Shown here piece by piece: positions 1 through 40,090 of a stretch of 40,090 nucleotides of DNA. How positions within the stretch are numbered: the first letter of the stretch is position 1; each line of letters opens with the position of its first letter. Below the pieces are notes generated by a model. The model did no database searches, was not told the origin of the DNA, and saw only the letters and a list, made by a program, of their open reading frames with translations. The translations under genes and the position numbers were made by a program. This stretch comes from a virus, in the IMG/VR virus record IMGVR_UViG_3300045970_000289, positions 1-40,090 of that record; one strand, given 5' to 3'.

Positions 1-1
1 T

Positions 2-3000
2 GGATATACCGCTGTCACACTAGGCGATGCTTCTGGCGCTACCATTGCATTTACTGAAAAAGAGATCCACAGACGCCTTGAAAGCATCCGAGATAAGATT
101 GCAGAACTCAATGCCGCTTTAGGTAATGGTTCTGTTATTTCTGCTTTAAAGGAAGTTAGAGCAAAAGAAGATGAAGGACAGAGCGATTTTTATCTAGACT
201 CTGCTACTATCAAGAACTCTTTCACTAAAGAAGAGCTTGAAGAGAAGCATGACGAGTTAGAGAAAACCTTAAACTCTGCCAAGTCTAAAGTAGACAGACT
301 TAGAAAAGAAGGCAAGACAAAAGAAGCTAACATCCTACAGTTAGATGTTAACGAAGATCAGGAAACCTTAGATAACATTATAGCTTTGCATAAAGCTTTA
401 GTGTCCAAGCCTGCTGACGACGATGCAGCTCGAGCTGCAAGCGAAAAGGATCTAGAAAAGGCTAAGCGTAGACACGAAAGTGCCCAAGCTAGACAAATGG
501 GCCTACAGGGTGGTCAAAAGCAGATTTCAACTAAGGGTTTGGATCAAACTGAATCTCTAGTTTATAAAGAACAGCCAAAGCCAGGTGATGAGTATGCTCT
601 AACCTTCAATGGTATGATTCAAACTGCCACGTCTAAGGGAATCAAGAATAAGAAGTTTAACTTATTCCAAAGTTCTATCGTAGCTACGGGCGGCGTAATG
701 AAGCAGATTGCCCTTGAGGTTCTACCCGGCCACAAGCACATCCCTGTTTTAAAGACCCTTCTCACAAAAATGGCCCAGAGTGACCATGAAATTGAAAAAA
801 ATAGCGACCTTGTAAAGCTTTGCTGGCTGTATCTTGGTGGAGAAAAGGCTTTAGCTGCTGCTAAGAACTCACCTGAGTTTTTAAAAGCTCTTAGAGTCCT
901 AGAATCTCGTAACTTCAATACAGTAACAAATCCTATTGATGACATTCAAACCGTAGATCAAATCCCAGACAGAAAAAATGTTAAGGATCTATTCTCTGCT
1001 ATCAGAGAAACCCTAGCTTCCGATACCAAGGCTCAGGCTGAAATAACCGCTAATTCTTTAGCCATTATTGATGCTTGCAGTGAGCTGGTGCTTAATCCCA
1101 CTACAGCTAAAGAGTTTAACGTTATTGATACTCTTTTCTATGCTATCATGAACTTTGCTGGTGCAAAGGGAGATATCTCAAGATTTGAGAAAATCCCTGG
1201 TCCAGTTAAAAATACTGGAAACATCCTAGTACCTTCTGCTAGAAAACTAATAACTAAGGAGCAGGAAGCTGCTGAGCAGTCTACTTTAGGCGGCTATGTT
1301 AATCCTTCCCGTGGACACAAGTCTGAACCCACAAGAACTCCTGGAAACAAAGCTTTTAACACCGGAGTAACCGAACCAAAAGCAAACAAAGATGCTGTAG
1401 CACCGGTAGTCAGAAATCCTTCGGATATTGATGCTGCAGTAAGAGAAGAAGTACAAAAAGCCTGTGAATTTGGCGGCGTAGATTTTGAATCTGGCGCTCT
1501 CGGAGACACAGCCCAACGCTTACAAAGCATGATTTCTTCTGGTAGAGCAACAGGTTCTACTATAGCTTCTGTACTAACTGCCCACTTCAAGGCATTCTCT
1601 GAACGATCTTATGATGTTCGTGATCCTAAAACCGGTGCTGTAACTAAAAAGGTTCTTATTGGACCCAAAGGTGTTTTACAAAGCCAGCTAGAGTTCTTAA
1701 AATCTCTAGAAGCCAGAACACTATCTCTAACCGATGCACAATATACTCAGAGAAAGCAGGAATGCTTAACTCAGATTTCTAACTTAAAGAAAGTAATCGA
1801 AAAATCTGATCAAATCTTAGCCCAGTTAGTAGAAGACACTAAGAAGTTAAAGCCCACAGACTTAGCTGCTATGGGAGATGTTTTCAAGGCTGCAAAACCT
1901 ATCGCAACATCTAATGCCCTTGCATCAACCTCTGTAGTTCCTTTAGATAGCCCTGAAGGTAAGGTACTCACTTCTTACCTAAACGCTGTTGTAGAAGTTA
2001 TCGAAAATCTACCTAAAGTTGAAGCACCCGCATCAGCTACAGTAAAAGAAGATGATGCTGATCTAAAAGCTGCCAAGGAAGCCTTAGCTTCTATCCGACA
2101 GGAAATAGGCGAAGCTCTAGACCTAAAGAGTGAAGCTGTTGCTGAAAAGAATAAAACTCTAGTCGCAAAATGGAATAAAAAGCTTAGCGCCCTCGGAAAG
2201 CAAGAAGAGGATGCTATTAACAAGTGTGATGACGAGCAAAGAGCTTTAGATCTAGAATTACTAACCCGTAGAAAGAAAGGTCACACAGAGTTTGCCGATC
2301 AGAAGGATTCTCTCGAAAGAGATAAGCTTATTGCTCAAGGTGCTATCGTTAAGGATAAGGCAGCTCAGATTCTGAGTAGCTCAGCTTCTGAAGGTAAGAT
2401 TGACATTCTACGCGTAGAAACTTTATTTAACGATATCGTACCAGAGGGTATCAATAACAAGGTCAGTGACAGAATTCTAAATAACACTGAAGATACTTTC
2501 AAGACACTTCGTGAATTTGATGCCGAAGCTGAGACACAAACTACCGGATGGCAAAGACCTCTTAGAACAGCTTTACGAGACTTAGCGTCTTACTTAGATA
2601 CTCCAGAACTTCTCAACAAAGATGCTGAGGGTAGATATAATGCTGTTTCCAAGTTAATAGAACCCTTCAGAGAATCTCTAAAGGAGGAAGTAGACTTTGA
2701 CTGGTTCGTAGAAAATGAAGGTCTATCTGCAGAAGCCAAGATTGCCAGACGCAACAAAGCCATTGAAGGTTCTGTAGAGTCTGAAGAGGACATTTTACAG
2801 ACTGACTTAGCTTCTGTAGCTAAAGACGATAAGTCTTTAGACGATGCTGAAGAAGTTATCAAGCGCGGATTGCTTTTTACCAGATTACACGATAACCAAG
2901 TAATTGGTATTCTTGGAGTATCTCCTGATTCTCCTGATGGACAGCGTCTAACTCGCAATATGACCTCAAGAGCTTACGAGGAAATTCCTTTCGGTCCTAC

Positions 3001-6000
3001 CGAAGAGCCAGTTCTAGATGAAAATGATGAACCAGTTCTTGATGAAGAAGGCAAGCAAAAAACACAGCTTGTAGATATTAGAAAGCATCTTAAGACTGAA
3101 GATGTTAAGTTTAGACACAGCTCTAGAAAAACTGATACTACTGCACAGATTACTATGAATACTAGAGTAATCAAGCCAGGTACAGCTCTTCTTGGAAATC
3201 CTGAAGTAGTTCGTACAGAAGCTCTTGCAAGAGATCTTTATTACGATAATACCCAAAACTTAGATCTACATGTAGAGCGTTTTTATCAATCCTGCACAGA
3301 GTTTGTTAGAAGATTCCATATGGCTGATGCTAACAGTAGCTTTGAAGAAGATCCTAACTTCGTATCAGGTCTTATCAACCTAATCGGTAGATATAAGAAA
3401 GATCTATCAACCTCACCAGCAGCTGCCAGATTAGAAACTTCTATATTCTTACATGGTATCCTTAAGGGAGACTTTGAAGGCTCTTCTGTATCTCTTAACA
3501 AAACCCAAGGGTTAGATGTAGAGTTTTCAAACATGAAGACTCATTTACCATCAGAAACCATCCTTTCTAAGCTAAGCGGTGCTCCAGAAGTAGCTGGTAT
3601 TCTAGAATACCTAGAATTCCAAAAGAATCAGAAACTACTTACGCTCCCTGTAAAGATTATGAAGGCTCCGGTAATTGGTTTAGGGGAAAACACATTAACG
3701 CTAAATAGTGCAACGCTCTTAAACATTATGAGCTGCATCAGAAGTTTCACATCTCCAGAAGCCTTCGACCTATCTCTAAACAAAAAGAACGAAGACGTAT
3801 TATCTGGACTATTAAATACAAACAACTACAGTAAGAAATTCAAGATTAGTGCTGCAACAGCTCTCTTTATGAAGTTGTATTTCCTAATCAATCTAAAGAA
3901 AGCCATCGCAAAAGTAAATGTCTTAGAACAGTTTAAGGGAGATTTCCTTAACATTTCTATGGAAGATAGAGACGATCCAACTCTTAAGAAGATGAAGGAA
4001 AAGCTCAAAGAACTAAACAAAAACTTTGAATCCATTGTCCTAGCCGACTTTACTAAGGATTTCAAGGATGGTGGCACTATCGACAAGGCTATTTCTGCTG
4101 GTTTAAAGAACCTAAGAGAGCTAGCTGATAAGGTAGACGGTGGTATTGACGTTTGGAAGCAGGGTAGAGAGCTTGATCACGTTCTATTACCAAAGGGTGA
4201 AGAAGAACTCAAAGAGTTTGTAAGTACTCTAGGACGATCTAAAGATGAGGCTATTTCTTCCGGTATGAGGAACGAATGGAATACCGATAGTTTGTCTCCA
4301 GCGGCCCGTGCAATGTCTCAATTACTCTTCGGTAAGGATGATCAACCTTTACTAACGGCTTTAAATAATGCCATCACTATAGTAAAAACTGGTCTGAAAT
4401 ATGACTGTTCCTTCAAAATCACAGAAGCTATCGCCAAGTATGATGCTTATGATACCGAACTTAAACACTTCGACCAAACTGGTTTTAATGAAGCTATGGC
4501 AGCCTTTACTGGTAATACCGATGTAATGGCTTTTGCTAATAACTTTAAGACTGAAGAACTAACCAACGATCTAAAAGTTTCTGTTGTTTCTGATGAAGGT
4601 TTTAATAACTTAGAAAATGATTTCTTAGCTTCTTTCGTAAAACACTTCTCTTATGATGCCTTAATGAGTTCTATAGCATCTAAGGATCTAGATGAGTATG
4701 TTGAAACCTTCAATAAATCTTTTGATAGTTCCAACCAAAATGAAGAGTTAAAGAAATATAAGGTAGCTTTTGTTGGCTTATACCAAAAGGGTGCTGGTGA
4801 TGATTTACCAACTGCCGATGAGTTAACAAGAAGTCTTGAACATAGCAATAAGGGAATCCAGGCCTTAGAGAAAGAACTTAAAAATCCAACTGAAACAACA
4901 AACGTAGAAGAGCTTACAGCTCAAATCGAAGCTGCGAAGAAGCGCAATAAAGAAATTGCAGACGAGTTAAACAGTATTGTTGTTGATCCAAATTCAGCAG
5001 CCGGTAAAGAACATCTAGATAAATTAAGAGCTGGAGTTTCAGCGAAAACTAGAGAATTAGACAAATTCGGTACTGTACCACAGGATCAAGTAGTGTCTAA
5101 AAAGGTAGATGCCAATGGCAACATCGGAATCGAACTAAGTAGACCAAAGCAAGCTGGGTATAAGTTAGTAACCAAAGAATCTGCCCAGGGCTTCAGGGAA
5201 GGTGTAAAGGGCGGTGAAACCTCTGGGGGTAGACGCGCAAGATACACAATTCTTTCTGCTAGTGATGTTATACAACGATTTGCCACCGGTGTAGATAGAG
5301 TCATTCCTATTCTTATCGACACATATGGTGAAGGTGCTGGACGTAATAAAGAAGGTAAGTCAATTCCAGTTCGTTTACGAGAATATCGAAATAGCGTTGA
5401 AGCCTCCCTAGATGGTGTCAAGGGTGCTATTAAAACTATCGAAGGCGATGCATTAGCTCCACAAATTCAAGAGATTGCTTTAGGATATTTAACCTCAATC
5501 CCTGCACAAGAACGCCCAGCAGGAATCCCAATCCTAGAAAACCCAGAACTAACTATTCAGCATGCTAAGAAGTACTTTGACCCACAAAACGGAGTCTTGA
5601 ATGGTATTGGTGCATTTGCTCAGTATATCGCATCTGGTATTATCAAGGGTAAAACTACTACTGACAAGGCAATTGAAGCTGTAAATAAGGTTTTAAGTAA
5701 TACTACTTTCTTACAAGCAATCAAAGATAAGACAACACCTTACCAGGTACAAGATTTAACCTGGGATGGTGGAGTTCAAGTAGCCACAAAGGGAGTTTCA
5801 AAAGTTACCGCTGCTGCTTTAGCACCAACAACGGAGAGATTCTTTGCTGCCAATATGACTGAGGATGCTACTAGAAAGAGACTAGAAGCTGCTAAAAATA
5901 GAGTTGTTGCAAAGGGTGCTACTGCTTTCCCAGATGTAAAGAAGATTAACGATTCTCTACAAGAATCTTTAAAACCCTTACAGGAAAAAGTAAAGGAACT

Positions 6001-7153
6001 AACTGCTAATATTGCAGCAACTAAAGCTGAGATTAATACTGCTATTGCCGCACCAAAAGACCTGTCAAAGAAAACTAAACCAGCTGAAGTTAATATTGAT
6101 ACTCTGAAGCTTAGACTAAACTCACAGCAAACTAGTTTAGCTTCTGTAAACAAACAAATAGAAAATCTAAACGCATCTGCTAATGCTCAGTTAACAATAG
6201 AGCCTCAGATGATGACTTATCTAAACAACATTTACAAGGAAGCAGAGTCTCTTCTTACTAACTATGAAAAGACTATTGCTTCTACTGAAGGTAATAAGAA
6301 TAAGGCTACTAGATTCCAAACAGAAATCGCTCCTCTACAAAAGCAGCTACCTGCAGTAATAAGCTTTATTTCTGCTGAAAGCGATGCCGCTAATAAAACC
6401 TATAAACCAGCTAAAGACTTACTACAAAACTTTATTGCTCTATTAAAGCAGAGGGTTAATTTCGTAGACACTTATGCTGAAAGTACTTCTATTGGTATAT
6501 TAGCAGCTGTCAACTTCATTGCTTTACTAGAAGCCGCTGCTGAACCAGAAGAAGTAGAGTTAAAAAATGCTGTAGAGGCACAGGCACAAATCAAGGCTCT
6601 AACCGATCAAAAGGAAGAACTTGAAAAGTCTGCCAATAAAAAGACTGATACAGAAGAAGTTGTAAAAGCTAGAAAGCTACAGATTAGTGCCATTGACACC
6701 AAAATCCGTAATCTTCGTGGAGCTAAGAAAGAAATTGAAGAGTCTTGGTCATCTTTAGATCAAAACCCCTATGTTATTTCTATGGCTTATAAGATTTGGG
6801 CAACTAAGAAGCTAAAGGATGCTAATAACTACACCATCCTAGGACCTGAGCCAGGTAAGCCTGGAGTTCTTACTCAGCTCCCAGCTATCAGAAGAGCCGT
6901 TCAGTCTGCCGTATTTATCTTACTCAAAGATGACAGCGACTTTGTTGATATGGTTGCAGGATTTAACAGCAGTTTCCACTTAGGCTTCTCAGTAGATCCT
7001 TCAGAATCTGAATCTGTTGCTTCTAATGTAAAGAGAGTCCAAGTCTACGCCCAAATTTCAGATTTCTGGTCTATTAAAAAGGTCGCAGAACACGATATAC
7101 CTTACACGAAGACCTTGTTTAACTCCGCGAAAGCAAAAGCGAAAGCAAAATAA
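2..7153 (+). CDS. Giant coiled-coil phage protein, 5' end outside the window
   Basis: The reading frame is open from base 2, with no stop before the TAA at 7151-7153, so the gene begins left of the window. A TTG at 386 is only an internal codon. At least 2383 residues are visible. I do not recognise a family. The protein is soluble-looking, with no signal peptide or membrane segment, and is rich in charged heptad-like stretches (near bases 200-370, 4810-4980, 5940-6200 and 6550-6750) that should form coiled coils. A short duplication, EPVLDE twice, lies near 3006-3045. The C-terminus is a basic Ala-Lys repeat. It is followed by a 761-residue unknown that starts in a TAATG overlap, so the two are probably translated together. 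Its size and position next to structural-looking genes suggest a virion protein, perhaps one ejected with DNA, but that is inference. The coding call is secure; the function is unknown. Confidence 0.93.
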   Translation, partial: GYTAVTLGDASGATIAFTEKEIHRRLESIRDKIAELNAALGNGSVISALKEVRAKEDEGQSDFYLDSATIKNSFTKEELEEKHDELEKTLNSAKSKVDRLRKEGKTKEANILQLDVNEDQETLDNIIALHKALVSKPADDDAARAASEKDLEKAKRRHESAQARQMGLQGGQKQISTKGLDQTESLVYKEQPKPGDEYALTFNGMIQTATSKGIKNKKFNLFQSSIVATGGVMKQIALEVLPGHKHIPVLKTLLTKMAQSDHEIEKNSDLVKLCWLYLGGEKALAAAKNSPEFLKALRVLESRNFNTVTNPIDDIQTVDQIPDRKNVKDLFSAIRETLASDTKAQAEITANSLAIIDACSELVLNPTTAKEFNVIDTLFYAIMNFAGAKGDISRFEKIPGPVKNTGNILVPSARKLITKEQEAAEQSTLGGYVNPSRGHKSEPTRTPGNKAFNTGVTEPKANKDAVAPVVRNPSDIDAAVREEVQKACEFGGVDFESGALGDTAQRLQSMISSGRATGSTIASVLTAHFKAFSERSYDVRDPKTGAVTKKVLIGPKGVLQSQLEFLKSLEARTLSLTDAQYTQRKQECLTQISNLKKVIEKSDQILAQLVEDTKKLKPTDLAAMGDVFKAAKPIATSNALASTSVVPLDSPEGKVLTSYLNAVVEVIENLPKVEAPASATVKEDDADLKAAKEALASIRQEIGEALDLKSEAVAEKNKTLVAKWNKKLSALGKQEEDAINKCDDEQRALDLELLTRRKKGHTEFADQKDSLERDKLIAQGAIVKDKAAQILSSSASEGKIDILRVETLFNDIVPEGINNKVSDRILNNTEDTFKTLREFDAEAETQTTGWQRPLRTALRDLASYLDTPELLNKDAEGRYNAVSKLIEPFRESLKEEVDFDWFVENEGLSAEAKIARRNKAIEGSVESEEDILQTDLASVAKDDKSLDDAEEVIKRGLLFTRLHDNQVIGILGVSPDSPDGQRLTRNMTSRAYEEIPFGPTEEPVLDENDEPVLDEEGKQKTQLVDIRKHLKTEDVKFRHSSRKTDTTAQITMNTRVIKPGTALLGNPEVVRTEALARDLYYDNTQNLDLHVERFYQSCTEFVRRFHMADANSSFEEDPNFVSGLINLIGRYKKDLSTSPAAARLETSIFLHGILKGDFEGSSVSLNKTQGLDVEFSNMKTHLPSETILSKLSGAPEVAGILEYLEFQKNQKLLTLPVKIMKAPVIGLGENTLTLNSATLLNIMSCIRSFTSPEAFDLSLNKKNEDVLSGLLNTNNYSKKFKISAATALFMKLYFLINLKKAIAKVNVLEQFKGDFLNISMEDRDDPTLKKMKEKLKELNKNFESIVLADFTKDFKDGGTIDKAISAGLKNLRELADKVDGGIDVWKQGRELDHVLLPKGEEELKEFVSTLGRSKDEAISSGMRNEWNTDSLSPAARAMSQLLFGKDDQPLLTALNNAITIVKTGLKYDCSFKITEAIAKYDAYDTELKHFDQTGFNEAMAAFTGNTDVMAFANNFKTEELTNDLKVSVVSDEGFNNLENDFLASFVKHFSYDALMSSIASKDLDEYVETFNKSFDSSNQNEELKKYKVAFVGLYQKGAGDDLPTADELTRSLEHSNKGIQALEKELKNPTETTNVEELTAQIEAAKKRNKEIADELNSIVVDPNSAAGKEHLDKLRAGVSAKTRELDKFGTVPQDQVVSKKVDANGNIGIELSRPKQAGYKLVTKESAQGFREGVKGGETSGGRRARYTILSASDVIQRFATGVDRVIPILIDTYGEGAGRNKEGKSIPVRLREYRNSVEASLDGVKGAIKTIEGDALAPQIQEIALGYLTSIPAQERPAGIPILENPELTIQHAKKYFDPQNGVLNGIGAFAQYIASGIIKGKTTTDKAIEAVNKVLSNTTFLQAIKDKTTPYQVQDLTWDGGVQVATKGVSKVTAAALAPTTERFFAANMTEDATRKRLEAAKNRVVAKGATAFPDVKKINDSLQESLKPLQEKVKELTANIAATKAEINTAIAAPKDLSKKTKPAEVNIDTLKLRLNSQQTSLASVNKQIENLNASANAQLTIEPQMMTYLNNIYKEAESLLTNYEKTIASTEGNKNKATRFQTEIAPLQKQLPAVISFISAESDAANKTYKPAKDLLQNFIALLKQRVNFVDTYAESTSIGILAAVNFIALLEAAAEPEEVELKNAVEAQAQIKALTDQKEELEKSANKKTDTEEVVKARKLQISAIDTKIRNLRGAKKEIEESWSSLDQNPYVISMAYKIWATKKLKDANNYTILGPEPGKPGVLTQLPAIRRAVQSAVFILLKDDSDFVDMVAGFNSSFHLGFSVDPSESESVASNVKRVQVYAQISDFWSIKKVAEHDIPYTKTLFNSAKAKAKAK

Positions 7154-9438
7154 TGACCAAGAAAACACCAATAGCAGATAAAATTCATCAGGCTATGAAA
7201 CTTCTAGAGAAGATTCAATCTGATGTACCTCTAGCAAATACAATGGATACGGGGATTGATACAGATCACCGTACCCAGGTATGGAGAGATACTAAGAAAA
7301 AGTATGATACTGCTTTAGGTTTAGACAATATAAGAAATACTTTTGGCCAACCAGACGCTAATAAAATAGATGTTCCAATGCAGTATGGCCCAAAAGAAAA
7401 GGATACTAACAAAGCTGTATCTAATGCTCTATTCAGTGCTCCAGATATACAGAAGAAGAAAGTAGATCTTCTGCAGGTTAAAGAACAGGCAACAACACCT
7501 GAAACTAAAACCGAAATGGTTAATCCTTATATCTGGAGAACTCCTGATACTTTACAACCACTAACCGAAGTAATCGGTGTTAGTGGAAAACAGGGTAATA
7601 AAGAAGATTTCTATAGAATTGCTGGTACAGATTCCATCTTTACTCGGCGTATGGGAGAGCAGTTTGCTAACTGCTACTATGCTGGAATATCTCAAAAACT
7701 TACTCCAGCTGTTTCAGTTTTTCTATACAGCCTTAATGGTACTAGACCTAGAGGCGGCGTAAACGCTGTAAGGTTCGTAAACCAATACGCTCTGCAGCAG
7801 TACAAACAACCTTTAATGGAAGCTGTCGACACAGTAATAGCTGGCATTAAAAACCCAGATGATATTGCACTATTAGAACAGTTAAAGGGATTACACATAG
7901 ACGATTTGCCCACAGCTATCTATAACTCATTATTAGTGGGTATCTTAGATGCAGCTAATATAGGTATACACAAAGATAATGAAGAACTTACAGTAGATGC
8001 TAACAAAGTTGGTCATCAGGCATTAGAACCCCAGGCCGCTTTAAGAAATCTGCAGAATGCTCTATTTATAACTGCCAGACCCGGGGATAGTTTAGAATTA
8101 CCTGGAGGGCTTTTAAACAGTATTTCTACTGGTTTAGAGAGCGTTAAAACCGCTGCGTCAGCCTATGATCCTTTGTTTATTGCGGCATTAAAAGAAGCTC
8201 GTAAAAAGAATAAGTGGAATATCAAAAAGACTACCCAGTCTGCTAAGACAACTATGTCTTTCATCTTAGCTCAGATCATAAACCAGATAAACAACAACAA
8301 ATATAACATTGACTTATCATCTACACCAGACGTTTCTAGTGAAGTATATTTAAGCAAGTTTGGCTTTACTGCTGATAGAATAACTGAGTTTGCTAAAGTA
8401 TTCAAGTCTTCACGCGTTACAAAGAATTGCCCTATTGTAGTAATGAGAGGGAAAGTAGGAGGAGACTCAGATAATTTAGTTTATTCTGTAGATACCACTA
8501 TTTCCGATATTGATAACAACTTTGACTTTAAACTATCTAATATAAAACCACTAGGTCTTACAGCCATGGTACATAAGTATCTTATGCACGAAGCTTTGTC
8601 TAGACTTAAGGTTTTAAACAAACAAACCTATCTAGAAGTTTTCCATGACTTGTTTGATAATACTGAAAATATTCAGAGTGCTAGAAACGGCCCACTGTAT
8701 TTAGAGCGTATGTTAAACACCGCTTTAAATGATGATTTAAGCTTTAATGAGGGTGTGTTCTTCGTTGGGTTATCTCCAATGTTCTGGGATGCTCCTAATG
8801 GAAATCAGATCAAGGTGGCTACAAAAGATCCAGCCATAGCTCTGCGTAACATTATCTGGCCCTACAAGATAACTGGCTCTGGTGAAGAGTCTAAAGTCTG
8901 GGGTTATAAGATAGAAAAAGCCGAAGAACTTTTCTTTGAGCGAGAGATAGATGAAGCTGCGGAGAAAATTAATCCCGCTATGCCTGATTATAGAGAGCGT
9001 TTAGCAGAAATGCAGATGTCTAACATCATAAATGATGCAGTTCCTTCAGTTATTGAAGAGAGACAGAAACAACTCTTGGGTGTTGATCAGCTACAGTTCA
9101 AAACTTTAGTTGAACTAAGAAATGGTATCTTAAAGACTTTATATAGTTTGGATACCTCGGAAAACGAGAACATTAATCAGGTAGAAGAACTGATAAAGAT
9201 CTTATACAAAAACATATCTTCTGGCTTTTGGACAACCGATGGTGACGAGTTTGGTGGAAACTTAGCTTGCTATAATCCTTGGAAAAAGGGACGAACTCTA
9301 TATACTAGGTTTACAAAAGATAACGTCTCTAGAATCCTCGCAGATGCTTCAAGAGAAACTGCCGGAAATGCTCTTAGAGCCTCTGCCGGTAGAGCTACAC
9401 TTAGCCCTAACAACTTTATTCCTTTAAAGAAGCCATAA
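7153..9438 (+). CDS. Conserved-looking phage protein of unknown function (761 aa)
   Basis: The ATG overlaps the stop of the giant upstream gene (TAATG), which indicates translational coupling. There is only a weak purine run upstream. No family is recognised. The protein looks globular and soluble, with a charged, probably disordered first 110 residues, then a mixed alpha/beta body, and no signal peptide, membrane segment or metal-binding motif that I can see. The next gene begins two bases after its stop. Because it sits between a giant coiled-coil protein and a collagen-like protein, a virion or virion-assembly role is plausible, but the sequence does not show one. Confidence 0.9.
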   Translation: MTKKTPIADKIHQAMKLLEKIQSDVPLANTMDTGIDTDHRTQVWRDTKKKYDTALGLDNIRNTFGQPDANKIDVPMQYGPKEKDTNKAVSNALFSAPDIQKKKVDLLQVKEQATTPETKTEMVNPYIWRTPDTLQPLTEVIGVSGKQGNKEDFYRIAGTDSIFTRRMGEQFANCYYAGISQKLTPAVSVFLYSLNGTRPRGGVNAVRFVNQYALQQYKQPLMEAVDTVIAGIKNPDDIALLEQLKGLHIDDLPTAIYNSLLVGILDAANIGIHKDNEELTVDANKVGHQALEPQAALRNLQNALFITARPGDSLELPGGLLNSISTGLESVKTAASAYDPLFIAALKEARKKNKWNIKKTTQSAKTTMSFILAQIINQINNNKYNIDLSSTPDVSSEVYLSKFGFTADRITEFAKVFKSSRVTKNCPIVVMRGKVGGDSDNLVYSVDTTISDIDNNFDFKLSNIKPLGLTAMVHKYLMHEALSRLKVLNKQTYLEVFHDLFDNTENIQSARNGPLYLERMLNTALNDDLSFNEGVFFVGLSPMFWDAPNGNQIKVATKDPAIALRNIIWPYKITGSGEESKVWGYKIEKAEELFFEREIDEAAEKINPAMPDYRERLAEMQMSNIINDAVPSVIEERQKQLLGVDQLQFKTLVELRNGILKTLYSLDTSENENINQVEELIKILYKNISSGFWTTDGDEFGGNLACYNPWKKGRTLYTRFTKDNVSRILADASRETAGNALRASAGRATLSPNNFIPLKKP

Positions 9439-9440
9439 CT

Positions 9441-10415
9441 ATGTTAACCTCTACTACTCCAACAGCTTCTGCTATCGGACCTACTGGTCCTACTGGAACA
9501 GCTACAGGTCCTACCGGTGTTCCAGGACCTACAGCTATAGTTGCGCCACAAAGTCAACCTACCGGTGTTCCAGGACCTACAGCCGTTGCTCCTCCAGAGC
9601 CTGTAGAGGCACCTACAGGAGATTCTATTGCTCTTGGCCTTCTATGGTATGCCGTAGGAGCATTAGCCTATACAGCAATACATCATAGAACTGTAAATGA
9701 TATTAAGACTACTAAGTCTGGTAATGGACTGTTTATGCACGACATTATTGTCGGTGCTAATAAAATCATCCAGATTGATATCGGACAAGGTACTAGTGCT
9801 GAAGCTGTTGCAAAAGAACAGGCAGATGCAAACAAAGAAGCCTATGAAGAGGCTGTAGCTATGGGCCCATCACCAGAAGCCGTTAGAAACGGTGAGACTG
9901 AAGAGGTCTTTGCTCAAAAAGTGTCTCAGGCCATTAACAAGCCTTTTGAAGATACTGAAGAGCCTGAAGAAGTACAGCCAGAACCAACAACTACTCCTAT
10001 TGAAGCTCCAGAAGAGGCTAGAGTAGAAGAACCTACATCAGCAACAGAAGAGCCTTTCGATGGAAATCCCATAAAGTCCTTCACTGACCTAGCGTTTAAT
10101 GTTAAAGAGGGTGGGTTTAATGCAGTTCAGAAGTTAGTAAATACTTTAGCTTCTTCCGAAAAAGGTAAGCAAGTTCTCATCAGGGCATTAAAGAACAAGC
10201 CTGGTGTTAATACTATAATACTCTCTGCGCTATCTAGCCCATCTACACGAAAAGCTATCGCCCAGACAATGGATACAACAAAAGTATCTGAAAAAGAATC
10301 AATGCAGGCCCAAAGTCAAGTTATGGCTCTATATAAGAAGCTATGGGATAAGGGAGATATTACAGCTGACGATTTCGGATTCTCCGAAGTCGAAACTCCC
10401 GTGGAAGCCAAGTAA
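9441..10415 (+). CDS. Collagen-like repeat protein with one membrane segment (324 aa)
   Basis: Residues 13-46 carry Gly-x-y triplets (GPTGPTG, GPTGVPGPT), the pattern of phage collagen-like stalks that form triple helices. Residues about 63-80 (IALGLLWYAVGALAYTAI) form a single hydrophobic segment long enough to cross a membrane. It is followed by an acidic Pro/Glu-rich linker (about 150-210) and a helical C-terminal region. The gene starts two bases after the preceding stop, with a weak AAAGAAG upstream. A collagen-like arm followed by a membrane or hydrophobic helix is unusual. It could be a virion protein that contacts the envelope, or the hydrophobic segment may be buried in an assembly. 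A second collagen-like protein lies at the right edge of the window. The function is not established. Confidence 0.88.
   Translation: MLTSTTPTASAIGPTGPTGTATGPTGVPGPTAIVAPQSQPTGVPGPTAVAPPEPVEAPTGDSIALGLLWYAVGALAYTAIHHRTVNDIKTTKSGNGLFMHDIIVGANKIIQIDIGQGTSAEAVAKEQADANKEAYEEAVAMGPSPEAVRNGETEEVFAQKVSQAINKPFEDTEEPEEVQPEPTTTPIEAPEEARVEEPTSATEEPFDGNPIKSFTDLAFNVKEGGFNAVQKLVNTLASSEKGKQVLIRALKNKPGVNTIILSALSSPSTRKAIAQTMDTTKVSEKESMQAQSQVMALYKKLWDKGDITADDFGFSEVETPVEAK
9510..9583 (+). repeat. 26-base direct repeat inside the collagen-like coding region
   Basis: Bases 9510-9535 and 9558-9583 are identical over 26 bases and spaced 48 bases apart, in frame. Each encodes a Pro-Thr-Gly-Val-Pro-Gly-Pro-Thr unit. 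Such in-frame repeats let collagen-like arms change length by recombination or slippage. Confidence 0.8.
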
Positions 10416-10435
10416 CCCATATTTTTGCTTTGGTT

Positions 10436-10487
10436 AAGCCTCAGGCTGAGCGATATAGGATACAAGCCATTCCCGAGGCTTGTGGAG
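10436..10487 (+). promoter_or_regulatory. Leader with alternative hairpins next to the ribosome binding site
   Basis: The 76-base gap before the RecB-like nuclease holds mutually exclusive inverted repeats. ACAAGCC (10462-10468) pairs with GGCTTGT (10477-10483) across an 8-base loop. AAGCCTC (10436-10442) can instead pair with GAGGCTT (10475-10481). A small AGCCT/AGGCT hairpin (10437-10447) is also possible. The ribosome binding site GGAG (10484-10487) follows directly after the first stem. This is compatible with control of translation, but no known riboswitch or protein-binding element is recognised. Confidence 0.4.
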
Positions 10488-10491
10488 ATTT

Positions 10492-11886
10492 ATGATTCTA
10501 TCTAGCGAGAGCATTCTTGATAAGATGAGCCTTATCAAGGGTTCCATTAAAGAGTATTTGGCACCTGAAGATAAACTGCTATTACTAAACATCTTATACT
10601 TTCTGTCTATAAAGACAGGCTGTGTTCACTTTAACACAGATCAGGATTTTAAAGCTTTTACTAAGCTGCTTGAGTATTGTAAGCAAGCGAACATAGAACC
10701 AGAAAAATATGTGATCTGCTTCTTTAAGTATTGTAATAAGTATTTGACCGGTGGCCATAAAGTTAAGCTATCTTATCTCCTAAATGAGAAGGTAGTAAGT
10801 TATTGTGGTCAGAATCTAGGTACTACCCTAGTAGACTATAGCTTGTTACAAACAGTTAAGACTGATATCTTATATACAGAGAAGTCTATAAGAAGTTATG
10901 CCGCTGAACATGATATGTCTTATAATAAGAGCCTTCTCACTGCTTATAAGAGTGGTTCTCTTTCAGAGGCCTATCTCCTATACAAGTATTACATGAGTGA
11001 TGAGGCGTTTTACGGGATAGAACTAAGCAAGAATAAGAAAACATTGCTAGCTTGCCTAGAACCCTTCTTCTTATACATCGTTTCTCGTAATGGTGTCTTT
11101 CCAAAGGATCTTATTAACCAGTGGAATAACTCTAAGCTAGAGGATTGGAATTTCTGTGCTTTATTCTTTAGGGATCGGTATCTAACAAAGGAAATTGATT
11201 TCCCAAGTCTTATGAGTAATGAGGCTAGTACAGCCGGTACTTGTGTTCACAATGCTTTTGAAGAGCTTGTTACAAAATATAACAAGTCTAAGAATAAGGA
11301 TTTGGCAAAATCTTATGAGAGATTCTTACAGTCTAAGACATTTATTTACCTAGAAAAGACCTATCCTGAGCATGTTCCAGGATTCAAGGAGTTCTTCACT
11401 CTCACACTACCAAAACTACTTACACCCACAACCACGATATTAACTGAGCAGCTGATGAAGATGACATACGGTGAATATACCCTGTATGGTACAGCGGATC
11501 TTATCCTAGTAGATGGTGATACAGCTATTCTATTGGACTATAAGACATCTAAAATTGACCAGTCTTTCTGGTTGGCTGAGAATAATGCTAAGTATCGTAA
11601 GCAGTTATCGCTATACGCTGCTTTCATTAAGCACACAATCCCTGGTGTCGCAAATGTTATTGACGCGTATATTGTGTATACCCGTGGTCTAGTCCACAGA
11701 CTACCTGATTTGAATGAGAACATCTTAGACGAGACTATCTCTAGAATCTTAAAGATCAAACAATACATCAAACTCAAGGCTTTCAATGCAAACACCAAAT
11801 CATGCTTTTTATGCCGACACCCAACCTGCGAAAGCCGTGCCAAAGAAAGCATGTGGGCAAGTGATGGTACGAGAAAATCAAAGTAA
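10492..11886 (+). CDS. RecB/Cas4-like PD-(D/E)XK nuclease with probable Fe-S cluster
   Basis: I chose the ATG at 10492 because GGAG lies four bases upstream; an in-frame TTG at 10480 would add four residues. The product has 464 residues. The C-terminal half shows the RecB-family nuclease core: GTCVH with His253, Asp336 in GTADLIL, Asp349 and Lys351 in LLDYKTS, and Gln371/Tyr375 in KQLSLY. These bind metal and cut DNA in this family. Cys222 before the His motif and Cys438, Cys441 and Cys446 near the end match the four-cysteine iron-sulfur layout of AddB and Cas4 nucleases, with a C-x2-C-x4-C tail rather than the usual C-x2-C-x5-C. Residues 1-200 are helical and unrecognised. No helicase partner is visible in the window. 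A role in DNA-end processing or host DNA degradation is likely. Confidence 0.88.
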   Translation: MILSSESILDKMSLIKGSIKEYLAPEDKLLLLNILYFLSIKTGCVHFNTDQDFKAFTKLLEYCKQANIEPEKYVICFFKYCNKYLTGGHKVKLSYLLNEKVVSYCGQNLGTTLVDYSLLQTVKTDILYTEKSIRSYAAEHDMSYNKSLLTAYKSGSLSEAYLLYKYYMSDEAFYGIELSKNKKTLLACLEPFFLYIVSRNGVFPKDLINQWNNSKLEDWNFCALFFRDRYLTKEIDFPSLMSNEASTAGTCVHNAFEELVTKYNKSKNKDLAKSYERFLQSKTFIYLEKTYPEHVPGFKEFFTLTLPKLLTPTTTILTEQLMKMTYGEYTLYGTADLILVDGDTAILLDYKTSKIDQSFWLAENNAKYRKQLSLYAAFIKHTIPGVANVIDAYIVYTRGLVHRLPDLNENILDETISRILKIKQYIKLKAFNANTKSCFLCRHPTCESRAKESMWASDGTRKSK

Positions 11887-11894
11887 TTAACTTT
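11885..11894 (+). promoter_or_regulatory. AATTAANTWT motif (candidate promoter)
   Basis: The sequence AATTAACTTT overlaps the stop codon of the nuclease gene and lies about 25 bases before the next ATG. It is one of a set of similar decamers found just before genes in this window. The promoter role is inferred from position only. Confidence 0.3.
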
Positions 11895-11918
11895 ATAGAC
11901 TATATCTAAGGCGACAAC

Positions 11919-12401
11919 ATGTCACTATACACCCCTGAATCACTAATCAGAAAAATCATTCTAGAGGCTGAAGACCTTACTTTAACTCCTTCACCAGATG
12001 CACAGGAATTTTCCGGTGGATCTACACCAGAAGAAATTGCAGCTAGAGCTACTCCTCCTGCACCAGCTGGCCCTAGTGGCGCTCCTGGGTTAGGTGGACA
12101 ATCTTTAACTCTACCTTCTGTGGCTCAGCCAACCAGTACAATCATGAAGACTGTTATTAATAAGGACATTATCTTAGCTCAGTTAGCTGAACTTAAGAGC
12201 GTAATCACAGGTGCTGAAAAGCAGTTTGATGGTGATGACCTTACTCCAGAAGACGCTAATATCTATATTAGCAGATTACTCAGCACTTTAGTTTTCCATG
12301 CCGAAACTTTAAACAAGTTTTTAGAAGGTCAGGGATCACCTGAACAGCCTGAAGCCGCTGGTGCCGAGCCATTAGTACAACCAGAGATCCCACAGGTATA
12401 A
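11919..12401 (+). CDS. Small phage protein with N-terminal (I)LEA motif (160 aa)
   Basis: The N-terminus is a short amphipathic segment ending in Ile14-Leu-Glu16-Ala17, which resembles the T4 prohead-protease site (L/I)-x-E and recurs in other proteins here. Residues about 40-70 are rich in Pro, Gly and Ala and probably disordered. Residues 75-140 look like a helical hairpin, and the tail is acidic. AAGG lies about 8 bases before the ATG. The function is unknown. The N-terminal motif suggests an internal head or scaffold-associated protein, but that is inference. Confidence 0.85.
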   Translation: MSLYTPESLIRKIILEAEDLTLTPSPDAQEFSGGSTPEEIAARATPPAPAGPSGAPGLGGQSLTLPSVAQPTSTIMKTVINKDIILAQLAELKSVITGAEKQFDGDDLTPEDANIYISRLLSTLVFHAETLNKFLEGQGSPEQPEAAGAEPLVQPEIPQV

Positions 12402-12404
12402 ACA

Positions 12405-12728
12405 ATGGCATCAATTACGACAAAGTTTTCTGTGAGAGACGTTTGCTATACCTTTGATAGTAAAGCTGGCGTGATCTATAGAAGCATTGTAAATGAAATC
12501 AATATTGTAAGTAAAAGCAGCGGTGATTCAGAGGTAATGTATTCATTATCCAACACTACTCCAGACCCAGGCGCTGCTAATTCCGGTAGTGCTGCTTCTA
12601 TGTTGAGTAGAGTTACTGCTGAACGAGAATATGAACAAAATCTCCATACCGAGGTAGAAGTCAAAGACTTGGCTAACACTTGGTTAATCAATAAATCTCT
12701 AAGTATCTTCCAAAATGCTGGACTATAA
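12405..12728 (+). CDS. Small beta-rich protein, first of a tandem paralogous pair (107 aa)
   Basis: The gene starts three bases after the previous stop and ends directly against the next ATG. The beginning, TTKFSVRDVCYTF, matches the next gene (TTKFSVGDVCYAV), and both continue with an Ile/Val-rich strand pattern. The two therefore look like a tandem duplication. The shape suggests a small SH3- or tudor-like barrel of the kind common in phages. The middle has a Gly/Ser/Ala-rich loop that the second copy lacks. The function is unknown. Confidence 0.82.
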   Translation: MASITTKFSVRDVCYTFDSKAGVIYRSIVNEINIVSKSSGDSEVMYSLSNTTPDPGAANSGSAASMLSRVTAEREYEQNLHTEVEVKDLANTWLINKSLSIFQNAGL

Positions 12729-13007
12729 ATGACTACAGTAACTACAAAATTCTCTGTTGGCGATGTATGCTATGCTGTTATTCACCCAACAGCCGATATT
12801 TTGCAGTGTAAAGTAGACCATGTTAGAATAGATGTAGTTACTGCTGCAGTTACTTATCGAGTAACTAGAGTTGGAATAAACCAAACTATAGATTATTTAA
12901 ATCAAGCTGATCTATATACTTTCGCTGAGGCCAAAATTGAACTACTTGATTGGCTTGGTGAACAAACAACAAAAGTTACGGCTATGACTGAGCCTGTGGT
13001 GGTATAA
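12729..13007 (+). CDS. Small beta-rich protein, second of a tandem paralogous pair (92 aa)
   Basis: It is a paralogue of the preceding gene: both share TTKFSV-x-DVCY at residues 5-15 and an alternating hydrophobic strand pattern up to the TYRV segment. The C-terminus (about 60-85) is a helix in place of the first copy's linker. The ATG follows the upstream TAA directly, and its own stop overlaps the next ATG (TAATG). No function is recognised. Confidence 0.82.
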   Translation: MTTVTTKFSVGDVCYAVIHPTADILQCKVDHVRIDVVTAAVTYRVTRVGINQTIDYLNQADLYTFAEAKIELLDWLGEQTTKVTAMTEPVVV

Positions 13008-13771
13008 TGATCAAGAAGAATCTTTTAAACGAATACTATGTAGCTATCAATAAGCAGAAGGTTTTAGCCGCTGATCCATATACTGCTGATTTAGCTGGGA
13101 AACTTTCTCCAACTGAACCTCCTGTAAACAAGGGAGTTGCAGATAATATCACTCAGGTATTTGGCAAACAAGATGTAGAAGGTGCCTTCAAGGATGCTGC
13201 TAGTAATGATGGCTTCTATTCATTTGTTGGTACAGTGAAACAAGCCTTCCAGAAATCTCAGCCACCTATTCTAGGTAGCTATGAGAAGTCTCAGCAAGAG
13301 AATGAAAAGCCAACAGATCCTCCAGGTAAACTAGCTTGGTTAGTTGGTTTAGCTTACTATCTTGAGTATGTGAATACTATGAAGAATAAGCCTAAGGATA
13401 ATAACTTTAGAGCCGTTCCAGATTTCAAAAATGCTATGCGTATTGCTAAGAAACTTATTAGGCGTATGGTATCTATGGGTCTTAAGACCTTAGATATCAA
13501 TGTTAAGTTTACTAGCGATGTAGCCGCTGCTATCTGTGCCGTTGTGTGGGATAAGCAGAAGGAAGAAGAAGGCATCAAAGATAAACCTGAAGCGTCAAAA
13601 CCAGAGGAAGCACCGTTACCGATGCCAGAACTACCGGCACAACCAGCGCCATCAGCAAATGTTCAACTGATGCAACCTGCTACGCCAGCGGCTCCACCAA
13701 CAATGCCTTTAGCGGCTGGTAAGTCTTATGCAAACTTAAGACTTAAAAAGCCTTTTGGATTATTAGATTAA
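13007..13771 (+). CDS. Unknown phage protein with Pro-rich linker (254 aa)
   Basis: The start overlaps the previous stop (TAATG). The N-terminus MIKKNLLNEYY has an L-x-E (LNE, 7-9) that may or may not belong to the motif set seen elsewhere. Residues 100-185 look like an all-helical domain. Residues about 195-235 are Pro/Ala/Glu-rich and probably disordered, and the last 15 residues (ANLRLKKPFGLLD) form a conserved-looking hydrophobic tail that could be a docking peptide. No family is recognised. Confidence 0.85.
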   Translation: MIKKNLLNEYYVAINKQKVLAADPYTADLAGKLSPTEPPVNKGVADNITQVFGKQDVEGAFKDAASNDGFYSFVGTVKQAFQKSQPPILGSYEKSQQENEKPTDPPGKLAWLVGLAYYLEYVNTMKNKPKDNNFRAVPDFKNAMRIAKKLIRRMVSMGLKTLDINVKFTSDVAAAICAVVWDKQKEEEGIKDKPEASKPEEAPLPMPELPAQPAPSANVQLMQPATPAAPPTMPLAAGKSYANLRLKKPFGLLD

Positions 13772-13797
13772 TAACGATATATCCAATGGAGACAACC

Positions 13798-14043
13798 ATG
13801 GAACAGTTTAAGACAACTATTGAATTCAGTGACGATGAACTTAAGGTACTAAACGATGTACTGCGAGCTACTAAGGTCACTTTCAGTAGTGAAGAAGCAT
13901 TACTAATCAAGCTAGGTAGGGCATCTAACCCTATTATGGATCTAACTCATAAATGCGCTCTTATTTATGAGCAACGGGCTGCAACTATTATGGAAGAGCA
14001 AAAGGCTCAGGCCGTTAAACCACCTGAATTAACAGAGAATTAA
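13798..14043 (+). CDS. Small unknown protein (81 aa)
   Basis: An in-frame ATG exists at 13786, but it lies over the ribosome binding site GGAG (13788-13791), which is six bases before the ATG at 13798. I therefore take 13798 as the start. The product is a small, mostly helical, charged protein. It has a beta-strand-like opening (FKTTIEFSDDELKVL) similar to small phage proteins of unknown role. No domain is recognised. Confidence 0.82.
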   Translation: MEQFKTTIEFSDDELKVLNDVLRATKVTFSSEEALLIKLGRASNPIMDLTHKCALIYEQRAATIMEEQKAQAVKPPELTEN

Positions 14044-14070
14044 ATACACTAATACTTTAAAGGAGTATAC

Positions 14071-14214
14071 ATGGCAGGCGAAAAATTACCAACGGGCAAG
14101 GTCACACCTAAGGCTCCTCTAACACCAGCACAGGCTGCAAAGACCAACGCTAAGGGTGATAGAGCTGCTGCTAAGATTCCAGCACCCACTACTATTAAAC
14201 CAGTAGGCAAGTAA
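14071..14214 (+). CDS. 47-residue Ala/Lys/Pro-rich basic peptide
   Basis: A very good ribosome binding site, AGGAG at 14061-14065, lies five bases before this ATG, and the frame ends at TAA 14212-14214. The peptide is rich in Ala, Lys, Pro and Thr, has no hydrophobic core and is probably disordered and basic. It lies just before a strong terminator, so it is the last gene of its transcription unit. It could be a small internal virion or DNA-binding peptide, but nothing in the sequence proves this. The coding call rests on the ribosome binding site, the spacing and the fit between neighbouring genes. Confidence 0.68.
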   Translation: MAGEKLPTGKVTPKAPLTPAQAAKTNAKGDRAAAKIPAPTTIKPVGK

Positions 14215-14242
14215 GAATCAAATAAGTAAATTATTACTGTTT

Positions 14243-14269
14243 TGGCCCGAGAAATCGGGCCATTTCTTT
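14243..14269 (+). terminator. Intrinsic terminator, 8-bp stem with GAAA loop
   Basis: TGGCCCGA (14243-14250), GAAA loop, TCGGGCCA (14255-14262), then TTTCTTT. The stem is perfect with a stable tetraloop and a U-rich tail. It closes the 11919-14214 plus-strand unit and separates it from the reductase genes. Confidence 0.88.
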
Positions 14270-14376
14270 GTCTAAAAAGACCTTTCGCTTCCCGCCCCGA
14301 CTGACCGATAAATATTCACGGCGCGGTGCCGAGTGAATTAAATGTATAAACCACCCCAGGCGAAAAGTTCAATTTT
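14270..14376 (+). other. Leader of the reductase unit with a second hairpin
   Basis: This gap contains a locally G+C-rich stretch (14286-14335) and an inverted repeat, ATTCACGGC (14314-14322) against GCC (14328-14330) plus GTGAAT (14333-14338), a nine-pair stem with a two-base bulge. It lacks a U-tract, so it is not a typical terminator. GATAAATA (14307-14314) resembles the T4 late promoter TATAAATA, and AATTAAATGT (14336-14345) is one base off the decamer motif seen elsewhere. The promoter of the reductase unit probably lies here. I could not match it to a cobalamin riboswitch. Confidence 0.4.
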
Positions 14377-14868
14377 ATGTTAAATACCATCAGACCGGAA
14401 TTAACAAAAGAACCTTTGCGGGTCATCTGTCAGAAGAACGAATTTTTCGCTATCGGCGCTCTAAGAGAGCTTTTAGATACTGAACTATGTTTGTTTGCTC
14501 CTACAAGGTCAAATAAGTTCTCTCATATGATTCTAAAGTTTCCATTAGATATGAGCGAAGAGTTCTTAGAGTGCGTCCTGGATTGCGTAGAGACTCTAAC
14601 CAAAGAACCTGCGTCACTAACTGTTACAGATGACTTAGAAAAAGATGGTTATATCTTAGCTGTTAGAGATTCAGACTTATTAGCTAAGTTAGTGATGCTA
14701 AAATTAGATCAGCCAAGGGGTTTGAATCCTTGGTGTTTAGCTGGTGTAATGTTCGTTTCTTTTAACAGATTTAAGAAACAAGATACCAACATCCATATAA
14801 TAAAAAATGACCTATTTGGGTCTAAGACATTAAACGCACTACATAGATTTAACTACTTACTACTATAA
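14377..14868 (+). CDS. Unknown protein encoded ahead of ribonucleotide reductase (163 aa)
   Basis: This is the first gene after the terminator and leader. Its stop is followed nine bases later by the reductase ATG, so the two are probably one operon. The protein is small, soluble and alpha/beta, with several Cys residues but no clear metal-binding spacing. The ribosome binding site is weak (GCGAAAAG, some distance upstream). No family is recognised. Position suggests a function tied to nucleotide metabolism, which is only guilt by association. Confidence 0.82.
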   Translation: MLNTIRPELTKEPLRVICQKNEFFAIGALRELLDTELCLFAPTRSNKFSHMILKFPLDMSEEFLECVLDCVETLTKEPASLTVTDDLEKDGYILAVRDSDLLAKLVMLKLDQPRGLNPWCLAGVMFVSFNRFKKQDTNIHIIKNDLFGSKTLNALHRFNYLLL

Positions 14869-14877
14869 GGAACTATA

Positions 14878-17505
14878 ATGGAACTCACTGAACACGCCCT
14901 AAACTTTTTGAACGCCCTTGGTGTTATTACTAGCACTGGTGTTGGTTATATCAATAATGCCTCAGATGCTCAACTATCCGATGCTATCGCATATTCTAAG
15001 TGCTATGATTGGTATGTCGAAGATCAAAAAGTGTTACCTGAGAATGCTGCACTAGCAGCTAAGGTATGGGTTCAGAAGTATGCCCTACACAATAGCGATG
15101 GGATTTGCCTTGAAGAAACCCCAGCTAATATGTGGGATCGTTTGGCTGAAGTATTAGCCGAAGTTGAAATGCAAACCTCTAAGACTGGTTCTAAGACTCA
15201 GGAAGAGTGGAAGAATTACTTTAGAGAAGGATTACAAGACTATGCCTATTCACCACAGGGTTCTGGCCTCTACTCTTTGGGTAATCCTTATGTTAAGGCA
15301 TCTAGCAGTAACTGTTTCGTACTACCTCCACCGGAGGATAGTCTAGAAGGCATCTTCGAAACTGCTAAGAATTCAGCTAAAATCTATGCTGCCCGTGGTG
15401 GTGTAGGATTTGCTATTTCTAGTCTCCGTCCTAAGAAGGCTAAGACAGCTAATGCTGCTAAGAGTTCTACCGGTGCTGTAAGCTTCATGGACTTCTACTC
15501 CTATATTACTGGCATGATTGGTCAGGAAGGTCGTAGAGGAGCAGAGATGTTGTCTTTTGATGTCAGTCATCCTGACGTTATTGATTTCATTACTGAGAAG
15601 AAAGATGTAAAAATTAAACCTTTTTTCAATGAATTAGAAAAAGTTGGGATTGATATTAACGATTACCGTTATTCTGCCATTGCTGATAGGCTCAAATCTA
15701 CCTCTCACGCAAACGTTTCCGTGATGATTAACGACAAATTCATGGATTGTGTGAAGAATGACAAAGATTATGAATTAAGATTTGAGTTCAAAAATAATTT
15801 GTATCCTCCTATCACTAAGGTAGTAAAGGCTACAGACATTTGGAACGAGTTAATGAAGTCAGCTTGGGAGTCTGCCGAACCTGGGATTCTCAATTGGGAT
15901 CACATTCTACGCGAATGTCCTGCTGATCAATATGCCAAAGAAACAGAGTATGAGTGGAATGATCCTGCTACCAATGGAGGATTAAAATTATCCAAGTATT
16001 CATTCAGGACGGTAGGTGTAAATCCATGTGCAGAGGAAACTTTAAGTGCTTACGATAGTTGCAATCTTGGTATTTTCAATCTACCTCTATTCGTTATTCG
16101 GCGCTATTCAAACACTGCTGAGTTTGATTGGGATAAATATCGAAGAATAATCGAACTTGGTGTTCGCGCACAGGACAACATCAAGGAATGGGATCTTCCC
16201 AGGTTGCCACTAGAAGGTAACCGTATGGCTGGTGTTCTTGGCCGTAGAATCTCTGTTGGTAATACAGGACTAGCTGATTGTCTAGCCGCTCTAGGACTTC
16301 GTTATGATTCTGACGAAGGTATTGAGATGGCAGAGAGAATTTTTGAGTTCATGGCTAATACAGCATACAAAACTTCTGCTATCCTTGCTAATGAGAAGGG
16401 TGCTTTCCCAGCGTTTGATTTAGAGAAGACGCTAATGAGTCCCTTTATTCAAAGATTAAATCCTGATGTTATTGAACTTATCAAGCACTGTGGCCTCAGA
16501 AACATTGGCTTGCTAACACAGGCTCCTGCTGGATCAATGAGCATCTTATTCCGCAACTGCTCTTCTGGTATCGAACCTGTTTATATGTTAGAATATACTC
16601 GCAATGTTAAGAAGCCCGGCACTAAGGACTTTGAACAACATACTATCAGGCATCAGGCAGTCGAAGATTGCTTCCAGGCTGGTGGTGATCCTGCTGTATT
16701 CGTTCCAGCAGCTAGTATTGACTGGTCAAAACGCATTAAGCTTCAGTCTAGAATTCAGAAGCACATTGATCATAGTATCTCCTCAACTATTAATTTACCA
16801 AATAGTGTTACGGTAGAGGAAGTTAGTAAGATTTACATGGAGGCATATGATGCTGGTCTTAAAGGTATTACTGTTTATAGGGACGGTTGCAGGACTGGTG
16901 TTCTGGTATCGTCAGAGAAAAAGGTGGCTTCTTATAGAGCTGGACAAGTAGTAGAACGACCTAAGACTACTGAGGTTGATATTCACAAGACTAAGTACAA
17001 AGAAAAGAACTACATGATTCTTGTAGGTAAGGTTGAGAATGGTCACCCAATTGAAATCTTCGGTGGGCTTGAGGATGGTCTAAGCCTTCCTACTAGTTAT
17101 AAGTCTGCTACTCTTACCAAGAAGTCTAGAGGACACTATAGTCTAACTATTCAGCTTTCTGACGACGAAGAGGATGTCATGAAGGTCAACAATATCGGCA
17201 ACAGATTCCCTGCTCAAGATATTATGACTCTAACCAGAATGATTAGCCTATCTCTGAGGAACGGAATCTCTGTCAGCGATATCGTAGAGCAGCTTAACAA
17301 GGCCACTACGGCCATGTATGACGCTCCAGCAGTGTTCGCCAGGGTGCTCAAACAATATATCTCAGATGAGGACCTTATTAGTAAGGAGAAGGCAAAAGGT
17401 AAGCTTTGTCCTGAATGTCAAGAACCTCTAGAATATAAGAGAGAATCTGGATGCTTAGTAGAGCTATGTACTTCTTGTGACTACTCTAATAGCAAGTGCG
17501 GATAA
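14878..17505 (+). CDS. nrdJ: Adenosylcobalamin-dependent (class II) ribonucleotide reductase
   Basis: It reduces ribonucleotides to deoxyribonucleotides for phage DNA synthesis. The 875-residue protein has the family's catalytic set: Asn382, Cys384 and Glu386 in NPCAEE (the radical cysteine site), and Cys146 (SSNCF) with Cys395 (DSCNLG) as the redox pair. The 11-residue spacing from Cys384 to Cys395 matches the Lactobacillus leichmannii enzyme. The PAGSMS and SSGIEP segments of the barrel are also present. The C-terminus holds a zinc-ribbon-like cluster (Cys844, 847, 864, 867, with Cys859) and a final Cys874, typical of NrdJ and used to re-reduce the active site. I see no ATP-cone at the N-terminus and no small radical subunit nearby. 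Together with the C-terminal cysteines, this favours class II over class I. AAGGA lies six bases before the ATG. The enzyme needs host-supplied cobalamin. Confidence 0.93.
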   Translation: MELTEHALNFLNALGVITSTGVGYINNASDAQLSDAIAYSKCYDWYVEDQKVLPENAALAAKVWVQKYALHNSDGICLEETPANMWDRLAEVLAEVEMQTSKTGSKTQEEWKNYFREGLQDYAYSPQGSGLYSLGNPYVKASSSNCFVLPPPEDSLEGIFETAKNSAKIYAARGGVGFAISSLRPKKAKTANAAKSSTGAVSFMDFYSYITGMIGQEGRRGAEMLSFDVSHPDVIDFITEKKDVKIKPFFNELEKVGIDINDYRYSAIADRLKSTSHANVSVMINDKFMDCVKNDKDYELRFEFKNNLYPPITKVVKATDIWNELMKSAWESAEPGILNWDHILRECPADQYAKETEYEWNDPATNGGLKLSKYSFRTVGVNPCAEETLSAYDSCNLGIFNLPLFVIRRYSNTAEFDWDKYRRIIELGVRAQDNIKEWDLPRLPLEGNRMAGVLGRRISVGNTGLADCLAALGLRYDSDEGIEMAERIFEFMANTAYKTSAILANEKGAFPAFDLEKTLMSPFIQRLNPDVIELIKHCGLRNIGLLTQAPAGSMSILFRNCSSGIEPVYMLEYTRNVKKPGTKDFEQHTIRHQAVEDCFQAGGDPAVFVPAASIDWSKRIKLQSRIQKHIDHSISSTINLPNSVTVEEVSKIYMEAYDAGLKGITVYRDGCRTGVLVSSEKKVASYRAGQVVERPKTTEVDIHKTKYKEKNYMILVGKVENGHPIEIFGGLEDGLSLPTSYKSATLTKKSRGHYSLTIQLSDDEEDVMKVNNIGNRFPAQDIMTLTRMISLSLRNGISVSDIVEQLNKATTAMYDAPAVFARVLKQYISDEDLISKEKAKGKLCPECQEPLEYKRESGCLVELCTSCDYSNSKCG

Positions 17506-17526
17506 TGCAAACATATTAAATGATTA

Positions 17527-17549
17527 GGGCTCCAATTGGAGCCCTTTTT
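17527..17549 (+). terminator. Intrinsic terminator after the reductase gene
   Basis: GGGCTCC (17527-17533), AATT loop, GGAGCCC (17538-17544), then TTTTT. The 7-bp perfect stem and U-run stop plus-strand transcription. It lies between convergent units. On the minus strand the U-run is missing, so termination should be mainly one-way. Confidence 0.9.
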
Positions 17550-17570
17550 ATTGTGCTAACTTAGCTAGTT

Positions 17571-17954
17571 CTACTTTGGTGGAACTGGTGTGGGAGTAAT
17601 CTTTTTTTTTACTTCCGGGACAACTGAAGACACTTCTGGAACTACTGTAGATACAGCTAGTTCTAACTTTTTAGTGTTCTGTTCAATTCTACTAAGGTTA
17701 GAATGGATATTTTGCTTATTCTCTAAAATAGCCATTTTATTAGATAAGTGCAATACTCTTAATTCACTAAGTTGCTTGTCTATACCATCAAACCTAATAC
17801 TAACAGCTTTATTAGATGTTTCTACATCTTTAGCTACGACTCTAATGTCACCCTTCATAGTCATAACAAAAATTATACCTGTTATGACACCGCTAAGTAT
17901 AGACATTCCTGCTGTAACTAGAATGGGTTTCCAATTTGTTTTCTCTGTAACCAT
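17571..17954 (-). CDS. Single-pass membrane protein with coiled coil (127 aa)
   Basis: Residues about 11-33 form one membrane helix, followed by a coiled-coil region (about 50-105) and a Pro-rich tail that repeats VVPEV. An opposite-strand frame covers the same bases, but this one has a ribosome binding site (AGGAT, eight bases before the ATG) and continues the minus-strand gene run. A short N-terminus, one membrane helix and an exposed coiled coil resemble phage spanin-like or membrane-tethered structural proteins. No lysis partner is evident next to it. The role is unknown. Confidence 0.78.
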   Translation of the reverse strand: MVTEKTNWKPILVTAGMSILSGVITGIIFVMTMKGDIRVVAKDVETSNKAVSIRFDGIDKQLSELRVLHLSNKMAILENKQNIHSNLSRIEQNTKKLELAVSTVVPEVSSVVPEVKKKITPTPVPPK

Positions 17955-17967
17955 TATTAATATCCTA

Positions 17968-18249
17968 CTATTTCATTGATTGTTTATAAAGATATGTTCT
18001 CACTTCTGGTGGAAATGCTTTTAGAACATCAATCATGACGTTCCAACTCTCATGTCCAGTTACTTGGGTATCTATTAATTTGTTTAGAATTGTCTTTATC
18101 TCTTTTACTGCTGGGGAATGTCTATCAGCTTCTACTGCATTCTCTTTAGCAGCAGCCATTTCTTCTGGGCTAATCTTAGAATACTTAGCAGGGTTATCTC
18201 CGTAGCCAAAGATACCCTCTTCAAATATGTCTGTAGGTTGATTTTGCAT
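17968..18249 (-). CDS. Small unknown protein (93 aa)
   Basis: Its ATG sits one base after the stop of the upstream gene (TAACATG), the junction that recurs along this run. The protein is soluble, charged and mostly helical, with no motif that I recognise. It is followed after 13 bases by the membrane coiled-coil gene. It is probably part of one co-transcribed minus-strand unit with 18251-20692. Confidence 0.8.
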   Translation of the reverse strand: MQNQPTDIFEEGIFGYGDNPAKYSKISPEEMAAAKENAVEADRHSPAVKEIKTILNKLIDTQVTGHESWNVMIDVLKAFPPEVRTYLYKQSMK

Positions 18250-18250
18250 G

Positions 18251-18706
18251 TTACTTGTTCGCAGCTAACTTTAAAACAATGTCTCTTAAATTACGACCAT
18301 AGCCACCAGCTTCTTCTGGAGCTAAAAACTTAGAATAGGCTGCGGGATAAAGCTTTTGTAATTCAGCAAGCTTTTCCTGAGTCTTATTAAATAACTTAGT
18401 TATGAGCAATATAGGCTTATTAGGCTTTGATAGAGTTACATTTAGACCGCCATCTTTGATAGCTATTTCGTCTAAATGCAATTCGTGCATTTCTGTATCA
18501 ATAAAAGCCTTAAGGGCTTTAGCAACTTCAGAACCCATTTTTTGGGTATTATCTAGCTCTATTTTTTGATTCTGGCGATCAAACTTATTCATCTCAGATG
18601 AGCCAGCAAATGGATCATCTGGATTATAATCAACAGCTTCTAGAATAATATTATCTAGATCTATTGCGTCTAATCTAACAAACTCTAATAGAGATAGCTT
18701 AGACAT
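18251..18706 (-). CDS. Unknown helical protein with N-terminal ILEA motif (151 aa)
   Basis: I take the ATG at 18706, because GAGGAAG lies six bases upstream; the longer frame from 18724 would start inside that site. The start overlaps the end of the upstream gene by 8 bases. The first 24 residues end in Ile21-Leu-Glu23-Ala24, again like a prohead-protease site. The rest is alpha/beta, with a strand pair near ILLITKLF and a helical C-terminus. The function is unknown, and a packaged head protein is a possibility only. Confidence 0.8.
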   Translation of the reverse strand: MSKLSLLEFVRLDAIDLDNIILEAVDYNPDDPFAGSSEMNKFDRQNQKIELDNTQKMGSEVAKALKAFIDTEMHELHLDEIAIKDGGLNVTLSKPNKPILLITKLFNKTQEKLAELQKLYPAAYSKFLAPEEAGGYGRNLRDIVLKLAANK

Positions 18707-19196
18707 CCCAATCTTCCTCTTCAAGATCTAAAGAAGGCTCATCAATATCTTCAGGTTGTCCTGGTTCAAGTGGAGCTTCCTCGGCAGCAGGCTCTTCTGT
18801 AGGAGGTTCTTCAGTAGAAAGATCCTCTTCGATGTCATCTAGGTGATGTACGGCTAAATCAATAGCACTAGTAGCATCATCTAAAGCACTAGCAACCTCT
18901 GCATTGGTATCTTCAGGGTATTTAGACTTCAATTCAGTGATTTTGTCCTTTAGCTCTTTTAGCTCTTTGCTCAATCCGTCCAATTGCTCATCAGTTTCGG
19001 TGGCTTCAGACTCACCAGCTTCTTCTGCTGGGGTTTCTTCAGAGAAATCAGAGTCTTCTCCAGATGGTTCCATGGGAAATTCTGGTAGCTCATCGTCAGA
19101 GTCTCCAGGTAAAGTAACTTCACCAACAGAGCCTTCGCCAAATAAAGGGTTAGTACTTTCGGTTAGGTAATCTAATGGATCAGTATAATTTTTCAT
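18699..19196 (-). CDS. Highly acidic protein with a T4 IP-like N-terminus (165 aa)
   Basis: The ATG at 19196 follows the previous stop by one base (TAACATG); an upstream in-frame ATG at 19223 lies inside the preceding gene. The N-terminus MKNYTDPLDYLTES resembles the capsid-targeting sequence of T4 internal proteins (MKTYQEFIAEA type), with a potential cleavage site L11-T-E13. About a third of the residues are Asp or Glu, and a coiled coil lies near residues 70-120. Extreme acidity with this N-terminus fits a scaffold or internal head protein, but this is inference. Confidence 0.8.
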   Translation of the reverse strand: MKNYTDPLDYLTESTNPLFGEGSVGEVTLPGDSDDELPEFPMEPSGEDSDFSEETPAEEAGESEATETDEQLDGLSKELKELKDKITELKSKYPEDTNAEVASALDDATSAIDLAVHHLDDIEEDLSTEEPPTEEPAAEEAPLEPGQPEDIDEPSLDLEEEDWDV

Positions 19197-19197
19197 G

Positions 19198-19878
19198 TTA
19201 CTCTTTCGGTAATAGTGCGGCAATAACCTTTTGTAAGGCTTTGATAGAGTCAGTTAGCCCAGTTGTAATTCTAACAGGGGCAGATGGACTTTCAGTTAAA
19301 TAATTAACCATTTCTTTGAGTGCGGTAAATAAATCTTTTAAGACAGGTTTACGAGTTGTATCAGCCCATGGACCAGCTTTAACTAACTTAGGTTTAGGTG
19401 GTTCATTAGTTCTGATTAGTTTTTCTAGACGCTTGATTTCATCCAAAGTAATAATTCTGGATACTAAGCGAATTCTAAAATCCATAAGAGCTTCTGGTAC
19501 CTTAGAACTGGATGGTTCTACTTCAGGCTCTCTTGGGCCGTCTTTACCAGTAAGTTCATCTTCCCCAGGTTCCCAACCATCTACATCTAAAGTTGGATCT
19601 TGGTCTGGAACAGCAGGTTTAAATGTACCAACAGCACCTGTTGGGTCTTCTACGAAATCGTCTGTATCGCCTAACTGAGCAATCTTATCTCTAGCCTGTT
19701 CATCCCGATCAAAACTAGATAAAGACTTTTGACGAGCAGCTTCATCTTCGGCTATCTTTCTCTTGTTGATAGCGATCTGTTCTGCATCTTTAGCTTTCTT
19801 AACTGCACGTTCGTGCTCTTTATTTAGTGTATATACAGCTTCAGCTAAGAATGCTAATGGGTGATTTTGTTTGGTCAT
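19198..19878 (-). CDS. Unknown coiled-coil protein with N-terminal LAEA motif (226 aa)
   Basis: It starts in the TAACATG junction with the upstream gene. The first residues, MTKQNHPLAFLAEAVY, contain L11-A-E13-A14 at the same distance from the start as in the next gene. Residues 17-60 are a charged coiled coil. Residues 75-120 are acidic and Gly/Pro-rich, and the last 90 residues look helical. No family is recognised. It is probably expressed with its neighbours as a group of related-role proteins. Confidence 0.82.
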   Translation of the reverse strand: MTKQNHPLAFLAEAVYTLNKEHERAVKKAKDAEQIAINKRKIAEDEAARQKSLSSFDRDEQARDKIAQLGDTDDFVEDPTGAVGTFKPAVPDQDPTLDVDGWEPGEDELTGKDGPREPEVEPSSSKVPEALMDFRIRLVSRIITLDEIKRLEKLIRTNEPPKPKLVKAGPWADTTRKPVLKDLFTALKEMVNYLTESPSAPVRITTGLTDSIKALQKVIAALLPKE

Positions 19879-19879
19879 G

Positions 19880-20692
19880 TTACGCTACGCCTGAGTATAA
19901 TACTTTATTCTTAAAAATTGTTCTCCAAGGCACACCAGGGAGTTTATCGTAACCTGGACCTTTATGACCATGCTTAGCTATTCCTGGGAATTGATATCCT
20001 AAGTTCATGATAAACTTGTCAAGACCCCATTGCTGAGGGAAGGCATAACCTTCTCCATTACCTGTATAACCTTCTGGCTGTTTAGTAGGTTCCCACATTT
20101 TCTTGTGATAAACTTTCCAAGTACCTGTATTAGGATCCTTGTATTCGTATACATACTCAACAGGAGGATAATGCTTCTTAAATAACTCCTCGGCTGTAGG
20201 TTCTGGAGCTACAACTGGAGCTGGCTCTGTCTTTTTATCTAGCCCGACTAGAGCGCGGGCGCTATCGAAAAAACCCTCTTGTACCGAACCTTCCGTTGGT
20301 ACAATACGTTTCTTAGAGTCTAGCTTAAGCTTAAGGGCGATTTCTACTAAGAAAGCGCGTACTTCTAATGGTGTAGACTCATCAACAGAGGCCTTATCGA
20401 ACCAGTCAACTACCATCTGATGCTCTTCTGGAGCTAAGTGAGGTAGTTCACCTTTAAAGGTTTCTGGAGCTTCTACTACTTCTACTTGCTTTGTCTGAGA
20501 AACGGCTGGTAAATGAATAACAGCTGGGATTTGCTGACCTTCTGGTGCAGCTTCCTGAGGTGCTTCAGCACCAGCAGCAACTACAACAACTTCGCCGCCA
20601 CCCTGCTCTTCATGATTACCTAACGCTTCAAAAGGAGAGGTATACATCTCCTCAGGAGGCCCAAACTTTTCTGTTAATGTTTTCCAACTCAT
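19880..20692 (-). CDS. Unknown modular protein with aromatic C-terminal domain (270 aa)
   Basis: AAGGAA lies nine bases before the ATG, and an AATTAANTWT motif lies 16-26 bases upstream, so this is probably the first gene of the minus-strand unit running down to 17571. The N-terminus contains L6-T-E8. Residues 25-75 are Ala/Glu/Pro-rich. Residues 80-115 form a helical segment. Residues about 175-268 are rich in Tyr, Trp, Gly and Pro (YEYKDPNTGTWKVYHKKMW) and look like a compact beta domain. No known family is recognised. Confidence 0.82.
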   Translation of the reverse strand: MSWKTLTEKFGPPEEMYTSPFEALGNHEEQGGGEVVVVAAGAEAPQEAAPEGQQIPAVIHLPAVSQTKQVEVVEAPETFKGELPHLAPEEHQMVVDWFDKASVDESTPLEVRAFLVEIALKLKLDSKKRIVPTEGSVQEGFFDSARALVGLDKKTEPAPVVAPEPTAEELFKKHYPPVEYVYEYKDPNTGTWKVYHKKMWEPTKQPEGYTGNGEGYAFPQQWGLDKFIMNLGYQFPGIAKHGHKGPGYDKLPGVPWRTIFKNKVLYSGVA

Positions 20693-20707
20693 GGTGGGTA
20701 TTTCCTT

Positions 20708-20718
20708 TATATTTAATT
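20708..20718 (-). promoter_or_regulatory. AATTAANTWT motif (candidate promoter)
   Basis: On the minus strand this reads AATTAAATATA. It ends 15 bases before the start codon of the 270-residue gene, leaving room for the ribosome binding site. The spacing suits a -10-like element. The role is inferred from its recurrence. Confidence 0.4.
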
Positions 20719-20725
20719 ATTAGTA

Positions 20726-21226
20726 TTATATTAAAGCGGGTTTGTTTCTGTTTCTTGCAGATATGGCCATCTTTTGTCTAGATTCTTCTGAGTGAGTTTT
20801 ACCTTTAAAGCCAACTAAATTCTTTTTGTGGCTCTCTGACAAAGTCTTACCTTTTTGAGCAGCTGAGATACTAGCACGATGCTCTAAAGACCTGGGTTTT
20901 CTCATTTTAATTAACGTTTCTTTGGAGTGTTTTCTACCAGCCATAGGAGCATTGGCAACCTTAGAAGCATTATATTTTGGCTTTAGTGTATCTAAACAAA
21001 ACTGTTCAAAAAACAGTAAGTCTTCTTCCACACAAACAAAGAAAACATAATAGGTTAAACAAGAATTACCATATTTGTTATAAGCATTCTGTAAAGGTTT
21101 AGAATGGTGTTTATTAGATTTAAGCAAGCTTTTATGTTCAACCCAACGTTTTTCTATATTTACAGAGGAACCGAGATAATATTTCTCAGTTAACTCGTTG
21201 ATAATAATATAGATTCCTGTTGTCAT
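20726..21226 (-). CDS. GIY-YIG homing endonuclease with NUMOD3 repeats (166 aa)
   Basis: The catalytic GIY-YIG domain occupies residues 4-90: GIY (4-6), YLG (17-19), Arg27 in EKRW and Glu74 in FFEQF, with the family's LKPKYN ending. Residues about 92-160 hold three NUMOD3-like DNA-binding repeats (GRKHSKET, GKTLSESH, GKTHSEES). It cuts DNA at a specific site and drives its own copying into related phages. The ATG overlaps the stop of the upstream metallopeptidase-like gene (ATGA). No intron signs are visible, so it is free-standing. Confidence 0.93.
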   Translation of the reverse strand: MTTGIYIIINELTEKYYLGSSVNIEKRWVEHKSLLKSNKHHSKPLQNAYNKYGNSCLTYYVFFVCVEEDLLFFEQFCLDTLKPKYNASKVANAPMAGRKHSKETLIKMRKPRSLEHRASISAAQKGKTLSESHKKNLVGFKGKTHSEESRQKMAISARNRNKPALI

Positions 21227-22020
21227 ATAGCAAAATCCTCGTTAAGGTTTCGGCAAAGGTGCTTTATAAAACTACGCCATAGTATCTCATATTGCTCTAA
21301 CCCTGGTATTCTTTTGTAAAAGCAATCATAATAGTAATAAAAACAATCGCTCTCTTTTGATAGTTCTTCAAGTTCCCTTGTACTACTTAATTTATCGAAT
21401 ACGATTTTTTTATCTTTGTAAACCGTTAATAATTGCCTGGCCGTGTCCTTTGAGTAACAGACTAACTCCTCATGCTTGCTGAAATAGGGTAAATCCTCGT
21501 AGTACGGTGACTGTTTATGGAACCTATGATCTAACTTAAATAGATGTTCCTTACCTTTGAACAAACTCTCTTTCAGCTTTTCTTCTTGAGTACCAACAGA
21601 TTGATACTGTTTTATATATTGGATACAGTGTATTAATTCGTGTGTATACACATCAGCTAGGGTTAAACAGAATGTATACAAATCCTTCTTATACAAGGCT
21701 CTTAGATTATTATTAAAGTTAATTTGGAATGATATTTCTAAGTTATCATCAAATACTACATCAGTACCACCAGAATTACCACCAGCAGCATAGGGACAGA
21801 ATTCAAATTCTATACCAACACCATTGATATACTCATCTCCAAATAGGTCCATGAGCTTGTCTGCGGCTAGTTGTAATAAAGGTTGTTCAACTAATATTCT
21901 GAACCGCTTAAACTTAGCACTATATATCCGATCATTCTTTCTCAGGTATCGTTTAGCAGCAGAATAAAATATTCTAAAGGATTCTCTATGCTCGTAAGCT
22001 ACCGATAAACTGTCTGCCAT
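21223..22020 (-). CDS. HExxH metallopeptidase-like protein (265 aa)
   Basis: Residues 127-131 read HELIH, the zincin motif in which two His bind zinc and Glu activates water. A second conserved-looking segment 50 residues on (KHEELVCYSKDTA, Glu184/185) supplies a plausible third ligand. There is no signal peptide or membrane helix. Family and substrate are unknown; phages use such enzymes rarely, and a virion or host-protein target is possible. No ribosome binding site is visible: an AATTAAATAT motif directly abuts the ATG. The gene is divergent from the gp25-like gene and overlaps the GIY-YIG gene by 4 bases at its end. Confidence 0.75.
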   Translation of the reverse strand: MADSLSVAYEHRESFRIFYSAAKRYLRKNDRIYSAKFKRFRILVEQPLLQLAADKLMDLFGDEYINGVGIEFEFCPYAAGGNSGGTDVVFDDNLEISFQINFNNNLRALYKKDLYTFCLTLADVYTHELIHCIQYIKQYQSVGTQEEKLKESLFKGKEHLFKLDHRFHKQSPYYEDLPYFSKHEELVCYSKDTARQLLTVYKDKKIVFDKLSSTRELEELSKESDCFYYYYDCFYKRIPGLEQYEILWRSFIKHLCRNLNEDFAI

Positions 22021-22064
22021 ATATTTAATTTTTAATAAATTAAGTTTATAACAGAAAGCAGTAA
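22021..22064. promoter_or_regulatory. Divergent intergenic region with two AATTAANTWT motifs
   Basis: Between the metallopeptidase-like gene (minus) and the gp25-like gene (plus), AATTAAATAT reads on the minus strand at 22030-22021 and AATTAAGTTT on the plus strand at 22038-22047. The plus copy is 17 bases before its ATG; the minus copy touches its ATG. The 44-base gap probably carries promoter activity for at least one side. Confidence 0.4.
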
Positions 22065-22448
22065 ATGGCTACACCTAATACATCTTATTACTCTGGCATC
22101 AGCTTTCCACCTAGACGTGGAGGTAAATCCGGGTTTTGGCAGGTATCAACAGATATAGATCTTATTAAAGAAAATATTTATGTCTTATTAAATACTAGAA
22201 AAGGTGAAATGCCAATGAGCCCAGATTTTGGTACCTCTATTGACGATAACCTTTTTGATGCGGTTGATAAAACCATGCAGGGTATTCTCTGTCAGCAGAT
22301 ACAAAATGATCTTGAGAGCTGGGAACCTAGAGTAACGATAAACTCTATCTCTTCCTATTCCTATGAAAACGTTAGGCTTTTCAACATAGACTTGACGGTA
22401 AAGCTGACAGGGCAACAGTTTTCGACCTCTGTGCCATTTAACAGTTGA
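22065..22448 (+). CDS. 25: Baseplate wedge protein, gp25/GPW family (127 aa)
   Basis: The segment NTRKGEMPMSPDFG (43-56) followed by LFDA is the signature of T4 gp25 and phage P2 GpW-type wedge proteins, including the Arg-x-Gly-Glu core. This small protein helps connect baseplate wedges to the tail tube and sheath. The length is typical. Its 3' end overlaps the opposite-strand HNH gene by 11 bases. It is separated from the main tail module by about 6 kb of recombination and homing genes, which suggests rearrangement. The upstream ribosome binding site is weak (AGAAAG). Confidence 0.9.
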   Translation: MATPNTSYYSGISFPPRRGGKSGFWQVSTDIDLIKENIYVLLNTRKGEMPMSPDFGTSIDDNLFDAVDKTMQGILCQQIQNDLESWEPRVTINSISSYSYENVRLFNIDLTVKLTGQQFSTSVPFNS

Positions 22449-23208
22449 CTTTAATATAGTTTAACAAGATTTGTTGATACTTTATAGAAACAGTCTTTAC
22501 ATTTTTAGAATGTGCTTTATTGATATGGCATTTTTTACATAAGGTAATAATATTTGTAGGTTCTAATGCTAATGTTATATCTTGAGATACTGGTATAATA
22601 TGATGAGAATGAATAGTCTTTTTAGATCCACATAATACACAAGCATAACTATCTCTACGCTTAGTCTCTGATAGTACTTTTCTTGCAGAAGATCGTAAGG
22701 CCTGCATTTCAGTAGACATTGGTATCTCTGGATTAAAACCCTTACTTATTCTATATCGTTTTAGAACTAATAACATTGTAGTTTTGCAGTGATCATGCTG
22801 CAAACAACCACAGCTATTTGTTTTTCCTTGCCTTAAACTACCACTTTTTACTATTGTAGTCTTTCCACAGATACAAGAACATTCCCAATAAGTTGCTCTA
22901 TCACCTATTCTATTAGGTGCTTGACCGAGTACAGTAAGGTTACCAAAAGAAAGCCCAACTAAATCAATCTTTAGCGCAGCCAACTGTTCTTTTTTCTTAC
23001 ACCCACAAGAAACTGTGTGTCCCCGATTCAGATTGACCGATATACATATAAAGGGGCTGGATCCGCATGAGCACTGTACCCACCATTTTGCATCTGATCC
23101 AGTTTTCTTTGGCCGTATCCCGGCGAAACCTAACACCGTTAGCTTACCAAAAACCAATCCGGTCATATCTTTTATTCTAGGGTTTGTAAGTGGTTCAAAA
23201 GTTATCAT
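22438..23208 (-). CDS. HNH homing endonuclease with two zinc-finger-like repeats (256 aa)
   Basis: I take the ATG at 23208; the longer frame to 23277 would run into the gp47 start. Two repeats of a GxxFGxLTVL...CxCG...SCGC unit (residues about 16-70 and 83-135) are a DNA-binding element common in phage HNH proteins. The C-terminal HNH domain has Cys190/Cys193, His202-His203, Asn219 and Cys224/Cys227, with a final KAH. It is related to the second HNH protein at 24288. It lies opposite to its neighbours and its end overlaps the gp25-like gene, as expected for a mobile gene. No ribosome binding site is seen; an AATTAATTAT motif abuts the ATG. Confidence 0.9.
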   Translation of the reverse strand: MITFEPLTNPRIKDMTGLVFGKLTVLGFAGIRPKKTGSDAKWWVQCSCGSSPFICISVNLNRGHTVSCGCKKKEQLAALKIDLVGLSFGNLTVLGQAPNRIGDRATYWECSCICGKTTIVKSGSLRQGKTNSCGCLQHDHCKTTMLLVLKRYRISKGFNPEIPMSTEMQALRSSARKVLSETKRRDSYACVLCGSKKTIHSHHIIPVSQDITLALEPTNIITLCKKCHINKAHSKNVKTVSIKYQQILLNYIKVNC

Positions 23209-23220
23209 ATAATTAATTAT
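23209..23220. promoter_or_regulatory. Palindromic AATTAANTWT motif between divergent genes
   Basis: ATAATTAATTAT is a perfect palindrome, so the decamer reads on both strands. The minus copy directly touches the HNH start codon, and the plus copy is 24 bases before the gp47 ATG. It may serve gp47 as a promoter. Confidence 0.4.
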
Positions 23221-23244
23221 AATATTGAAAGGCAGCAATATACA

Positions 23245-24291
23245 ATGAGTCGTATAATCCTTGCAACTGACTGGCATCTAAGCTTTTCCAACCAGTTTGA
23301 TCGCATAAACTCCTCTGGAATTAGTGGAAGACTCCAGGAAATCCTTGATTCAATCAAGTGGGCTGCCGATCTAGGCAAGCAGAAGAAGTGTACGCATTTC
23401 TTTGGTCTTGGTGATATCTTCGATAAGGCTGAAAGGCTTCCTACTAAGGAAGGAATAGAGATACAAAACGTGTTTAGAGACATAAACACGCTTTACAAAG
23501 GCAAGTGTGGCCTCTTAACAGGCAACCACGATAAGGTATCTGAGGATACAAGCATCCTTGATCTATTTCAACACTCTATTAAGGTCTACAACAAGGTAGA
23601 ATTCTTAGATGTTGATGGAGCAAGGTTATTCTTTGTCCCATATATCCGAGAACCAGAAGACTTTTACAAGGCTATGGAAGATATTAGGGTTAATTTAGAC
23701 TGTCCAAGTAAGAAATACCTCTTTGGGCACTTTTGGGATACCTCTATTATGGGTGTAGATCCAGAAGCTATTGATCTTAATAAGTTTAATGCCAGATTCT
23801 TTGATAGAATCTTCTGTGGACACTACCATGTTCCTACTAACGACCTTACAAACTTGGTTGTTTACCTAGGAACTTTACTTAACAAGAAGTTTAGTGAAAC
23901 TGGACCTAAAGGTGCCTGGATCCTAGACACAGAAAAGAACAAACTGGAGTTTGTAAAGAACCCACACTCGCCTGAATTCTTCAGTGTCGAAGATGTAGTT
24001 CTTCTCAATGCTCCTGAAATCATTGAACGCAACGCTTATTACCGCGTGTTCTGTAATGCTGACACGGTTTTAGATATAGGACGATTATTATCTTCGTGTA
24101 AGGGATTTGAAATCCTACCAAAGAAAGAAGCGTCTTCTACTGCACAAAATATATCTATAGCCTCGGTAGATAAGAAAAATAACCAAACTTTAAAACAATA
24201 CGTATTAGCAAACTGTAGTTTATTTTGTCCCTCTGATGTAGAAACAGAAGAATTCAAAACTAGAGGTGCTGAATTATTGGTAGATCTATGA
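23245..24291 (+). CDS. 47: Recombination nuclease gp47 / SbcD-Mre11-like phosphoesterase
   Basis: It forms a complex with gp46 that resects double-strand ends for recombination-dependent replication. The metallophosphoesterase motifs are complete: DxH (Asp9, His11), GD (56-57), GNHD (93-96), GH (161-162) and GHYH (192-195), all metal ligands or catalytic residues. The length of 348 residues fits T4 gp47. GAAAGG lies 12 bases before the ATG, which is a long spacing. Its stop overlaps the ATG of an HNH gene (ATGA), which separates it from gp46. No truncation is seen. Confidence 0.93.
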   Translation: MSRIILATDWHLSFSNQFDRINSSGISGRLQEILDSIKWAADLGKQKKCTHFFGLGDIFDKAERLPTKEGIEIQNVFRDINTLYKGKCGLLTGNHDKVSEDTSILDLFQHSIKVYNKVEFLDVDGARLFFVPYIREPEDFYKAMEDIRVNLDCPSKKYLFGHFWDTSIMGVDPEAIDLNKFNARFFDRIFCGHYHVPTNDLTNLVVYLGTLLNKKFSETGPKGAWILDTEKNKLEFVKNPHSPEFFSVEDVVLLNAPEIIERNAYYRVFCNADTVLDIGRLLSSCKGFEILPKKEASSTAQNISIASVDKKNNQTLKQYVLANCSLFCPSDVETEEFKTRGAELLVDL

Positions 24292-24821
24292 GCATGTTAG
24301 ATATAGCAGGCTTAAGATTTGATAAACTCACAGCTATTAAACCGTTAGCAGGTAGAGACAAACACCGAAATATAGTTTGGGAATGTCTTTGTTCTTGTGG
24401 TAACATTACTTGTGTCATAGGTAGAGATTTAATAAACGGACACACAAAATCCTGTGGTTGTTTACAACGTAATATAGTTAAAAAAAGACATAGAGACTAT
24501 AGATACTCTAAACATGTAGACCCTAATACACCAATGAGTAACCAAGCACGGTTTATTAGATGGGAAGTAGATAAAATTAAAAATATTATTAGAGCAAGGG
24601 ACTTTAACAAGTGTGTGTTATGTACAACTGTTAGACCGTTGCATATTCATCATATAGTATCTATTTTTGAAGACATTTCTTTAGCTACTGAACTAACTAA
24701 TCTAGTTTGTTTATGCGATAGCTGCCACAAAAAGGCTCATCCAAATGGTTCTAAGTCTATTGACGAAGCTATACGACAACAATTAAAACATTATATAAGT
24801 GGAGTATCTTGTGGGCTATAG
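24288..24821 (+). CDS. HNH homing endonuclease inserted between gp47 and gp46 (177 aa)
   Basis: One zinc-finger-like repeat (GLRFDKLTAI...CSCG...SCGC, residues 8-58) precedes an HNH domain with Cys109/Cys112, His121-His122, Asn138 and Cys143/Cys146, ending in KKAH. It closely resembles the C-terminal half of the HNH protein at 22438, so the two are probably paralogues. It starts in an ATGA overlap with gp47 and runs 11 bases into gp46. Its last codons therefore carry the ribosome binding site and start of gp46. This is a clean insertion of a mobile gene into a conserved gene pair. Confidence 0.9.
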   Translation: MSMLDIAGLRFDKLTAIKPLAGRDKHRNIVWECLCSCGNITCVIGRDLINGHTKSCGCLQRNIVKKRHRDYRYSKHVDPNTPMSNQARFIRWEVDKIKNIIRARDFNKCVLCTTVRPLHIHHIVSIFEDISLATELTNLVCLCDSCHKKAHPNGSKSIDEAIRQQLKHYISGVSCGL

Positions 24822-26604
24822 AATTAAGAAGTTAGTACTTGAGAACTTCGTTGTATTTGTTGATAGAACGGAGATAGACTTCTCAACACAGGATATCAAT
24901 CAAATTGATGCTGTATTTAAAAACAACGACAAACAATCTAATGGTGCAGGTAAATCAGTTATTATCTGCGCTATCTCAATGGCTCTGTTCGGAAAAGGGT
25001 TACGTTTTAACTACTTGTCTGATTATATTTCTCCTACTAATCTCAATGGCGGTATCTATGTGGGCCTTGAGTTAGAAGACTCAAAAGGCAATACGCTAAA
25101 GATTGAGCGTTGGCGTAGACCTAACAGCGATATTAATAAGGCTAAACTTTGGCTAAATGGTACACATGTATCCAAGGATAGCACCGTATCTAAAGTTGAT
25201 GAGCTAACTAGTTCTTATGTAGGCGTGAGCCACTCTAACTTCTTATCGTGTATCTTCTCTGTAGAACTCCGTGGATTCTTGAAACTTCGTCCAGCCGAGC
25301 GATTTGAAATTCTTGAGAATGCTCTTGCTGTAAAGAAAATGGACTCAATTATCAAGAAACTTAACTCAAATCTAAGACTATCTGAGGATAAGCTTGTAGA
25401 TATGAACAGAGTTTTAACAGAAAAGCAGCAAGCCTATGGGCATGAACTAGCCAAACAAGAGATTTATTCTGCCAACTCTGATTCAGTTCTAGTTGCTATT
25501 AAAAAGCAAGAAGCTGAACTAACTAAGTTCTACGCAGAAGAGATTAAGCTCCAGGGCAAGAAGACTGAACTAACTGATCTTCTATGCGAAGTACGAAATA
25601 AACTAGAAACTAAGAACGAGCAGTTACAGAACGCACTACTAAATATCAAGTCACATGATAGTAATATTACTAAGCTGAAAAGCAAGATGTCTACTGTGAG
25701 TATGGCATTGAAGTCTAACGGTTCTGGTGAACTAGAGTGTTTAGTGTGCCAGTCAAAGTTAGATTCTGGTTCTGAACAGTCAATCAAAGCCCACTATGAG
25801 GCTGAAATTATTCAGGCCCAATGCAATGTAAATGCACTTCTACCTCTCAAAAAGGTAATAGAAGCATCTATCGCAAAGATCAAACAGACTAAAACCTCTG
25901 TAGAGAACAGGTTGGAATCAATTCATAACGAGTTAAGAATCTGTAATTCTTCTGCTATTGCCTGTGAAAAAACTATTGTTATGTCTAAGAAGAACTTAGA
26001 AGCTAGCAAATCTTCAGTAAATGAGCAACTTATAAAAGACTTCAAAAAAGAGATTGATTCTTTATCAGAACAGAAGGCTGCACTTGTTAAAGACTCTAAG
26101 ATTATTGTTGGTTGGAAGCAAGCGATGTCTAAAAATGGACTCCGTCTAGCTTACATCCGGGAAGAAGTTTCTACACTGAGCGCGATTGCAAGTAAGTATG
26201 CCTCTTCAGTTTACGGTAAACCTACTAAGGTTGAGTTCTCCATTAACGAAGAGAAAGATAATCCACAGCTTATCTTCTCAGTCAATGGGAAATGGGCTGA
26301 AGCCTTCAGCACCGGGGAAAAGAGATTGTTAGAAATCGCTATGACACTTAGCCTTCTAACGCTTTTGAAGACTGCTGGTATGAATTTAGATTTCTTAATT
26401 CTTGATGAGAGTAGTGATGGGTTAAGTTATGCTTCTAAACAACAGCTACTGTCTGTATTAAAAGAATTATCCTCAGACCACCAAATGATAATTATTAGTC
26501 ATGATGATATAATAAAACATGCCTTAACTGGTAATGTCATTACGGTTATAAAAGATGAGGCTATTTCTCATAGCACAATAGAACAAACCTTTAAACAGAA
26601 TTAA
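24811..26604 (+). CDS. 46: Recombination nuclease subunit gp46 / SbcC-Rad50-like ATPase
   Basis: I choose the GTG at 24811 because GGAG lies six bases upstream; an in-frame GTG at 24799 would come before that site. The 597-residue protein has a Walker A (SNGAGKS, residues 43-49), long coiled coils on both sides of a CxxC zinc hook (Cys310, Cys313), an ABC signature STGEKRL (about 500-506), Walker B with FLILDES (about 530) and an ISHDD switch. It is the ATPase and DNA-tethering partner of gp47. The length and layout fit T4 gp46. An HNH gene overlaps its start, and another homing gene follows its stop. Confidence 0.93.
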   Translation: MGYRIKKLVLENFVVFVDRTEIDFSTQDINQIDAVFKNNDKQSNGAGKSVIICAISMALFGKGLRFNYLSDYISPTNLNGGIYVGLELEDSKGNTLKIERWRRPNSDINKAKLWLNGTHVSKDSTVSKVDELTSSYVGVSHSNFLSCIFSVELRGFLKLRPAERFEILENALAVKKMDSIIKKLNSNLRLSEDKLVDMNRVLTEKQQAYGHELAKQEIYSANSDSVLVAIKKQEAELTKFYAEEIKLQGKKTELTDLLCEVRNKLETKNEQLQNALLNIKSHDSNITKLKSKMSTVSMALKSNGSGELECLVCQSKLDSGSEQSIKAHYEAEIIQAQCNVNALLPLKKVIEASIAKIKQTKTSVENRLESIHNELRICNSSAIACEKTIVMSKKNLEASKSSVNEQLIKDFKKEIDSLSEQKAALVKDSKIIVGWKQAMSKNGLRLAYIREEVSTLSAIASKYASSVYGKPTKVEFSINEEKDNPQLIFSVNGKWAEAFSTGEKRLLEIAMTLSLLTLLKTAGMNLDFLILDESSDGLSYASKQQLLSVLKELSSDHQMIIISHDDIIKHALTGNVITVIKDEAISHSTIEQTFKQN

Positions 26605-26608
26605 GTTT
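26599..26608 (+). promoter_or_regulatory. AATTAANTWT motif abutting a homing gene
   Basis: AATTAAGTTT spans the gp46 stop codon and ends exactly at the ATG of the next gene, where no ribosome binding site is visible. This abutting layout also occurs at 22021, 23209 and 31993. Confidence 0.3.
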
Positions 26609-27304
26609 ATGACAGTAAGTCCATCTCCTACAATAAATGACGTTCAAGAATATGCTAAATCTAAAAATGGCATGTGTTTATCTTCAGACTATGTAAACGC
26701 AAGAAAGCCATTAATTTGGCAATGTTCTAAACAGCATGCCTGGATTGCTCGGTGGGATAGCATTAAAAATCAACCGTCTTGGTGTCCAATTTGTGCCAAG
26801 AATGTAAAACAAGATATAACAACCTTACAAGATTATGCTAAGAATAAGTCTGGTAAATTATTAACAGAAATATACATAAATTGTAAAACTAACTTGACTT
26901 GGCAGTGTAATAAAGACCATATTTGGCAAGCTACTTGGGATAATATAAGTAGAGGTAAATGGTGTCCTTATTGTAGTCATGGTAAAACAGAAGAAGTATG
27001 CCGCGAACTTTTGGAAACTAAATTACATATATTACTTCCAAGTAAACGTATTATATACAAAGGAAATAGGTATTGTTTTGACAGGTATAATAAAGAACAT
27101 AGAATAGCTTTCGAATATCATGGTTATCAGCACTATATCTTTCCTAATTATTTCCATAAGACGGAAGAACGTTTTATTGCAGCACAGCAACGAGATAAAG
27201 ACAAAGAACAATACTGTAAAGAGAATAATATAACTTTAATAGTTATACCACATACTATTACAGATTTGGATAATTATATAACTACTCTTGATGCTCTTGT
27301 ATAA
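26609..27304 (+). CDS. Homing endonuclease with two zinc ribbons and EDxHD/Vsr-like core (231 aa)
   Basis: Two treble-clef units repeat WQCxxxHxWxAxWD...WCPxC: ligands Cys39, His43, Cys59, Cys62 and Cys100, His104, Cys119, Cys122. They probably bind DNA. Residues 125-220 match the restriction-enzyme-fold core seen in Vsr-type and EDxHD phage homing enzymes (I-Bth0305I type): a leading Glu near 128-133, FEYHGYQHY (168-176), then RDKDKEQYC and a LIVIPH strand. The usual EYDG is EYHG here. It starts against the gp46 stop, and its end overlaps RusA by 23 bases. It is a free-standing mobile gene. Confidence 0.8.
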   Translation: MTVSPSPTINDVQEYAKSKNGMCLSSDYVNARKPLIWQCSKQHAWIARWDSIKNQPSWCPICAKNVKQDITTLQDYAKNKSGKLLTEIYINCKTNLTWQCNKDHIWQATWDNISRGKWCPYCSHGKTEEVCRELLETKLHILLPSKRIIYKGNRYCFDRYNKEHRIAFEYHGYQHYIFPNYFHKTEERFIAAQQRDKDKEQYCKENNITLIVIPHTITDLDNYITTLDALV

Positions 27305-27701
27305 TAACGATAACCTTAGGCGTTTCTGAAACTACCTTATCTTGAACCAAAGACCAAATCTGAGAATCATCAATATCTTCACAGAACTCTTGTAGGGTTG
27401 AGAAGATAGTATCAAGAAGCGCCTTTGCTGTATTGTCTATATCCTTCTTGCGGATCGTTTTACCGTCTTTGAGGAACCAAGAACTTAGGCCAACTTGTAC
27501 AAATACTTGTAGAGGTTTGCCAGCCAAAGCCGATATATCCCCTGTAAGGTTGTCTTTCATCACTTTATCACGAATAATGGTGCCAACTGCCGCTTTAAAC
27601 TTCTTTCCCTCAGTACTTGTAAATCTACGAGCCTGACCTGGAATATTTACATAAAGCTTATTTACACTAATCGGTTCAATATCAATTTCAAATTCTAACA
27701 T
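27282..27701 (-). CDS. rusA: RusA-like Holliday junction resolvase (139 aa)
   Basis: RusA-type enzymes cut four-way DNA junctions using clustered Asp residues. Here KKDIDNTAKALLDTIF gives Asp87, Asp89, Asn90 and Asp97, and DIDDSQIWSL gives Asp111/112, followed by DK (121-122), in the family order. The N-terminal SVNKLY and the FTSTEGKKF segment also fit. The length is typical. It would process branched intermediates before packaging, a task done by gp49 in T4. Its start codon lies only eight bases from the divergent dUTPase ATG. No ribosome binding site is visible upstream. Confidence 0.87.
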   Translation of the reverse strand: MLEFEIDIEPISVNKLYVNIPGQARRFTSTEGKKFKAAVGTIIRDKVMKDNLTGDISALAGKPLQVFVQVGLSSWFLKDGKTIRKKDIDNTAKALLDTIFSTLQEFCEDIDDSQIWSLVQDKVVSETPKVIVIIQEHQE

Positions 27702-27709
27702 GGGGTATT

Positions 27710-28249
27710 ATGTCTTCATTCTATACTTTTATTAATCAACTACATAAGTTAATTACCGAGCCTGGGCATAACCCAAACATCTTTATTGATCCACCGATAA
27801 ATCTTAAGTGTGTCAAATTAGACCATAAAGCAACGCTACCAACTAAAGCTCATATGGGTTTATTTGAAGATGCTGCTTTTGACTTATATGCTACAGAAGA
27901 CCTTCTCTTCCAATACGGACAAAGAAAAATGGTAGGAACTAAGCTTAGTTTTATTATACCGGATGGTTATTGGTTAAAGTTAAGAGAACGTTCAGGCATG
28001 GCTAGTAAAGGTATTCACCTCCTGGGAGGTGTTATTGATTCTGGTTATACAGGAGAAGTAAAAGTTATTCTCTGGAGCTGTTCACCAGACCCAGTGTCTA
28101 TTACGATGGATAAAGCCATCTGTCAGTTTACAGTAGAACGATTAAATAAAGCTACTATCGAAGAATTAAGCTTTGCCTCTTTTACGACAGAAGCAAACGA
28201 GAGGCAGCGAGGGTGTAAAGGATTTGGGAGTTCAGATGTTAAAAGTTAA
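27710..28249 (+). CDS. dut: Trimeric-type dUTPase
   Basis: It hydrolyses dUTP to dUMP and pyrophosphate, keeping uracil out of DNA and supplying dTMP precursor. All five motifs are visible: AAFDLYA (55-61), RERSGMA (92-98), GVIDSGYTGEV (107-117, with Asp110 and Tyr113), a weaker motif IV near 134-144, and RGCKGFGSS (167-175) with the ring-stacking Phe172. The first 30 residues are an extension before the usual start of the fold. The gene overlaps the following one by 14 bases. GGGG lies just before the ATG. Confidence 0.93.
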   Translation: MSSFYTFINQLHKLITEPGHNPNIFIDPPINLKCVKLDHKATLPTKAHMGLFEDAAFDLYATEDLLFQYGQRKMVGTKLSFIIPDGYWLKLRERSGMASKGIHLLGGVIDSGYTGEVKVILWSCSPDPVSITMDKAICQFTVERLNKATIEELSFASFTTEANERQRGCKGFGSSDVKS

Positions 28250-28775
28250 AGATTTACCTAAAATTGACTTAGAGAGTGTTAGTTTAGAAGTAACTAAGTT
28301 ATTAGAAGAGAACAAAGTACAATTCAAATCTATAGAAGAAGCTCCCCGGATTATTAAGAAGCTATCCATATTTTGTAATGATCTTTATATATCTTATAAA
28401 GATACTGTATATGTGCCGGTAGGACATGTCGATGTAGCGCAATCTAAAGATGCTAAAGATAGAGTTATAGCTACGAGTAAGTTAATACCGTGGGTATATG
28501 CAGTTAAAAATGGTAGTGTTTCTACAATACCTAACTTACTAAATACACTTTTTAGTACACAAGTTAGAAGTTATTACTTCCTCTATGAGTATGCCTTACT
28601 AAAGTCACATGACCTTCCAGAGATTCCAGAGCTTGTGGCTACTGGGTTTATCTCAACAAGACGCAACTTCCTAGGATTTAGGAAGAATTCAGATAAAGTT
28701 CTACTGGTTTTAAAAGCCATGCTAGCTAGTAAAATACTAGTTAAGACTTCGCCCGAATTGACCCAAACTTCATAG
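28236..28775 (+). CDS. Unknown protein after dUTPase (179 aa)
   Basis: I choose the ATG at 28236, because GGGAG lies five bases upstream; the longer frame from 28173 would lie inside dut. It overlaps dut by 14 bases and so is co-translated with it. Its 3' end overlaps the convergent 1083-residue gene by 35 bases. The protein is alpha/beta and soluble-looking, with no recognised motif. Confidence 0.8.
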   Translation: MLKVKDLPKIDLESVSLEVTKLLEENKVQFKSIEEAPRIIKKLSIFCNDLYISYKDTVYVPVGHVDVAQSKDAKDRVIATSKLIPWVYAVKNGSVSTIPNLLNTLFSTQVRSYYFLYEYALLKSHDLPEIPELVATGFISTRRNFLGFRKNSDKVLLVLKAMLASKILVKTSPELTQTS

Positions 28776-31700
28776 TTTTTACTTTATCTCTAAGCTCTCT
28801 AGCTGAGTCTAATACTGTATTAGACTCTTTGAAGGTATCGTTTAGTTCGGATAAAGCTTCATTTTCGATTTCAGTAACATCAAAACCCTCTGGCACAGTC
28901 AGAGACTTAGCCGCAGCTGTAGTTAGAATGTCAACCATATCATCACCAGCCTCATGCTTTTCGTGGTGAGGCAATATAGCAAGTGCTATTTTAGCTTGAT
29001 CAGCTTCTATCTTGTCAATTATGCGTCTGAAAGTCTCTAGTACGCGATTGATTTTGTCGAATAGTTCGCTTACAGCTATTAATGTTCTAGCTCTTAAATG
29101 GATATTCATTATAGCAAAAGGTACTAGTTTAGGACTAACAGTATATCTAGGAGCATCTGCTTCTATTAGAAGATCAATGTAGGATTTTATTCTACCATCA
29201 TCTATAGGAGTTGTAGAGGTACGAACTAGGTTATTAACCTTTAATGTTTCAGCTGCGAAGATAGCAAACACACCTGGGTTTTTCAAAACACCAATAGGTT
29301 TGTTGTATAACGCAGGAACCATAGCACCATATTGTTTACCACTAGCGTTTGGTTTTTTAGGAGAAATCAAAAAGGCTAGTGGTAAGCTTTGTGTCTTCTT
29401 ATCTGGATAAGAGATAGTTAAAGGTGATCTAAAAGATAACATACCCATTCTATCTGCTGGGATAACAGAACATACTTTATCTAACGCAGCTTCCAAATCC
29501 TCGGGAGTTTTAGCCGCTAGAAAAGTAGGCTCTTGTCTTCTAAGTTCTTCTAATATACTAGTTGCAACCTTACCATATGAAACAGCATCTGGGAAAATAA
29601 CAAGGTGTTTTCTACCATATACTCTGGTTATATCTTTACCCTTATCGTCATAAATTGGATACATGACGAACTGTTTTTCCCAAGCATCACTTGGTCTATC
29701 TATGCTTAAAGGAGTGAGGTGTAAAAATCCCCAGTCTTTTAATGGTATATTACTAGGTGGCTTAAGCATGTCAGAGACTACACTATAATAGTCTTCAAAC
29801 TTCTGTTTTAGGTCTGCTTTCTGTTTCTCTTCTGGAGAATTTAAGTCAACTTTTCTATTCTTCAAGGCTACCTGATCTCTTCTAGCATCTGGCACATCAA
29901 CTACAGAGGTTGCATTAGGATCAACTGGAGTTATACCAAAATACTCAGACATTTCGCTAGTTGGTAGTAAATATTCACGTTTAATAGTTGAACCAAGACC
30001 AGGAGATATAGATCTAAATCTAGGTGCATGATCACATAACTCTGCATATAACTCATTCAAGTAGTTAGCCGCTTCATTGTTTGTCTCTTCTGAAATACCA
30101 GAAGGGCTGAAGTTAAAGGCTTTTAAGCCGTCTTCAAAAGTTTTTGGTAAACCCTTCATCTTCTCTGTTATGTCTCTTTCACTGAAAAGATCACGACCTC
30201 TTAAAAAACTTAGGATAGCTCCTAACTCTCTAACAAGATATTCAGAGTCTTTTGTAATATCACCAGCAAAACTTTGATATTCTCCTAGTAAATTAGCTGG
30301 AGTAATGGATCCAGTGGAGTCTACTTTGTAATACTCACAGTCACCAGTAAAAGCATCTACTGGTACTTTAGAAAAAGTATCTGCTATAGTTCTAGTTAAG
30401 TTAGATGGATTCTTACCAATATTGAATACATTAGCTAGAGCGACAAGGGTATCCCAAAACTTATCATAGATTAATTTATCTAGTGTTAATTCCTGGTCAG
30501 GTGCTCCAGTAACAGCATTAACAGATCCAATACCCTCGGAATTGTATGCACCCGTTTCTGGGTTCTTCGCATCCATGGAATTGATTTGAGGTGCATTTGT
30601 GCTTGAGGCAGATGAAGTTAAGCCTGCTTGACTTAAATATGATACAGTCTTTAAAGCTCTTACAATAGCCGTACCAAAAACAGAATCCTTAGGCTCTCCA
30701 AATAACAGAGCTACTAAAAACCACACTGTAATTTCACTACAGAACTGGCCGAAAAGAATGTCTTTATCACCCACATCACCTACTAAATTAGCTTCTCCTA
30801 GAAGAGAATGAGCATATTTAGAAAGGTTCATTTCAGACAAAAGTTTAGGGTCTATTGGACCTAAAAACTTAGTTATAGTCTGTAAGGCACCCGAATTTGA
30901 GTTGGCAAACTTCTTTAATGCCGTTGTAGAAGGTGTGTATAAAGACCTGAAATAGTTTGTAAAGAAGTAGGTCTGATCTGTTTGATCTTGTCCCTTTTCT
31001 GGATCAAACCCAGACATAAAAATCTTAGTATCTTCGTGAGGAATAGCTAAACCTTCACCTGGGGCATAGTCAATTTCTTCCTCTTCGTCATCTTCTTTTT
31101 TAGTTTTTGCTTTCTTTCTATCTTGTCTAAGAAGAGCATTATATCGCTTTTCCCATTGAGCCATGTTCTCGTATTTATAATAAAGATAGTTATTGGCAAT
31201 ATTAACAGCAATAAATAAGTTGTCTAAGTCATCTTTTGTTATATCAGCTATAGAAGTTGAAGTAGCTTGAGATTTGTTAATCCATCTGGTTATAGCTCTA
31301 GCATCTCTAGAGAATGATTTTTCTAAGGTCTTTAAAGCTTTTGCATTATCTTTAGCCAGCTGTGGATTTTCAGATTCTGGATCCCATCGTTCTCGTTCTA
31401 GGTCAGTTGGTTCTTTTTCTGAAAGCTCTTGTAAAAGATCAACTATAATACCAGTAGGTTCTTTATTTATCAAGCTTCTTCTAAAGTCAGTGTAGAAAAT
31501 TAAAATCTCGTCTAAAGCAGATTTGAAAGGACCTTTTCTATCTGGATCAAAACCTTCTTCTATAAACGTAGCAAGGTCTTTATTTAGAGACTCACTACCA
31601 GATTCTGTAGGTCTATTAAGGAAGAAGTTAATAAATCTTCTTAAGGTATCAGGTTCATTACGTGCCTTGGCCCAATCTACAACACCTTTAGTAGATTTAC

Positions 31701-31992
31701 TATCATCTTCTTCTTCATCTAAATCACTGTCAGTAGAACTAAAATCAGGTTCTTCTTCTGTTGAAAGATCTTCCTCTTCTGGTACCTCACCTTTAACCAA
31801 CATAGCTTCTCTGTCAATGATGCCAGCATCATCTGGAACAGCTTTTAAAATGTAGTCATCCTCAGAATCGTCGACTTCCTCAGGTTCAACAACAGGCTGA
31901 ATAATAGGTTTAGTTGGTTTAGGTGACTTAGGTAACTTAGATTTAGCTGCTTCAATGAGAAGAACTTCTAGATGTTGTTTTAAAGTTAGCAT
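28741..31992 (-). CDS. Large unknown protein downstream of the baseplate hub gene (1083 aa)
   Basis: The N-terminus MLTLKQHLEVLLIEAAKSK has L12-I-E14-A15, like the prohead-protease sites discussed for other proteins. Residues 20-110 are an acidic, Pro-rich, probably disordered segment. The rest appears globular, with no membrane helix and no enzyme motif that I recognise. A KKAKTKKEDDEEEE charge block lies near residues 293-306. It starts 11 bases after the hub gene stop, so it belongs to the tail/baseplate unit by position. No ribosome binding site is visible; an AATTAAATAT motif abuts the ATG. The role is unknown. Confidence 0.88.
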   Translation of the reverse strand: MLTLKQHLEVLLIEAAKSKLPKSPKPTKPIIQPVVEPEEVDDSEDDYILKAVPDDAGIIDREAMLVKGEVPEEEDLSTEEEPDFSSTDSDLDEEEDDSKSTKGVVDWAKARNEPDTLRRFINFFLNRPTESGSESLNKDLATFIEEGFDPDRKGPFKSALDEILIFYTDFRRSLINKEPTGIIVDLLQELSEKEPTDLERERWDPESENPQLAKDNAKALKTLEKSFSRDARAITRWINKSQATSTSIADITKDDLDNLFIAVNIANNYLYYKYENMAQWEKRYNALLRQDRKKAKTKKEDDEEEEIDYAPGEGLAIPHEDTKIFMSGFDPEKGQDQTDQTYFFTNYFRSLYTPSTTALKKFANSNSGALQTITKFLGPIDPKLLSEMNLSKYAHSLLGEANLVGDVGDKDILFGQFCSEITVWFLVALLFGEPKDSVFGTAIVRALKTVSYLSQAGLTSSASSTNAPQINSMDAKNPETGAYNSEGIGSVNAVTGAPDQELTLDKLIYDKFWDTLVALANVFNIGKNPSNLTRTIADTFSKVPVDAFTGDCEYYKVDSTGSITPANLLGEYQSFAGDITKDSEYLVRELGAILSFLRGRDLFSERDITEKMKGLPKTFEDGLKAFNFSPSGISEETNNEAANYLNELYAELCDHAPRFRSISPGLGSTIKREYLLPTSEMSEYFGITPVDPNATSVVDVPDARRDQVALKNRKVDLNSPEEKQKADLKQKFEDYYSVVSDMLKPPSNIPLKDWGFLHLTPLSIDRPSDAWEKQFVMYPIYDDKGKDITRVYGRKHLVIFPDAVSYGKVATSILEELRRQEPTFLAAKTPEDLEAALDKVCSVIPADRMGMLSFRSPLTISYPDKKTQSLPLAFLISPKKPNASGKQYGAMVPALYNKPIGVLKNPGVFAIFAAETLKVNNLVRTSTTPIDDGRIKSYIDLLIEADAPRYTVSPKLVPFAIMNIHLRARTLIAVSELFDKINRVLETFRRIIDKIEADQAKIALAILPHHEKHEAGDDMVDILTTAAAKSLTVPEGFDVTEIENEALSELNDTFKESNTVLDSARELRDKVKTMKFGSIRAKS

Positions 31993-32002
31993 ATATTTAA
32001 TT
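31993..32002 (-). promoter_or_regulatory. AATTAANTWT motif abutting the 1083-residue gene
   Basis: On the minus strand AATTAAATAT runs straight into ATG, the same 13-base string as at 22030-22018. This identity between two unrelated genes argues that the motif is functional. Confidence 0.35.
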
Positions 32003-32003
32003 T

Positions 32004-34595
32004 CTATACCAGCTTAGGAGTCTGGGATTTAATGTATTCAATGGTTGGAACATAGGTTAGACCTTCTTGTGATAGGCCTCTAGTTACTATAGCTAGGTTT
32101 TCTACATTCTTGTATGTAATAGGCTGACCATTACCTTTAGTAGACTGTATAAGGGATCTAACTTTGGTAGGTCCTTGGTTGTAAGCTAAGATAGTTAAGT
32201 ATTTGAAGTCTATCGCACCAATAGAATCCTGAGCTACCCCAATAGATTTTAGTGCACTTCCTACATAGTTAATATTCTTAACCATAAGTTTGAAAGCCAC
32301 TTCAGCATTTTTCTTGCCATCATAATATTGTGATAGTTCTACTTCAGATAATCTATAACCTAAAACTTCCTGGAAAGCAATGGGCTTTAACTGGAATAGG
32401 CCATAAGCACTTGCAGAGTTTCTAACTTTAGGATCGCCATTACTTTCATGTAGCATAAGGGCTTTGAAGTCTGTAACATCTGGAAATACAGTAGAGGCTG
32501 TTGTATTAGGTTTAATATACTTATTATACATTTCTTTAAGGACATCATCCCAAGTAGTGAGAGTAAAGCTCTTAACTACTTTGCCAGCTGGTTTAGTGGT
32601 ATACATATCAGTAGAATCTGTTTGAACGCCAGGAGGATTAAGAGAGATTGTGGCTGGGTCTACTAAGTTCTTGTTAGAATCAATAATAAAAGAATTTCCT
32701 AAGTTAGAGGTAATAGCATTTCGCATGTCAGATTCTCTTGTCTTCTCAACTCTAGTAAAGAAATCTGGCATACTACTATCAGCAGTTGTTATATCTTTTA
32801 CATTAGTATGTATTCTAGCCCAACGCTTTGCAACAGTTTTTATTCTAGAGAATTTAGCAAAAGCATTTTCTAAAATAGCTCCAAAGACATCATAAGTTAT
32901 AGATCTATTAACTCTAAAATTAATATCTCCACAACTATATATTAAAATATTACCATCGGGATCAAAACCAATGAAGGAGCCAGACGGATGTCTAAGCATA
33001 ATAGTTTCTTTTCCTGGAGTTAAAGACATTTCTAACCCAGCTGGTTTAGCATATTCAGCTTCCTGACTCTTACTCTGTAAAGTAGCCTGCTCGATATATG
33101 GAGCCATTTGCTGAGGTGTTACAGTTACAGTAGAAAGATTTGCATTACCGTTAGTTGTTTTAAGCCAAACAGATGGATCAATCATCCCAGAAGGAATAGG
33201 AGCTTGGCGCTTGAGTGAATTTCTTCTATTGTTTAATGCTGTACCAATCTGAGCATCACCAGCATGAAAAACTTCCCAATGAAGGTGTGGACCTGTATTA
33301 CGACTAGATGTTTGAGTTATACCACAGATACCAAGAGGCGTACCTTTTTTAATTAATTTTCGTTTAGCTGGGTTACCATTAGGCTCACACATACCAGCAA
33401 TTTCTGGATAGATGAGACGCTCATGCATAAAAGAATGGGCAAACCCATCAATACCAAGACACAGTAACATCATCCCAGCATCTGAATTAACATGCCATAG
33501 TGGATATAGATCAATAGGTGCTAATAGTATGGTAGTACCATCAGCATTCGCACCAATGTCTACACCAACGTGAATTTGACCTCCACCAATGTTTGCTGGT
33601 CTTTGTACCCCGAATTTTCCGATACCCGTAGACCACCGTGGAGTGCCTGATACGGGATATCCCTTCTCAACTATACCGGAAGTAGCCTGAGCTGTTTTTG
33701 TTTGTTCTATAGCCTCACTATTAGGTGTTTGAATATTAATAGTAGTTGTTATAGAAGTGTTACTCGGATTCGGGATACTACCAGGAGGAGAAGGAGATAC
33801 TATTGGAGTAGTTGAATCTACTGTTAATAACTGCCTCTTGGAAAAAGCAGCACTGGAAGTTGTTGGAAAAGCTGGATAGAACTTTGCTAGTTGGCTCTCT
33901 TCTGTTGATGTTAATGTAGAAAGCTCGCTAAAAGCAATAGCACCTTCTAATACGATAGATCTATTTGTTGGCTCATCAGACATAAATAAGGTATTACCTG
34001 ATGCAGTTCTTATATTATAAACTTTAGAAACCAAACCTTCGTAAGCATCTAATACTTTAGGAGGTGCAGCTGCCCTATCTGTTTCTGATTCAGTTTGAGA
34101 TGGCTCAGATAATTGAATACCCGGTAGATATTCTAATGGTCTAGCTAAAGAATATCTAAACTCATTAGCGTGAATAATAGAACCTATTACAATAGGGTAA
34201 TGAGGATCATTATTCTCAAAAATGAGCATAACTTCTGTGCCAACAGAAGGGGTTGTAAATACTCCACCTGGTGTAGATACACCAGTTTTTAAATCTATCA
34301 TAGGGCCTAAATTATTACTTAAAACCTTAGCCCATGGCAAACCATCAATAGTAGTTTTAGATTTAAAATCCCCTGGAAGTTTTACACCGGGAACTAAATT
34401 AGCAGAATCTGGTTCATCTAATCCAGTCTCACCGTAAGGATTAGGCCCATGCAAAGCTGGAATCCATACCTTAACCCTACCCGCAAATAAAGGGTCAACA
34501 TTAGATACTACTAGACCCCTAGTAGTTGCTGGCTTAAGCTTACCAGCTCTTCTATTTTGGACCTCTTCAACATCAAATGAAAATGTATTACCCAT
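32004..34595 (-). CDS. 5: Baseplate hub/puncturing protein: gp5-like OB fold + M23 peptidase + lytic transglycosylase
   Basis: Residues about 22-145 form the gp5/GpV-type OB fold (LFAGRVKVWIP, VGTEVMLIFENNDPHYPIVIGS). Residues about 315-445 form an M23 zinc endopeptidase with HVGVD (His342, Asp346) and GPHLHWEV (His437, His439). Residues about 525-600 resemble the gp5 C-terminal beta-helix. Residues about 680-860 form an SLT-type lysozyme domain: Glu717 in LMLHESNGD, then SAYGLFQLKP and ILAYNQGP. The protein would pierce the outer membrane and cut both the peptides and the glycans of peptidoglycan. T4 gp5 has only a lysozyme domain, so two hydrolases in one hub is unusual. The ATG overlaps the gp53-like stop (TAATG). 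Confidence 0.92.
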   Translation of the reverse strand: MGNTFSFDVEEVQNRRAGKLKPATTRGLVVSNVDPLFAGRVKVWIPALHGPNPYGETGLDEPDSANLVPGVKLPGDFKSKTTIDGLPWAKVLSNNLGPMIDLKTGVSTPGGVFTTPSVGTEVMLIFENNDPHYPIVIGSIIHANEFRYSLARPLEYLPGIQLSEPSQTESETDRAAAPPKVLDAYEGLVSKVYNIRTASGNTLFMSDEPTNRSIVLEGAIAFSELSTLTSTEESQLAKFYPAFPTTSSAAFSKRQLLTVDSTTPIVSPSPPGSIPNPSNTSITTTINIQTPNSEAIEQTKTAQATSGIVEKGYPVSGTPRWSTGIGKFGVQRPANIGGGQIHVGVDIGANADGTTILLAPIDLYPLWHVNSDAGMMLLCLGIDGFAHSFMHERLIYPEIAGMCEPNGNPAKRKLIKKGTPLGICGITQTSSRNTGPHLHWEVFHAGDAQIGTALNNRRNSLKRQAPIPSGMIDPSVWLKTTNGNANLSTVTVTPQQMAPYIEQATLQSKSQEAEYAKPAGLEMSLTPGKETIMLRHPSGSFIGFDPDGNILIYSCGDINFRVNRSITYDVFGAILENAFAKFSRIKTVAKRWARIHTNVKDITTADSSMPDFFTRVEKTRESDMRNAITSNLGNSFIIDSNKNLVDPATISLNPPGVQTDSTDMYTTKPAGKVVKSFTLTTWDDVLKEMYNKYIKPNTTASTVFPDVTDFKALMLHESNGDPKVRNSASAYGLFQLKPIAFQEVLGYRLSEVELSQYYDGKKNAEVAFKLMVKNINYVGSALKSIGVAQDSIGAIDFKYLTILAYNQGPTKVRSLIQSTKGNGQPITYKNVENLAIVTRGLSQEGLTYVPTIEYIKSQTPKLV

Positions 34596-34936
34596 TATTT
34601 TAGCAGAGCCTTCACACTTTGAATATCGACTATATTTATGATTTCACCAGCGTTAGGTCTAGCAAAAGGATCAATAATATTGTTTGCCCACAAGATAACC
34701 CACCAAAGATCGGCTGCTTTATAAACATCAACAGCTATAAGATCAGGCCTGCCAGCAAATTTAGCCGGTACTTTATATGGATATGCAATAGTAGCTAATT
34801 GTACATAAGCTGCTGGTAGAGGGTAATATGTATTCACCTTCTTAGCAGATAAGAAGGTACCTAGTAGGGTGGTTCGCTCATTTTCTGACACGGCTGGTGT
34901 CCTAATTGATCCGTCCCAGTTCGTTGTTAGTGACAT
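34595..34936 (-). CDS. 53: Baseplate wedge protein, gp53-like (113 aa)
   Basis: The segment GRPDLIAVDVYKAADLWWVILWANNIIDPF, shown here only as key parts (RPDLIA near 64-69, LWWVILWANN near 77-86, DPF near 89-91), is the pattern of T4 gp53 and related LysM-like baseplate proteins. It is followed by a GEIINI strand. gp53 helps join wedges into the hexagonal baseplate. GAGG lies five bases before the ATG, and its stop overlaps the hub start. Location next to the hub supports the call, which is based on motif memory and not on alignment. Confidence 0.65.
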   Translation of the reverse strand: MSLTTNWDGSIRTPAVSENERTTLLGTFLSAKKVNTYYPLPAAYVQLATIAYPYKVPAKFAGRPDLIAVDVYKAADLWWVILWANNIIDPFARPNAGEIINIVDIQSVKALLK

Positions 34937-35060
34937 ATTAACCTCAAACTTAATTTACCAGAAAATACTTTGAAAATAATGCTTCGCTTTATGGTCTTAA
35001 AATACGACTATGTATATAGACCGGCGGGTTTGATAGTGTTATATAGTTAATATAGTAATA
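34937..35060 (-). promoter_or_regulatory. Intergenic region with AATTAANTWT motif before the gp53-like gene
   Basis: AATTAAGTTT reads on the minus strand at 34955-34946, nine bases before the ATG and partly adjoining the GAGG ribosome binding site. The rest of this 124-base gap is AT-rich with a small GGTCT/AGACC inverted repeat. I see no gene or clear terminator in it. Confidence 0.35.
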
Positions 35061-35540
35061 TTATAGAGCTTTTACCCTTACTTCAATTATCTGTAGCCGA
35101 CTTAAAAGTCTATCTCTACTAGAATCAACTTTTCTAGACGATTCTTCTGGGACTCTTGGTATTAAATCAGCTAACTTCATGTAGTGTTTCCAAAGAAACG
35201 CCATTTCTCTAGATATCAAAAGAATATTTATATCTTTATAGAATAGATATAAAGTTTTAGCTAGCTTTTCACAGTTAATAACTAACTCTTCTCCTAAATA
35301 ATCCTCATCTTCAAAAGCCAATATGATAAATCTAATCGCTGCTACATGTAAAAGTAACAGCTTTTTAATTTGCCCTCTTATCTTAGCAGGATCATATATA
35401 ATTTCTTTAGTATAAGTTGTTAATTCTTCTATTTCTCCAGCACTTACTAAAATACTAAACTGCTCAAGTGGTGTATCTTGAGCAGCTTTTAGCTTCTGTA
35501 TAGGACCAAGTTTTGACTCTGCATTATGGGTAATAAACAT
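35061..35540 (-). CDS. Unknown helical protein (159 aa)
   Basis: It starts 17 bases inside the end of the membrane-anchored HExxH gene, so the two are coupled. The protein looks all-helical with hydrophobic helices near residues 60-75 (LLLLHVAAIRFIILAF) that are probably internal rather than membrane-spanning because charged residues flank them closely. The C-terminus is basic. No family is recognised. Confidence 0.78.
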   Translation of the reverse strand: MFITHNAESKLGPIQKLKAAQDTPLEQFSILVSAGEIEELTTYTKEIIYDPAKIRGQIKKLLLLHVAAIRFIILAFEDEDYLGEELVINCEKLAKTLYLFYKDINILLISREMAFLWKHYMKLADLIPRVPEESSRKVDSSRDRLLSRLQIIEVRVKAL

Positions 35541-36195
35541 GTGGTTGTATAGACGGGTTCGTCTTTGCCTTCTGAGAATAGAGGAGGTCTGCCGCTTGTC
35601 TTGAGCGCGGTAGTTTAGCGAATATTGTATTGTTTGAGTTGATAAGCTCTTTTCTTATAGTATCTTCAATACCTATAGCAGAGGATTCTACTTCTCTAAC
35701 TTGGTATAAAGTATTGTTACTCTTCTGTTTATTTGCTGTTTTGATAAACTTTGTTACAGACATTAATGGGTTTGTCTTGTCATATAAGAATAGAGCATCC
35801 CATACATGCTTAAATTCATGTCCTAATAAGGGTTCTTCCATATCACCAGCGGTGATGGCATCTTCAACATCCATAGTTATAGTTGCCTCTACCTTGCCAT
35901 CAGCACTAATAGATATGCTTGTCTGACCTAAAATAGGATTAGTAAGTTTACCAGGTTTAATAGTTAAAATCAAAAGGCCATCATCTTGGCACTTCTGTAA
36001 GTCTTTTCTGATACTTGCCATTGTTGGAGAGAACTTTACACCGTTAGCCTCAGCATTAGCCATCTTCTCTTCTACAGAAACAACAGGCGCTGGCGGCTCT
36101 TGGTCCTTCTTATGCTTCATGTTATAATACACTACTCCTAAGAGTACTAATAAAATCAGTAAAAGACCACCACTAGCGTTATTATTCTTACCCAT
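35524..36195 (-). CDS. Membrane-anchored HExxH metallopeptidase-like protein (223 aa)
   Basis: The N-terminus has a single hydrophobic helix (residues about 10-24, GLLLILLVLLGVVYY) followed by Lys residues, so the protein is probably anchored with its body on one side of the membrane. GHEFKHVWD places HExxH at 126-130. The later segment REVESSAIGIED (Glu168/Glu170) may supply the third zinc ligand. The family is not recognised. It is the second HExxH protein in the window and shows no close similarity to the other. GAGGG lies four bases before the ATG, and a terminator and an AATTAAGTTT motif precede it, so it probably starts a transcription unit. Confidence 0.75.
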   Translation of the reverse strand: MGKNNNASGGLLLILLVLLGVVYYNMKHKKDQEPPAPVVSVEEKMANAEANGVKFSPTMASIRKDLQKCQDDGLLILTIKPGKLTNPILGQTSISISADGKVEATITMDVEDAITAGDMEEPLLGHEFKHVWDALFLYDKTNPLMSVTKFIKTANKQKSNNTLYQVREVESSAIGIEDTIRKELINSNNTIFAKLPRSRQAADLLYSQKAKTNPSIQPHVYYP

Positions 36196-36207
36196 AAAAC
36201 CCTCACC

Positions 36208-36217
36208 AAACTTAATT
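36208..36217 (-). promoter_or_regulatory. AATTAANTWT motif (candidate promoter)
   Basis: On the minus strand AATTAAGTTT ends 12 bases before the ATG of the membrane-anchored HExxH protein. It lies directly downstream of a strong terminator, where a new promoter would be needed. Confidence 0.42.
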
Positions 36218-36221
36218 TAGA

Positions 36222-36249
36222 TAAACAAAAGGGCTGATTTCTCAGCCCT
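36222..36249 (-). terminator. Intrinsic terminator, 8-bp stem with GAAA loop
   Basis: On the minus strand AGGGCTGA (36249-36242), GAAA loop, TCAGCCCT (36237-36230), then TTTGTTT. It ends the unit of the 211-residue structural protein. The GAAA tetraloop matches that of the terminator at 14243. Confidence 0.9.
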
Positions 36250-36275
36250 AGAGTTTATTAATTTGAAGCTAACTA

Positions 36276-36911
36276 TTAGGAAGTGAGCTTGAAGACAGAC
36301 TTGGTAACAACGACATTGCCCATTTCATTGGTAACGGTCATTGTAATGTTGCCAGTTACGCCAGAAGCGCCCTTAGCAGCAGTGAACTTCATAGCTGTGG
36401 TTCCCTGACCAGAAGTAACTGCACCAAGGACGGTGGCGTCTCCACCCCAGGCGAATGTGGCATTGCCAGTATCATTCATAGGAGTGCTGAAGGTCTGAGC
36501 AATGGATGTTGCTCCAGAAGCACCAGCAGTAGCGCCAGCGATGGCACCTGTTCCACCAGAAAGTCCGGTAGGAACAGCAGCAGTGGTAGCAAGAGCAGTA
36601 TTGAAAGCAACTACGTTCTTGGCACCAGTAGTGAAGTTCTTGAAGGAATAGAAGGTGTGGTTAGGGTACTGGGCTAGCTGGAACTGTTCTACAGCATAAC
36701 CGTTCTGGGCAGTGCCAGAAAGACTAGGAGCAGTTCTCTGAAGCATATTAATATATTCAGGGCCACCTAGGATTCCAGGGCCACCAACAGAAGCCTTAGC
36801 TGGAGTTCCATCAGGGTTTGCAGCCTCAAAAGAGAGGGCATAATCAGATGGGAAGGTCATAGTGATTGTGTTGGGTGATTCATTGATTACAGGGACTTTA
36901 ATTGTTGACAT
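36276..36911 (-). CDS. Probable virion structural protein, Gly/Ala/Thr-rich (211 aa)
   Basis: The protein is low in charge and rich in Gly, Ala, Thr and Val. It has a beta-strand pattern and a C-terminal domain (about 150-211, FAWGGDATVLGAV...MTVTNEMGNVVVTKSVFKL) that resembles an Ig-like fold. This composition is typical of phage decoration, tail or fibre proteins. The coding sequence is about 50% G+C, clearly above the neighbouring genes, which suggests either transfer or codon selection for high expression. The gene has its own candidate promoters upstream and a strong terminator downstream, both of which fit an abundant product. The exact role is unknown. Confidence 0.82.
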   Translation of the reverse strand: MSTIKVPVINESPNTITMTFPSDYALSFEAANPDGTPAKASVGGPGILGGPEYINMLQRTAPSLSGTAQNGYAVEQFQLAQYPNHTFYSFKNFTTGAKNVVAFNTALATTAAVPTGLSGGTGAIAGATAGASGATSIAQTFSTPMNDTGNATFAWGGDATVLGAVTSGQGTTAMKFTAAKGASGVTGNITMTVTNEMGNVVVTKSVFKLTS

Positions 36912-37066
36912 GGTATTAATACCTTTCGTGTATTTTGCGCTATATTTAATTACTGAGTTTTATTTGTTAAGTTACAGCGATAATTGAATCCGCTGCTTGG
37001 TGTATAAATTTAATTATATGAATTAGCTCTGTATGTTTGATGGGAAATTCCCCAGATAAAGAGATA
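36912..37066 (-). promoter_or_regulatory. 155-base upstream region with two motifs and an ATG-proximal palindrome
   Basis: Two decamers read on the minus strand: AATTAAATAT at 36951-36942 and AATTAAATTT at 37015-37006. A perfect 12-base palindrome, GGTATTAATACC (36912-36923), touches the start codon and overlaps the weak AAAGG ribosome binding site, so it could act as an operator or as a translational hairpin. A short GGGAAATTCCC-like symmetry near 37042 may be a weak terminator of the spike gene. Confidence 0.42.
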
Positions 37067-39583
37067 TTATGTAATTGTGTTTGGAGATAAAGTGCAACCA
37101 GAGCTTCCACCATAATCGTGGACACCAGCCCCACTTGCATTCCCATAGCCTGTGTTCCCTGTCACCACAGCGCCAATAGCTGACGCTACTCCGATACCCC
37201 AATGATAGTTGTTATTCACTATGTTACCTGTCACAGTCATATTCGTGGTATAAGGATTTCCACCTAAGCCGATGCCATCCCCACCGTAACCAGTGGATAG
37301 AGAACCGTTTCTTTCACAAAGATTGTTCGTGAAGAAGGAGTCGCGGCTATAGTCGTTGGCATAAAGCCCGGTGTCTCCATTATCGCTGCAAGTGCAGTGG
37401 TCTACGGTGATGTTGATAGTCCCGTATGGGTCTCTCCCGCCAAGGCTGATGCCTATTTGAGCGTTGCGTGTGGCTGTGCAATACGACAGGGTGCAGTTCG
37501 TAGTGACCTGACCCACATTGCTCTCAAAGTCGAAGCCAGAGCCGCCACCCGGCAAACACGGACCATCCATACCTGTATTGCTGAAGGTGCAGTTAGTCAC
37601 CGTGAGCCCATCCACAGCTACTGGAGCCATGCCCATGCGGTAATTATGATCAATAATGCAATTAGTTAAAGAAACATTGGTAGAGCTATTAGTGACATAG
37701 ACGCCATCACCCCAAGCTTCTTTAAATGTGATACCAGTAATAGAGATATTGTTAGCACTACCAATAAGAAGGCAGTGATTGTCTTCACCGAGACTATTTA
37801 AATGTGTTTGTGTTGAAGTAATTCCATTAGTTCTATCACCTTGGAATGTTCCACTACCGATAATAGTCACATTGCTAACTGTACCAATTGTTAGAATAGA
37901 GCCTGTAGCATTGCCATTAACAATAGCTTTTAGTACAGCTCCAGATGACAGTGAGATTGTCATATTGCTACCAGCGCGTAAGCCATGTGATGCGCCGTTG
38001 TAGTTTGTGTTGATCATATAAATACCATCTGGTATAATCATAGTGGTATTATTGTTCAACCCTGAAACATAGTTAATACAAGATTGAATTGCAGCAGAAT
38101 CATCGTGTATTCCATCACCATAAGCACCATAGGTCTTGACACTGATTCCTGCTGGGGCACTAGTTAATGTAGCAGTGGCTGTACCACTCTTAGTATTATC
38201 TTGAACTGAAGTAGCTGTAATAGTTGCTGAGGCACCGCTCGCTGGAGCTGTGAATACTCCACCAGGGGATGTGATAGATCCAACAGAAGCTGACCATGTT
38301 ACGGATTGGCTGGGAGAATTTGTTCCAGCAACAGTTGCAGTAAAGTTTTGGGTTGTTGAATAATATACAGTAGGGATAGAAGGACTTACAGTTACAGACG
38401 TAACTGTAGATGCGCCACTGGTTAGCGTAACAGCAGAAGTTCCAGACTTTGTATTATCTTGGACACTAGTTGCTGTAATAGTAGCCGAAGCTCCACTAGA
38501 AGGTGCAGTATATACGTTACCAGTAAATGAACCAACGGAAGCTGACCATGTTACAGATTGGCTTGGAGAATTTGTTCCATTAACCGTAGCAGTAAAAGCC
38601 TGAGTCCCATTTAGAGCTACACTAACTGGGTTTGGGCTAACTGTAACTGAAGTAACTGTAGATCCACCGGTAAGAGTAACTACAGTAGACATACTCTTAG
38701 TATTATCTTGAACGGAAGTAGCTGTAATAGTTGCCGAAGCACCACTTCCAGGAGCCGTGAACAACCCATCACTGGTTATTGAGCCAACTGAAGCTGACCA
38801 TGTTACAGCACTACTATAAGATCCCGTTCCAGTAACCGTGGCTGTAAATTGCTGTGTTCCTCCCTGAGCTACAGAAACTGAAGCAGCTTTTAGTGCAACA
38901 ATAACTGAAGCAGCTAGAGTTGCGCCACTTGTTGTTACTGCATCATTATATGTTCCTGTTGAAGACACTATACGATAAGAATTTGCCCCAGTGATAGACT
39001 GGTTTGCAATAGTAAATCCCTGGCCATTTTCAGTCCAGGTTACTCCAGCAGCATCACTGATCCAAAAACAAGATAAATAATCATTTGGGTTTGTAGTAGT
39101 AAGACTAGCACCAGCAAAGGTACTTGCAGAAGCTGCAGCATCTTTATAAACAACACTAGTGTCAATATAAGATGAGTTAAGTGCTCCCGAAATTACCTGA
39201 ACTGCTATATCATCTACCGCAGATCCATCAGATGTAACTGTAACTGTAACTGTTTCATTAGCTTTAGCTACTGCTGTGAATACATCACAAGAAACACTAG
39301 CATTTGGAAAAAAGTGAGCATAAGTTGGGTCTCTATATACAGTATATACATTAGATCCACCAACCGCATTATCGGTGCAGGTAGAAAGAATATTCGAGTT
39401 AGCAGCACTATAAAAAACAAGAATTATATCACCAGCAATAACAGATATAGTCTGTATATTAGTAGCTCTAGTTATATATCCATTTCTTAATGCTAATGTT
39501 CCAGAAGAGGGATTTATATTGACTGCTGTAATAGAGCCATTATTGTAATTTTGATAGTTTGAAACTAGAAATGGAATACTCAT
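37067..39583 (-). CDS. Tailspike: Ig-like (BIG) repeats plus pectate-lyase-type beta-helix (838 aa)
   Basis: I take the ATG at 39583 (MSIPFLVSN); the longer frame to 39619 lies inside the preceding gene. Residues 1-230 form an N-terminal attachment region. Residues about 234-476 hold three bacterial Ig-like group 2 repeats (VTWSASVGS, SVQDNTKS). From about residue 482, YGDGIHDDSAAI begins a pectate-lyase superfamily right-handed beta-helix with repeated N/T-rich coils. Such spikes bind and often degrade host surface polysaccharide; no catalytic residue can be assigned from sequence. DNA for the last 200 residues (37067 to about 37680) is about 51% G+C by hand count, against about 37% just beyond, so the tip was probably exchanged. 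The gene starts two bases after the preceding stop. Confidence 0.9.
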   Translation of the reverse strand: MSIPFLVSNYQNYNNGSITAVNINPSSGTLALRNGYITRATNIQTISVIAGDIILVFYSAANSNILSTCTDNAVGGSNVYTVYRDPTYAHFFPNASVSCDVFTAVAKANETVTVTVTSDGSAVDDIAVQVISGALNSSYIDTSVVYKDAAASASTFAGASLTTTNPNDYLSCFWISDAAGVTWTENGQGFTIANQSITGANSYRIVSSTGTYNDAVTTSGATLAASVIVALKAASVSVAQGGTQQFTATVTGTGSYSSAVTWSASVGSITSDGLFTAPGSGASATITATSVQDNTKSMSTVVTLTGGSTVTSVTVSPNPVSVALNGTQAFTATVNGTNSPSQSVTWSASVGSFTGNVYTAPSSGASATITATSVQDNTKSGTSAVTLTSGASTVTSVTVSPSIPTVYYSTTQNFTATVAGTNSPSQSVTWSASVGSITSPGGVFTAPASGASATITATSVQDNTKSGTATATLTSAPAGISVKTYGAYGDGIHDDSAAIQSCINYVSGLNNNTTMIIPDGIYMINTNYNGASHGLRAGSNMTISLSSGAVLKAIVNGNATGSILTIGTVSNVTIIGSGTFQGDRTNGITSTQTHLNSLGEDNHCLLIGSANNISITGITFKEAWGDGVYVTNSSTNVSLTNCIIDHNYRMGMAPVAVDGLTVTNCTFSNTGMDGPCLPGGGSGFDFESNVGQVTTNCTLSYCTATRNAQIGISLGGRDPYGTINITVDHCTCSDNGDTGLYANDYSRDSFFTNNLCERNGSLSTGYGGDGIGLGGNPYTTNMTVTGNIVNNNYHWGIGVASAIGAVVTGNTGYGNASGAGVHDYGGSSGCTLSPNTIT
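38155..38890 (-). repeat. Three tandem BIG-domain repeats in the tailspike gene
   Basis: Units of about 250-258 bases recur, for example the matching segments at 38211, 38469 and 38718. The first two matches share long near-identical stretches around 38300 and 38550. High DNA identity suggests recent duplication and allows changes in copy number. Confidence 0.82.
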
Positions 39584-39585
39584 AT

Positions 39586-40090
39586 TTATGCTAACGCTGG
39601 ACCTAGAGAAGCATACCAAATTGAACCGATATATACCATAGAAACTAAAGTGATAACACCAGAACCAGTTGAAATTGTTTTAACACCATTTACCCACTTT
39701 ATAACTGTACTAGCTGGCCAAGTTACTGTAGTATTGGAAGTTCCTTGAGTAAATACAATATTAATACTCTGACCTGCGCTTGGATTTGAAGGAGTAGCTA
39801 TTGTAACTGCTGTTCCAGCAGTAGGTAATGTAACTAAAAAGAGATTACCCAAGGAACAATTGATCGTAACAGTAGACCCGGTTGTTGGTGTTAATGTTGT
39901 TACACCAGAAGCAATTAAGGCTTTAGCTGTTATATTATAGGCTGATGTAAAATCAGCAGTCGCACCAGCAGCTGCACCAGTACTTCCAGTAGTACCTGTA
40001 TTACCAGCGGATCCTGTTAGTCCAGTCATACCAGTCATACCAGTCATACCAGTCTTACCTGCAGGTCCAGTTTGCCCAGAACCGGTTAAT
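39586..40090 (-). CDS. Collagen-like fibre protein, 5' end outside the window
   Basis: The frame is open through the right edge (base 40089), so the ATG at 40047 is probably internal. The visible N-terminal part is an unbroken Gly-x-y array (GQTGPAGKTGMTGMTG, continuing to residue about 40), followed by a roughly 125-residue beta-rich, Thr/Val/Ser-rich domain ending in YASLGPALA. Collagen-like stalks capped by a small globular domain are common in phage tail fibres and appendages. The gene sits directly before the tailspike, so an adsorption role is likely. It is a different protein from the collagen-like one at 9441. Confidence 0.85.
   Translation of the reverse strand, partial: LTGSGQTGPAGKTGMTGMTGMTGLTGSAGNTGTTGSTGAAAGATADFTSAYNITAKALIASGVTTLTPTTGSTVTINCSLGNLFLVTLPTAGTAVTIATPSNPSAGQSINIVFTQGTSNTTVTWPASTVIKWVNGVKTISTGSGVITLVSMVYIGSIWYASLGPALA

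Follow-up and report, generated by a model that had tools for sequence, protein, structure and literature searches.

The decamer AATTAANTWT, which recurs upstream of genes in the 40,090 nucleotides of viral DNA analysed here (the window), is probably a late promoter, recognized by the host RNA polymerase in combination with a phage sigma factor having region 2 only, with transcription starting at the edge of the motif and infection proceeding as a sigma cascade. The virus belongs to a family of large uncultured myoviruses that had not been described before and is known here from metagenomes only. What was observed is the enrichment of the motif, its conservation, its bias towards structural genes, a bimodal spacing to start codons, the lack of a -35 element and a sigma-like protein in relatives. 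A preliminary description of this DNA had already suggested a phage-specific sigma or late promoter, a proposal now well supported by the single-element architecture, the structural genes involved, the conservation and the divergent sigma. Its remark that the motif resembles the T4 late promoter without matching it also agrees with our data, which reveal a single -10-like element, no -35 element, and AATTAANT rather than TATAAATA as the top word.

The window contains 14 exact matches to AATTAANTWT, whereas dinucleotide shuffles had 3.3 ± 1.8 (8 at most), a shuffled-background count that the preliminary description had itself proposed. All the copies that it reported are present, each at its position and strand, and its claim of about eleven genes preceded within 40 nt was borne out, as 11 of the 14 copies map 0-30 nt upstream of a same-strand start (gaps of 0, 0, 0, 0, 9, 12, 16, 17, 24, 24 and 30 nt). 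Only ~2.4% of strand positions are within such a distance of a start, and the placement has a p value of ~6e-16. Reversed and scrambled versions of the motif gave no near-start sites in the window, and one-mismatch copies of AATTAANTWT fell to background level, the strictly conserved part of the decamer being the 8-bp core AATTAANT. When T4 was run through the same pipeline, TATAAATA was found near starts in 9 of 14 cases and AATTAANT in 1 of 28. A generic sigma-70 promoter scan was uninformative, with 62 matches versus 55 in shuffles.

Motif discovery without any prior input ranked AATTAA.T first among upstream signals, both in the window and in all the relatives analysed (contigs of 213, 80, 68, 49, 36 and 34 kb), and an unbiased count gave it as the top upstream 8-letter word in the window, G001, G010, G011, G012, G007, G008 and G009, which is the conservation that the preliminary description had suggested looking for. 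G009 and G001 appear to be conspecific, since their sigma factors are 100% identical. In the syntenic 127-kb relative, 27 motif copies were detected, 23 of them upstream of genes (near-start placement in G001, p 5e-33), and motif positions are kept between orthologous genes of genomes that are only ~70% identical. The motif is also present upstream of the portal gene in G011 and G012, and 58 nt upstream of the major head protein gene in G001. In the 213-kb contig G010, sites occupy the structural half and not the early half, with 32 of 138 genes having a site in 0-120 kb versus 4 of 177 in 120-213 kb (Fisher 3.5e-9). This gene content, and it only, suggests that motif-led genes would be expressed late. 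The small distant loci L100, L104 and L105 show few or no sites. Two contigs first picked through NrdA (G003 and G004, 221 and 48 kb, GC 0.46-0.47) were dropped as relatives; they share only NrdA and scattered genes and carry one motif copy each, and the upstream signals of G003 are ribosome-binding sites and GGTATAAT. Papers searched for AATTAA together with promoter terms contained no description of it in a phage.

Starting from the left of the window, AATTAACTTT at 11885..11894 (+) lies 24 nt upstream of gene 11919-12401, whose product is a small acidic protein, probably of the virion, and AATTAACTTT is found again 26 nt upstream of the start of its G001 orthologue. The two one-off sites noted in the preliminary description are real and retain the core AATTAANT: the core-only AATTAAATAC at 14038..14047 (+), followed after 23 nt, which include AAGGAG, by a small ORF (ATG at 14071), and the variant AATTAAATGT at 14336..14345 (+), 31 nt upstream of gene 14377-14868, a variant that is also flush with virion-type genes of G001 and G012. 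AATTAAATAT is found at 20709..20718 (-), 16 nt upstream of gene 19880-20692 (in G001, the orthologue is preceded by the motif at 82301-82310), and at 22021..22030 (-), flush with the ATG of gene 21223-22020, as in G001 (83104-83113). AATTAAGTTT at 22038..22047 (+) maps 17 nt upstream of a gp25-like baseplate wedge gene (22065-22448). The two AATTAATTAT copies are opposite strands of one palindrome, with 23209..23218 (-) flush with the ATG at 23208, where the HNH endonuclease gene 22438-23208 likely begins, and 23211..23220 (+) located 24 nt upstream of the SbcD-like gene 23245-24291. AATTAAGTTT at 26599..26608 (+) is flush with the ATG of a mobile-type endonuclease gene (26609-27304), whose G001 homologue (5168-6220) occupies another genome location with the motif again flush. 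A core-only site, AATTAACTTA at 27745..27754 (-), falls within a divergent dUTPase gene, 43 nt upstream of the RusA-like gene 27282-27701, and the G001 orthologue of the latter has AATTAAGTAT 34 nt upstream. Two of these motif-bearing genes, SbcD and RusA, are not obviously late.

In the right part of the window, AATTAAATAT at 31993..32002 (-) is flush with the ATG of gene 28741-31992, which encodes a putative virion protein of 1083 aa, and the motif is flush as well in its G001 orthologue and in a similar-looking 953-aa gene of G012. AATTAAGTTT at 34946..34955 (-) lies 9 nt upstream of a gp53-like baseplate wedge gene (34595-34936), with a GAGG Shine-Dalgarno from the first base past the motif, an arrangement also seen in G001 (93868-93877). 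Another AATTAAGTTT, at 36208..36217 (-), directly follows a terminator-like hairpin (36230-36249) and is 12 nt upstream of gene 35524-36195. Gene 36276-36911 is preceded by AATTAAATAT at 36942..36951 (-), 30 nt upstream and kept in G001 (95858-95867), and by the twelfth copy, AATTAAATTT at 37006..37015 (-), which shares that intergenic gap and stands 94 nt away from the start at 36911 (about 95 in the preliminary description). The two remaining copies lie in coding regions and are probably due to chance: that at 33351..33360 (+), opposite a gp5-like gene, had been correctly reported, and that at 21715..21724 (-) had been missed.

The distance between motif and ATG is bimodal. Among 83 pooled sites, 22 show a gap of 0 nt, 6 of 1-3 nt and none of 4-7 nt; four window copies are among the 28 sites with gaps of 0-3 nt, and the remaining sites have gaps of at least 8 nt with a Shine-Dalgarno, often from the first base past the motif. 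In the case of gaps of 8-19 nt, 34 of 35 leaders contain a Shine-Dalgarno-like word, which in 11 begins at that first base. The base after the motif is A or G in 70 of the 83 sites, terminator hairpins are enriched just upstream of it (8/83 versus 20/1118), and no strongly conserved position, and hence no -35 element, was found from -11 to -55 in 34 sites. The bimodal gaps, together with the Shine-Dalgarno words at the first base, suggest that transcription would start at the 3′ edge of the motif, ~3 bp closer than in T4, which would place the core at about -10 to -3, with 5′ ends deduced from spacing. Moreover, an alternative Shine-Dalgarno-led start within 40 codons is lacking in 33 of 35 flush ORFs, and this, together with the 28 sites with gaps of 0-3 nt, suggests that flush genes would produce leaderless mRNAs, whose 5′ ends would coincide with the start codon or lie no more than ~5 nt from it. 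The preliminary description had expected transcript ends 5-10 bases downstream of the motif, an expectation that is probably wrong in view of those 28 sites and of the Shine-Dalgarno words at the first base; with a start at the 3′ edge, it would lead to the rejection of a true promoter. The corresponding spacer of 2-4 nt between the -10-type element and +1 would be shorter than in T4 or phiEco32, which counts against this reading.

The late promoters of T4 (TATAAATA, read by gp55-RNA polymerase) similarly consist of a single 8-bp AT-rich -10-like element without -35, are used by structural genes and depend on a region-2-only sigma barely recognizable by sequence. A T4-type late promoter with its usual spacing, a start 5-7 nt downstream and the flush copies either non-functional or driving shorter proteins, would agree with our elements in their length and AT-richness, in the gene content and in the missing -35. 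The T4 motif spans -13 to -6 (PMC2988020). However, 22 of the 83 sites are exactly flush and none has gaps of 4-7 nt, flush ORFs lack Shine-Dalgarno-led downstream starts, flush starts are kept at orthologous genes (21223-22020 and 28741-31992), and 11 leaders would lose their Shine-Dalgarno if transcripts were T4-spaced. In the part of T4 that was examined, TATAAATA always lies at least 14 nt from a start and no flush, apparently leaderless genes exist, whereas they are many here, so T4-type spacing seems unlikely. The two systems also differ in consensus (TATAAATA versus AATTAANT), in the element lying ~3 bp closer to the inferred start here, in a family sigma without sequence match to gp55, and in the DNA polymerase of the 213-kb relative, which is of family A and not T4-type. 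In the distant relatives tested, TATAAATA was absent near starts except for one L050 site. Pfam detected no gp45-type clamp (PF02916) in four contigs, a search that had no proper positive control.

The divergent sigma factor encoded by the family, whose gene is known from relatives and not on the 40-kb window, has region 2. In G001 it is a protein of 332 aa (51275-52273, reverse strand). Among Pfam families, the members match Sigma70_r2 alone (10 of 11; best 7e-5 and 23.0 bits, versus a cut-off of 24), scoring 20-23 bits compared to 13.1 for T4 gp55. In a genome search, the cut-off was exceeded in 3 of the 4 contigs. Six of seven members match the PHROG 'RNA polymerase sigma factor'. A fold search with an 11-sequence model returned sigma factors, including sigma32, HrdB and sigma-A, as essentially all of the top 28 matches, none reaching E 0.001, and a 7-sequence model gave no meaningful fold matches. 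AlphaFold models were of low confidence (pLDDT 58-61), phmmer and profile searches against the PDB turned up nothing beyond a weak sigma match (8x6g), and direct hhalign comparisons found no alignable similarity to T4 gp55 and no informative alignment to the FliA-like sigma. Region 4 was not found by Pfam in any member, whereas a second sigma, FliA-like and encoded by the 213-kb relative (209613-210377 in G010; 2e-12), has both region 2 and region 4. An 85-aa ORF beside the sigma gene, flush with the motif, was considered as a gp33 analogue, but it is not recognizable as gp33 and no family or phage match supports this identity.

The stronger sigma match of the FliA-like protein would make it an alternative partner of AATTAANTWT. 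Nevertheless, promoters of a sigma possessing region 4 should show a -35 signal, and none was seen upstream of AATTAANT. On the other hand, CGATA-type sites, which resemble a FliA-type -10 and show weak conservation ~19 bp upstream, precede the gene of the region-2-only sigma in most of the relatives examined, fitting an order from FliA-like to region-2-only sigma to late genes. A FliA-like reader of AATTAANTWT therefore looks quite improbable, and its pairing with the region-2-only sigma is what we infer. In the proposed mechanism, the host RNA polymerase with this sigma would read a -10-like element without a -35 because the protein has region 2 and no detectable region 4. The RNA would begin at, or one or two bases from, the first base past the decamer, so that an element flush with the ATG would yield a leaderless mRNA, and one at least 8 nt away a leader with a Shine-Dalgarno, possibly starting at +1. 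As the sigma gene lies behind a different, CGATA-containing motif, infection would probably run as a sigma cascade. The broader proposal of a new phage sigma class is evenly balanced in our view; its 10-bp box, at most 2 bp from the start, would both recruit the polymerase and fix the mRNA 5′ end, leaving about one third of late genes leaderless, whereas in the others a Shine-Dalgarno would begin the mRNA, at +1 or close to it. Orthologues would have switched between both states, such as the gp25-like gene with gaps of 17, 2 and 0 nt in three phages (window, G001 and G010).

The middle/late promoters of phiEco32 (tAATGTAtA, sigma phi32_gp36) are likewise single elements without -35, read by a phage sigma without region 4, but differ in sequence and in a start 6-8 bp downstream of the element (PMC8948821), versus an inferred 0-2 bp past the decamer here. 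A phage-encoded RNA polymerase whose promoters end at +1, either AR9/phiKZ-like or single-subunit, might instead read the element. The phiKZ non-virion polymerase promoter is TATG. In the AR9 promoter, AACA-N6-T-A/G, the last base is the start, and these short late elements end at the transcription start with a purine at +1 (PMC5312081), much as our motif lies right against the start, with A or G as the next base in 70 of the 83 sites. However, they differ in sequence, AR9 leaders are 26-491 nt long, and they are read by non-virion RNA polymerases, whereas no multisubunit polymerase was detected in this family: no beta-type domain (PF00562, controls positive) was found in G001, G010, G011 and G012, contigs that may be incomplete. 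There was no convincing DxDGD catalytic motif among predicted proteins (one match, in an unrelated-looking context), and other assignments exist for most of the large non-structural proteins scanned, so a phage polymerase seems very unlikely. A single-subunit polymerase search (PF00940) found nothing, and proves nothing, as it had no positive control. It is highly improbable that the motif acts in translation, as an AU-rich ribosome standby or enhancer, despite its AT-richness and closeness to start codons, since its sequence is strict rather than merely AU-rich, with one-mismatch copies at background, and neither gaps of up to 30 nt with a Shine-Dalgarno between, nor terminators directly upstream, nor the absence of sites from the early half of the genome fit such a role. 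Chance or base composition in an AT-rich genome can practically be dismissed in view of the shuffles, the T4 control, the outcome with reversed or scrambled motifs and the independent top rank in all relatives.

A last point is what this motif means for these large myoviruses known from metagenomes, for which it likely represents the late-gene switch, together with a candidate protein to read it. Next to those of T4 and phiEco32, it would constitute a third kind of single-element late promoter in phages, and its unusually short distance to the start offers a test of how near to +1 a -10-type element can sit. The flush and leader-bearing genes, switched orthologues included, provide a natural series for the study of leaderless translation in phages, and the rigid motif could serve in annotating related contigs for start codons and late genes.

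The window holds part of the genome of a divergent phage with a contractile tail and carries genes for a gp25-like wedge, a gp53-like wedge and a gp5-like hub/lysozyme of the baseplate, together with SbcC/SbcD-like recombination nucleases, a ribonucleotide reductase, a RusA-like resolvase and a dUTPase. When 20 kb of it were compared at the DNA level with GenBank's phage collection, nothing matched; its relatives are metagenomic contigs. Of these, G001 (127 kb) shares synteny with the window at ~70% nucleotide identity; G002, G005 and G009 belong to the G001 species, the last because its sigma and terminase are 100% identical, and G007, G008, G010 (213 kb), G011 (80 kb) and G012 (68 kb) are farther relatives. 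The ribonucleotide reductase large subunit (window 14878-17505) is 59% identical to that of G003 (221 kb), a phage contig whose GC is much higher and which is otherwise unrelated to the window phage, and the sequences suggest a horizontal exchange. G010 carries a family A DNA polymerase, apparently split into ORFs 7 kb apart (193155-195023 and 202384-203565), alongside T4-like UvsX, UvsW and SbcCD.

The decamer AATTAANTWT, which the preliminary description placed just before some eleven genes, occurs 14 times in the window (3.3 expected), and 11 copies indeed lie 0-30 nt upstream of a same-strand start codon, with gene starts taken from a simple ORF picker; reversed and scrambled versions gave no near-start sites in the window. 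The motif is also conserved in relatives, a check proposed at that time: AATTAA.T was the top-ranked upstream 8-letter word of an unbiased count in the window, G001 and six further contigs, and in G001 a start codon follows within 40 nt for 23 of the 27 copies (p ~ 5e-33). The motif is strict, since one-mismatch copies are overall near background; changes are tolerated mostly at the last two positions, leaving the core AATTAANT. In a 38-kb stretch of T4, the same pipeline placed the T4 late octamer TATAAATA near starts in 9/14 cases and did not recover AATTAANT (1/28). At window 23209-23220, AATTAATT is self-complementary and so holds a site on either strand, the two overlapping, one for each gene of a divergent pair (an HNH endonuclease, flush with the motif, and SbcD at 24 nt); similar overlapping pairs occur in G010, G011 and G012.

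AATTAANTWT is most likely a late promoter. Sites are common to orthologous genes of the window and G001 despite the diverged surrounding DNA, and they precede gp25, gp53, a 1083-aa virion-type protein, the portal (G011, G012) and, at 58 nt, the major head protein of G001. Moreover, the structural half of G010 holds almost all of its near-start sites (32/138 genes in 0-120 kb vs 4/177 in 120-213 kb, p 3.5e-9). Terminator-like hairpins are commoner just upstream of sites than of other genes (8/83 vs 20/1118), as transcription-unit borders would give. Strong conservation is seen nowhere else between -55 and -11, so there is no -35 element.

A candidate reader is a 332-aa putative late sigma (G001:51275-52273, minus strand), absent from the window and 43-92% identical across the phage family. 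Its only Pfam family is Sigma-70 region 2, in 10/11 members (best E 7e-5); single proteins score just below the curated cut-off, at 20-23 bits, and T4 gp55 lower, at 13.1. The AlphaFold model (11 sequences) is of low confidence; sigma factors make up nearly all of its 28 best PDB fold matches, with E. coli sigma-32 first (probability 0.99, E 6.5e-3). Region 4 was not found, and a sigma of this kind suits a promoter that has no -35, an argument also made for phiEco32 gp36 (PMC8948821). The earlier suggestion of a phage-specific sigma or late promoter thus gains from the structural-gene bias, the conservation and this divergent sigma of the relatives. Between the UvsX and late-sigma genes of G001, an 85-aa ORF without database match (~52715-52972, minus strand) is flush with AATTAAGTTT. 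The late sigma of L105 (JAJYBA010000010.1) is 73% identical; its contig, binned in a MAG labelled Bacillota, is possibly a stray phage contig, making Bacillota a weak host hint only.

Spacing suggests where transcripts would begin. Among 83 sites pooled from five non-redundant contigs, the start codon directly follows the decamer in 22, comes after 1-3 nt in 6, after 4-7 nt in none and after at least 8 nt in the rest. With gaps of 8-19 nt, 34 of 35 leaders hold a Shine-Dalgarno-like word, which in 11 of those 35 sites abuts the decamer, as before gp53 of the window (AATTAAGTTT-GAGGTTAAT-ATG). A or G directly follows the decamer in 70/83 sites, and 33 of the 35 ORFs with gaps of 0-3 nt have no alternative Shine-Dalgarno-led start within 40 codons. 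We infer that transcription initiates at the decamer's 3' edge, which would mark the mRNA 5' end, and that flush genes would give leaderless mRNAs. In the T4 stretch, 14-28 nt separate TATAAATA from the start codon; where this distance is shortest, the Shine-Dalgarno starts 5 nt past the octamer, at T4's +1, the T4 late element lying at about -13 to -6 (PMC2988020); the same reading applied here would put the start 2 nt after the octamer. Two mobile-type endonuclease genes (window 26609-27304; G001 5168-6220), 51% identical, lie at different places in their genomes, and both have an AATTAANTWT of their own flush with the start, so this gene appears to travel with its own putative leaderless promoter.

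A T4 late promoter proper can be rejected, as consensus and inferred spacing differ and gp55 is not matched, although a single element and a candidate region-2-only sigma are shared with T4 and phiEco32. In AR9 and phiKZ the late element also ends at the start site (PMC5312081), as it would here, but is read by phage-encoded polymerases (PMC5312081); none was detected in four contigs of this family, which may be incomplete, by searches of which one lacked a positive control. No description of an AATTAANTWT promoter was found in the literature searched; it would work like the late promoters of T4 and phiEco32.

A second upstream motif, [GT][TC]CGATA (33 sites in G001, G010, G011 and G012), usually stands 16-30 nt before genes that include UvsX, SbcD, exonucleases (recombination/replication) and the late sigma. 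Positions about 19 bp upstream of it are weakly conserved, and it is probably a middle promoter of FliA-like type. It precedes the late-sigma gene in L046, L048, L050, L052, L054, L100, L102, L104 and L105, and CGATA-type sites do so in most relatives read (CGATG/CGATT in closer members). The early half of G010 encodes a FliA-like sigma (209613-210377, equal to L079:10613-11377) in which both region 2 and region 4 are present, a plausible reader of this motif. Given these sites before the late-sigma gene and the FliA-like sigma of G010, a two-step sigma cascade is likely, in which the FliA-like sigma would read CGATA, the late sigma would be made, and this in turn would read AATTAANTWT.
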